A DNA stretch of 42,860 bases from Stenomitos frigidus ULC18 (lineage in GTDB: Bacteria; Cyanobacteriota; Cyanobacteriia; Leptolyngbyales; Leptolyngbyaceae), in the NCBI RefSeq assembly GCF_003003795.1, contig NZ_PVWK01000111.1:1-42860 (forward strand). Direction: 5' to 3'. Both the position numbers and the translations under genes were made by a program. Below the pieces are notes generated by a model that worked only from the letters and a program-made list of their open reading frames with translations, searched no databases and had not been told where the DNA came from. Each line of letters opens with the position of its first letter. The first letter of the stretch is position 1. Of this stretch, positions 1 to 42,860 are shown piece after piece.

Positions 1-163
1 AACGCTTGTGCCTTACTTTTTGCAAGAACATAAGAATATTCTAGAAGCTTGGGTAAATTCTTTGCCAGAAATCTCCTTAGCGGTCCTAAATCATTCGTGA
101 AATGGAGGAGCTTTCGAGCCAAAACCGAACCAGTGCCATGAGATTTTTGTTACCGCTCCAGCG

Positions 164-1099
164 CTAAACCTTAGAAAGCTGCTTCTCTCGCTCATCGTAG
201 TTTTTCCGACAATGGCCACTCAAATTCTCAAATTCAGGCCAAGCCGTAAATTTACCGCCCTGATGTTTAGCAACCCAACACCTAAACTGATTATTGTCGA
301 AAATTGCTCTATACAATGTTTCGCATATGGTTGCAGCTCTAATCCTTTCGTCAATTTCCTGCTGTTGAAGTATCGATTGTTCATCTAATTCCGCCATGCA
401 AATGACCCAGTTAAAGCAATAAAGTGAAGGAAGAGGAGATATGGGATGTTTCCCTCGCCATAATTTGATTGCGGTATCAAGATTATCTCTTGCTCCTTTC
501 CAATCAGGCGTTTCCTGGTCTTTAAGGGCATAACCAAGCTGAGCATAGAATTGGCACCTATTTTTCCCATATTCACTTTCAGTTAATGCCCGAAACACAG
601 GAATTGTTCTCTCAATGATGCCCTTTTTGTGCTGACCATTTCGACGAGCGTCTTTAGCCATCTTATAAATGGTTTCAATCGTTGAAGAAGAAGCTAACGC
701 TATCTTGTCTCTTAATTCTTGCTTAATGCCTGAAGGTGGAGTTTCACTCAGTTGAAGGTCAACCAGTTTTTTTGCTTCAGCATCAGCTTTATCTTTCTCA
801 TCTACCTTTACAGAGACCTCTTTTTCAATTTTTTCCTTAAGTTCTGCCTCAAATGAAGTAGCTGTGACCTTTACCGAAGAAAGTCTCTCCATAGTCTCTT
901 TCAGGCTGATGTCTGAATTAACGACCAATACAATTAGCAAAACGCCTATATCAACTGGTTCAAGCTTTCTTTTTTCTCCTAAGGCTCCTGATGGAATAGC
1001 AATTAGATACAGAAACCCTAAGATAACGAAGAGGCGCTTCATCCAAACTGCAGGTATATCTGTCTTTCTCTCAGTTATGCTCTTGTTAAACATGTTCAT
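164..1099 (-). CDS. Membrane-anchored hypothetical protein
   Basis: I do not recognise this 311-residue protein. Two hydrophobic stretches near the N terminus (about residues 22-40 and 51-61) look like a membrane hairpin or anchor. A highly charged, probably coiled-coil stretch rich in Lys and Glu follows (about 75-115), then an all-helical C-terminal half with several Trp and Cys residues. I chose the ATG at 1099 because AGGAA lies just upstream of it; the frame stays open to a TTG at 1255, but nothing supports that start. The gene sits on the far side of the integrase from the phage genes and points away from it, so it may be chromosomal or outermost cargo. The function is unknown. Confidence 0.6.
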   Translation of the reverse strand: MNMFNKSITERKTDIPAVWMKRLFVILGFLYLIAIPSGALGEKRKLEPVDIGVLLIVLVVNSDISLKETMERLSSVKVTATSFEAELKEKIEKEVSVKVDEKDKADAEAKKLVDLQLSETPPSGIKQELRDKIALASSSTIETIYKMAKDARRNGQHKKGIIERTIPVFRALTESEYGKNRCQFYAQLGYALKDQETPDWKGARDNLDTAIKLWRGKHPISPLPSLYCFNWVICMAELDEQSILQQQEIDERIRAATICETLYRAIFDNNQFRCWVAKHQGGKFTAWPEFENLSGHCRKNYDEREKQLSKV

Positions 1100-1454
1100 T
1101 TCCTGGATATTGATGACGTTTAATTCATTTCGCTGAAAGAAGATCCGTGCTTTCAGCAGAGCACTCCGGAATGCCAAGTCAAAAGTACCCAAGAGGGTAC
1201 CTCTTTGGGCATCATTAACATCAAATGAGATGGCTTCCTCCGCCCCTATAAGCAATGAAAACCCTCACCCATTCTTGGTGGGTTAAAGGCAGGGCAAGCG
1301 AGATGACATTCAGTAACTCAAAGCGGGATATGTGAAGGATTGGCCTTGACCGATCGACGGGAAAAGGCTACAGGAACGTCAGATCTGAGAAATGGGCATT
1401 CTGAGGGCAGCGCCAGAAACCTGAGGCGATACCACGATCGCCAGCCTCAGACCC

Positions 1455-2423
1455 ATGAACGCCGCACTCACCAATGCGCCGCCACACCCTAACCTTTTTG
1501 TCCTCCCTGAGCGCGACTTACTCACCGAACTGCTCAAAGACAAGCGTAGTCCCAATACCCGACGCGCCTATCAGCGTGACCTCAAAGAGTTCTTCGCCAC
1601 GATCAGCAACGGTTTAGAGCCATCCCCCCAACTGGTAGGTGAGTTTTTACAACTGGAGCGAGCCACCGCGATCGCCCTGGTCCTCAACTTCAAAGCTCAG
1701 CAGATTGAAAAGCGCTTGAGCGAGGCCACCGTGAATCGTCGGCTGGCCGCCATCAAAAGCCTCGTGAGCTATGCCCAGAAGGTCGGTAAGTGCCTCTGGT
1801 AGCTGGAAGCAATCACGGGCGAGCGAGTAAAGTCCTATCGCGATACCACCGGTATTGATAAAGATGCCTATCGATTGGTATTGGCAACCTGCAACCGATC
1901 GACCCTTAAGGGAGCACGCGACTACGCCATTTTGCGTCTGTTCTGGGATAACGCACTGCGACGTGGTGAGCTGGCAAGCTGCAACTGCTCCGATCTCAAC
2001 GTTGAGGCGCAAACACTCACGATTCTGGGCAAAGGACGAGGCACTCAGAAAGAGGCTGTGAGCTTGAGCGAGTCAACCGTTAGCGCCCTGCTCGCATGGC
2101 TGGCAATGCACCATAATGTGACACCAAACGCGCCCCTCTTCACAGCCGTAGATCACGCTCAATTTGGGCATCGGCTGACCGGCAGCGCTTTCTACAATGT
2201 GGTGAAAGATGCTGCCGCAAAGGCTGGCGTGTCCAAGCGCTTGAGCCCTCACCGTTGCCGCCACAGCTCAATTACGGCGGCGCTGGATGCCACCAACGGC
2301 AATGTCCGCGAGGTCAAAAAGCTGTCAAGACACGCTCGCACCGACACTTTGCTGCTTTACGACGATAACCGTCTGAATGCCCAGCAGAAAGTCACAGATC
2401 TGCTATCGGGATTGATGGATTGA
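1455..2423 (+). pseudogene. Tyrosine recombinase/integrase interrupted by one in-frame TAG
   Basis: The reading frame encodes a XerC/XerD-type site-specific recombinase of about 322 codons, with one TAG at 1800-1802. The first part (1455-1799) holds the N-terminal SAM-like core-binding domain, including SPNTRRAYQRDL. The second part (1803-2423) is the catalytic domain with all the expected residues: Arg in ALRRGEL, Lys in GKGRG, His-x-x-Arg in HRCRHSS, His in SRHA and the nucleophile Tyr in LLYDDNR. The frame is otherwise intact on both sides, so this is a single nonsense change in a recent integrase rather than old decay. It is probably the integrase of the element to its right. As written, it would make a 115-residue fragment. 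Readthrough, or restart at an internal start such as GTG 1875, cannot be excluded. Confidence 0.85.
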
Positions 2424-2731
2424 CCGATGGAGGGGCGGAGCGATCGGCGACGTCATATGGCCAAACTTATATGCTCATGTGCTGTTAGTAATTTCTGCGT
2501 CATCACCAAGCTTTCCATCCGGCCAAACCGATTGTTAGGCAGCACAAATGGTAGCGAGACAGCCCATCTCTATTGCGCGGTGAACCGCTAGAAAAGGGGC
2601 GCTCTTCAATGCAGTGACCTGGTGTGTCGCAGCTTAGGGCGGTACTCGGCGATTTTCGGTAATACCCCAGTGGGTCTTTCCTCACGAGTCGGCTAAGCTA
2701 TACGTCCAGTTTCTACATTAAGGCTCACGGT
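2424..2731. other. Intergenic stretch, nothing recognised
   Basis: This lies between the integrase and the zinc-ribbon pseudogene. I see no convincing coding frame, RNA gene or terminator. An attachment site would be expected near the integrase, but none can be identified without the empty site. Confidence 0.4.
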
Positions 2732-3013
2732 ATGAGTTCCGAATTGAAGTGTCTAAGGTGCTCAAGTGAAATGGAGCTCGGATCGTTGTCGCACAGGGAG
2801 CAGTTGTATCCAATCGTATGGTCGATGCGATAAGCTCAGGAACCATCTACTAAATTCGGAATACTTTCAAGGGAAGAAGCTGCTCGCAGAGAAGCCGAAA
2901 GAGCGGAAGTGCTGCAGCGACTTACCTACGTAGACGCATATCGTTGCCCGAATTGTGGGTATGTCGAACTCTCTGCGACTCGGAAAGTTAGCACAGACAA
3001 CAAGCACCCTTAG
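2732..3013 (+). pseudogene. Small zinc-ribbon protein interrupted by one in-frame TAA
   Basis: The frame from the ATG at 2732 reads MSSELKCLRCSSEMELG, reaches TAA at 2831-2833, and continues in the same frame to YRCPNCGYVELS before a TAG at 3011-3013. The paired CxxC knuckles at the two ends (CLRC and CPNC) are the layout of short one-domain zinc ribbons, in which an N-terminal and a C-terminal CxxC together bind one zinc. The charged segment between them (REEAARREAERAEV) looks helical. Restored, the protein would be about 93 residues. The single nonsense codon in an otherwise open frame matches the fate of the neighbouring integrase. I infer recent inactivation. No function is known. Confidence 0.6.
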
Positions 3014-3430
3014 AGGCTCGGCGGTGTGATACCTAACAATCCCGCTGCACACCGGCCGAGCAAAAGTGGTGAGGAAACCAAAAAGTTTCTGCAGCGGGTG
3101 AGCGGGGTCGTTTGTCTGCTAGAGCTTCCATCCCCAGATACCACTAGGTCTATTAAATTGCCTCCTAGCATGACTTTCTAATTTATTGAGTCGATCGTTT
3201 CAGCTATCGCTAAGCTATCCCAAACGGCAGGCGCTGCTCAGCTGTTTCACGAGTTTACGTAGTTCGCTTGCACTCCCTCATATGCTGGAATACAAAGTCT
3301 TCAAAGTGTAGGCGTTATGTAATTCAGCCGCCTAATCGCTCTTTGCTAAATCCCTGTGCAACAGGGGGGGGGGTGTCTCAGGTGCCTGCAAAGCCACAAT
3401 CCATCCGTGACCTTCGCGCCCCTCCTCGCT
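3014..3430. other. Intergenic stretch with a G10 tract
   Basis: No gene is recognised here. A run of ten G residues lies at 3364-3373, a likely slippage site or sequencing trouble spot. The stretch lies downstream of the minus-strand connector genes that end at 3431. Confidence 0.4.
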
Positions 3431-3895
3431 CTACAGATGTCCACCCACCATATTCCGCGCGATCGCCAGCTGGAAGACGACCGGACAGATAATATCCCCG
3501 ACATACAGCTCGCCGCCATTCGTCTGATGATTCACGGGCGGGCGAATGGTAGGGGTAATCTGAGCGGTGTAGGTAAAGTCTTTCAACACCCGACGTCGAT
3601 CGACCCGCTTCTTAATTTGCGGCAAGAAATCATCAAGCGCCGCGAGTAGCAGCACCTGTCCTTGCGAGCAGTCGTAATAGCTGCCAGCACTATTCACGAC
3701 CCAGCAGGTACCCGCGATCGTCGTGTCTTCGTAATCAGGATTAGGCGTGGTCCAGCGGTTTACATGAAACATGCCGAACTGCAAACCGGGCTTCTGTGGC
3801 GTCTGCTGAAAGGGACTGCCCAACTGCAGCGCTTCAACGAGGAGACGCGAGTAGTCATCCAGAATAGCGGCGATAGCCGGTCCAACCGTGCTCAT
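3431..3895 (-). CDS. Phage-type hypothetical protein, last gene of minus-strand cluster
   Basis: This 154-residue protein starts at an ATG that overlaps the stop of the preceding gene as ATGA, so the two are probably translationally coupled. The frame is open further upstream, but the ATGA overlap decides the start. No family is recognised. The sequence is mixed alpha/beta with no membrane segment. An N-terminal helix (AAILDDYSRLLVEALQ) is followed by a beta-rich C-terminal half. Its position two genes downstream of an HK97 gp10-like protein suggests a tail-terminator or head-tail completion protein, but that is inferred from context only. Confidence 0.6.
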   Translation of the reverse strand: MSTVGPAIAAILDDYSRLLVEALQLGSPFQQTPQKPGLQFGMFHVNRWTTPNPDYEDTTIAGTCWVVNSAGSYYDCSQGQVLLLAALDDFLPQIKKRVDRRRVLKDFTYTAQITPTIRPPVNHQTNGGELYVGDIICPVVFQLAIARNMVGGHL

Positions 3896-4281
3896 AGGTA
3901 GGTTTTCACCTCGCTGACGGTTTTGAGGTCGATCACGGCAACTGTGTCTGCTGTCTGCCCGATCTGCCGTTCTGTCAGACACGCTTGCAGAGCAGTTCCA
4001 TCGTTTTGGCGGATGAAGTACTGCCCAGGCTGACTGGTGATGGTCTGCCACTGCAGCCGATTGACTGTCAGGCTGTGGCGCTCCACTTGAGGACCACTGC
4101 CCGACCCATCACGCCACTGGTCCGGTCCCCATCCTTTGTAGTTGTGGCTGAACACTTCAATCTCCTGCAGCGGAGCATCGCCGACCTGATAGTAGAGCCG
4201 GATTTTGAGCAAGCCCAGGCGACGATCGACGGCAGCAACTCGCGCATCGGCCACCACAATCCGGGCGTTTAAGTCTGGCAT
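3892..4281 (-). CDS. Phage-type hypothetical protein, middle of minus-strand cluster
   Basis: This 129-residue protein starts at the ATG at 4281 (MPDLNARIVVADARV). An upstream TTG is in frame, but that extension would run through a terminator-like hairpin, so the ATG is preferred. The sequence is rich in beta strands and includes a Trp-rich loop (YKGWGPDQW). Its stop overlaps the next start as ATGA. I do not recognise the family. The context, between a gp10-like connector and another small protein, suggests a head-tail connector or minor tail protein. No ribosome binding site is evident: the T tract of the hairpin lies directly before the start. Confidence 0.6.
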   Translation of the reverse strand: MPDLNARIVVADARVAAVDRRLGLLKIRLYYQVGDAPLQEIEVFSHNYKGWGPDQWRDGSGSGPQVERHSLTVNRLQWQTITSQPGQYFIRQNDGTALQACLTERQIGQTADTVAVIDLKTVSEVKTYL

Positions 4282-4284
4282 CAC

Positions 4285-4312
4285 CGAAAAAAGCCGAGCG
4301 ATGAGGCTCGGC
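4285..4312 (-). terminator. Terminator-like hairpin just upstream of the ATG at 4281
   Basis: On the minus strand, GCCGAGC, a six-base loop and GCTCGGC are followed by six T residues. This is a standard intrinsic terminator shape. It lies after the gp10-like gene (which ends at 4358) and ends only a few bases before the next start codon. Transcription of the two downstream genes would therefore depend on readthrough or on a promoter inside the 76-base gap. Confidence 0.8.
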
Positions 4313-4357
4313 AAGATGTATTAAGTGCCTCTATCATTCCCCTTTTAGGAAATCACC

Positions 4358-4789
4358 TCACGCTTCGCGGATTGCCTGATATAGCGCTTGCTCAGTCTCC
4401 GACTTCAGCAGCGCCTCGACTTTCGTGCTATCCACCTGTTGATCAGTTAAGATGCCACCCTTGCCTGCTTGAATGCCTGATTTAGCACTGAAGAGCGTCG
4501 GACCCTGAGCTGCTGCGATCGCCCGGCTGGGAGCCACCTTGTACAACGCTGGCGGTTCGCGGAACGGGTATTGATAGGGTGCATACACGACCGCATTGCT
4601 AATCTGCCCCTGCAAGCGGCTGGCCTGGGCCTGCAAGGTAATGCGGTAAGAGCGACTGAGTAAGCCAGTCTTACAAGGCGTATGCCGCTCCAAATCAGCG
4701 AGGACTACCTTCAATGTGCGGTTAATGCCGTCAGCCGCCCCTTGCTGAATAGCGGCCTGTAGTTTGCGGATCACCGATGAGGCTGGCAT
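4358..4789 (-). CDS. HK97 gp10-like head-tail connector/tail completion protein
   Basis: This 143-residue protein fits the HK97 gp10 family. It has an N-terminal helical region, then HTPCKTGLLSRSY, which matches the family signature of a His-Thr-Pro-x-x-Thr-Gly turn followed by a basic helix, then QISNAVVYAPYQ, the usual beta strand and Tyr-Ala pattern. Such proteins join the neck to the tail in siphophages and myophages. It is the first gene of a minus-strand cluster, which is unusual because this gene normally follows the coat gene on the same strand; here the coat gene is on the other strand about 24 kb away. The cluster has probably been inverted or moved. A terminator-like hairpin follows the gene. 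Confidence 0.7.
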   Translation of the reverse strand: MPASSVIRKLQAAIQQGAADGINRTLKVVLADLERHTPCKTGLLSRSYRITLQAQASRLQGQISNAVVYAPYQYPFREPPALYKVAPSRAIAAAQGPTLFSAKSGIQAGKGGILTDQQVDSTKVEALLKSETEQALYQAIREA

Positions 4790-4836
4790 GGTTGGGAAAT
4801 CAGGAGTTTCACCTATTCTGCCCCTTCCCGCAAACA

Positions 4837-4903
4837 GGGCACTCTAAGACAGGACTGCCCACGCCTGAGCTGGGAAGCGATCGCAACCGCCCGCTCTCCG
4901 TTC
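4837..4903 (+). promoter_or_regulatory. Repeated structured leader, copy A (before the small terminase)
   Basis: Segment 1 is GGGCA (4837-4841). Segment 2 is TGCCCA (4856-4861). Segment 3 is TGGGAAGCG (4871-4879). Segment 4 is CGCTCTCC (4892-4899), four bases before the GTG at 4904. Segments 1 and 2 pair, as do 2 and 3 (CCCA with TGGG) and 3 and 4. In 3:4 seven of eight positions pair, including one G-T. Compared with the other copies, two base pairs in 3:4 have changed on both sides. Confidence 0.7.
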
Positions 4904-5593
4904 GTGGATACACAGCCCGTTTGGTCACTACAGCCAGGTGAACCTGAAAAGTGGTTCGCTCGGTTTGAACGCTATCGACTTCAGGGCGAAGGGCGATCGC
5001 TAGAGGCTGTCTACCGCAGCGAAATCGCAGCAGACCGCAACCGATCGCAGCGATCGCAGCGCCCCAGCTCGCAATGGTACGTGATTTCTAAACAGTGGCG
5101 TTGGCTGGAACGGGCAACGGCATGGGATCTCGCAGAATCGAAGCAAGATGAGTCGCTGCTGCGATCGGCGCGGGTAGAGTTGGTGCAGCGCCAGGTCGCG
5201 AGCGAGAACGAATGGCTCACTCGACAGCAACGACTGCGCGAGCAGGCCCAAATTGCTTTTGAAGATTACCTGTTTGGGCGTGTCACTGAAGTTCGCCAGA
5301 TGGAAAAGCAGAAAGACGCGCTAGGTACTGAAGGCGAGATTCACAAGCTCATAGAAGAATCCACCGTAACGATCACCAAGCACACACCGCAATGGGCGAT
5401 CGAGCGGGTGCTTGGCAAACATGACCACGAGAAGCATCTCACGGCACTCTACGGACTGACGCAGCAGATTATGCGGCTTGAGGGTGACTCAGACGACTTA
5501 CGGCAAATTAAGGCATTGATTCAAGCGACTTTAGAGGGCCTCTTGCTAGAAGTCGGAGCGGCAGAGATGCGCGCCGTGATGGCTTTGACGTAG
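4904..5593 (+). CDS. Terminase small-subunit-like DNA-packaging protein
   Basis: This 229-residue protein starts with GTG. Its N-terminal third has WYVISKQWRWLERATAWD, the pattern Trp-x-x-x-x-x-x-x-Trp-x-x-Arg-Ala-x-x-x-Asp seen in many phage DNA-packaging proteins that act as small terminases and recognise the genome for cutting. The rest is strongly helical and charged, as expected of a DNA-binding oligomer. The start lies directly after repeated leader copy A, and no Shine-Dalgarno sequence is visible. The large terminase is about 10 kb downstream instead of adjacent. The assignment rests on the motif and on the presence of other head genes. It could instead be another helical phage DNA-binding protein. 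Confidence 0.6.
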   Translation: MDTQPVWSLQPGEPEKWFARFERYRLQGEGRSLEAVYRSEIAADRNRSQRSQRPSSQWYVISKQWRWLERATAWDLAESKQDESLLRSARVELVQRQVASENEWLTRQQRLREQAQIAFEDYLFGRVTEVRQMEKQKDALGTEGEIHKLIEESTVTITKHTPQWAIERVLGKHDHEKHLTALYGLTQQIMRLEGDSDDLRQIKALIQATLEGLLLEVGAAEMRAVMALT

Positions 5594-5634
5594 TGTGTCT
5601 AACCGAGCATCGCTGGCAGACAGCCGCAAAGGGG

Positions 5635-7239
5635 TTAAGGCTGAGCGGTTGTGATGGGGTTCCTAGTAGGTAGCTTAAAGTAGAACTTAAAGGCTGGCCA
5701 ACTTTCCGCCAAGGGTCGCTTAATGCCCTTGCAAAGGTAAAGCGGTAACGTACTTTTGAGTCCAACAACTTTTTCGTGAGTCACGATCGCGATGGGCTCA
5801 ACCCGTTCAAAGGTTTGACGGAGAAAGGTAAGATTACCACCCAGGCTGAGGACTACCTTGCCGGAATAGTCCCGTGGACCCCAAAAGTAGTAGCCTGTGT
5901 GGCCACTAATTGCCTTCGGCAAGTGATAAGCAGGTCCGAAAAAGTCGATCGCGCCAGCATTGTCATAACTCCATGCCAAAAGGGCGCAATCAGCCCGATC
6001 GCTAGGTGAAAGCTGCTGATAAACCTGGGCAACCTGAGCTACAGTGTCTTCCCAGCCCAGCATTAAGCGGAAATGCCAAGGGGCTTGGGCCGCGTTTTCC
6101 TGATCAAATTTAGAGAGGGTGGGTGGTCGGTAGACGGCATTAGAGTATTGGATCAAGGCATTGAGCGGGAGGATGGGCAGTCCGATCGGCAACAGCACAA
6201 GACCACTCATGAGTAAGGCAAGCAGCGTGATGTATTTCCAGGTAGGGAACTGCTGCAACTTTGGTTCGAGGAAGACGGCTCCTGCCGCAAGCAGCATGGG
6301 ATAGATGGGCAGTAAATAGTAGAAGCGCCCTTCAAAGAAAAGGAACCAACCCAAAATAATGATGTAGGACCAGCCCAGCGCGCGATAGGGCTTGCCATCA
6401 CGGGTGAACAGATAGTAATAGAGACCAGAGGCCCAAACGGGAACAGCAGCAGGGTTGGTCAGAATGATTTGTTGCAGGATTAAGTCGAGCGCGGATGGCA
6501 GCAGTCCTTTTTTCTCGTAAAGATTCGATTCACGCTGATGTTCGAGAAACGGCCAGTGGTGATTGTTTTGCCACAGAAGGGTAGGGGCACAAAGGCCAAG
6601 CGCCAGGATACTACCGAGGAGCAGCCAGCGATTGAATAGGAGTCTGTGGGCAGGCGTGATTAGGATGCCAAGCAAGAGGCTGAGGATGAAGAAAAAAATA
6701 GAGAACTTGTTCATCAAGCCAATGCCAGCCACTACGCCAGCGATTGCCCACAGAGAAAGGCGTTCGGTTTTGAGTATGCGGAGGGTGAGATAAGCGCACA
6801 AAGCCCAGAGCAGTGGCTCAAAGGCATTCATGGTCAGGACGGTCTGGAGAAACAGGTAGGCGGGTGCCAGGATCACGGCGATCGCTGCGATGGCTTGAGC
6901 AAGGCGACCGCCACCGAGCTCACGGGTAATTAGTCCGGTCAGGATAACGGTGCAGGCTCCAGCGATCGCGGGAAAGAAGCGAATGGCAAAGAGAGAGTCT
7001 CCCAGCAGCCAACGACTGAGGTTAGCGATCGCGGGAGTAAGGGGTGAGCCTTCCGCGAAGCCCCAGTCGAGGTGTTCGCCAGCCGCCATGTAATAGAGTT
7101 CGTCTCCGAAGTAGCCGTATTGATGATTGGTAGCGAAATGAAGTAGGAGCTTGCACAGACCCAAGTAACACAAGATAGCAATGTCGCTGCTAAACCATTG
7201 GCGCTGGACGGCTTTGGGCGTTGAGGGAGCTGCAACCAT
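5635..7239 (-). CDS. GT39/ArnT-type membrane glycosyltransferase
   Basis: This 534-residue integral membrane protein has about ten or more hydrophobic segments. Its first extracytoplasmic loop reads YGYFGDELYYMAAGEHLDWG, followed by a PLTPAIANL segment. An acidic Asp-Glu pair in this loop and the aromatic-rich surroundings are typical of the dolichyl-phosphate-mannose mannosyltransferase/ArnT superfamily (GT39/GT83), which moves a sugar from a polyprenyl-phosphate carrier to a lipid or protein on the outer side of the membrane. The acceptor cannot be told from sequence. The gene is convergent with the small terminase. In a phage-derived region such an enzyme could alter the cell surface, but it may simply be host cargo. 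It is full length and apparently intact. Confidence 0.85.
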   Translation of the reverse strand: MVAAPSTPKAVQRQWFSSDIAILCYLGLCKLLLHFATNHQYGYFGDELYYMAAGEHLDWGFAEGSPLTPAIANLSRWLLGDSLFAIRFFPAIAGACTVILTGLITRELGGGRLAQAIAAIAVILAPAYLFLQTVLTMNAFEPLLWALCAYLTLRILKTERLSLWAIAGVVAGIGLMNKFSIFFFILSLLLGILITPAHRLLFNRWLLLGSILALGLCAPTLLWQNNHHWPFLEHQRESNLYEKKGLLPSALDLILQQIILTNPAAVPVWASGLYYYLFTRDGKPYRALGWSYIIILGWFLFFEGRFYYLLPIYPMLLAAGAVFLEPKLQQFPTWKYITLLALLMSGLVLLPIGLPILPLNALIQYSNAVYRPPTLSKFDQENAAQAPWHFRLMLGWEDTVAQVAQVYQQLSPSDRADCALLAWSYDNAGAIDFFGPAYHLPKAISGHTGYYFWGPRDYSGKVVLSLGGNLTFLRQTFERVEPIAIVTHEKVVGLKSTLPLYLCKGIKRPLAESWPAFKFYFKLPTRNPITTAQP

Positions 7240-7357
7240 AAGATCTCTTCAAACCTAGAAAAATGTGCAGAGTCACCGAACAAACCTCTGACCTGTGCCT
7301 CACCATATCAAGAAATAGTCTTTGACGGAGAGAAAGGTTTCTGCGATCGCTCACATG

Positions 7358-7380
7358 AAAAAGCCCCTCCTCAGAGGGGC
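7358..7380 (-). terminator. Intrinsic terminator for the 7416-7715 gene
   Basis: On the minus strand, GCCCCTC, loop TGAG and GAGGGGC make a perfect seven-pair stem followed by TTTTT. It lies about 35 bases after the stop of the small coiled-coil gene. Confidence 0.9.
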
Positions 7381-7415
7381 ACAGCAGAAAGGAGCAATGA
7401 ATCGAACTGAGCGGT

Positions 7416-7715
7416 CTAGCTTGCTATGGGTATGACTGGCGACGGTGTCGCGTCTGCCGTCGATGTCGCAAGTGGTGTCGTGCTATCGGGAGTGATCGAG
7501 GCTTGTAGCGCCTGGAGTTGGGCAAGCAAAGCTTGAGCTGTTTTATCAGTTTCTGCCTGGTGTTGCTGGGCGTCTGCAAGCGCCTTATGTGTCGCATCGT
7601 CATCAGCCTGTATAGTCGCCAGTTGCTGAGTTAAGGCGGTCAGTTTTGCCGTGTTCGTCGTGATCAAGCCGACTAAAGCCTGCACGATCGCGTAGATTTG
7701 CGCCAAAGGATCCAT
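7416..7715 (-). CDS. Small coiled-coil hypothetical protein
   Basis: This 99-residue protein starts MDPLAQIYAIVQALVGLI. About 70 residues follow with Ala, Leu, Gln and Thr in heptad-like order (LTALTQQLATIQ, ADAQQHQAETD), then a Thr/Pro/Ser-rich tail. It has no membrane segment or signal peptide. A strong terminator follows, which supports it being a real transcription unit. It sits between GT39 and the phage gene at 7899, on the opposite strand to both of its phage neighbours. The function is unknown; small coiled-coil proteins of this kind occur in phages as chaperones or minor structural proteins, but nothing here decides that. Confidence 0.55.
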   Translation of the reverse strand: MDPLAQIYAIVQALVGLITTNTAKLTALTQQLATIQADDDATHKALADAQQHQAETDKTAQALLAQLQALQASITPDSTTPLATSTADATPSPVIPIAS

Positions 7716-7830
7716 AAGCTAAAGCCTCTGCTAAGGGTTTCTTCAGTGTGCCTGTATTTTCAAAATCGAATCTGTCAATATTGCAGCCTAAAATCAAGCC
7801 ATTGTCAAATTCTCGCCGACCGGTCGATCG

Positions 7831-7898
7831 GGGCACTCTAACCACAGGACTGCCCACGCCTGAGCTGGGATGCTTCACGCCTCACCAAGCATCCCCTC
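7831..7898 (+). promoter_or_regulatory. Repeated structured leader, copy B
   Basis: Segment 1 is GGGCA (7831-7835). Segment 2 is TGCCCA (7851-7856). Segment 3 is GGGATGCT (7867-7874). Segment 4 is AGCATCCC (7888-7895), three bases before the GTG at 7899. The 3:4 stem is eight perfect pairs with a 13-base loop. There is no Shine-Dalgarno sequence between segment 4 and the start codon. Confidence 0.75.
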
Positions 7899-8717
7899 GT
7901 GAATCGGAAACAGCTTTTAGACTTACTCGCGAAGAAAAACGCGACCCTACCTGCTGGCAGAAAATTAAACCCCTTCGGCAAATCTGACGCTGCGATCGCC
8001 GCATTTGTTGGTGTGCAGCTCAGCACAGCAGACGCAGCAGCAAATTCTAAACAATCCAAGGCCCACGCCGCTGCCTTCAAAGCCGTCAGGCAGGCAGTCT
8101 CAGAGCTGAAGTCTGAGGGTAAGCCAGTGACCAAGCAAGCGGTCCAAAAAAAGCTCGCTGCGAAGCACGGTAAAAAGCTGGGAGCACTCGTTGCCACTGA
8201 GGGTGCTGTCTATGCAGCTGGCGTTGCAGCTGGTGCCGTTGCCGGTCCCGTTGGGGTGGCTGTTGGGGGCGCTGCCACCCGCGCGGTCATTATTGGGGGC
8301 AGGAAGGTTCAGGTCGAAATGACAAAAATTAAAGCGGAATCCAAGACAGCTCAAGAGTCAATTTCTAATAATGAAGCAACCCGCCGCGCGATCGGCAAGG
8401 TGGCAGGTGAGGGCATCGCGAAAGTGAAGCGGGTAATGAGTACGCTGAAATCAGGCGAATTCTTGACAGAATTGAAGCATGAACTCGGTGGTGACTTTGC
8501 TGCCCCTGTAATTGAAGAAACCGCCCATCATTTCCTTGAACATCACGCTGAGCAACTCATCAGCGCTTCGTTAGGCGGTGGGGCAGCCGCCGTTTCTGGG
8601 GGAATGATTGTAAGTAAGACGGTCAAAGCGATCGATCACGCACTGGCGCATCACAAACCGCTTCAGAAGGCTAGTAAAGCGGTTGCTAGTGCAGTTAGTC
8701 ATTCAATGCACGGGTAG
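7899..8717 (+). CDS. Phage-associated hypothetical protein with a Gly/Ala-rich hydrophobic centre
   Basis: This 272-residue protein starts with GTG, three bases after repeated leader copy B. The first 85 residues are basic and Ala/Lys-rich and look DNA-binding. A long Gly/Ala/Val stretch follows at about 105-135 (AAGVAAGAVAGPVGVAVGG), hydrophobic enough to insert in a membrane. After a helical charged segment there is a second Gly/Ala stretch near residue 230, then a His-rich end. The mix of a basic end and glycine-rich membrane-active segments resembles virion internal or pilot proteins ejected with DNA, but this is inference from composition and from the shared leader. No family is recognised. 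Confidence 0.55.
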   Translation: MNRKQLLDLLAKKNATLPAGRKLNPFGKSDAAIAAFVGVQLSTADAAANSKQSKAHAAAFKAVRQAVSELKSEGKPVTKQAVQKKLAAKHGKKLGALVATEGAVYAAGVAAGAVAGPVGVAVGGAATRAVIIGGRKVQVEMTKIKAESKTAQESISNNEATRRAIGKVAGEGIAKVKRVMSTLKSGEFLTELKHELGGDFAAPVIEETAHHFLEHHAEQLISASLGGGAAAVSGGMIVSKTVKAIDHALAHHKPLQKASKAVASAVSHSMHG

Positions 8718-8731
8718 TCCTAGAGGAACTT

Positions 8732-8977
8732 ATGGGCAACGCGATCGACAAACTCAAACAACTTCGTCATGATCTCGTCAGTGGTCAGAAACAGATCGAT
8801 GATGCCACAGCGACTGGTAAAACATCGCTTATGAACGTGCTTAAAGCGCATGGCATTAAAGCAGAGAAGGTACTCGAATTTGACTTGAACGGCAATGGGA
8901 TTTTCCTGATGGGTGGCAAAAAATATGCCTGTCAGATTGAGTCAGATGGCGTTAGCTACGGTGAAATTAAAGCGTAG
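8732..8977 (+). CDS. Small phage-associated hypothetical protein
   Basis: This 81-residue protein starts with an ATG preceded by AGAGGAA, a good ribosome binding site, 14 bases after the previous stop, so the two are probably co-transcribed. The N-terminal half is a charged helix (KLKQLRHDLVSGQKQIDDA). The C-terminal half is a small beta-rich unit (FDLNGNGIFLMGGKKYACQI). It is not recognised. The next phage gene has its own repeated leader, so this two-gene unit may end here. Confidence 0.55.
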   Translation: MGNAIDKLKQLRHDLVSGQKQIDDATATGKTSLMNVLKAHGIKAEKVLEFDLNGNGIFLMGGKKYACQIESDGVSYGEIKA

Positions 8978-8984
8978 TGATGCT

Positions 8985-9024
8985 GCACGGACTGCCCACT
9001 CCTTAGCTGGGACGTTTTACCCAT
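8985..9024 (+). promoter_or_regulatory. Repeated structured leader, copy C (divergent)
   Basis: The core runs from 8989 as GGACTGCCCACTCC followed by TTAGCTGGGACG. CCCA (8994-8997) can pair with TGGG (9008-9011). Segment 1 is absent, and only GGG with CCC (9020-9022) remains of the 3:4 pairing. The ATG follows at 9025. This is the weakest copy structurally, but its position and core sequence are the same as in the others. Confidence 0.55.
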
Positions 9025-11177
9025 ATGTTGGGTCATCCTGTGGCTACCATTACGCGCAAGGCTGTCTACGAGGCAGTTAGAAGCAAACTGCCCTCAAGTA
9101 AGCAACGGGCAACCCTCAGCCAGAAATTAGGCAAGCCCTGGCACCATGCCAGCACGGAGGCGATCGCTCAGGCAATTGGGCTCGAAGGGGCACCGCATAA
9201 GCCCAGCAAGAACGCGGCGCATTCTGTAGCCAAGCGTTACGGCGTGGCGAAGTCCTTCGCAGCTGATACCATCGCCACCAAACTGACCAGCGCGGATCAG
9301 GGCCATCAGATCCAGGTCCGTCAGCGCATCGTGCGAGCGGTCGATCGCGCCATGCGAGTGAAGGCAAAGGAATTAGGGCGCAAACTCACGCCTGAGGAAA
9401 AGCGCGGGGTAGCCGTGAAAGCCTTAAACACTGAAGTACAGGCAATCAAGGCAGGAACGCCAGAGCAGAAGCCCCAGCGCGGCAAGCCGAAGGCGCAGAG
9501 CAAATCAGTTGAACAGAAGCCAGTCTCGTTAGAACTGCCACCCAAACCAGTCGATCGCACTTCTGAGCCACCTCATTTGCAGCCAGCAGAGACGCAACAC
9601 TTACAGCTGGATAGCAAAGCAGAGCCAGGTAAGGCCACTTCGACCGAACTGCCGCCCATGACGATCGACCAGATCAGCACGATTGAGGAGCGGGCGAAGT
9701 TTGCCGAGCAGGAAGCCAAAGAGCAGCAGATGAAGGGCAACCACATCGGCGCGGCTGCTTGGTCAGAAGAAGCCAGCAAGGCGCGTAAGGCAGCCATCCA
9801 ACGCGATCTAAAAGCACTCGACACGACACAGACCTCGCTCTTTGGCGTCACTGAGCACGCCAGTGATCTGCCGCTCTTCAATCAGAGCGAAGCAGAACCC
9901 GTGCCAGAACAAAAGCCAGCGATCGGGCAACTCGCACAGGTCTCCACGAGCAGCATTAAACTGGACCCGGAACGCTTTCAGTACAAAGTCGTCCACGGCA
10001 AAGCGGGTGAGACCGGCTCGCTCACGGGCGTCAAAAAATGGGACCCGGATATCGCTGGCATTGTCCAGGTCTGGCATGATCCGCAGGATGGGCAGGACTA
10101 CGCCGTGAATGGACATAACCGCGCAGCGCTCGCCAACCGGCTGCAGGTGCCAACACTTGATGTCCGCTACATCCACGCGAAGGACGCTACAGAGGCGCGA
10201 TCGATTGGCGCACTCTGACCAACATTGCCGAAGGGCACGGCACCGCCCTGGACGCGGCAAAATTCTTCAAAGATTCAGGACTGACTCAGCAGGATCTGGA
10301 AGCGCGCGGCATTCCATTAAAAAGTTCTGTCGCAACGGACGGCGTTGCACTCTCGCAGCTAGAGCCCTCGCTGTTTAACAAGGTTGTGAGCGGCGCACTG
10401 CCACAAGAGCGCGCCGTGACCATCGGCGGCAGTGGCTTGGACCACACCCAGCAGCGATCGCTCATAGACTTGATTGACCAGCAGGAGAAACGCCGTAAGC
10501 ACGTCACCAACGACACGATCCGCGAGCTGGCGGACGGCGTGAAGGCCGCCCAAAAGAGTGTAGAGACTCAGATCGACCTGTTTGGCACGAGCGAAGTAGA
10601 GCAGAATAATGCGATCGAGCGTGCCAGCTTGCAGGCGGAAGTCAAGAAGAAATTGAGTCGCGCGAAGAACCTGTTTGGCACCGTCAGCAGCTCGCGGGCA
10701 GCCTCCGAACTAGAGCAGGCGGGTAACAAGATTGACGTGGATACCTCGCACCAGATCTCTAAGGATGCTGAACTCGCACTCAAAGTGTTTGATCAGCTCA
10801 AGAACCAGACTGGACCCGTTTCAGATGCCATCAACCGCGCGACTGAGCGCATTGCAAGCGGCGAAGACCGCAGGAAAGTGACCAATGACCTCCACCAAGA
10901 AATTCTTACCACTATCCCCGCAGTCCTTGGGCTTAGCCGCCAAGGATCGAGTAGCGAACGCAGTGAAACAGCATCTGTATCACCAGCACTGCCACCAGCA
11001 GGGGCTGACGAGCTTCGATCCGAACCCATCGCCAGCAGTGGGCCAGCCGTTCAAACGGCTGGCAGCCGAGGACGAAGCCGGAGCGGACAATTAACCGCGA
11101 TCGCTCGCACCAGTGGCATACCCACGCAGCAGCTAGTTCAAGCAGCCAGACGCCTTAAAGAGAAGGCACAAGCCTAA
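9025..11177 (+). pseudogene. ParB-fold phage polyvalent-type protein, frameshifted at 10213-10216
   Basis: Two frames together encode one protein of about 717 residues. Frame 1 (9025-10218) starts with a basic, Ala/Lys-rich region and a Pro/Gln/Glu linker. It then has a ParB/sulfiredoxin-like domain at about 305-398, including DYAVNGHNRAALANRL, the Gly-His-x-Arg turn of ParB-type nucleases. It stops after ARSIGAL. Frame 3 continues at once with TNIAEGHGTALDAAKFF and runs to 11177. Removing one CT from CTCT at 10213-10216 restores a single reading, so a 2-bp duplication is the simplest cause. Large proteins of this type in phages are thought to be injected with the genome and to act early in the host. 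Repeated leader copy C lies directly upstream. Confidence 0.75.
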
Positions 11178-11206
11178 CCAGTACGGCGGTGATTGTGTAC
11201 GATCGA

Positions 11207-11234
11207 CAAAAACAAAAGCCCTCCGCAGAGGGCT
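11207..11234 (-). terminator. Intrinsic terminator for the DUF2887 gene
   Basis: On the minus strand, AGCCCTC, loop TGCG and AGGGCT closing as GAGGGCT form a seven-pair stem followed by a T-rich tract. It lies about 32 bases after the stop of the gene at 11266. Confidence 0.85.
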
Positions 11235-11265
11235 ACCTGATCTTGATGGTATGGATCAATGAAAG

Positions 11266-12087
11266 CTAATTCTGCTCTCGTTGCTGCTGAATAATGCGCT
11301 CAATCGTCGGAACATCCGTCTGCAGTGTCTCAGCGATCTGCTCTACGGTCATTCCTAATGCCAAGAAGCCAGGAACGGCAAGCGCCAAAACCTCTTCACG
11401 CCCTTCTGCTCGCTCCTCTTCTGCCATTTCCTGATAGAAACGGGTTTGCTTCAGTTCGTCTAGTCCCAGCATTTGTCTAATCGCCTCTCGTTCGAGGGTT
11501 GGAAACTTATAAACCAACGTAGCTAACACTAATTCTACGACGCGGTTACGTTCGGCGACATCCGTAACCTCAGCTCGTGCCCGTGCCACCAATTGTCTAG
11601 CCCGTTCAGGTGCCACCTCATCCTTGACTCCAATCAGTTGCAAAACACCGAGTTCTAGCGATCGGTCAGCTAGGTCGGCTGGTAGCTCATCCAGGTAGAC
11701 GCGCTTGAGTCGAGGACTATCGGTATAGTCTTGAAAGTGTCTGGGCAAACGAGGAGCGAGACTAGGCTTGGTGAAAATCAGGATGCCGAGCCAGTCATTG
11801 GACGGCTGGTAGTCCCGCAGATACAAAAAGATTTCAGCAAAGAAGCTGTGATACAAGATTTGCTGCTGGTCGCGATAGCCCTGCACTTCGACGAAGGCGA
11901 TCGGCAGGTCTGCAGCCTCGATCGGTGGATTTAGAATGCCATCGATGCGAAAATTGAGCGCCTTCACTTCCTGAGAGCCGAAGGCGTAAGTGCCGGTTCG
12001 AGGGGAAGTATCGCCGATTAACTGAAACACCAGGTCAGGATGATCTTGAAACAGACGATAGAAGAGCGAATCCGTTTTCACAGGCAA
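11266..12087 (-). CDS. DUF2887/Rpn-type PD-(D/E)XK nuclease-like protein
   Basis: This 273-residue protein has the layout of the Rpn/DUF2887 group, common in cyanobacteria in many copies. An opening DSLFYRLFQDHPDLVFQLIG is followed by FRIDGILNP, supplying the first acidic residue, and then IAFVEVQGYRD, the Glu-x-Gln core of the PD-(D/E)XK nuclease fold. YHSFFAEIFLYL comes next. The C terminus has a short helix-turn-helix-like region after an acidic Glu/Arg segment. Related proteins promote RecA-independent recombination and have been called recombination-promoting nucleases or transposase-like. It is intact, with its own terminator, and is probably cargo lying between two phage genes. Confidence 0.8.
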   Translation of the reverse strand: MPVKTDSLFYRLFQDHPDLVFQLIGDTSPRTGTYAFGSQEVKALNFRIDGILNPPIEAADLPIAFVEVQGYRDQQQILYHSFFAEIFLYLRDYQPSNDWLGILIFTKPSLAPRLPRHFQDYTDSPRLKRVYLDELPADLADRSLELGVLQLIGVKDEVAPERARQLVARARAEVTDVAERNRVVELVLATLVYKFPTLEREAIRQMLGLDELKQTRFYQEMAEEERAEGREEVLALAVPGFLALGMTVEQIAETLQTDVPTIERIIQQQREQN

Positions 12088-12252
12088 CTACTGTACTGGT
12101 GAAGCAGTTTGATTGTAAGCGGTCAGTAGTACATTTGCAGCAGTAGCCTTGCATCATCAGCAATTTTGGGGGGTCGATCGCGGCTATTGCACTCTCACAC
12201 TGAATGTCGCGGTTTCCTTCTCAGCTCTACCACATCCTTTTATCTCACAAAA

Positions 12253-15200
12253 TCAGCTTAATCCTAATTTCTCTTTGAGGGCCTCTGGTACATTAATAGC
12301 TGCATTTAGCCCGTTACTGTTATCCCACCGAGTCTCTTTATTCCAGACAACACTCTGTAGGTTCGCGCCATTCAGAATTGCTCCACTCAAACTTGCCCCA
12401 TTCAGATTTGCCTCATTTAACCTTGCCCCATTCAACTTTGCGCCATTCAGATTCGCCCCCTCCAAACTGGCGCTGCTTAGATTCGACCCCTCCAGCCAGG
12501 CCCGCTCCAGATTCGACCCATTTAGCTTCGCGCCATTCAGATTTGCCCCCTCCAGCCATGCGTCATTTAGATTCACCTCGACCAGACTCGCCTTATTTAG
12601 CCTTGCCCCTTGTAGACTTGCCTCACTCAGATCTGCCCCATTCAGCCATGCCTCTTCTAGCCACGATTCAATCAGATTTGCCTCAATTAGACCCGTCCGC
12701 TCTAAGCTTGCCCCACTCAGCCTTGCCCGCTCCAGATTTGCCTCACTTAGATTTGCCCCATTGAGCTGCGCCTCATTCAGATTCGCCTCTTCTAGATTCG
12801 TCCCAACCATACTTGCCCCATTCAGATTTGCCCCATTCAGATTTGCCCCTTCCAAATTCGCTCCATTCAATCTCGTCCGCTCCAGAGCTGCCCGCTCTAG
12901 ATAAGCTCCTGTTAAAGACCCGTTAGTTAAATCCTGGCCAATCAAGTTACAGTTAGCTAAATCAAGCCATCCTAAACAGGAAACAGCCAATGTGTTCTTC
13001 TCCCAGTTTGTGCGCTGTCCCTGAATTCTAATCAGCCAACTACCGAAGGTTTCAGGAGACGACCAAGCAATGTGAGAAATTTCTTGCGTATGTCGGGCGC
13101 AGGCGTTGAGGGCAGCTAGTAAGGATTCCTCCGCATTGCGGGCTTGACGGTGTTCTTCGTAATAAGTTTGGAGTTTTAGCTCCTCCATAGGCATTCCAGC
13201 TTTCAGCATGGTGCCCATTAAAGCGCTGAGCGTTTTCTGCCACTGGCTAATTCGTTCGCGCGGCTGAAGCTGAATCTCATCGCAAAGGAACCGAAAGAGA
13301 TATTCGTCCATCAACGACGGACCACACAGCATCGCCCAGTGCTTCAAGGCTTGTCGCGCATTCCAGCCCTGGTCTAAGTCTTGTTGGTGGCTCTGCATCT
13401 CATTGTGAATGCGTCCAATACCGCGAACAATACGTTTTGCCGTAAGATATTCTCCAAAGCTTTTATGGGTGAACTCAAACGTTTTTTCGCCATCGGACTG
13501 CAACCCACTCTGGCGAAAGTAGAATGCTGTGAGCAGTCGCGTCACGCCCGCTTGTGCCCCCTCCTGGAAGATGTCCAAGAGCCGTCTTAAACCATCACTG
13601 CTAGCACAGTGAGACTCAATTTCACGAACAGTGGTGGTGCGTCCATCACCGTGCCACGAGGAAAGCGCAACCTCTTCCAGAATGCGAACAAAGTTATCTA
13701 AGGTAACGCCTTGTAAAGAAGGATGTTGACGACGTGACGCCCAACCACGTTCATGTATGGCTCTGAGCAGATCTGTATAAATTTCGTTTAAGTTGGTAGT
13801 CTCAGAAATGCTTAGTCTTCCTTGGCCATAGCTGAGCGCTACTAAATAGTTCAGGAGCGGCTGTCCTGTAATCTCGATGAGATTACCTTGATCCAGCTCC
13901 TTTGGCAGGCCTGTATAGGCCCGTCCGCTTACGATGCCGTAGTTCTGCCACCAACGATCGCGATGATCGTCAGCTAATAGCTTATGGTCATCAACGTACT
14001 GAGTCCGTTCATGCACTGGAACAAAATAAGGCAAGATATGCAGAATTTGTCCCTCCCGCTGAAACTCAACACTGTTCGCCTGAACTGCTACATCGCGTCC
14101 ACTGATCAATATTTGTAAACGGGTAGTGCGCTGATTCAGTCGATAAAGCTGCTTCTGTGCTTCCCGCACAAACTGCTGCGCTGCCTCGATTCCTACCTTA
14201 CCTTGCTTCGCCAACTCATCTAAGCCATCAAAGATAAGCAGCACTCTCGGTTCTGCTTGCTCCCGTTCCAGTGGGTTGGGTGGTAATAGCCCATCGGGAT
14301 CGGACTGTACAAACGCGCCAACTGCCTTGTCTAGCTCTGCACTCAAGTCAAAGAGGTGTAGCGGGATATATAACACAGGCACCTGAGCTGTTTCAGCTAG
14401 AGTAGCTGCCAGAATTTTAGTAAACGATGACTTGCCGCAGCCCGGACCGCCACAAATAACACGGATCGCATCTTCGCGATCAGCTTCATCCACCCAGGCC
14501 TGCAACGCCGCACTCAAGTCAACCACTACCCGCTCTTCTTCTGGTCGATCAAGTCCTATGCGATAGCCAGTCTCTTGTCCCGGCTGCTTTTTACGGGTGT
14601 AGTAGGCGCACAGTGGAACATACACCTGTTTCAGCCCGAAGGCTTCCAGGAACATGGGTTCTTCAACTTGCTGTTGCAACAAGGCACGATAGCGCAACCA
14701 CGCCTGCTCACGTTCGCTTGCTTTGGTAAAGGGTGTATCGAGCTGCGTTTTGAGACACTCATAATCTTTGGCACGGGCACGCCATTCTTCATGCAGGGCG
14801 AAAACAAAATACGTGGGCAGGCGATCACTGATTCCCTTTGCCTCCACTGGCTTTTCCACAAAGCTCTCCAGCCAGGCTGTGAGCGGCACTTTAAAGGCAT
14901 TCAGTATAGGCAGTTGCTTGGGAGTGCGGAAAAAGTCCTGATTGATGGTTAGCTCAGTTCTCTCTAACGACCAGTCAATATGCTCGCAAAGGCTGCTCAA
15001 ATCCTCTGGCTGTCTGACCAAAAGCTCTTTGTTGTCCTTCAAGAGTCTTGTAATGGCTCGATCGAGAGAGCGATAAATCAGCAGCCAAGCAATCTGCCCA
15101 GGATCAGCCGCTAAACCAACCGCAACGGATGCCTCAACGAGATCGCCCGCAACACCTTCCCATTTGCCGATCGCGCCATTAATGACACCTTTCCCCAGTG

Positions 15201-15288
15201 CTTTGAAGAGGTCTTTGAAATTTGCTTTGAGAGGACGATTCCAAGCAGAAATGGGCTTGCTAACCGAAAATCCAGACCCAGTATTCAT
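12253..15288 (-). CDS. NACHT STAND NTPase with pentapeptide-repeat C terminus
   Basis: This 1011-residue protein has three parts. The N-terminal 260 residues are helical and unassigned, and would be the effector or oligomerisation part. A NACHT-type P-loop ATPase follows, with Walker A GGPGCGKS (about 280-287) and Walker B LLIFDGLDEL (about 350-359), then a helical arm to about 770. The last 230 residues are pentapeptide repeats of the A(N/D)LxG type (LNGANLEGANLNGANL), which fold as a right-handed beta helix and would act as the sensor. NACHT proteins of this architecture are known or suspected anti-phage sensors that oligomerise on binding a phage product. It lies on the minus strand between the ParB-fold gene and the large terminase. 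The opposite strand gives long false open frames because of the repeats. Confidence 0.85.
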   Translation of the reverse strand: MNTGSGFSVSKPISAWNRPLKANFKDLFKALGKGVINGAIGKWEGVAGDLVEASVAVGLAADPGQIAWLLIYRSLDRAITRLLKDNKELLVRQPEDLSSLCEHIDWSLERTELTINQDFFRTPKQLPILNAFKVPLTAWLESFVEKPVEAKGISDRLPTYFVFALHEEWRARAKDYECLKTQLDTPFTKASEREQAWLRYRALLQQQVEEPMFLEAFGLKQVYVPLCAYYTRKKQPGQETGYRIGLDRPEEERVVVDLSAALQAWVDEADREDAIRVICGGPGCGKSSFTKILAATLAETAQVPVLYIPLHLFDLSAELDKAVGAFVQSDPDGLLPPNPLEREQAEPRVLLIFDGLDELAKQGKVGIEAAQQFVREAQKQLYRLNQRTTRLQILISGRDVAVQANSVEFQREGQILHILPYFVPVHERTQYVDDHKLLADDHRDRWWQNYGIVSGRAYTGLPKELDQGNLIEITGQPLLNYLVALSYGQGRLSISETTNLNEIYTDLLRAIHERGWASRRQHPSLQGVTLDNFVRILEEVALSSWHGDGRTTTVREIESHCASSDGLRRLLDIFQEGAQAGVTRLLTAFYFRQSGLQSDGEKTFEFTHKSFGEYLTAKRIVRGIGRIHNEMQSHQQDLDQGWNARQALKHWAMLCGPSLMDEYLFRFLCDEIQLQPRERISQWQKTLSALMGTMLKAGMPMEELKLQTYYEEHRQARNAEESLLAALNACARHTQEISHIAWSSPETFGSWLIRIQGQRTNWEKNTLAVSCLGWLDLANCNLIGQDLTNGSLTGAYLERAALERTRLNGANLEGANLNGANLNGASMVGTNLEEANLNEAQLNGANLSEANLERARLSGASLERTGLIEANLIESWLEEAWLNGADLSEASLQGARLNKASLVEVNLNDAWLEGANLNGAKLNGSNLERAWLEGSNLSSASLEGANLNGAKLNGARLNEANLNGASLSGAILNGANLQSVVWNKETRWDNSNGLNAAINVPEALKEKLGLS

Positions 15289-15478
15289 AGCGGCTGGTAG
15301 CTCTCTAGGGAAGATTGATTGCTTTCATTAAACCTGTTCAGATGTTGGCATAGTGTGATGTCGATACGCCTGACTCTCTAAATCCACACTAAAAAGGGGA
15401 TGGAAGCAGAAATCCCTCAAAGCTTTGCAATTTGCTTCAATTTGGCCCGCTTGGAAGCGACAGATGCCAGGGGAGGGC
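15289..15478. other. Intergenic stretch between NACHT gene and repeats
   Basis: This would contain the promoter region of the minus-strand NACHT gene. No gene or hairpin is recognised. Confidence 0.35.
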
Positions 15479-15535
15479 AATTCGGTAGAACCGCTTAGCC
15501 GATTCGGTAGAACCGCTTAGCTAACTCGGTAAAAG
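15479..15535. repeat. Three 22-bp tandem repeats
   Basis: The unit TTCGGTAGAACCGCTTAG starts at 15481 and 15503, and a diverged third copy starts at about 15525 (CTCGGTAAAAGC). The unit holds a small palindrome, CGGT and ACCG around AGA. The 22-bp spacing, two helical turns, fits an array of protein-binding sites upstream of the small membrane protein and the large terminase. Confidence 0.7.
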
Positions 15536-15598
15536 CATCGTGGTAACGCGGCGTTCAAGGGTGTTTGCTTGATAGTGAACTATCCGCTCTTCAAGACC

Positions 15599-15796
15599 AT
15601 GCTCGAACTTTCCCAGGAAGATGTTTTATGGATCGGCGTTGCCTTGCTAGCGTTGAGCGGTATCCAAGTCTCTCAAAGCCTGCTGGCCTTAGGGCTCTGT
15701 GCACCGATCGCGGTTCCTTTGGCAGTTGTGGCCGGTAGTGTCGGTATGATTACTTGGGCACTGGGTATTTTTGACGGCGATGATCTCGATCTCTAA
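15599..15796 (+). CDS. Small membrane protein, possibly holin-like
   Basis: This 65-residue protein starts at the ATG at 15599; an in-frame TTG at 15569 would add ten residues. It has two hydrophobic segments (about residues 9-30 and 33-55) separated by a short turn with Cys and Pro, then an acidic tail (FDGDDLDL). Two membrane spans and a charged tail are the shape of class II holins, and it lies directly upstream of the large terminase. However, many unrelated small membrane proteins look alike, and no endolysin is in the window. The 22-bp repeats lie 60-120 bases upstream. Function is unproven. Confidence 0.45.
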   Translation: MLELSQEDVLWIGVALLALSGIQVSQSLLALGLCAPIAVPLAVVAGSVGMITWALGIFDGDDLDL

Positions 15797-15807
15797 TATC
15801 GAGGTCA

Positions 15808-15872
15808 GGGCATTCTAGACCGTAGGACTGCCCACGCCAGAGCTGGGATGCTTTTATAGCAGCATACTGACA
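15808..15872 (+). promoter_or_regulatory. Repeated structured leader, copy D (before the large terminase)
   Basis: Segment 1 is GGGCA (15808-15812). Segment 2 is TGCCCA (15829-15834). TGGG (15844-15847) can pair with CCCA. Of the 3:4 stem only ATGCT (15848-15852) with AGCAT (15861-15865) is retained. The ATG is at 15873. The loop inside 2:3 reads CAGA instead of CTGA. Confidence 0.65.
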
Positions 15873-17369
15873 ATGGCGCAATTGTTGACAGGGTTGTTGA
15901 GCTGCAAGCTGTCCTTTGAGGAAACGCTCAAAACACCTGTGCTCACGCATCAACCGCTAGAAGGGTTTGTGCCCAACGATGGCGGGCAGTGCGCTTTTTT
16001 TAACCTGGTGCCACTGGACCGCCCGATCGCTCTTCCTTACAAGACGATTCTGCTACGGGGTGGCGTAAACTCAGGCAAATCGACAGCGGGCGCTGCCTTC
16101 GCCTGCAGCCGTGCCCAGCTTGACCCAGCCTCTAGAGGGCTGATTACCGCTAACAGTTATGGACAGCTCACCACCTCAACGCTGATCTCGCTGGCTGAGT
16201 TTTGTCGCAAATACCATGTACCGCTGTCGCCACGCGCTGAAACGGTCGAGGAAACCGCCAAGATGATCGCCGATCGGCGGCTGTGCAAAATTGGCGAGGC
16301 ATCTGTTCTGGTCCTCTCAGCTGAAGCCTTCACCGGCAAAACGGAAGATTCTCAGGAGCGTGGGCGTGGTCTCCAGATTCGCTGGTTTTGGGCGGATGAG
16401 TGGGCATATGCCAAAGGCGGCGCGTTCAATACTCTCATCGGACGCTTAGGCCGTGGTGACGGCGAACTGAAAGGCTTAGGGCTCATTACTAGCAGTCCCA
16501 ACAAAAACAACCCGTTCAACTGGGTTTACGACCTGTTCGACAATCCCGATCGCGATGAAGCGAAACGGAAAATTTACGTTTCCATCAATTGCCCTACCGC
16601 TGAGAACAAGCACGCCGATGCCGACTATATCGACGGTCTGCTCGCGTCCTACACGCCTGAACTGGCAGAGATTGAGCTGCAGGGCGGCTACGTCAAGATC
16701 AGCATCGGCAAAGTGTTTGGGTACTTCGATCGCTCGCGTCACGGACTCACAGGAACAGACGCAGTGGACTTCGATTATGAGGCAGCGTTAGACCTGCAGA
16801 TTGGGTTCGACTTCAACCGCAATCCAGCCACCTGCCTGATTGCTCAACGGCGTGGCAATGATATCTTCTTTATCCGCGAATTCTACTTACCGAACAGCGA
16901 CACGTTTCAACTGGCGCGGGCAGTCTGTGAGTGGCTGCGAGAGCAGGGGCATCGCCAAAACATCTACATCTATGGTGATGCCTCCGGCAACTCGAAGACG
17001 GCCAATAGCGAGAAAAGTAACTGGCAGATTGTTTGGGAAGCGCTGAAGCAATACGGCTTTAAGAGTCAATGCCGCAAGCGCTACAGCGACAGCAATCCAG
17101 GCATTCTGGATAGCGTCATCTCAGTGAACACGCTACTCATGCACGGGCGCGTGTTTGTGCTCTTGAGCCGCTGCCCTGAGTTGGTAAAGGACTTAGAGCA
17201 GTTGGTCTGGAAGGATGACGCGATTGATAAAAAGACTGACCCCATGCGATCGCACGAGGGCGACATTCTGCGGTACATCCTGCACACGCTGTTCCCCTAT
17301 AAGCAGCAAGTGGCGAAGAAAGGGCGATCGACCGGCACCAAAAAAGCATTGCCAGGGTTGGTGGTTTAA
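15873..17369 (+). CDS. terL: Phage terminase large subunit (ATPase/nuclease)
   Basis: This 498-residue packaging motor has a complete two-domain layout. The ATPase domain has Walker A GGVNSGKS (63-70), Walker B FWADEW (172-177) and a coupling motif in TSSPNKNNP (206-214). The RNase H-like nuclease domain has its first acidic residue in GFDFN (312), a second in YGDASG (369) and a likely third near the C terminus in HEGDILRY. The enzyme translocates phage DNA into the prohead and cuts it. The frame is intact. Repeated leader copy D is upstream. Unusually, neither a portal gene nor the small terminase is adjacent: the next genes are convergent cargo (Uma2) and an S53 peptidase. Confidence 0.92.
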   Translation: MAQLLTGLLSCKLSFEETLKTPVLTHQPLEGFVPNDGGQCAFFNLVPLDRPIALPYKTILLRGGVNSGKSTAGAAFACSRAQLDPASRGLITANSYGQLTTSTLISLAEFCRKYHVPLSPRAETVEETAKMIADRRLCKIGEASVLVLSAEAFTGKTEDSQERGRGLQIRWFWADEWAYAKGGAFNTLIGRLGRGDGELKGLGLITSSPNKNNPFNWVYDLFDNPDRDEAKRKIYVSINCPTAENKHADADYIDGLLASYTPELAEIELQGGYVKISIGKVFGYFDRSRHGLTGTDAVDFDYEAALDLQIGFDFNRNPATCLIAQRRGNDIFFIREFYLPNSDTFQLARAVCEWLREQGHRQNIYIYGDASGNSKTANSEKSNWQIVWEALKQYGFKSQCRKRYSDSNPGILDSVISVNTLLMHGRVFVLLSRCPELVKDLEQLVWKDDAIDKKTDPMRSHEGDILRYILHTLFPYKQQVAKKGRSTGTKKALPGLVV

Positions 17370-17393
17370 GCAATGGCATAGCTGCACAACCGC

Positions 17394-17975
17394 TTAGGGT
17401 TCGGACCGTCCCCGCTTCAGTACCTGCTCAGCCGTCAGCCGCAACGCTTCAAATCGGGATTGAATCACCATTTGCTCGGTGTAGACCGCTGCTTCGTAGA
17501 AGCCCGCCTCTAAGCTAAAGACCGTGATATGAGCGTCTTTAGGGTTAATCACCCAATATTCAACCACCCCTCTTGCTGCGTATTCAGAACGCTTGTAGCG
17601 ATAATCGCGCTCTTCGTTACTTTTGCCTGGAGAAGCCACTTCAATAATGAGCTCTGGTGGTGGCATCTCACGGGTAATTGTGCCGCGACCGTCCCCCAAA
17701 ATGGCTGCCAGTTCTTCTGAGAGCAGCATCAGGTCGGGCAAACGGGTTTTGACCAGGGAGCCACTGACTTCAAGCTCAGTGTCCTTGTAGCACAAGCGCT
17801 CTTCCGAGAAAACCTTTAAGAGCTTTGCCAGCAGGAACAGGGCAATTTTTGAATTAATCCGGTCTTCTGGCGGCATTTCAACCAGTTCCCCATCCACTAG
17901 CTCATAGCGACGATCAGTACCATCGTCATAGGCGAGGTACTCTTCAAAGGTCATCTTTTGAGTCGTGTTCGGCAT
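17394..17975 (-). CDS. Uma2-family PD-(D/E)XK endonuclease-like protein
   Basis: This 193-residue protein starts at the ATG at 17975 ([18 protein letters not shown]). It has the standard Uma2 pattern: a TFEEYL opening, [15 protein letters not shown], a PDLMLLSEE strand carrying Asp, and [14 protein letters not shown] with the catalytic Glu, followed by [18 protein letters not shown]. Uma2 proteins are restriction-endonuclease-fold proteins expanded in cyanobacterial genomes; their role is not settled. The frame is open further upstream, but that part lacks family similarity. The gene is convergent with the large terminase, with only 24 bases between them. Confidence 0.9.
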
Positions 17976-18319
17976 GGGCAACGACTGAAATGATTTCTCT
18001 TCCGAGTCTAACAGAGGTTTTAGAGCAAGGGCTGATCGGGCAGTGAGCATCGTACACCCTCGCGATCGCGGCTTTCACGGCAACGTTTGAGCATGTAGAG
18101 CGACCGATAACATCTATCTTCAGTGCCTAGTTTGATCAGCTTGCGCGTGCCTACTATAAAGCGCGGTGATTTTTAATTCTTGGTGAAAGAGAACTACTAT
18201 CCCCCTTTGCATGCGGCGCAAAAGGCTCAAGAGTCTTCACTAACGAATCAATCATCATAAGCATTGGTTCATTCACTAAGCCTTTTACTGATCCAGCCCT
18301 TTTCAAACTGCAAGGAGAC
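17976..18319. promoter_or_regulatory. Divergent promoter region of Uma2 and the S53 peptidase
   Basis: These 344 bases lie between two divergent genes and must hold both promoters. AAGGAG lies eight bases before the peptidase start. No clear hairpin or operator can be named. Confidence 0.4.
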
Positions 18320-19900
18320 ATGATGTCATCCCATCACTCACATCAGCCCCTGCCAGGTAGTGAACGGACTATGCTGCCCGGTGCACGTCAGATGGGTCCT
18401 GTGAAGCCAGAGGAACCCATGGAAGTTAGTGTCTATCTGAAAGCGCGTGGAAGCGCCAAGGCTTTAGAGGCGCTGGCCAACCAACTGCCCGGTCAGCGTC
18501 AACACTTGAGTCAAGCTGAGTTTGCTGCTCAGCAGGGCGCAGATCCGGACGCGATCGCCAAGGTAGAAGCCTTTGCGCACGAGCATAATTTAACCATTGT
18601 GGACGTCAATCCCGCTCGCCGAGTCATTGTGCTCGCGGGTACAGCAACCATGATGAGTAGTGCTTTTCAGGTAGAGTTGCATTATTACGAACACCCACAG
18701 GGCCACTTTCGGGGACGTACCGGTACAGTGCAGCTGCCAGCTGACTTAATCCCCATCGTTGAAGGGGTTTTTGGGCTCGATGATCGTCCCCAGGCGCGGG
18801 CACACTACCGCCGTTTAGAGACGCGAGCGGCAGCACAGGCGACCACCGCTTACACGCCACCTCAGCTGGCAGCGCTCTATGACTTTCCCACCCAGTTGAA
18901 CGGGCAAGGGCAGAGTATTGCCATCATTGAACTCGGTGGCGGCTATCGCAGCAGCGATCTGAGAGCATACTTCTCCAGGCTCGGACTCCCCTTGCCCAAG
19001 GTTGTCAGTGTTTCAGTGGATCGCGGGCGCAATAGCCCCTCTACAGCCGATAGCGCTGATGGTGAAGTCGAACTGGACATTCAAGTGGCAGGCGCGATCG
19101 CCCCTGCTGCTCGACTGGTCGTGTACTTTGCACCGAACAGCGATCGGGGCTTTCTCGATGCGGTCACCACCGCCATTCATGACACCCGCTATCGCCCTTC
19201 AGTCATCTCGATTAGTTGGGGTGGACCGGAGTCAACCTGGACGGCTCAGGCACTGCAGGCGATGGATCAAGCCTTTCAGTCAGCTGCAGCTCTCGGTGTG
19301 ACCGTTTGTTGTGCTGCTGGCGATGGTGGCTCGTCGGATGGTGTCACGGACGGTCGCGCACATGTCGATTTTCCGGCGTCCAGTCCCTACGCACTGGCCT
19401 GCGGTGGCACGCGGTTAGAGTCAGCGAACGGTCAGGTCACGAGTGAAGTGGTGTGGAATAACACTGGTAAGGGCGCTACAGGCGGCGGCATCAGTGATGT
19501 GTTCGCCTTGCCAGCGTGGCAAGTGGGAGCAGGCATACCGCCTTCCAGCAATCCTGATGGTCGCGTGGGTCGTGGCGTACCTGATGTCGCTGGTGATGCT
19601 GATCCGGAGACGGGCTACCAGATCCAGGTGGATGGACAGCTCTTCGTGTTTGGCGGCACCAGTGCGGTCTCACCCCTGTGGGCGGGACTGCTGGCGCTGA
19701 TCAACCAGAAATTGGGTAAAGCAGTGGGCTACCTCAATCCAGTGCTGTATCAGCAACTGGCTCAAACATCCGTGCTGCGAGACGTGACTAGCGGCAATAA
19801 CGGTGCTTATCAGGCTAACCCTGGTTGGGATGCGTGTACGGGACTGGGTAGTCCCGATGGCGCAAAGCTCTTGCAGGCGCTGACGGGTACTCAGCTGTAA
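18320..19900 (+). CDS. S53 family (sedolisin/kumamolisin-like) serine-carboxyl peptidase
   Basis: This 526-residue protein starts at an ATG with AAGGAG eight bases upstream. Residues 1-175 form the pro-domain (Pro-kumamolisin type, including the inhibitory GHFRGRTGTVQLP region). The catalytic domain has the Glu/Asp pair in DGEVELD (E249, D253), the oxyanion Asp in AAGDGG (D335) and the nucleophile Ser in GGTSAVSP (S448). A C-terminal calcium-site region follows (LRDVTSGNNG, then CTGLGSP). All catalytic residues are present. No signal peptide is visible, so export would need another route or the enzyme acts inside. Such acid peptidases cleave proteins at low pH and are unexpected within a phage region. 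It is likely cargo. Confidence 0.92.
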   Translation: MMSSHHSHQPLPGSERTMLPGARQMGPVKPEEPMEVSVYLKARGSAKALEALANQLPGQRQHLSQAEFAAQQGADPDAIAKVEAFAHEHNLTIVDVNPARRVIVLAGTATMMSSAFQVELHYYEHPQGHFRGRTGTVQLPADLIPIVEGVFGLDDRPQARAHYRRLETRAAAQATTAYTPPQLAALYDFPTQLNGQGQSIAIIELGGGYRSSDLRAYFSRLGLPLPKVVSVSVDRGRNSPSTADSADGEVELDIQVAGAIAPAARLVVYFAPNSDRGFLDAVTTAIHDTRYRPSVISISWGGPESTWTAQALQAMDQAFQSAAALGVTVCCAAGDGGSSDGVTDGRAHVDFPASSPYALACGGTRLESANGQVTSEVVWNNTGKGATGGGISDVFALPAWQVGAGIPPSSNPDGRVGRGVPDVAGDADPETGYQIQVDGQLFVFGGTSAVSPLWAGLLALINQKLGKAVGYLNPVLYQQLAQTSVLRDVTSGNNGAYQANPGWDACTGLGSPDGAKLLQALTGTQL

Positions 19901-19996
19901 CCACTTTCAGGTAGAACCTGGCCTCGAACCTAAAAAACAAGGCTTGGTAGGAAAGCAAAAGCAGCCGTAATCCCTGTGATGAATCTCACTGCAAGT

Positions 19997-20281
19997 TCAG
20001 GCGGCTTCCCCTTGCATTTCTACCAAGATCAGCGAGACGTATGCCTTCCCTACTGCGATCGCGTTTTCAGCGGTTTTGAATGTGCGTGGCTGCTGGGTGT
20101 TGCCCCAGTCTTCACCTTCGGGGTCAAGGGCGATGAAGCTATAGCGTCCGTTGGGTTGGAGCGTCGGGACAATGAGCCAGGTGCCGTTGAGATGAGCAAC
20201 GGCTTGGGCATAGAGGAGCTGCGGTGCTCTTACAGCAACAGCTAAAGCGCTGTTCTGCTCTGAGACTGCTAGATTAGACAT
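19997..20281 (-). CDS. Small hypothetical protein
   Basis: This 94-residue soluble protein has an N-terminal Ala/Val-rich helical part. A central beta hairpin follows with aromatic residues (NGTWLIVPTLQPNGRYSFI), then a C-terminal helix. It has no recognised family. It is convergent with the S53 peptidase, with about 96 bases between them, and points away from the genes to its right. Composition matches its surroundings. The frame could be a modest host or plasmid-type gene. Confidence 0.5.
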   Translation of the reverse strand: MSNLAVSEQNSALAVAVRAPQLLYAQAVAHLNGTWLIVPTLQPNGRYSFIALDPEGEDWGNTQQPRTFKTAENAIAVGKAYVSLILVEMQGEAA

Positions 20282-20695
20282 GGTTCTACCTTGTAGTGTG
20301 GTTGAACAAACGGCGATCGCCAGACCGGGAAGTTGGGTGATCGCTGCAATTATTTGACTGACCCATTCCTCTTGGTCAATGTTTTATCAGAAGCTGGCAG
20401 CTGTTCTTTGCACACTAAGAACGCTGCAAACGAACTGACCTGCTCAAACGGATGACGTGTTTACGTTGGTCTCGACAAAGCCAGCCTTCAGCATGTCTGC
20501 CCTACCGGTTAAACCGGCTGTTGCGGTATGAGCACTACTGCCCCGCTCCGGCTCTATGCCAAGCGCAGCAGAACTTTTCCGTAGGTAGCTATGGCCCTAC
20601 GAGATTGTGTCAGGACGGATAGTAGACCGTGGCGAAGTTTCAAGGCGATCGCGGAGTCGCGCGATCGCCGAGTACATCTAAAAAGTGCGGTCTCT
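20282..20695. other. Intergenic stretch with a palindrome and a HIP1 hairpin
   Basis: No gene is recognised. It holds a perfect 13-base palindrome, CCGGTTAAACCGG (20505-20517). Near its right end is a ten-pair hairpin built from HIP1 sequence (20644-20669). Confidence 0.5.
20644..20669 (-). terminator. HIP1-built hairpin downstream of the minus-strand cluster
   Basis: GGCGATCGCG and CGCGATCGCC pair over ten bases around a six-base loop. It lies 27-52 bases after the stop of the gene at 20696 and has no T tract, so it could end transcription only weakly or protect the 3' end. Confidence 0.45.
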
Positions 20696-21205
20696 CTAAA
20701 CTAAGGCCAAGGCTGGCAAGTTAGTTGAGACGCACTGACACACATGGATCGCCGTATAGGTCCCGTTAAAGCTTGGCTGATAGGTTTCAACGGCTTCCAC
20801 CCGCCACTGACTGGGTACACGTCGCCCGCGTGTGGGGTCGTCAGCGTCTGCCTCCATTGAGTAAAGCCGTCCTGTGGGAGGCTTGCCGTCAATGTCTAAG
20901 CCGTCACTAATGACGTAGTTTTGACAGACTTGCACATCCAAGCTGATTGCTGGATACGAGTCGCGCATTTGCCTGGCTGACCATAGTGCCCGCTCTGGTA
21001 TGACTGTGCCTTCGGGGGCGATGAAAGCCAGATAGGCCGCTTTGTCATCGTGGTGGTAGGTCTCAATATCTAGTACGATCCAGCGTCGTTCGCCGCCGAT
21101 CACAACAGTAGCCCCGATCTGAGGAGGCTCTGAGAACCGGATCAGATCGGTTTCTCCGTCCTGATTCATGCCGCTCGAAACAGGCTCAAAAAAGACCAGT
21201 GACAT
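20696..21205 (-). CDS. Hypothetical protein, third gene of a minus-strand unit
   Basis: This 169-residue protein starts at the ATG at 21205 (MSLVFFEPVSSGMNQDGET). GGAGG lies ten bases upstream and overlaps the end of the preceding gene. The sequence is beta-rich, with two Cys near the C terminus (HVCQCVSTN). It has no signal peptide or membrane span. I do not recognise a family. It is translationally linked to the secreted protein upstream, and together with the truncated gene beyond it forms a three-gene unit that is cut off at about 21850. Confidence 0.6.
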   Translation of the reverse strand: MSLVFFEPVSSGMNQDGETDLIRFSEPPQIGATVVIGGERRWIVLDIETYHHDDKAAYLAFIAPEGTVIPERALWSARQMRDSYPAISLDVQVCQNYVISDGLDIDGKPPTGRLYSMEADADDPTRGRRVPSQWRVEAVETYQPSFNGTYTAIHVCQCVSTNLPALALV

Positions 21206-21210
21206 GACTT

Positions 21211-21696
21211 TTACCTCCAATAACGATCAAAGCGTGCAACTTCCCTGGAGTCGCCCCCAAACACGCACCACCAATCGTAGAGCGTTCCGCGCGACCGATT
21301 CCGCTCAATTCTGACTAACCTAAGCTTAAAACCTCCTTGCCGAAAGCGTTTTTCCATATCTCTACAGCCGTCGTAGTTTTTCACCAGTCGTCCCGTTGTG
21401 GCTTGCTTGCCTGAGTCATCTGGTTGGCGATCGGTGCGAAGTTCTCTCGGCGCTTTGCGGGTTGGGACGCATTGCCCTGGCGTACACCAGAGCTTCGGAC
21501 CATTTCGCCAAAGCACCCAAGCGCCTGCCGTTGCCAGGACGACAGCGCACGCTTCGGGTTGAGCGTAGCAGGCAGCCATTGCTGCCCTTGCAGCCATTGG
21601 ATTAGCTTGCGCGGGCTGTGGCATCGTGCTGGGAGCGAAGAAGGCAGTGAGAGCGATCGCAACAATCCTGCTTTTTGTGAGCATTGGTTTGGTCAT
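21211..21696 (-). CDS. Secreted Cys-containing hypothetical protein
   Basis: This 161-residue protein starts at the ATG at 21696, overlapping the stop of the upstream fragment as ATGA. It has a clear signal peptide: a basic start (MTKPMLTKSR), a hydrophobic core (IVAIALTAFFA) and a likely Ala-x-Ala cleavage in PAQANP. The mature part has several Cys (ACYAQPEACA, WCTPGQC, YDGC, WWCVF) that could form disulfides. A second hydrophobic stretch (CAVVLATAGAWVLW) may anchor it. No family is recognised. Another frame on the opposite strand is open for most of its length, but the signal peptide and the overlaps on both sides favour this reading. Confidence 0.6.
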   Translation of the reverse strand: MTKPMLTKSRIVAIALTAFFAPSTMPQPAQANPMAARAAMAACYAQPEACAVVLATAGAWVLWRNGPKLWCTPGQCVPTRKAPRELRTDRQPDDSGKQATTGRLVKNYDGCRDMEKRFRQGGFKLRLVRIERNRSRGTLYDWWCVFGGDSREVARFDRYWR

Positions 21697-21850
21697 TGCC
21701 GTGCCCCTGGATAGGGTGACGCGACCCATTTAGGAGCCTCAACAGTCTCGATCTCCCCTGTCCATTTGCCAGCCGAGTCGTAGGGGATCTTGACCATCCC
21801 TCCTGCTGCTGTCCAGTAATAGTCTGCTTCTCGCGTGTAAGAGTCAGGGA
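21693..21850 (-). pseudogene. 3' end of a truncated gene, fused to the TIR-WD40 junction
   Basis: A frame of about 50 codons reads SYTREADYYWTAAGGMVKIP and ends in PGARQ, with its stop overlapping the next start as ATGA. It has no start of its own: upstream it runs into the broken end of the TIR-WD40 gene at about 21850-21860. The overlap with an intact downstream gene shows it was the last part of a real upstream gene. The 5' part is missing from the window. Confidence 0.55.
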
Positions 21851-23172
21851 ACCCGATCACGGAATGCGGGACTGAAACTCACGCTAATGACCAAAGACTG
21901 ATGCCCGGTGAAGGTCTGGAGAGCCTTGCCCGTCGCCACGTCCCACAGCTTGATGATCTTGTCCCCACTGCCGGAAGCGAGGGTCTTGCCATCGGGACTG
22001 AAACGCACGCTAGTGACAACATCCTGATGCCCGGTGAGGGTCTGGAGGGCCTTGCCCGTCGCCACGTCCCACAGCTTGATGGTGTTGTCCCCACTGCTGG
22101 AAGCGAGAGTCTTGCCATCGGGACTGAAACTCACGCTCCAGACAGCCTCCTGATGCCCGGTGAGCGTGTTGTGTTCACTGACAACATTCATAGCTTGCCA
22201 CAGTGCTGCAATCACTTGGGTTTGCAGATTCGTCTTGGTCAAGCCGGTTCGATCCAATTGTTTGAGCTGCTGCCCTGCCTGCAAACTGACTAACAGAGAT
22301 TCAAAGACTTGACCGGAAAGAAAAGCCCCCTCAGCAGCCGTACTAACTAAGCGCACATCGGCCAGGGCTAACTTTTGCTCTGACTGGCGCTCGTTTTCTT
22401 GAATCCGTTGCTGCGTCACGATAACGGCCCCGATCGCCGCCGCCACGATCGCACCCAAGCCCACAAACCCAGCGCGTACAATCCGCCGCGCTACCTGATC
22501 CGCCTTTTGCACCGCGAGGCTAGTCTGCAAATATTCCACCTGTAGCTCTGTAGGGCGTGGTGTCTTGCCTTGCTGAAACCACTGTTGCGCTTCGGTCAGG
22601 TCTTGCCCCCGCAACACGGCTCCAGTATCCCGCTGCTTGTTGTCCCAGTCGATCGCCCGTTGCAAAAGCCGGGTATGCAGTTTCACATAGTCGAGGTCGG
22701 TGTCGATCGTCTCCAGCAAACTTTGTAACGCCGACTCAAAGTCATCCGTCTCGCGGCAAAAGAGCCAGTTGATTTCTTGCAGGGCTGGATGCACGTCGGC
22801 GATCGCAAACCCCTCACGGAAGACGATCGGTACTAAGCGCTTTTTACACTGCACGGCATGGTCAATTTCGTCTCGACAGACTTTAGAGGCTACAGAATCA
22901 GGACTGAGCACAAAGGCAAACGTGTTGGTCCCCTCAATCCCCCGCTGAATCTCCTGCCACCATTTTTCGCCCTTGGCAATACTGGCCCAATCCACCCAAG
23001 TGTCTCGTTGCCGCACTTGGATCGCCTCACTCAGCCGCCGTACAAAGTCAATGTCCTTGCGGGAATAAGAGATGAAGACATCAGTAGTGCCCTTCGGTAA
23101 GGCTATCTTTGGTGCTGAGCCAGCCTTGGCAGCGTCCGTCATTACGGTGGCACAAAAGTAATTCGTACCCAC
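21844..23172 (-). CDS. TIR-transmembrane-WD40 protein, truncated in the third WD repeat
   Basis: This 442-residue protein starts with a TIR domain at about 29-160 (TTDVFISYSRKD, then DTWVDWASIAKGEKWW). A Cys-x-x-Glu (VCRDE, E102) sits where catalytic TIRs have their NADase Glu. A membrane span at about 233-252 and a helical linker follow. The C-terminal WD40 part has two full repeats (about 338-379 and 380-421) and then breaks after SVSFSP into AFRDRVP and a stop. Family members usually have seven or more repeats for a complete propeller. TIR-WD40 proteins are common in filamentous cyanobacteria and are thought to act in signalling or abortive defence. The missing repeats probably disable sensing. 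An alternative start is MTDAAK at 23142. Confidence 0.8.
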   Translation of the reverse strand: MGTNYFCATVMTDAAKAGSAPKIALPKGTTDVFISYSRKDIDFVRRLSEAIQVRQRDTWVDWASIAKGEKWWQEIQRGIEGTNTFAFVLSPDSVASKVCRDEIDHAVQCKKRLVPIVFREGFAIADVHPALQEINWLFCRETDDFESALQSLLETIDTDLDYVKLHTRLLQRAIDWDNKQRDTGAVLRGQDLTEAQQWFQQGKTPRPTELQVEYLQTSLAVQKADQVARRIVRAGFVGLGAIVAAAIGAVIVTQQRIQENERQSEQKLALADVRLVSTAAEGAFLSGQVFESLLVSLQAGQQLKQLDRTGLTKTNLQTQVIAALWQAMNVVSEHNTLTGHQEAVWSVSFSPDGKTLASSSGDNTIKLWDVATGKALQTLTGHQDVVTSVRFSPDGKTLASGSGDKIIKLWDVATGKALQTFTGHQSLVISVSFSPAFRDRVP

Positions 23173-23786
23173 AGAATATCAGGCTCATGCTCTGCCTTGA
23201 CGGCTTCACAAGGAATTCATTGTGAATGCCAGGACGGGGACTTGAACCCCAGGCACGAGGATTTTTAGATTTTTCCTTTTTGAAGGTAAGATTCGCACTC
23301 CCTAAGAGAATCTGAAGACTGCGCCTTGGGCTTATGAATGCAGTCTCAAAAGACATGAAAACCTTTCTGAGAAGAAGTTCCAGCCTTGTCTGTCGTTGCT
23401 AGCATTCTCGAATTAGATGGCGAGTATTCAGGTTAGCTCCCTTCTTAAGGCATACCCTCTAGGGCTGTACTTACCCTAGGGCAATTCAAAATCTGCCCAT
23501 TCAAAGCAGTTTTATCTCCGTGGATGAAGAAAAAGTTCTTGTTGATCGGTAGGAAATAAGGTCTGCGACACGACTAGAACCTCTCAGTAGCTTGTCCAGT
23601 AAAGTTGTTAGCTCTTGCTTCTATCTGCCACTCCAAGTGTAAAGCAGTAATATTGCTGATTTGAACATCGCGTAAAGCTGGAGGCAGCTTTTCTTTATTC
23701 GATGCCATGAGCAAAACGGATCGAATAATATGGAGGGCAAAGCTTTAGGTATAAGCCTTTCCAGTTACTGTGACTATTAATAAAAT
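23173..23786. other. 614-base gap with a tRNA-like remnant
   Basis: Apart from the tRNA-like piece at 23227-23266 I see no gene. It must contain the promoters for the divergent TIR-WD40 and TcmP genes. The base composition becomes more AT-rich toward TcmP, which itself is AT-rich compared with the phage genes. Confidence 0.4.
23227..23266 (-). tRNA. tRNA 3'-end-like remnant (not a complete tRNA)
   Basis: On the minus strand, TGGGG, loop TTCAAGT and CCCCG form a T arm of normal geometry. It is followed by TCCTGGC and A, as a seven-base acceptor strand and discriminator. Upstream AAAATCC resembles the 3' side of an anticodon stem. The matching 5' acceptor strand GCCAGGA and a D arm are not found nearby. 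It could be a leftover attachment site or a decayed tRNA. Confidence 0.5.
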
Positions 23787-24920
23787 ATGAACGGAACCTC
23801 TTTCTTCGATGAGCAAAAAGAGCAATCTGCAATAAAAGCTAGAATTGTTGAAAAGTATTTCTGGGTTTGGGCAAAAGTCATTATTCCAACTGTTAAGAAA
23901 TCGGCTCCAGAGCCAAGAATTGCTTATATCGACCTTTTTGCTGGACCGGGGCGGTATAAAGATGGCTCAAAATCAACTCCAGTAAAAGTCTTGGAAACTG
24001 CTAGTTCAGAACCAGATATGCAAAATATGCTGGTATCTATATTTAACGATGCTGACCCAGAGAATGTTAACTCACTTCGGAACGCTATAGAGTCAATTCC
24101 AGGAATAGAGAATCTGAAATATTGTCCTCAAATACTTAATAATGAAGTCGGAAACAGTATAGTTGAAACATTTCAAGCGGCCAAATTAATCCCTACTCTG
24201 TTTTTTGTTGACCCTTGGGGCTATAAAGGATTATCTCTGCAACTTATCAATTCAGTTGTCAAAGATTGGGGATGTGATTGCATCTTCTTCTTCAATTACA
24301 ATCGCATCAACATGGGTTTAAGCAATGATGCTGTTAAAGAACATATGAATGCTCTGTTTGGACAGTTACGGGCGGATCAAGTTGGTGAACAATTAAAAGG
24401 ACTTAATCCGCAAGAGCGTGAATTGACAGTTGTAGAAGCAATTTGTGAGGCTTTGGAAGAAATGGGCGGTGAGTATGTTCTCCCATTTCGCTTCAAACAT
24501 GAAAGTGGGAATCGCACTAGCCATCATCTAATCTTTGTGAGCAAACACGTCAAAGGCTACGAAATCATGAAGGAGATAATGGCTAAAGAGAGTTCTGAGC
24601 AGATGCAAGGTGTAGCATCTTTTGAGTACAATCCTGCAACTCTTCAACAACCGCTCCTTTTTGAGTTAACTCGTCCTCTTGATGAGCTGGAAACTATGCT
24701 GCTGGACACCTTCTCAGGAAGAAGCATGACTATGGAGGAAGTTTATAACCAGCATCATGTTAGGAAGCCTTACATTAAAAAAAATTACAAGGCTGCTCTC
24801 GGTAGTCTTGAAGCTCAAAGTAAGATTTCAGCAGATCCACCTGCTAACAAACGTCGAAAAATGAAGGGAGAAATTACGTTTGCAGATTCAGTAAAAGTAG
24901 TGTTTCCAGCTAAGCAGTAA
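23787..24920 (+). CDS. tcmP: Three-Cys-motif partner protein TcmP
   Basis: This 377-residue protein has a methyltransferase-like fold with IAYIDLFAGPG (about 46-56, the SAM-binding motif I) and FFVDPWGYKGL (about 139-149, the position of the catalytic DPxx motif). A C-terminal winged-helix-like part follows from about 300. This is the order found in TcmP proteins, named because they are encoded next to the three-Cys-motif DUF5131 protein, which here overlaps it tail to tail by 11 bases. The activity of the pair has not been settled; both occur on phages and mobile elements. Its AT-rich codons and lack of HIP1 sites contrast with the phage genes around it, suggesting separate acquisition. Confidence 0.88.
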   Translation: MNGTSFFDEQKEQSAIKARIVEKYFWVWAKVIIPTVKKSAPEPRIAYIDLFAGPGRYKDGSKSTPVKVLETASSEPDMQNMLVSIFNDADPENVNSLRNAIESIPGIENLKYCPQILNNEVGNSIVETFQAAKLIPTLFFVDPWGYKGLSLQLINSVVKDWGCDCIFFFNYNRINMGLSNDAVKEHMNALFGQLRADQVGEQLKGLNPQERELTVVEAICEALEEMGGEYVLPFRFKHESGNRTSHHLIFVSKHVKGYEIMKEIMAKESSEQMQGVASFEYNPATLQQPLLFELTRPLDELETMLLDTFSGRSMTMEEVYNQHHVRKPYIKKNYKAALGSLEAQSKISADPPANKRRKMKGEITFADSVKVVFPAKQ

Positions 24921-25686
24921 GTTCCAGTTTACCTGAACGTCTTGCTGCTTTCAGTGGAATACTTCCCCATTTCTGAACGTGCTGATTCCAGGCATCAGGC
25001 ATCTCATCCCAGATCTCACCATTGAGTAATTTACCTCCCGCTTTCGGCGTTCTTCCTCCAACTTGCTTGAAGAAAAACGCTACTTCTGCATTTTTACACT
25101 GATCACGGATATCCTCTGCCCAGTTGAGGTTCATTGAGCGATGTTTTTGTCCAGATTCCCCCCCTACAATAACCCAGTCAATTCCAGACAAATCAAGTCT
25201 TAGCGCTCCTAAAAGTGGCTCGCATGAAATGAAGCGTACTGAAACAGGAACCAGACGCAGACATTCAATACGATCGACGTAGTTTTGATTCTCAACAGAC
25301 ACACCTAACCAAACGTTTTCTGGAAAATCTAACTTATAAGATAAATCACGTAGACGCTCATGCCGCTTTGTCAAAATTTGATACACGTGCCAAGGTGTTG
25401 AGCGAATGATAGAGAAGACTTCCTTGATAAATTCGAGGGGCACTTCTTCATGGAAAAGGTCACTCATTGAGTTAACGAAAACCCGGCTTGGAGTGCGCCA
25501 ACGCAGCGGCTCTCCCAATCTGTTTGGATGCAAAGTCAAGACAAACCCATTAGAAAAGTTTTTAGGAAAACGCTGTGTAAGAGTTTCAGCATAGCAGTGT
25601 AAACACCCTGGGCTAATTTTGTCGCAGCCCGTTGTAGGATTCCAGGTTTTGTCGGTCCACTCAATACCAGTGTGTATGCTAGACAT
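24910..25686 (-). CDS. Three-Cys-motif protein, phage Gp37/Gp68 (DUF5131) family
   Basis: This 258-residue protein starts MSSIHTGIEWTDKTWNP with GGAG a few bases upstream. Its three Cys (C21, C28, C31 in GCDKISPGCLHCYAETL) give the family its name and could bind an iron-sulfur cluster, as in radical SAM-like enzymes. Further family marks are SMSDLFHEEVP, YQILTKRHERL and IVGGESGQKHR, the last followed by a Trp-Ala helix. Members are frequent on phages and defence islands, paired with TcmP as here. The pair is convergent rather than in one operon, which is less usual. The gene appears intact. Confidence 0.88.
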   Translation of the reverse strand: MSSIHTGIEWTDKTWNPTTGCDKISPGCLHCYAETLTQRFPKNFSNGFVLTLHPNRLGEPLRWRTPSRVFVNSMSDLFHEEVPLEFIKEVFSIIRSTPWHVYQILTKRHERLRDLSYKLDFPENVWLGVSVENQNYVDRIECLRLVPVSVRFISCEPLLGALRLDLSGIDWVIVGGESGQKHRSMNLNWAEDIRDQCKNAEVAFFFKQVGGRTPKAGGKLLNGEIWDEMPDAWNQHVQKWGSIPLKAARRSGKLELTA

Positions 25687-26270
25687 ATTTCAACTCCGCA
25701 AGCTACATCCTTGGCAGATATTACCTGCCTGGAATTTTATAGTCTATTTGTACTATACCATTTTGGTAAGCACATCTCTTACTGCACCCCATTTCTACGC
25801 TGGGCGAAAGCAAATAAGGTGCAATGTGTGCAAAACATTACAGTCTTTCAAGAAAGCAGAGGTTGTTTGCGAGACCATAAACTACGCTTATGAAATTTAA
25901 GCAACGATTGCTTCGCAAATCTCTGTACTTACTTAAATACAAACTTTAGCCTTGGACATAATTTGGCTTATATCGCTCATGGGCTATCGTCTGAAACCTC
26001 GATTCTCTCGTTTGGTCTAGCTCCTACGTGCAAGCTGAAACCCTTATTGTTACGTTGCACTTCTGCGGGTTGCCGCAGTTAAACATCTTTAGGGACCACT
26101 AGATTTAGGCTTCTGGGCTACTGAAGCTTGGCGCTATCCATACACCTTATGCCGCTAGCTCCCGCCCATACCGATTACTGCACGCGCCTATTTTTGTATA
26201 CGGTGCGAACTGAAAAAATGAAGCTATTGAAAGCCTCATCGCTCATGGATATTGCTGTAACTTGTTGGAG
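25687..26270. other. 584-base gap containing a fragment of the gene at 27024
   Basis: No full gene is recognised. The stretch is AT-rich next to DUF5131 and becomes phage-like at 26113-26188, where it repeats the leader and first codons of the gene at 27024 with about 85 percent identity. Confidence 0.5.
26113..26188 (+). repeat. Direct repeat, left copy (decayed 5' end of the 27024 gene)
   Basis: These 76 bases match 26987-27063 with about 11 differences and share two exact blocks, ATACACCTTATGCCGC and ACCGATTACTGCACGCGCC. The copy includes a start codon and encodes a similar beginning (TDYCTR), but the frame leads nowhere. HicBA lies between the two copies. Confidence 0.75.
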
Positions 26271-26489
26271 CTACAACCGCTCCCACTCATCTCTGCTAAT
26301 CCCAGCCTGACGCAGAATTTTGCTCAGCAAAGTGCGGTCAATATCGCGATCATGCGGGTTAGGGATAGTAAGCTTCAGTCCGCCCCTGGTCATATACTGA
26401 TGCTTTCCACCGGGGTAGGGGCCATCAAACCCAGCTTGGCGCAGAGCGAAGACCATGTCCCGCCACTTGATCGGTCCAAAGGCTGGCAT
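26271..26489 (-). CDS. hicA: HicA-family mRNA interferase toxin
   Basis: This 72-residue protein has the HicA double-stranded-RNA-binding fold pattern: IKWRDMVFALRQAGF as the first helix, GGKHQYM with the catalytic His (H30), then a beta strand (LKLTIPNP) and HDRDIDRTLLSKILRQAGI. HicA cleaves mRNA and arrests growth until neutralised by HicB. Its ATG overlaps the stop of the upstream antitoxin as TGATG, so the toxin is translated after the antitoxin; this hicB-hicA order is the reverse of the classical hicAB operon but is known elsewhere. Confidence 0.92.
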   Translation of the reverse strand: MPAFGPIKWRDMVFALRQAGFDGPYPGGKHQYMTRGGLKLTIPNPHDRDIDRTLLSKILRQAGISRDEWERL

Positions 26490-26740
26490 CAAGCAACCTC
26501 TTGTTGCGGTGCGTTCAAGTCAATGCCATCGATGACAGGTAGCGTATGCCCGAGACGTAACCCCAGCACCAACCAACCTTCAAGGGCATCCTGTACGTTT
26601 TCGCGGCAGTCTTCCAGAGTGTCACCTGTGCTCCACACACCAGGGCAATCAGGAATCTCGCCATAGAAAGCAGCATCTGAGTCCTGTAAGAACTCGTACG
26701 TTGCTTTGTGCATAGCAGCTTGGATGTAGTTAATCAGCAT
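26489..26740 (-). CDS. hicB: HicB-family antitoxin, short form
   Basis: This 83-residue protein has the HicB partial RNase H-like fold with AAFYGEIPDCPGVWSTGDTL followed by a helix (EDCRENVQDALEGWLVLGL). It binds and inhibits HicA. It lacks the C-terminal DNA-binding domain present in longer HicB proteins, so autoregulation may be weak or indirect. The start may be at 26740 or at the internal Met at 26713. The cassette sits between two copies of a phage-gene fragment and is a plausible addiction module for the element. Confidence 0.9.
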   Translation of the reverse strand: MLINYIQAAMHKATYEFLQDSDAAFYGEIPDCPGVWSTGDTLEDCRENVQDALEGWLVLGLRLGHTLPVIDGIDLNAPQQEVA

Positions 26741-27023
26741 CAGTCTCGGATGTACGCGTACAGAAGAATTAGCTTCGAGTGTCTAAAACGTTCGTTTTGG
26801 TGGTCCGATCATAGGGCGAGGGTGGAGCGGCTAGACTAGCAGTTAAGCAGCAGCAATCCCGCTACTACCAATGAGTATATTACTCAATCCTGCTGGGGCT
26901 TCCTCTGCCGAGCGTTCTAGGGGCATTAATCGCCCTTACACTAGACGACTTCCCAATCGTAGCGCTTGTGCTAATAGCGCCTGGTGCTGGGCACACTGAA
27001 GCCTAGAGCTACCGATACACCTT
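26741..27023. other. Gap holding the hicBA promoter and the right repeat copy
   Basis: About 280 bases. The left part must carry the hicBA promoter on the minus strand. The right end is the second copy of the direct repeat. Nothing else is recognised. Confidence 0.4.
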
Positions 27024-27063
27024 ATGCCGCCAGCTTCCGCTCAGACCGATTACTGCACGCGCC
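26987..27063 (+). repeat. Direct repeat, right copy (start of the 27024 gene)
   Basis: The intact copy of the 76-base repeat at 26113-26188. It covers the 37 bases before the start codon and the first 13 codons of the gene at 27024. Confidence 0.75.
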
Positions 27064-27359
27064 AATGGGTCGAGCAGTACATCGCTGATTCCCTCACCCA
27101 TGCGATCGAGTGCCGTTTTAAGCCACTCTTAGAACGCCAATGCAATACCGCGATAGTCGATGCAGTCGCCGCATCCAAGCGCGAAACCCATCGCGCCATC
27201 TCCGGCTTTGCAGCACGCCTCTTTCACCAGCTACCGCAACTCATCGCCCGCACCTTGCAGAGTTCTAACCCAGACTTCCTTATTGACTCTGAAGCGCTGG
27301 CAGGACAACTACAAACCGCCTTTGAAGATGTGCTAGCAGTCCGTAAAAAGGTTGTTTAG
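27024..27359 (+). CDS. Small phage-associated hypothetical protein
   Basis: This 111-residue, mostly helical protein starts with an ATG without a good ribosome binding site. A two-helix pattern (QWVEQYIADSLTHAIECRF, then TAIVDAVAASKRE) and a charged end suggest an oligomer. It is not recognised. It precedes the scaffold-like gene by 87 bases, in the position where phages often have a small head protein or the end of a portal operon. It lacks the repeated leader, but its 5' end has been duplicated on the other side of HicBA. Confidence 0.55.
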   Translation: MPPASAQTDYCTRQWVEQYIADSLTHAIECRFKPLLERQCNTAIVDAVAASKRETHRAISGFAARLFHQLPQLIARTLQSSNPDFLIDSEALAGQLQTAFEDVLAVRKKVV

Positions 27360-27382
27360 CACCCCGCCCGATCGTTCCTGAT

Positions 27383-27446
27383 GGACTGCCCACGCCTGAG
27401 CTGGGATGCCTAAAACTCACTACGCCACACTTGTGGAGGCATCCCC
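27383..27446 (+). promoter_or_regulatory. Repeated structured leader, copy E (before the scaffold gene)
   Basis: The core starts GGACTGCCCACGCC at 27383. CCCA (27389-27392 region) can pair with TGGG (27402-27405). GGGATGCCT (27403-27411) pairs perfectly over nine bases with AGGCATCCC (27437-27445), one base before the GTG at 27447. The Shine-Dalgarno GGAGG (27435-27439) runs into the stem, so folding would hide part of it. No GGGCA segment 1 is seen. Confidence 0.78.
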
Positions 27447-28214
27447 GTGGACTATCTGACGAAAGACGAAGCCAAAGAATTATTTTCTAGCCTGCTTACT
27501 GAAGGACTGGGGCAACTGGAAACCAACCTCTCTCGCCAGCTGCAGACGCAAGCCGAACAGCTGAGTCGCCGCGCTGAGTCAAGTTCTAGCCTTGATTGGC
27601 TCGATAGCCTGATTCAGGAAGCCGAAGGGCTGGAAGGTATAGAAGAGGACACAGAGACTCCTGACGCTGCTTACGATGAATCCGATCTAGGGGACATCGC
27701 CAACAATCCCGCGATCGCTCAGCTCAAGCAAAAGCTTTCAACGCTGGAGCGCGAGAACACCCAATTTAGAACTCAGTGGCAGCAAGAGCAGGCGCGCCGC
27801 GAGCAGGCAGAAGAAGACACGCGCGTAAACGGTATGAGAGCCACCGCGATCCAGGATCTCAGCCTGGGTAATCGCGTGGTGAATCCCGCGCAAATGCTCT
27901 CGCTCTTGCTCCAGGAAGGCAGAGTCATTGAGCAGGGCGATCAGTACGTCGTCAAAAAAACTGACAAACACGGTGATCTCTTCGTACCGCTCAAAGATGA
28001 GCTGGATGGTTTATTAACCACTGATTACAGCCACTTTGCCGCTCGCCGTGAGGGCACAGGCAGCGGTGCCTACCCTGGCAGTCCACCCCGCACCCCAGTG
28101 ACATCCTTCAAGTATTTCGACCATGACGGCAAGCCCACCGTTGATCCAGGGCAAGCCATGCAGACCGATCGCGCGGGCTACCTGCAAGAATTGGCCGCCG
28201 TACAACCACGCTAA
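27447..28214 (+). CDS. Capsid scaffolding-like protein
   Basis: This 255-residue acidic protein starts with GTG and ends 97 bases before the coat gene. It is helical and coiled-coil in its middle (LKQKLSTLERENTQFRTQ, then QEQARREQAEED), with an acidic Glu/Asp-rich region before it (EGLEGIEEDTETPD) and a flexible Gly/Pro-rich segment near the end. This composition, and the position directly before the coat protein, are typical of tailed-phage scaffolds, which guide capsid assembly and then leave or are cleaved. Sequence similarity alone would not prove it. It has its own repeated leader with the best stem of all copies. Confidence 0.7.
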   Translation: MDYLTKDEAKELFSSLLTEGLGQLETNLSRQLQTQAEQLSRRAESSSSLDWLDSLIQEAEGLEGIEEDTETPDAAYDESDLGDIANNPAIAQLKQKLSTLERENTQFRTQWQQEQARREQAEEDTRVNGMRATAIQDLSLGNRVVNPAQMLSLLLQEGRVIEQGDQYVVKKTDKHGDLFVPLKDELDGLLTTDYSHFAARREGTGSGAYPGSPPRTPVTSFKYFDHDGKPTVDPGQAMQTDRAGYLQELAAVQPR

Positions 28215-28231
28215 AGTCTGACTGCCTTGTT

Positions 28232-28311
28232 GGGCATGCTGAAAGAATCAGAATCGGATTGCCCACGCCAAAGCTGGGATGCTTCAAACTTGACTCCTGC
28301 GGAGCATCCCC
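28232..28311 (+). promoter_or_regulatory. Repeated structured leader, copy F (before the coat gene)
   Basis: Segment 1 is GGGCA (28232-28236). Segment 2 is TGCCCA (28260-28265). Segment 3 is GGGATGCT (28276-28283). Segment 4 is AGCATCCC (28303-28310), one base before the ATG at 28312. The 3:4 stem is eight perfect pairs. GGAG (28301-28304) is the likely Shine-Dalgarno sequence at the base of that stem. The loop in 2:3 reads CAAA. Confidence 0.78.
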
Positions 28312-29640
28312 ATGCCAGTTACGTTCGGTCACGACGGGCTCATTATCCCGAAAAGTTTGACGGCTGACGCCCTTATGCAAATGAATCAAATGAGCTTTTT
28401 CGCCAAAGCTTCGAATGGTGGCTTTGGCGAAGGCGCGTTTGAGTACGGCGCAACGGTCCAGTTCCGCCGCGTACAGATTATGGAAGCGGAGGACTACGAT
28501 CCTCGCAGTGGTGACGCGGCACGCACTGATGACCCTGGTTATGTGCTGGGTGATATTGTGCTCAATCACCTGCTCACTACAGGCGTCCAGCGCTACAGCT
28601 CAGACTATCGAGGGGACAAATACATCGAAGATGTTTCACCTCAGCTGGCGTTTGCACTGACCAAAAAATTTGACAACGCGCTCTACAGCCAATTCCGCAC
28701 CCCCACTCATGCCAGCACCGGCGCGGTGCAATACGGCGTTGGCATGCCCTTGCGGATCGTGGCGAACGACACCAACGGCACGCTCACTCACTTCACCCAG
28801 GACTTGCTGATTAATGCAGCTGCCTCCCTGGAAGAAGAAGACGTACCGCCGGGTGAACTGTATGCAGCACTGGCGACTCGTGCCAAATCTGCCTACATTG
28901 GCGAACAAACGCCAGTGGATGCCGGTTACGTGTATGGGCAACTCGGCGTCTCTGAACTGGTCCAACGCAACCTACCCAACGGGCAGCTCGTGCCCCGTCA
29001 GGGCTTTATGGTGGGTGGCACCAATGTCATCGGGCGCAATGGTTCTCAGGCCGCCGTGACAGACCTGGATACCGCTTCGAGCAACCAGGCATCGCTCGCG
29101 ATCGCCTCGGTGGCCGTCAACACCCAATTTACGAAGGCGGATGCCTACGTCATCGACGGTGGCAGCGCGACGCTACTGGGCGCGATCGACCTCACTCTCA
29201 CAGCAACGGCGCTCCAGGACATTGCTGTGGGTCAAATTGCGCGCCTGGGCGCTGACAATGGCACCACAAAGGCCTACGGCATCGTGCTGCGTGTGTCTGG
29301 ACTGGTGGTGACGCTCGTGCCCTACGCGCCAGACGGGATCCAGCTCAGCACAGCTGATATCAGCACCACGAGCGACAAATTCTCCATTCCCAAAATCAAC
29401 TCGGTCAACGTTGGCTATAAGTCTAACGCCCTGGTCTTCGACACCCGCCAAATGGAAGCGCCGCCCGATCAAAGTGGTGGACGCATGGCAGGCGCTCAAG
29501 ATGAAAATTCTGGTCTGCTCCTGCAGTACTGGGAAGGCAGCTACGATGTGAATCGCTTCAAGTCCTACACCCTAGCCACGCTGATGTTTGGCTCAAAGTT
29601 CACAGACTACCGCTGCGGCTGCTTCATGCTCTCGGCCTGA
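28312..29640 (+). CDS. Major capsid (coat) protein, P22-like
   Basis: This 442-residue protein has the features of the P22 gp5-like group of HK97-fold coat proteins: an N-terminal helix region (TADALMQMNQMSFFAKA), an extended arm with ATVQFRRVQIMEAEDY, a long spine helix near residue 110 (VSPQLAFALTKKFDNALYS), a central Gly/Thr/Ala-rich insertion and a C terminus ending in a short strand (DYRCGCFMLSA). It forms the shell of the virion. The frame is intact. Its position between the scaffold and a run of small connector and fibre genes is standard for phage head modules, although the portal and terminase are not nearby. The family call is from pattern only. Confidence 0.8.
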   Translation: MPVTFGHDGLIIPKSLTADALMQMNQMSFFAKASNGGFGEGAFEYGATVQFRRVQIMEAEDYDPRSGDAARTDDPGYVLGDIVLNHLLTTGVQRYSSDYRGDKYIEDVSPQLAFALTKKFDNALYSQFRTPTHASTGAVQYGVGMPLRIVANDTNGTLTHFTQDLLINAAASLEEEDVPPGELYAALATRAKSAYIGEQTPVDAGYVYGQLGVSELVQRNLPNGQLVPRQGFMVGGTNVIGRNGSQAAVTDLDTASSNQASLAIASVAVNTQFTKADAYVIDGGSATLLGAIDLTLTATALQDIAVGQIARLGADNGTTKAYGIVLRVSGLVVTLVPYAPDGIQLSTADISTTSDKFSIPKINSVNVGYKSNALVFDTRQMEAPPDQSGGRMAGAQDENSGLLLQYWEGSYDVNRFKSYTLATLMFGSKFTDYRCGCFMLSA

Positions 29641-29696
29641 GCGGATTACTCCTGACTTCTGACCACTCTCGCAGCGGCTGTCCGCGAAGGAATCCA

Positions 29697-30029
29697 ATGA
29701 TCACGCTTTACGCCCCTGTCACCTACGAACCGCGTTTAGTCCCCGATATGGAGGTCAAAGGCTTCCTGCAGCGAGGCTATCGTCGGCAAGACCCCAATAA
29801 ACCCACCGCCAGTGCTGCACTGCCTTCAATCGCCAGCCCCAATGATGAGGATAGCAAGCGAGTGAATGTCAATACCGCCTCACTGAAAGACCTGGCCGCC
29901 CTGCCCGGTAGCTCGATGATGTTGGCCAATCTCATCAAGTCCAGTCGCCCCTATAAGGTCGTAGAGGATCTGCTTGAGGCCACAAACGAGATTGATTGGC
30001 TAGCGATCGAGTCCAAACTCATGTTCTAG
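29697..30029 (+). CDS. Helix-hairpin-helix protein in the head-tail module
   Basis: This 110-residue protein starts at an ATG with AAGGA upstream. The N-terminal half is a basic, Pro-rich extended region. The C-terminal half has VNVNTASLKDLAALPGSS and then LANLIKSSRPY, the ComEA-type helix-hairpin-helix that binds DNA without sequence preference. A DNA-binding HhH unit right after the coat gene is unusual; it might line the neck or help hold packaged DNA, or substitute for a connector. That role is inference. It is probably co-transcribed with the coat gene, from which it is 56 bases away. Confidence 0.75.
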   Translation: MITLYAPVTYEPRLVPDMEVKGFLQRGYRRQDPNKPTASAALPSIASPNDEDSKRVNVNTASLKDLAALPGSSMMLANLIKSSRPYKVVEDLLEATNEIDWLAIESKLMF

Positions 30030-30050
30030 CGCTCTCTAGTCTGCCGCCTC

Positions 30051-30419
30051 ATGCCCCTCCTCGATCACGAAAAGCATCTCTTATACGAGCTGTTCGGTAT
30101 CCCTTATGAGCCGATCGCGGTGGAAACGGGTGAGTATGGGATGCCCATCACACAGGCAATTCTCGACCCGATTCAAGCACCCGCCACCCGTCTAAAAGCG
30201 GCAATCAGCTCCATTGACGCGGACGAGACGAAAGTTGTGCGAGTGCGTGAGATTCTCGCCGCTTACAGCGATCTGAGTCTGGACCCCTCTCCCATTGAGC
30301 GCAACGGTTACTCGTTACGCCCTGGCAAAAATATTCGCCTCTATCGACGGCTGTTGTTCACGTATACCGGCCTGATCAGCGACATCAACACTCACGGCAA
30401 TCGGCTCCCACTCGGCTAA
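30051..30419 (+). CDS. Phage head-tail module hypothetical protein
   Basis: This 122-residue protein starts at the ATG at 30051, 21 bases after the previous stop. It is mostly helical (HEKHLLYELFGIPYEP; then ATRLKAAISSIDADE; then KVVRVREILAAYSDL) with a basic C-terminal part (KNIRLYRRLLFTYTGL). Small helical proteins of this size at this place are often head-completion or adaptor proteins. I do not recognise a family with confidence. It is part of an operon with its neighbours, with no terminator visible between them. Confidence 0.6.
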   Translation: MPLLDHEKHLLYELFGIPYEPIAVETGEYGMPITQAILDPIQAPATRLKAAISSIDADETKVVRVREILAAYSDLSLDPSPIERNGYSLRPGKNIRLYRRLLFTYTGLISDINTHGNRLPLG

Positions 30420-30424
30420 CGGCT

Positions 30425-30775
30425 ATGGCAACTCTGAGCTCTACACAATGGACTACGTTTGAGCTACCCATTACCGTCAGGCAGCCCAGCGAACTATCGG
30501 GTGTCCCTGGTACGCCAGTCGATTTGACAGGCAGTACCGCTGAGGGCTGCCTGTTCAAGGGCTTTACGGCGACTGAACGCTACCTGCTGACCTTCGAGTT
30601 TGCCAGCGATCGCACCACTGGCACGGTAACAGCAAGCCTAGAACCCGAACAAACTGGCGCAATCCCCTACGGCGATTATCTTTGCCAGATCAAAATCACC
30701 GGTAGCCTGGGCCGCGTGCAACTGCTGCTCAACGAAACCATCACCATTGCACCAGGGAGACCGCCCCATGCTTGA
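30425..30775 (+). CDS. Beta-rich phage virion protein
   Basis: This 116-residue protein starts six bases after the preceding stop. It is all beta in pattern (TFELPITVRQP, YLLTFEFASDRTTGTVTASL, GRVQLLLNETITIAPG), with the look of a small Ig-like or baseplate-type N-terminal domain such as that of BppU-like fibre proteins. Its last codons overlap the start of the next gene, which suggests a shared complex. The role is inferred from context; it could be a fibre base or a head decoration protein. Confidence 0.6.
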   Translation: MATLSSTQWTTFELPITVRQPSELSGVPGTPVDLTGSTAEGCLFKGFTATERYLLTFEFASDRTTGTVTASLEPEQTGAIPYGDYLCQIKITGSLGRVQLLLNETITIAPGRPPHA

Positions 30776-31184
30776 GGTCACGGTTCAGCCGCACCAGGTT
30801 GAGGTGCTTTTGCAACCGGAAACGGCGCAAGTCACAACGCAGCCACAGCAGTTTGCCACCGCTATCACGACTCAGTCCAGCGCGGCGATCGTGCCACCGC
30901 AGGCGCTACAGGTCACGCCACAACTGCAAACCGCTGCTGTCATTGAAACCGCGAAGCAGGGACCAGCGGGACCACCGGGACCAGGCGGCGCTAGCAGTCC
31001 TGGCGAGCAAGCTTTTACGGGACAAACGCTCGTCACCGTGGACCACAACCGAGGCTATCACCCGCTCGTCACGCTCTCAAATCTTACAGGAAGCGAAATT
31101 GAGGGCGCGATCGAGCATCCGTCGCTCAATCGCTTCACCGTCTTGTTTAACGTACCTCAGTCCGGTCTGGTGACTTATTTTTAG
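30769..31184 (+). CDS. Virion fibre-type protein with a short collagen-like segment
   Basis: This 138-residue protein starts at the ATG at 30769, inside the end of the preceding gene. An earlier in-frame GTG is possible. The first half is a Gln/Thr/Val-rich extended repeat-like segment (QPHQVEVLLQPETAQ; VTTQPQQFATAITTQ). A short Gly-x-y stretch follows (QGPAGPPGPGG), as in collagen-like phage fibres that form trimers. The end is a small beta domain (TLVTVDHNRGYHPLVTLSN). It is likely a thin fibre or a linker between baseplate and adhesin. Confidence 0.65.
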
Positions 31185-31195
31185 GAGTTCTGGCA

Positions 31196-31951
31196 ATGGC
31201 CCAGCGTCATGCTTACGTCGATCTCAATCTGAACAAGCAAGCCTTAATCGCGGCGAAGGTCTATCCGCTTTCGACCGCTAACCGTACTGCTTTAAGCCTG
31301 GGATCAAGCGATGCGGGCTTGCTAGCCTGGGATACGGATCTCAATGAGCTGTATGCCTGGAATGGTACAGCCTGGGTGCGAGCGGTCACCACGATTACGG
31401 GCGCGATGACCTTTCGAGGTGGTATTGCAGCAAGCGCCAATCCCCCTTCAACGCCTGCCAATGGCGATACCTACGTGTTTACGAGCGCTGGCACGCTTAA
31501 CGGGACTTGGTCGCCCGTAGATACCGTGGCGATCGGGGATCAGGCCATCTGGGATAGCGCCGCTTCGGTCTGGCGTTACATTCAGGGCAATGTCGTCAGT
31601 GCCTCGACTTCCGTTGAGGGCACAATCCAGCTTGCTACCCAAACCGAGGTGAGCACGGGCACCAACGCCCAAAAAGCTGTTACGCCAAGCACCTTAGCGG
31701 GGTATGTGCCTGATAACGCACTTACAGCGCGTCTGACACGCCGGTTTGCGACCAATATCACCAGTCTTGTGGTCGGCACGCCTCAAACCGTGACGCATAA
31801 CTTGAACCTGGCTAATCAAAATGATGTCGTGGTTGAGTGCTGGCAGGGTGGGCTCAAGGTTGAACTGGCTGTTTCGTCTAGCTCCGCCAATGCGGTCATT
31901 GTGGAGTCAAATGTGGCGCTCTCCAACGTTCGCGTCATCTGCGAGGGCTGA
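31196..31951 (+). CDS. Tail-fibre-like protein 1
   Basis: This 251-residue protein starts with AQRHAYVDLNLNKQ, an N-terminal strand shared with the next gene. A segment like those of phage fibres follows (LLAWDTDLNELYAWNGTAW), in which short beta turns mark a trimeric shaft, then a middle part (IQLATQTEVSTGTNAQKAV) typical of tail-fibre repeats. The C-terminal domain is beta-rich. Its stop overlaps the next start as TGATG. It probably binds the host surface or carries the receptor-binding protein. Confidence 0.75.
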   Translation: MAQRHAYVDLNLNKQALIAAKVYPLSTANRTALSLGSSDAGLLAWDTDLNELYAWNGTAWVRAVTTITGAMTFRGGIAASANPPSTPANGDTYVFTSAGTLNGTWSPVDTVAIGDQAIWDSAASVWRYIQGNVVSASTSVEGTIQLATQTEVSTGTNAQKAVTPSTLAGYVPDNALTARLTRRFATNITSLVVGTPQTVTHNLNLANQNDVVVECWQGGLKVELAVSSSSANAVIVESNVALSNVRVICEG

Positions 31952-32826
31952 TGGCAAAACGCAATGCCTACGTTGATCTGGACTTGAACGGTAGCCAGTT
32001 AACAGCGGGTCTGGTGCGATCGCCTTCGGTTTCGCATGTGGTTGTGCGCCAGTGTGTCCTGAATGGCAGCTATGACAGCAATGGACAACCAAATGCGCTC
32101 GGCGCTGGATCGGGCTTGTCGGTAGTGCTAGCCGCCAGCAGCAGCACCCCTTTCACGTTGGCGTTCGCTGCAGGGTATGACGCATATGGGTGTCTGGATT
32201 ATGTGGGTCAGTTCACGAGCAGCCAGACGATCTCAGGGCTGACAGCGAACGCTACACAACTCTTTATCTATGTCGATCGCAACCCATCAACCGGTGCGCT
32301 CACGTTCGGCTTCACCACTCAAGGTTACATCTATCAGTTTAAGCAAACGATCGCCTCGCCAGCAGCTACGTTTCACTGGTTTGACCTGACGACGTTCACC
32401 ATGAAGACCTATACAGGCTCAGCGTTCGTGCCGGTGCAACGCGTCATCATTGGGGAAGTTGCAACCAACGCTACCAGTGTCACGAACGTGATCACCTATG
32501 CCTATCGCGGGCATTTTGCCAGCAACTGGATCGCAGTGGCCGCAAACACCGTCTACACGGTCAACCATAACTTAGGCGTGCAGCTCGCTTCTGCGTCGGG
32601 AAACCTTCAGTTCTGGACCTCAGCTACAGGGAGCGAGGGTGATGCGGTCCTTGCGACGCCCTCGGTTTACTTCAACGCCAAATACTATGGTTATCAAACG
32701 AATAACGCTGTGTCTGCTGCCTGGAAACTTTTGCAGTTTGCGACGAAAGACTTTGTCCTTCTCGATACCTCAAACAACTGGCAAACGACTGGCTATTATC
32801 AAGTTCGCATGACTAGAGGATGGTAG
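31951..32826 (+). CDS. Tail-fibre-like protein 2, paralogue of the preceding gene at its N terminus
   Basis: This 291-residue protein begins AKRNAYVDLDLNGSQL, clearly related to the start of the gene before it, but the rest has diverged. It has a beta-rich body with many Gly, Thr and aromatic residues (LFIYVDRNPSTGALTFGF) and a DHNLG-like motif near the C terminus (VYTVNHNLGVQL) that also appears in the previous protein as VTHNLNLANQ. It is probably a second receptor-binding or fibre protein that docks through the shared N-terminal strand. It is translationally coupled to its neighbour. Confidence 0.75.
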   Translation: MAKRNAYVDLDLNGSQLTAGLVRSPSVSHVVVRQCVLNGSYDSNGQPNALGAGSGLSVVLAASSSTPFTLAFAAGYDAYGCLDYVGQFTSSQTISGLTANATQLFIYVDRNPSTGALTFGFTTQGYIYQFKQTIASPAATFHWFDLTTFTMKTYTGSAFVPVQRVIIGEVATNATSVTNVITYAYRGHFASNWIAVAANTVYTVNHNLGVQLASASGNLQFWTSATGSEGDAVLATPSVYFNAKYYGYQTNNAVSAAWKLLQFATKDFVLLDTSNNWQTTGYYQVRMTRGW

Positions 32827-32829
32827 ATA

Positions 32830-33277
32830 ATGCCGCTTTATCTCGCTGGGAATGGCACCGTGTACGGCGGCGAGCGGCGATCGCCAACTTCGTACCGACG
32901 GCACCTTTGACCCTAAGTTGCCCAATCGACCCTCCCCGAATTACGAATGGAATGGCTCTGCCTGGTCGCTGCCTGCAAAAGCGGCGAATTGGCAAGGACT
33001 GACAGAAACTTTTAGTTTCCCTGGTAATGGGCTTTACACATCAGTTTACAACAGTGTGAAGGCTGCCAATACCAGCGATGTGCTTGATCATTGGGGCAAC
33101 TTTAAGCTCATGCTGGCGACTCCGAGTTTGCAAACTATACCAGCACTAGCTGCTGGCCTATCCTATTTGGTCTATTTACTTGCTCAAGCAGGGCAGACGA
33201 TCCCTGCCGAAGCCAAACAGGAATGGAATTCTCTGGTCATCAACACAAACTTTCCAGATAGCTGCAAGCTCAGCTAA
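32830..33277 (+). pseudogene. Tail-associated protein, frameshifted by a 7-bp tandem duplication
   Basis: The ATG at 32830 opens a frame reading MPLYLAGNGTVYGG that ends early, while the rest of the protein (DRQLRTDGTFDPKLPNRPSP to the stop at 33277) is in another frame. Between them, GCGGCGA occurs twice in tandem (32867-32873 and 32874-32880). Removing one copy joins the frames into one protein of about 146 residues. As written, only an internal ATG at 32852 gives the long part. The C-terminal half is helical and hydrophobic (LAAGLSYLVYLLAQAG). The position after two fibre genes fits a fibre chaperone or tip. The exact duplication could also revert. Confidence 0.75.
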
Positions 33278-33364
33278 CCCACATTTTGGGTACGGCTATG
33301 ACCATGCCCAAAAAAATATTTTCAAACCCCTACTGAAAGCGCTATTCAAGCGTAGACTTCAACC

Positions 33365-33406
33365 TTGACATCGTGGGGGTCTCCCGTTCGAGTCGGGATG
33401 TGTCCA
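33365..33406 (+). tRNA. 3' half of a tRNA-Val(GAC), likely attachment-site remnant
   Basis: TTGACAT (33365-33371) is an anticodon loop with anticodon GAC. CGTGG, the variable loop GGGTC, the T arm TCCCG-TTCGAGT-CGGGA (33382-33398), the acceptor strand TGTGTCC and a discriminator A (33406) follow with exact tRNA spacing. The 5' half is absent: the preceding bases do not pair as an anticodon stem and no GGACACA is found. A break in the anticodon loop is the usual crossover for tRNA-targeting tyrosine integrases, and an integrase remnant lies 170 bases downstream. Confidence 0.8.
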
Positions 33407-33578
33407 TCGGCTGAAACTCGCTTAAATAGCGGATTTCGCCATTTTAAAGAACTCTCAGCTAGAACTGCTATTCTCAACAAGGTATCTCAACCTGACACAA
33501 CCTGACACGGTTTAACACGCTGATTGAGATAGGATTGCGATACTGAAATCTACCTAGAGCCGCCTTCAGAGGGTTGGA

Positions 33579-33990
33579 TTGGATATGGGTGTATCGCTAG
33601 CTTTGCCGCCAATTGTATCTCCATTGAAGAAGCGGCAGAAGTCGCCGAAAGGGACAGTTTCGGTGCAGGTATTTAAGGGGAGGCTTAGATTGTGCTGGAG
33701 TTTTCAGCGTCAGCGGTACTTTCTCTACCTGGAACTGCCGGAGGGTAAGACGAACTGGATTGTGGCAGAGGGCAGGGCGAAGCAGATTGAAGGCGATATG
33801 GCGACGGGAAACTTCGATCGCACACTAGCGAAGTAAAAGCCGCAGCAGCGGGTCAGTAGTGCCTTAAAAGCCGTTGACTTGTTTGAGAAGTTTATGTAGC
33901 ACAAGGCGAAACGGATCTACAAGCGAACGTTGGAGAAGTACAGAGCGCTGCAATCGAGCGAGGTTTGTGTCGTTAACACCTCGACTGCAA
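33579..33990 (+). pseudogene. Remnant of a phage-type tyrosine integrase (N-terminal part) with in-frame stops
   Basis: The frame from about 33579 encodes a basic beta-rich Arm DNA-binding domain (GTVSVQVFKGRLRLCWSFQR, then RYFLYLELPEGKTNW), typical of cyanobacterial phage integrases. TAA at 33834-33836 and TAG at 33897-33899 interrupt it, yet the same frame goes on with LKAVDLFEKFM and HKAKRIYKRTLEKYRAL, the start of the core-binding domain, before similarity ends near 33990. The catalytic domain is missing. It lies next to the half tRNA, its probable target. This integrase is unrelated to the one at 1455. Confidence 0.8.
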
Positions 33991-33995
33991 TCAAT

Positions 33996-34296
33996 GTTGT
34001 CAGCTCGAAAAGTCAAACAGGTCGCAGTCTTCTAGTCGGCGGGCGGCTCTTTGCACGGTGCGAGGGTCTACGGACAGCAGAGCAGCAATTTCGACAGGTA
34101 GGGGAATGTCTACCCAGCGATCGCCATAGGGGCCACGTTTCCAGAGGTAAAGCCAGCGGTCATATTGAGTCCCTGTAAGCTTTAGGGTTCGGGCATACCG
34201 AATCAGATCCTTGAGAATCTGCACAAACTGGAGAGGCTTTTGTATCCCTGATGCTTCAGTTTTATATCCTTCAGAGTGCGGAGCGGAATTTGTCAT
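33996..34296 (-). CDS. Helix-turn-helix DNA-binding protein
   Basis: This protein of about 99 residues starts at the ATG at 34296 (MTNSAPHSEGYKTEASG). It has a helical segment with many basic and aromatic residues (LIRYARTLKLTGTQYDRWLY) and ends in a clear helix-turn-helix (PVEIAALLSVDPRTVQRAARRLEDC). Similar short HTH proteins occur on cyanobacterial plasmids and phages near replication genes, but this one has no replication domain. It stops close to the point where the integrase remnant ends, and may have lost a C-terminal part there. It points toward the integrase remnant. Confidence 0.6.
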
Positions 34297-34426
34297 GATG
34301 CCGATAAGTACAAGTAGATGCCCCGCTGCTGGCTGTAGATGGGGCATTTTTCCTATGCAGGCTTTTGTATCCAGCTATAGGATCTAGAGGATAAACAAAA
34401 AACTTGCTGTGACTGCATTTCAGAGC

Positions 34427-34492
34427 TGTCCCACGCTGTCATAGGACAGCACTACAGGACATACGGCACAGCACAGGACGCAGGCCAGGACA
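34427..34492. repeat. Iterated AGGACA motifs
   Basis: AGGACA occurs at 34443-34448, 34456-34461 and 34487-34492, AGGACG at 34475-34480, and the inverted form TGTCC at 34427-34431. Two further copies lie at about 34733-34745. The run ends at the start codon of the gene at 34493. These look like binding sites for a regulator or initiator. Confidence 0.55.
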
Positions 34493-35004
34493 ATGGAAAC
34501 TCAACTCGATTCGTTCCCAGTCGCTCAACTGACCGATCGCTACAATGTGGCGCGATCAAATATCTATAATCGCTTGCAAGGGCTTAGCATCCAACCAGAG
34601 AAGCAGGGTAGTAAGTCGGTGATCAATGCTGACACATTGCCTTTATGGATGCCCTGGATCAGCATCTTAAAGCTGGCGGTACGATCGCAGACTTTGCTCA
34701 GACGCCGGAGAGTTCGTCCTACGGTCAACAGGACAACAGGACAATGACCCATAGAGCTTCAATCGCAACGGCTCCTGACTTCAGTGGCATGGTGGAAGCG
34801 ATCGCAGATCAGGTGGCTGAACGTCTGCGTCAATCCGCCCCGCCCCAGCTTCCCGCCCTTACTCCAGTCATTGAGCCAATCGAGAAGTACAGACATTTGC
34901 ATGAAATCTGTGAAGCTGGCTATCGCCTGAGCACGAGTGATTCAGCCCCACTCTTGGGGTTAAAAACACTGCCGGGGAACGCGTTCGATCGCCATCAGGT
35001 TTGA
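34493..35004 (+). pseudogene. DNA-binding protein with a one-base frame break near 34640
   Basis: The first frame (from the ATG at 34493) encodes a HTH-like start (VAQLTDRYNVARSNIYNRL) and a linker (QGSKSVINADTLPL). It then loses sense. The other frame picks up at ATG 34645 as MDALDQHLKAGGTIADFAQ and runs to 35004. Joined, they give a continuous protein of about 165 residues, so one base has been lost near 34640 or the frames are joined by a shift. The C-terminal part is acidic and helical (VEAIADQVAERLRQS) and then ends in non-conserved sequence at the mntH junction. A regulator or plasmid-type partitioning accessory is possible. No family is assigned. Confidence 0.55.
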
Positions 35005-35226
35005 CAGAAAAATGACCTTCAGTAAGCTATGGCCAAGCTTAGAGCCGCCTTCAATATCGGTTGCCCAGTTGCCTGGGTCCATATAGCCCACTGAAACTAA
35101 TAGCCCTGGCTCTACAACGGCAAGGAGCTTCCGCCAGGGACTTCCCGTTGGTGGTACGGTGACAATACCCTGCACTTCTGATGGACAGAAGGGGGCGGTT
35201 GGTCGGTCAGGCAGTCTCCACTGCAT
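34987..35226 (-). pseudogene. 5' fragment of an Nramp-family metal transporter (mntH)
   Basis: From the ATG at 35226 the frame encodes the start of an Nramp H+/Mn2+ transporter: [20 protein letters not shown], then [16 protein letters not shown] with the metal-binding Asp-Pro-Gly-Asn motif of helix 1, then IFLSNLMAI of helix 2. Similarity stops at ATG-GCG-ATC (34987-34995), followed by unrelated sequence. The remaining ten or so membrane helices are absent from the window on both sides of the phage region. The break coincides with a GCGATCG (HIP1-like) site. It marks the right edge of the foreign region. Confidence 0.85.
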
Positions 35227-35378
35227 TAGGGTGCGATCGTTCCCTCTGTTTGGCAAACTGGTGCTTTCTGTTTTGACCATACAGTGACTGCCGTGTTGTG
35301 AACAAGGGTGATGGGAATGCAGTGGGCAGTGTTCTAAGTTAGCTGATCGCTGAAAGCTGACCGCTAATGGTTTCCATG

Positions 35379-36476
35379 TCACGCAAGTACGGCTGGGCGG
35401 CTGGTTGGCTGGGGTGGTTCGATCGTTTCTGCAACTAAGCGCGTGTGGTAAAGGTTCGCAACTTGCGGCTCTTCGCTAGCAAGGGCAATCTCCATCTCGT
35501 CAAAGATCGCGACGGTGACTGGGTCAGTCAGCCTGTTGCGCAATTTGTAGATGTCAATCACTCCCGTTTGAAGATCGCCCAACGCACGACGCAAAATGTT
35601 CGCATCGCCCCAGCTGAACTGTAACCATGTTTTCAGATGGGCGTAAGCACCACTGGCAGCAGCCTGAAACGATTGCTTCTCACCGAGAACGGCTAAGCGG
35701 TTTTCGAGCAGAGTGAGGTGACGTTGCCGAGTTGTGCGGATCGCGAAAAAAACGCGACTCATTTCTTCATCGGCAGCATTCTCGGCGTAGTGCTCAAAGG
35801 CTTCAAGCCCATACCGCTCAACCGCGATCGCCGTATTCAAACCTTGCACAATCTCGCTTCTGGTAGAACCGCCCCACTCTTCGCCCAGTTTCCACCAGCT
35901 AGCATCCCCATCCGTTTCGTTAGGCAGAGTTGTGTCGGGTACCGATAGCCCCAACCGTTTCAAAATCGCTGTGGTGAAAATTGGCAAATCACCTGGACGA
36001 CGCGCGGTGATCAGGTTGCCATCGACAATCAACGGCTCGTCAAAAACCGTAGCGCCCGCATTCTCAAGGTCTCTCCGAATGGCTTTGAAGCCCGTCACCC
36101 GTTTGCCCCGCACCAAATCGCCTTCAATCAGCAGCTGCGGCCCATGACAGATGGCGGCGACCCATTTCCCCTGCGCGATCGCATCCTTGACAAACCGAAC
36201 CGTATTGCGATTCGTACGCATGACATCGGGTGCCATACCACCGGGAATAATAACCGCATCAAACTCCTTGGCAAGCACTTCTGTCGTCGTAGCATCCGCT
36301 TTTATAGCAATGTTGCCCTGCTTACCCCTATACTCTTCATTCATGCGAGAGCCCAACACGACTACGTTTGCACCCGCTTTTTGCAAAGCATTGTAAGGGA
36401 TTTGAAATTCACTGTCTTCGACATTTTGTTCAATTAAAAGAGCCACTCGTTTTGCGATCGCTTGACCATTCAGCAT
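35379..36476 (-). CDS. DJ-1/PfpI-like protein with a C-terminal ferritin-like domain
   Basis: This 365-residue protein starts at the ATG at 36476 ([17 protein letters not shown]). Residues 5-180 form the DJ-1/PfpI fold with the nucleophile Cys in [10 protein letters not shown] and its preceding strand. Residues about 205-350 form a four-helix, rubrerythrin/DUF2383-like unit ([20 protein letters not shown], then [13 protein letters not shown]). Such fusions suggest roles in stress protection, glyoxal or oxidative damage. It lies beside the mntH fragment on the same strand, about 150 bases upstream of it, and they may once have shared an operon for metal or oxidative stress. It seems intact. 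Confidence 0.8.
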
Positions 36477-36960
36477 GATGTTCTGGAAGTTATGGTGTTG
36501 GGCAAGAGGCAGTATCAACAGAACACACGAAAAGCCAGAAGGAAGCATTACGAAAAATTAACCATTACGTACGCAATAACACGGTTGTTTTTTCGCTTTC
36601 AGGTATGTAAGCACGACTGATGGTTTATCAAATCAAACTTAATGCTTAGAGGAAATAGGGGCATCACCCCTCAGAGAGGCGATACAGCGTTCCAGCCACA
36701 CTCAGAGCGATCGCGCACAACTGTATCGCAACTGACAATAACAGCCGTTTTTTAGCCAGCAGACCACTGGTGTTTGCTAAAAAGGGTACAAGACGATACC
36801 TGCCATTACGAAAGCGCACGATCGTTCACCCTTAAGCAAAGGGCATTAAATAACACCGACTTTTGTCTGTTGAGTCTCGCGGCCTCAACCCAACCGACCC
36901 AGTGATTTAATCTACGATCTTAAAGGCGGTTTCTGAGCAGGCTCCAGTGAGAGCCAGTGT
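36477..36960. other. 484-base intergenic stretch, nothing recognised
   Basis: Between the minus-strand PfpI-like gene and the hydrolase. It must carry the promoter of the first gene and the end of the second. I see no RNA gene or clear terminator. Confidence 0.4.
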
Positions 36961-38733
36961 CTACGGTGAGACGGTTGTGGCAGTGGACGTTGTGCCAGCA
37001 ATTCCCTGTGTAAACTGGTCCACCGTTAAGGTTTGGATCAAACTCAACGGTAAGGGTGATTCACTAATAGCGTTGCCATAGGAGGCACTCAAATAGCTGC
37101 GATAGGTGGGCTTGTTGGCAATATAAGTTTGGAAAAACGCCACTGCCAGGGCATTGATATAGCGTCGAGCGATCGCAGGATTAGGACCCACCACCTCTTG
37201 AGGCAGCGGGATGGCATCTGCAGCATTGCTAGAATCCAAGGTCGAAAAGTGAGTGCCGCCCTGTATCATGACCAGGTAGCGATTCTCGGTAGTGAGCCAG
37301 GTGAAGGGCTGAATTTGCTCGGTCACGGCAGGTGCGATTGTGTCACCATTACCAGTGACAATCATCGTTGGCACCTTGATCTCGCTGAGGCCGGGTTGCC
37401 CCAGTACGGCACTCGTGATGGGATTAATGGCAATAATTGCTTTCACGCGAGGATCTTGCAAGGTGGGTTGGGGCTGTGTTAGATCGATCGCCCGGCACTG
37501 CAACAGCAGCGAGAGGTTCAGCGTATTTTCGAGATTTTGGCAGCTTGCCTGTAACTGCTGCAGATTAATGGGTGCACCTGCCACGGCAAGGGCTGTATAG
37601 CCACCAAACGATTGCCCTAACACTCCAACCTGCTGTAAATCTAGCCGTCCGCGTAGATCGGGTGTGGCTTTCACCAGATTCTCGACCTGGTTGAGAACAA
37701 AAGTGACATCCAGTGGTCGATTCACAAACTCAGCTGGTTCAGAGACCTCGCTGGCAGTACCGTTGATCAGCGCCTGCAAGCGTGCGGCATTGCTACCCGG
37801 ATGCTCTGGCACCAAGACAGCAAAGCCATAAGACGCGAGATGAATCGCTAGATAAGCAAAGGTGGAGCGATCGGAGCCGAGTCCATGAGAAATCACAATG
37901 ACAGGCGCAGGCGCTGACGATGCCTGCAGATTCGGTAAGTACAGATCAACGGGGATTAATCGGCCAGTCACTGCTGCACCTAAGAGCGGTGGTGGCACGG
38001 TACTCCCAAGGGGAGACGTTGCCGTACTGGGAAGGACTCGATTATTTTCGGCGCTACGACTCGGATCAACTAGCGGGAGCGTCTGCTTTTTCCAGGTATA
38101 CGGTCCTCGCTGGCGTAAATCGCCAAGCTGATTCACTGCCACGGTTTCCGCTGCCCGCTCTTGCTGCGCTGCCTGAATGACAACATTGGTTGCCCGTTTG
38201 GTTTGATTGACCAGTTGCTCTAGGGAGGCAGCAATCTGCAAGCTTCGCGCCACATCAATCCGCAAACCCCTGGTGGGGAAACGGCGCAGAATGTTAAGCA
38301 GCGTCAAACCATCAGGGTCAGCCGCTGCCAGGATCAGCGCTGCGCGAATGGCTTTGAAGCCAGAATCTCGTGACTCTGGCTGGATGACTTGCCCCAGTCG
38401 TTTAAGCAAGACTTCGCCCTGGGGAGTGTAGAGAAACTGCGAAACCGCAATGAGGTCGACATCTGCCCGCGCTACAAGCACACTCTTAAGCTGCTTGAGT
38501 TGTTTGGCATCACCATATTGTGCGTAAACGGCAAGGTCGTCATCAATCGTGCCGTCCCTGGCATAGGCTTCTAGAGAGGAAACCGAGATCGATCGCTCTA
38601 AGATGCCATAAGAAACATAAACCTTCTCTGCCGCTCGAACAGGAGTGGGGATTGTGACCCACCAGCCGAATGTACCGAGAAACAGTCCTGCCCAAGCAAA
38701 GTGATGATGCAGCGCGGGTTTTGTGGGGTTCAT
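36961..38733 (-). CDS. Secreted alpha/beta hydrolase with N-terminal DUF1400 domain
   Basis: This 590-residue protein has a signal peptide (WAGLFLGTFGWW to a cleavage after PVRAA). Residues about 36-180 are the cyanobacterial DUF1400 domain (KVYVSYGILERSISVSSLEA, then LYTPQGEVLLKRLG). From about 270 it is an alpha/beta hydrolase: oxyanion region ISHGLGSDRS, nucleophile elbow GQSFGGYTA (S375) and a catalytic His in GGTHFSTLD. This is the usual layout of secreted cyanobacterial hydrolases related to platelet-activating-factor acetylhydrolase/dienelactone hydrolase types. The natural substrate is not known. It is two bases from the next gene downstream-to-upstream, so they may share a transcript. 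Confidence 0.9.
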   Translation of the reverse strand: MNPTKPALHHHFAWAGLFLGTFGWWVTIPTPVRAAEKVYVSYGILERSISVSSLEAYARDGTIDDDLAVYAQYGDAKQLKQLKSVLVARADVDLIAVSQFLYTPQGEVLLKRLGQVIQPESRDSGFKAIRAALILAAADPDGLTLLNILRRFPTRGLRIDVARSLQIAASLEQLVNQTKRATNVVIQAAQQERAAETVAVNQLGDLRQRGPYTWKKQTLPLVDPSRSAENNRVLPSTATSPLGSTVPPPLLGAAVTGRLIPVDLYLPNLQASSAPAPVIVISHGLGSDRSTFAYLAIHLASYGFAVLVPEHPGSNAARLQALINGTASEVSEPAEFVNRPLDVTFVLNQVENLVKATPDLRGRLDLQQVGVLGQSFGGYTALAVAGAPINLQQLQASCQNLENTLNLSLLLQCRAIDLTQPQPTLQDPRVKAIIAINPITSAVLGQPGLSEIKVPTMIVTGNGDTIAPAVTEQIQPFTWLTTENRYLVMIQGGTHFSTLDSSNAADAIPLPQEVVGPNPAIARRYINALAVAFFQTYIANKPTYRSYLSASYGNAISESPLPLSLIQTLTVDQFTQGIAGTTSTATTVSP

Positions 38734-38735
38734 CG

Positions 38736-39332
38736 TTAGTTTTGGATCATTTTTCGCACTTCTTGACGCAGCTGAGGATCTTTTTGGACAGCGGCGAAAA
38801 TCTGGTTGAACCGTTCCATGGGTAGCCCTTGAGCTTGAACGGCCTTATCCATCTTATCTTGAGCGTCCTTCTGAATTTGAGTGAGTTGACTCACTGCCTG
38901 CTTATAACTTTCTTCCTCTTTCGGCGTGATTTGAGTGGCAGGCTTTGCTTGAGGATTTTTCTTCGATTGGTAGATTTCGTTGAAACGGGTTTCGGTCAGG
39001 CCTTGCTTTTGCACCGCTTGCACCATTTGGCTTTCTGTATCATTGACGATCGACAAGAGTTGCTTGGTGGCAACCGCAAACTTTTTCAGCTCATCCGGGC
39101 TCACGTTGCTTTGAGGCGCGGCTGGGCTAGCTGGCGCAGTGCTGTCTGCTGGTGTAGGTTTGGTCGCTGGTGTAGGTTTGGTCGCTGGTGCAGGTTTGGT
39201 TGCTGGAGCGGGTTTGGTTGCTGGAGCGGGTTTTTCTGTGGGTGCTGTATTAGAGTTCTGAGCTCGAACGGGCAAACTACTGACTGCCAAAACAACCAGA
39301 AGTGAGCAGCTTGCCAAAAATAATTTCATCAT
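38736..39332 (-). CDS. Secreted DUF4168 protein with KPAPAT repeats
   Basis: This 198-residue protein starts at the ATG at 39332 with AGGAA upstream. It has a signal peptide (MMKLFLASCSLLVVLAV to VRAQ), then a low-complexity KPAPAT/KPTPAT repeat linker, then the DUF4168 domain in two similar halves (ELKKFAVATKQLLSIVND, then SYKQAVSQLTQIQKDAQD), each ending in a Glu/Arg-Phe-Asn-x-Ile pattern. Found mainly in cyanobacteria and some proteobacteria in the periplasm; its function is unknown. The gene precedes the hydrolase on the same strand by two bases, so the two are probably co-transcribed. Confidence 0.85.
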   Translation of the reverse strand: MMKLFLASCSLLVVLAVSSLPVRAQNSNTAPTEKPAPATKPAPATKPAPATKPTPATKPTPADSTAPASPAAPQSNVSPDELKKFAVATKQLLSIVNDTESQMVQAVQKQGLTETRFNEIYQSKKNPQAKPATQITPKEEESYKQAVSQLTQIQKDAQDKMDKAVQAQGLPMERFNQIFAAVQKDPQLRQEVRKMIQN

Positions 39333-39402
39333 GGTGAATTCCTGAAAGAAGTGACTGGGTTGATGACGTCCTACTTCACAAGTAGGTTCATGCGCAATCA
39401 GA

Positions 39403-39654
39403 TTAAACGGCATCCGACCTCGATTCGGTGGGGACACCTAGTCTAAGTCTAATCAAACTCGAAATTTCTGCAATTTTAGCGATCGCGCTGACTAATCCGT
39501 CTGCACTGTAATACAGTATTTGAGCGCAACAATCCTCGACCAACGGTTGGCTCCTGTCAACAAATTTTTCTACCTTTTTGAGGATGGTTTCAGCCATTGA
39601 GGCCAACTTGCAGTAAATTAAACAATGCTCTTGTACCAAACTTTGAAGCGACAT
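39403..39654 (-). CDS. Small hypothetical protein (low confidence)
   Basis: This 83-residue frame encodes a helical, weakly amphipathic protein (MAETILKKVEKFVDRSQP, then YYSADGLVSAIAKIAEISSL). It ends 70 bases before the start of the DUF4168 gene. A possible internal start at the Met of MAETILKK gives a shorter form. No family is recognised. It may be a real small host protein or a chance frame. Confidence 0.35.
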   Translation of the reverse strand: MSLQSLVQEHCLIYCKLASMAETILKKVEKFVDRSQPLVEDCCAQILYYSADGLVSAIAKIAEISSLIRLRLGVPTESRSDAV

Positions 39655-39730
39655 TGCTGCATCGAAGTTGGGTCATGCTTCCGTACTCTCGTGATTAAAT
39701 AATCTGCTTTTTTATTTGTGTCAACTTATT

Positions 39731-39840
39731 AGGACTTACGCATTTGCCCCCAAACCCCCAATTCTGGGGGCTTTAATCAGCTCAGTTCCCCCAATCTTGG
39801 GGGTTAGGGGGCGAACTTCGACAGCTTTTGCGTAAGTCCT
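39731..39840. mobile_element. MITE-like element with AGGACTTACGCA terminal inverted repeats
   Basis: A 110-base element has perfect 12-base inverted ends: AGGACTTACGCA at 39731-39742 and TGCGTAAGTCCT at 39829-39840. Inside are inverted CCCCCAAT and GGGGG stretches. CTTATT lies directly before it and again one base after it, a possible target duplication. It has no coding capacity and would depend on a transposase elsewhere. Confidence 0.8.
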
Positions 39841-39845
39841 GCTTA

Positions 39846-39996
39846 TTTTTTGTCAGGTCAAGACTGTTTTTTGTCAGGTTAAGACTGAGCCCAGAGGTTC
39901 GTTTTTGTTCGTCGATCGGACAGCCTCTGAACGGCCACCAACACGCTGATTGTTTCTACTGTTTTTTTGCTTTAAGTTCTTTTTTGCTTTAAGTGC
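39846..39996. repeat. Two pairs of short direct repeats upstream of recJ
   Basis: TTTTTTGTCAGGT(C/T)AAGACTG occurs twice between about 39846 and 39888. CTTTTTTGCTTTAAGT occurs twice between about 39961 and 39994, just before the recJ GTG start at 40000. They may be slippage products or regulator sites. Confidence 0.55.
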
Positions 39997-39999
39997 TCT

Positions 40000-42045
40000 G
40001 TGGTAAACCAACGCTCCCGTCCTTCCGTTACAACTCCATCGGGTAAGTGCCTCGACCAGCGCTGGCAAATTGCGCCCGCTCAGGAGGAACAGGCCGTAGC
40101 GATCGCCCAGGCAGCGAACCTGTCGCCACTCCTGGCGCAAGTGTTGCTCAATCGGGGTGTCTCGACGCCTGAGCAGGCACAAATTTTTCTGCACCCAGAG
40201 TCTGAGGCGTTAACCTCACCGTTAGAGGACTTTGACGATTTACCGCTCAGCTTAGAACTCTTGATCAATGCGATTAATCAGCGCCAAAAAATTGCCATCT
40301 GTGGGGATTACGACGCCGATGGCATGACCAGTACAGCGTTATTGTTACGAGCCTTGCGGACGTTGGGCGCACAGGTCGATTACGCCATTCCCAGCCGGAT
40401 GAGCGAAGGCTATGGTATCAACCAGCGGATTATTGAAGAGTTTTACGACGAAGGGGTCGGGCTCATTTTGACCGTCGATAATGGCATTGCGGCCCATCAG
40501 CCGATCGCCCGTGCTCGTGAGTTAGGTCTGGCGGTCATCATTACTGATCACCACGACATTCCACCCACCTTGCCGGATGCCAATGCGATTCTCAACCCGA
40601 AACTGATTCCGGAGACATCGCCGTATCGGGGCGTAGCAGGCGTGGGTGTGGCGTATATTCTGGCGATCGCCCTGGCGCAAAGCCTGGGCAAAACGCACGA
40701 ACTCGGCAATTCGCTGCTGGAACTGTTTACCCTGGGTACGATCGCCGATCTGGCACCGCTGACAGGTGTGAATCGTCGCTGGGTCAGGCAAGGGCTCCAG
40801 CTTTTGCCTCAATCGAAGCTAGCTGGCGTGCAGGCGCTGATTCAGGTCACTGGGCTTAGTGGTGCCAAGCAGATGAAACCAGAGGCGATCGGCTTTCGGT
40901 TGGGTCCTCGCATTAACGCTGTTGGTCGGCTAGCTGATCCACAAATCGTGATTGAGCTGCTCACCACAGACGATGATGGCGTCGCCTTAGAACGGGCGAT
41001 GCAGTGTGAACAAATCAATAAACAGCGCCAGCAGCTCTGTGAACAGATTGAGCAGGAAGCGATCGCGATTGTTGAAGCTGCCATCCAGCAGTCGGGGCAC
41101 CTGGAGGCTCCCTTTGCGGCGCCGACGGACGGTCGTGTGCTGGTCGTCGTACAGCCAGACTGGCATCATGGCGTCATCGGCATTGTGGCATCACGTCTGG
41201 TCGAACGGTATGGTGTCCCGGTCTTCATTGGCACCTACGAAGACAAGGAGCGGACGCACATTCGGGGCTCAGCACGGAGTATTCCCGAATTCAATGTGTT
41301 TGACGCCCTGCAATTTTGCAAAGACCTGCTGGGTAAATTTGGCGGGCATCGTGCTGCAGGCGGTTTTTCGTTAGACGCGGCAAATCTAGAACCTTTGCGA
41401 TCGCGCCTGCAAACTTTTGCGCACCAGTGTCTCCAACCAGAACATCTGAAGCCTTTAGTCGTGATCGACGCGCAAGCGGGACTCGATCAGCTCAACCTCA
41501 GCCTCTACGCCCAAATTGACGCGCTGCATCCCTGCGGGATCGAAAATCCCGATCCTGTGTTCTGGTCAGCCAACGTTCGCATCAGTGAACAAAAACGCAT
41601 TGGCAAAGGCCATATCAAGCTAGTGGTCAGCCAGGACGGAGAACTGCCTGGAACGATTCATAAGTTTACTGCGATCGCGTGGCGTTGGGGTGACTACTAT
41701 CCGTTACCCAGCCATCTAGATCTTGCCTATCGCTTACGCACCAATGATTGGAATGGTGAGATTTCTCTAGAACTAGAATTGATCGGTGTCCGCAAGCCTG
41801 CTGCGATCGCTGCTGACATTGCGTTTTGGCATGACGATCGCGCGTATAACGTTGATGTTTTTCAGCACAAAGCAGGCAAGCAACTCCGAATCCGCAACGC
41901 TCAGGGCAACGAGCTTACCATCCAGCAAGGGCAAAAAATGGGTGCGCTGAGCAAACAACTGAGCGAACCAACGCCGGTGAATGTTTGCCAACCGCATTAT
42001 TACAATTTAATCAAAGCGGCCTTGCGCGCACTGGAAGAGGCTTAA
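40000..42045 (+). CDS. recJ: Single-stranded-DNA-specific exonuclease RecJ
   Basis: This 681-residue enzyme starts at GTG 40000. It has the DHH phosphoesterase motifs: GDYDADGMTS (103-108), TVDNGIAAHQ (158-163) and DHHDIPPT (183-189), then the DHHA1 domain with GGHRAAGGFSLD near residue 446, and a C-terminal OB-like part from about 500. RecJ degrades single-stranded DNA 5' to 3' in recombination and base-excision repair. The length fits cyanobacterial RecJ, which carries an extra C-terminal extension (here to WNGEISLELELIGV and beyond). No sign of damage. It is a typical host gene, which fixes this end of the window as chromosome. Confidence 0.95.
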   Translation: MVNQRSRPSVTTPSGKCLDQRWQIAPAQEEQAVAIAQAANLSPLLAQVLLNRGVSTPEQAQIFLHPESEALTSPLEDFDDLPLSLELLINAINQRQKIAICGDYDADGMTSTALLLRALRTLGAQVDYAIPSRMSEGYGINQRIIEEFYDEGVGLILTVDNGIAAHQPIARARELGLAVIITDHHDIPPTLPDANAILNPKLIPETSPYRGVAGVGVAYILAIALAQSLGKTHELGNSLLELFTLGTIADLAPLTGVNRRWVRQGLQLLPQSKLAGVQALIQVTGLSGAKQMKPEAIGFRLGPRINAVGRLADPQIVIELLTTDDDGVALERAMQCEQINKQRQQLCEQIEQEAIAIVEAAIQQSGHLEAPFAAPTDGRVLVVVQPDWHHGVIGIVASRLVERYGVPVFIGTYEDKERTHIRGSARSIPEFNVFDALQFCKDLLGKFGGHRAAGGFSLDAANLEPLRSRLQTFAHQCLQPEHLKPLVVIDAQAGLDQLNLSLYAQIDALHPCGIENPDPVFWSANVRISEQKRIGKGHIKLVVSQDGELPGTIHKFTAIAWRWGDYYPLPSHLDLAYRLRTNDWNGEISLELELIGVRKPAAIAADIAFWHDDRAYNVDVFQHKAGKQLRIRNAQGNELTIQQGQKMGALSKQLSEPTPVNVCQPHYYNLIKAALRALEEA

Positions 42046-42116
42046 ACTCTGTTGGTTTTACCCGTGTCGGGGCGCAAGCCTTGCGTCCCGACGTGCGAAC
42101 AGACACAAGCGATTAT

Positions 42117-42728
42117 TCACGCAGCCGGAAACTGCTCAATCCGAGCGATCGCCCGCAGCACCAATTTGCTTTCTTGCGCTTCCAATGACTTCAACTGTAT
42201 TGACATCTCCCCAAGCTTAAAATTGCGTAAATCGAGCAATTCCTTTGCCTGGTTCAGTAATGCGTCTGTCAATGCAGGTGAAAGTTCTTTTCCTTCAACG
42301 TACTCCAGGTCTTCCAGCGTGATCGATTGACCATCAGGACTCACCTGTGGCACGGCTGTAAAGGCAACCCGCTTTGTTTCGCCGACTTGCTCCAAGATCA
42401 CGTCTGTGCTCAGCAACACTTTATGGTCGCCTGGTAGCCTGAACGCCATTTGCTGAGTGTCCACTGTTACCGCTTCGCCATTGACGTGTACCTTTAAATT
42501 CTGCATCTTGTCGCGGATGAACTTAGAATTGAACGCGCGATTAATGTCGGTTTCAGTGAGTACAACCTGCGTTTCTGCATCCGCAGGCTGAGTCAGTTCA
42601 ATCTTGCCAAACGCTGCACTGAGGGGGTTGATTGCAATGCTGCTAGTCTGAAGCTGCATTGTTTCGACGCGGAGGTCTTGCTTCATGACCATTCCTTTGC
42701 CCTGTACGGCGACCTGCGGTGTACACAC
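42117..42728 (-). CDS. LmeA/DUF2993-like phospholipid-binding protein, probably 5' truncated
   Basis: This 203-residue protein has the middle and C-terminal parts of the DUF2993 (LmeA) family: NPLSAAFGKIELTQP, then VVLTETDINRAFNS, and LDLRNFKLGEM near the end. Family members are small lipid-binding proteins of the envelope. The usual N terminus, with a membrane anchor or signal and the strand VRVxGxPxYQLLQG, is not visible. The frame opens at a GTG (42728) right after a stop codon. The sequence upstream (42740-42860) contains C-rich, repeat-like bases, so a 5' truncation by an insertion is plausible, unless the true start lies outside the window. Confidence 0.65.
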   Translation of the reverse strand: MCTPQVAVQGKGMVMKQDLRVETMQLQTSSIAINPLSAAFGKIELTQPADAETQVVLTETDINRAFNSKFIRDKMQNLKVHVNGEAVTVDTQQMAFRLPGDHKVLLSTDVILEQVGETKRVAFTAVPQVSPDGQSITLEDLEYVEGKELSPALTDALLNQAKELLDLRNFKLGEMSIQLKSLEAQESKLVLRAIARIEQFPAA

Positions 42729-42860
42729 AAGTGATCGAATCTAGCTAAACCGCTACCGAAGCGCCCCCTAGCCCCCAAATTTGGCAGGGCTGATCTACTG
42801 GAAAAAGGAAAGTAGACCGGGGATATCATGTGCCATGCGCCGTAAGCCCTGCGTGATGGA

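Follow-up and report, generated by a model that had tools for sequence, protein, structure and literature searches.

In the usual account, one late transcription factor turns on the late genes of a phage. Phages also have translational operators, among them the MS2 coat hairpin and the T4 RegA sites, which are RNA sites at or near start codons and control the translation of late or structural genes. The repeated cyanobacterial prophage leader described here is likewise placed near start codons, but it holds two exclusive hairpins that share one segment, and its trans-acting factor is only putative. By description alone, the leader can also be likened to the put RNA of HK022, another two-stem RNA near the transcript starts of a temperate phage, which acts on RNA polymerase and not at start codons.

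The nearest analogue of the leader is the SAS/ESAS system of cluster K mycobacteriophages. Both are short conserved sequences found in one orientation just upstream of many start codons, both have a subset of copies with an upstream module that holds a promoter (a putative one in the leader) and an inverted repeat, and a role in translation initiation has been proposed for SAS/ESAS as it is here for the leader. However, SAS is a 13 bp sequence that contains AGGAG and is positioned 3–7 bp from the start codons of non-structural genes, whereas the leader core (19–30 nt in the 35 copies tabulated below) mostly lacks a Shine–Dalgarno match, lies ~50 nt from the start and precedes genes that include structural and packaging genes. 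According to its authors, the departures seen in ESAS lend no support to pairing at the RNA level, whereas the inverted repeat of the leader covaries as a helix. On reading through the 35 tabulated leader sequences, the 13 bp SAS, GGGATAGGAGCCC, was not seen next to any start codon, and the core is a different one.

The stoperators of cluster A phages such as mycobacteriophage L5 have been contrasted with SAS (PMC3203893). They resemble the leader in that each phage carries many oriented copies of a short asymmetric site, but they act in transcription regulation, whereas the leader has variable half-site spacing and RNA-type covariation. Cis-regulatory RNA candidates of cyanobacteria and cyanophages (glnA, Downstream-peptide, manA, wcaG and PhotoRC; PMC2864571) are also structured 5' leaders; unlike the leader, they precede metabolic, photosynthesis or small-peptide genes, and no Rfam family matched the leader.

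Six leader copies in a Stenomitos frigidus prophage region

The window, meaning the whole stretch of DNA that was analysed, comprises 42,860 nt of Stenomitos frigidus ULC18 (contig NZ_PVWK01000111.1, positions 1 to 42,860). A sequence-only reading had noticed six near-identical cores, each directly 5' of a plus-strand gene, and had divided the leader into four segments that could pair as 1:2, 2:3 or 3:4. All six cores (copies A–F) were confirmed at the stated places on the plus strand; they are listed here with the boxes and neighbouring genes:

1394..1403, plus strand: box before the integrase ORF (start 1455), at a distance of 61 nt, with no recognisable leader core between
4814..4823, minus strand: leaderless box, 34 nt 5' of the minus-strand ORF 4358–4789
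4837..4846, plus strand: promoter-like box of copy A, GGGCACTCTA
4852..4903, plus strand: copy A leader (core 4852–4878); hairpin 2:3, 4858–4861 with 4871–4874
4904, plus strand: start of the gene behind copy A, small terminase (PHROG 6299, E 3e-5)
7831..7840, plus strand: promoter-like box of copy B, GGGCACTCTA
7847..7898, plus strand: copy B leader; 2:3, 7853–7856 with 7866–7869; 3:4, 7867–7875 with 7887–7895
7899, plus strand: start of the gene behind copy B, without family match
8732–8977: ORF upstream of copy C, its stop codon 11 nt before the copy C leader
8989..9039, plus strand: copy C leader, without box; 2:3, 8995–8998 with 9008–9011
15808..15817, plus strand: promoter-like box of copy D, GGGCATTCTA
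15825..15872, plus strand: copy D leader; 2:3, 15831–15834 with 15844–15847; 3:4 weak
15873, plus strand: start of the gene behind copy D, large terminase (PF03237/PF17289, PHROG 2)
26989..26998, plus strand: leaderless box, 35 nt 5' of ORF 27024–27359, the gene directly upstream of copy E
27383..27446, plus strand: copy E leader, without box, starting 23 nt after ORF 27024–27359; 2:3, 27389–27392 with 27402–27405; 3:4, 27403–27411 with 27437–27445
27447, plus strand: start of the gene behind copy E, scaffold by position, without family match
28232..28241, plus strand: box of copy F, GGGCATGCTG, 14 nt from the core, farther than usual
28256..28311, plus strand: copy F leader; 2:3, 28262–28265 with 28275–28278; 3:4, 28276–28284 with 28302–28310
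28312, plus strand: start of the gene behind copy F, coat (PHROG 283)

For the gene behind copy C, which the sequence-only reading called a ParB-fold protein gene, GTG 9040 is a more likely start than ATG 9025: the homologue on contig C55 aligns at GTG 9040, and with that start the leader has the usual length. Cargo genes are interleaved between the leader-bearing genes of the window.

The pattern GGACTGCCCACGCC gave 13 matches in the window at up to three mismatches (shuffle mean 4.5, maximum 10), and at 0–1 mismatch it found only copies A–F. With GAGCTGGGATGC at up to two mismatches, 13 matches were obtained against 5.6 in shuffled sequence (maximum 12). A repeat finder placed copies A–F in one 35-nt family with 71–100% identity to the reference copy.

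The leader recurs upstream of start codons in other genomes

We tabulated 35 leader copies. The window's genome has 10 of them, four of which lie outside the window on contigs C11 and C55, and five further cyanobacterial genomes hold the other 25. The proposal of a shared structured leader just upstream of start codons was supported. Four genomes carry repeated, oriented copies upstream of several start codons (10, 8, 12 and 3 copies). Across the 35 copies the core starts 42–67 nt 5' of the start codon, and where family searches gave a name to the gene behind a leader, it was a terminase, portal or coat gene. It should be noted that two of the copies (in genomes G021 and G103) lie outside proven phage context, and that copies T2, T3, P7 and P8, which came from a box scan, were recognised by eye and are biased toward the hairpins. 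Eight matches of models R1/R2 (L037, L039, L040, L041, L044, L079, L080 and L081) were judged to be false, as unrelated sequence surrounds them, and were removed before counts were made; 3-mismatch matches in G124 and G103 were inspected and discarded. In a class tally, model R2 matched 9 of 388 genomes, a figure that is not a census because the model missed the G124 copies.

The sequence-only reading had not recognised the motif as belonging to a known class, and Rfam 15 gave no match in the window at gathering scores, and none at E≤5 in eight copy-bearing loci from five of the six genomes (G103 left out). Literature searches returned nothing on this leader among the matches listed. In IMG/VR, neither the large terminase nor a three-coat alignment brought up a relative, and a four-coat alignment brought up one, the contig of G124; no coat relative was found among INPHARED phages.

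Hairpin 2:3 covaries across phages

The short hairpin proposed between CCCA and TGGG is present in all six window copies. Its wider consensus is YCCN:NGGR, with a loop of 4–12 nt that usually reads CGCC-N(n)-AG. In the full set of 35 copies, 135 of the 140 cells are base-paired. At pair 1, 30 copies have C-G and 5 have U-A; pair 4 is A-U in 14, G-C in 13, U-A in two and C-G in one, with five mismatches. Within-phage shuffling never reached 135 paired cells in 10,000 trials (mean 129.7, maximum 134), although copies within one phage are related, shuffle tests are inflated and only four phages have more than one copy. A set of 20 copies had been gathered at a stage when there was no 2:3 model yet; in it, 97.4% of the cells pair, and the covariation score was 0.216 against 0.100±0.023 in shuffles (0 of 500 reached it) and 0.02–0.03 when the arms were slid. 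Two weak measures from the same set gave four further pair types against 3.6 shuffled (275/500) and two pairs with a double change against 0.6 (16/500). Compensated changes were also found inside single phages.

Leader copies recur in different prophages and the leader-bearing genes of the window are separated by cargo genes, as might be expected of a repeat at module boundaries that favours recombination between phages and has no regulatory function. Such a repeat would not be expected to show helix covariation or a fixed distance to start codons, and we regard it as scarcely probable at all.

The 5' box has a promoter-like distribution

The sequence-only reading had taken GGGCA as segment 1 of an RNA switch, pairing with segment 2. 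GGGCA does precede the core in copies A, B and D, and lies farther off in F, whereas copies C and E lack it. The 1:2 pairing failed as an RNA stem: no double change occurred in 20 copies, and shuffles reached the observed values (covariation 0.072 against 0.077 shuffled). The 87.1% of cells that pair are accounted for by conservation alone.

The motif belongs to a box with the consensus GGGNANNNTR, in which the columns fixed by the search pattern are invariant by construction. The box is absent in seven of nine copies that lie ≤11 nt from an upstream ORF and present in 19 of 21 others (Fisher p 0.0005), and it is also found 5' of phage genes that have no leader. A promoter box explains arm 1 better, because it is missing in most operon-internal copies and precedes leaderless phage genes. 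In G124, 11 of 45 box occurrences lie near starts (mean 1.5 and maximum 6 for 60 permuted patterns), and eight remain when the three leader copies are subtracted, where permuted patterns gave at most six; outside G124 (G029 and G017) the excess consists mostly of the leader copies that supplied the pattern. The statistics support a promoter-like distribution, and we read the box as a putative promoter −10 element. No recognisable −35 element lies upstream of the box. The phage regions held no sigma-70 region 2 family match, and a phage-encoded sigma-70 factor was rejected as a candidate, as none of the 70 PF04542 matches listed falls in them.

A repeated, asymmetric core oriented toward its gene and adjoined by a promoter-like box could also suggest a DNA-level operator, in which the box and the inverted repeat CCCA-N-TGGG form a stoperator-like site for a phage transcription regulator. 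We consider this distinctly unlikely: a dimeric operator would be expected to have fixed spacing, whereas the half-sites are 4–12 nt apart; compensated changes are seen among copies of one phage, all of which would face an identical regulator; and the copies are tied to start codons, while box and core are separated by anything from 4 to 14 nt.

A second predicted hairpin, exclusive of the first, would end at or over the start codon

The predicted hairpin 3:4 uses the same GGR as 2:3, and its 3' arm either stops at the start codon or covers it. As had been proposed, 2:3 and 3:4 are mutually exclusive, because both need this GGR. Statistics over all copies support 3:4 in aggregate: the summed stem came to 249, whereas shuffling the downstream sequence gave 210.5 (maximum of 500 shuffles, 227; single bases rather than dinucleotides were permuted), and swapping downstream regions among copies reached 249 once in 2,000. 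In 15 copies collected without a 3:4 model, p was 0.006. The coat leader of a distant phage carries a fully compensated 9-bp version, GGGATGTCC:GGACATCCC. Individually, only nine of 35 copies exceed shuffled sequence, and many are near or below chance (e.g. D, P2, P5, Q4, Q5, Q9 and Q10). Covariation supports 2:3; 3:4 has support in the aggregate and from one distant phage, and not in all copies. Within the window, the predicted ranking was borne out for B, E and F, which are strong and above chance, and for C and D, which are weak; copy A, also called strong, does have the hairpin, but not above shuffled sequence (p 0.32 and 0.19 in two tests, both with single-base shuffling).

A short two-stem RNA near transcript starts, repeated inside operons, would also suit an antitermination or polarity site that acts in cis on RNA polymerase, like HK022 put RNA. 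We find this highly unlikely, as it is the start codon, rather than the start of the transcript, to which the leader keeps a constant relation, and several copies have a 3' arm that extends to the start codon.

Predicted folding and a candidate late-gene control unit

In predicted folding of the nascent core, 2:3 has a probability above 0.5 in 30 of 35 copies. In the full leader, downstream sequence captures the GGR in 25 of the 35 copies, compared with 13.6±2.9 when that sequence is shuffled (maximum 22, 100 sets), and a structure other than 2:3 is the predicted ground state in 31 of the 35; for 2:3 to make sense there, a factor or kinetic control would therefore be needed.

Shine–Dalgarno matches of −5 kcal/mol or better precede six of 35 leader genes and 44 of 119 other ORFs. 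Their rarity among leader genes, the near-constant distance from element to start and the internal copies between tightly packed genes are all compatible with a constitutive translation or stability leader, in which hairpins protect the 5' end and aid Shine–Dalgarno-free initiation, with no switching. The 5' hairpin of T7 gene 10 mRNA offers a comparison. We think this explanation unlikely, since a stable hairpin 0–4 nt before, or over, the start codon should impede initiation, the shared GGR makes the hairpins exclusive, and a purely stabilising leader has no need of a conserved 2:3 that is not the predicted ground state. A bridged Shine–Dalgarno formed by the 5' GGA was dropped, as GGA is not kept in T1–T3, P4, P7 and P8.

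We favour, with a probability of about 0.5, a phage late-gene control unit made up of a promoter and a predicted translational RNA switch linked to the start codon. The repeated leader, its constant placement relative to start codons and the covariation of 2:3 are shown, and statistics support 3:4 and the promoter-like distribution of the box; in the scheme that follows, we infer the transcription start, the direction of the switch, the trans-acting factor and the lytic signal. Where a transcription unit begins, the box would serve as a −10-type promoter element used by the host polymerase, and transcription would start near (A)GGA to give a leader of ~50 nt; within operons, the leader stands between genes and lacks the box. 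The leader RNA would first form 2:3, and once the next ~25 nt had been transcribed, the downstream sequence would recapture the GGR of segment 3, bringing the 3' arm of 3:4 to or over the start codon and hindering the ribosome. A putative factor, made or active in lytic growth, would bind 2:3, hold it and so free the start codon. The same hairpin precedes many of the genes, which would therefore respond jointly.

More tentatively, we speculate that the late regulon of this temperate lineage is decentralised, with many late genes carrying a promoter and a copy of the RNA switch of their own. The conserved hairpin would be the receptor of a single putative trans-acting partner, and translation of the virion set would be switched jointly even though cargo genes split the late operon. 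If true, this would add a new class to the cis-regulatory RNAs of phages. The lineage seems to use many start-codon-tied copies of one RNA structure as a shared post-transcriptional control point, which would show how a cargo-interrupted prophage could hold its late genes under common control. Being small, repeated and covarying, the leader lends itself to simple reporter tests; it may lead to a late regulator that binds RNA, and it provides a sequence-based handle on unexplained start-associated sequences of other phages.

One CRISPR spacer (row L038, genome G028), counted apart from the 35 copies, also matches the leader; its version of 2:3 reads CTCA:TGAG, with pair 2 changed.

Distribution of the leader and its downstream genes

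The window constitutes an entire contig (C45) of a 7.0 Mb cyanobacterial genome (G000). All six core positions reported by the sequence-only reading proved correct, and the window held no other matches with zero or one mismatch. Four further copies were located elsewhere in G000: two on the 3.2 kb contig C11 and two on contig C55, where they precede homologues of the genes downstream of copies B and C. A covariance model (R1), built from nine G000 copies and including pairings 1:2 and 3:4 of the four leader segments but not 2:3, returned 10 leader copies in G000 and, over 42 genomes of the order, clear relatives in genomes G029 and G017. A second model (R2), comprising the core with helix 2:3 only, gave matches in 9 of 388 genomes of the class. 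We accepted G000, G029, G017, G021 and G103 and counted G028 as a CRISPR spacer; matches in G019, G269 and G284 were rejected on inspection of flanking sequence.

The coat protein of this phage lineage was present in four of the 388 genomes. The fourth is G124, from another family, with a coat 47% identical to that of the window; the leader is present there although R2 did not detect it. The first 200 bases of the G124 contig are those of IMG/VR contig IMGVR_UViG_3300036391_000001. In total, 35 copies were tabulated (G000, 10; G029, 8; G017, 12; G021, 1; G103, 1; G124, 3).

Family searches named the small terminase, large terminase and coat among the leader genes of the window, and the portal and coat in G017, while several leader genes had no family match in these searches. 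One is assigned as scaffold by position, and ORFs of 1,322 to 1,419 aa downstream of some copies are taken as tape measures by length. Other copies precede Rho_N or DnaJ domain proteins and small ORFs. The G103 copy precedes a SocA/Panacea-domain gene; for this copy and that of G021, phage surroundings are not proven. Proteins of several leader genes (loci L035, L036, L075, L032 and L033) have similar N-terminal segments of the form MATxxxLRxQAKARKIKGYSRMNKxQLMSALG, which scores as Rho_N in two proteins and slightly below the cut-off in a third.

The G028 match lies in a CRISPR array of 25 repeats (contig C116, locus L038, 9775-9832), in which one spacer of ~46 nt matches the leader core; therefore, a cyanobacterium has been immunized against a phage through the leader. 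In the spacer the arms of helix 2:3 read CTCA:TGAG, with pair 2 altered on both sides and pairing kept.

A probable hairpin conserved in the core

Helix 2:3 was first assessed in 20 copies collected prior to any 2:3 model. In this set 97.4% of cells were paired, and the covariation score was 0.216, against 0.100±0.023 for shuffles (none of 500 reached the observed value) and 0.021-0.026 for slid alignments. Double-change pairs were mildly above shuffles (16/500), and further pair types were not (275/500). Across all 35 copies, 135 of 140 cells were paired, compared with a maximum of 134 in 10,000 trials of within-phage shuffling. Pair 1 is C-G in 30 copies and U-A in 5; pair 4 is A-U in 14, G-C in 13, U-A in 2 and C-G in 1, and is mismatched in copies Bp, P4, P5, P7 and T3. 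Three forms of pair 4 (A-U, U-A and G-C) are seen within G029 alone. Loops of 4-12 nt separate the arms and usually contain CGCC...AG. Because the spacing varies and pairs exchange within one phage, helix 2:3 is more likely an RNA hairpin than a DNA dimer site.

Predicted pairing towards the start codon

The proposal that segment 3 also pairs with an arm near the start codon was supported in aggregate. Across a set of 30 copies, downstream pairing of segment 3 exceeded that of shuffled sequence (the mean z was -0.94 and the Stouffer value -5.2), and the summed 3:4 stem over 35 copies was 249, versus 210.5 for shuffles (largest of 500, 227). Swaps of downstream regions among copies attained 249 once in 2,000. 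For the 15 copies found without a 3:4 model, p was 0.006. Taken singly, copies B, E, F, Bp, Cp, K1, K2, Q6 and T1 (nine of the 35) reached p <0.05; many did not. The G124 coat leader, located via the coat protein, has the 3:4 helix GGGATGTCC:GGACATCCC, ending one base 5' of the ATG; compared with GGGATGCTT:AAGCATCCC, three pairs are changed on both sides. In copies P6 and Q1 the start codon adjoins or falls within the 3' arm.

A promoter-like box

The box GGGNANNNTR lies upstream of 26 of the 35 copies, 4 to 14 nt from the core. Its supposed pairing with segment 2 (1:2) found no double change among 20 copies. In 30 copies compared by distance to the nearest same-strand ORF upstream, the box was absent from 7/9 copies at ≤11 nt and present in 19/21 others (Fisher p 0.0005). 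It also precedes leaderless phage genes; in 10 of 11 such sites selected among the matches listed, it stands 32-36 nt ahead of the start. The G124 contig has the box 45 times, with 11 of these 20-90 nt upstream of an ORF start (permuted patterns: mean 1.5, maximum 6), or 8 once the three leader copies are subtracted; in G029 (12/47) and G017 (10/37), leader copies account for most of the excess.

If the box is a -10 element, its conserved A and T would occupy positions A-11 and T-7, which would put the transcription start near (A)GGA. No -35 element was evident upstream of the box, and none of the sigma-70 region 2 matches listed fell within the phage regions. In the G029 phage only (loci L032-L034), inverted repeats CCGTCA..TGACGG lie upstream of several boxes and are perhaps terminators or operators.

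A putative translational switch

Helices 2:3 and 3:4 both depend on one and the same GGR. When full leaders were folded by partition function, this GGR was paired downstream (P>0.5) in 25 of 35; with the downstream sequence shuffled, the number was 13.6±2.9, and the highest in 100 sets was 22. Helix 2:3 exceeded P>0.5 in 30/35 cores alone but in 4/35 full leaders, so in this model the conserved hairpin would be favoured early and later lost unless held by something. Shine-Dalgarno matches occurred in 6/35 leader genes versus 44/119 other ORFs (3.8% in shuffled leaders). We favour a translational RNA switch on late genes, with a promoter box at transcription starts; we infer the start, the switch direction and the partner alike. 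Rival explanations of the element are a leader for constitutive initiation or stability, a DNA operator, a site of antitermination and a boundary for recombination.

Relation to known systems

Rfam comparison gave no match for the leader, and none of the papers listed by literature searches dealt with this element. By layout, the closest analogue is SAS/ESAS of cluster K mycobacteriophages: sites repeated at start codons, some with a promoter-bearing inverted repeat upstream. Sequence, start-codon distance and gene class differ, and the SAS/ESAS authors reported that departures within the repeats give no support to RNA pairing. Because the layout is alike and other features differ, we call the leader a variant of start-associated control in phages.

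Other features of the window

12253-15288, minus strand: NACHT protein with an NNH3 N-terminal domain and pentapeptide repeats; no match in PADLOC
21844-23172, minus strand: gene encoding a TIR domain and, after it, WD40 repeats; its 3' part carries 126 bp tandem repeats
23787-25686: convergent genes for a GMT-wHTH and a DUF5131 protein, within the prophage and flanked by late genes
26106-26191 and 26989-27066: partly duplicated gene start (72 nt at 86% identity), the first copy preceded by a degenerate box, GGGCTACTGA
26271-26740, minus strand: HicA/HicB-like toxin-antitoxin pair between late genes

The GMT-wHTH protein matches PADLOC candidate PDC-M30A and the DUF5131 protein matches PDC-M30B/M41B; the two are likely a cargo defence pair.
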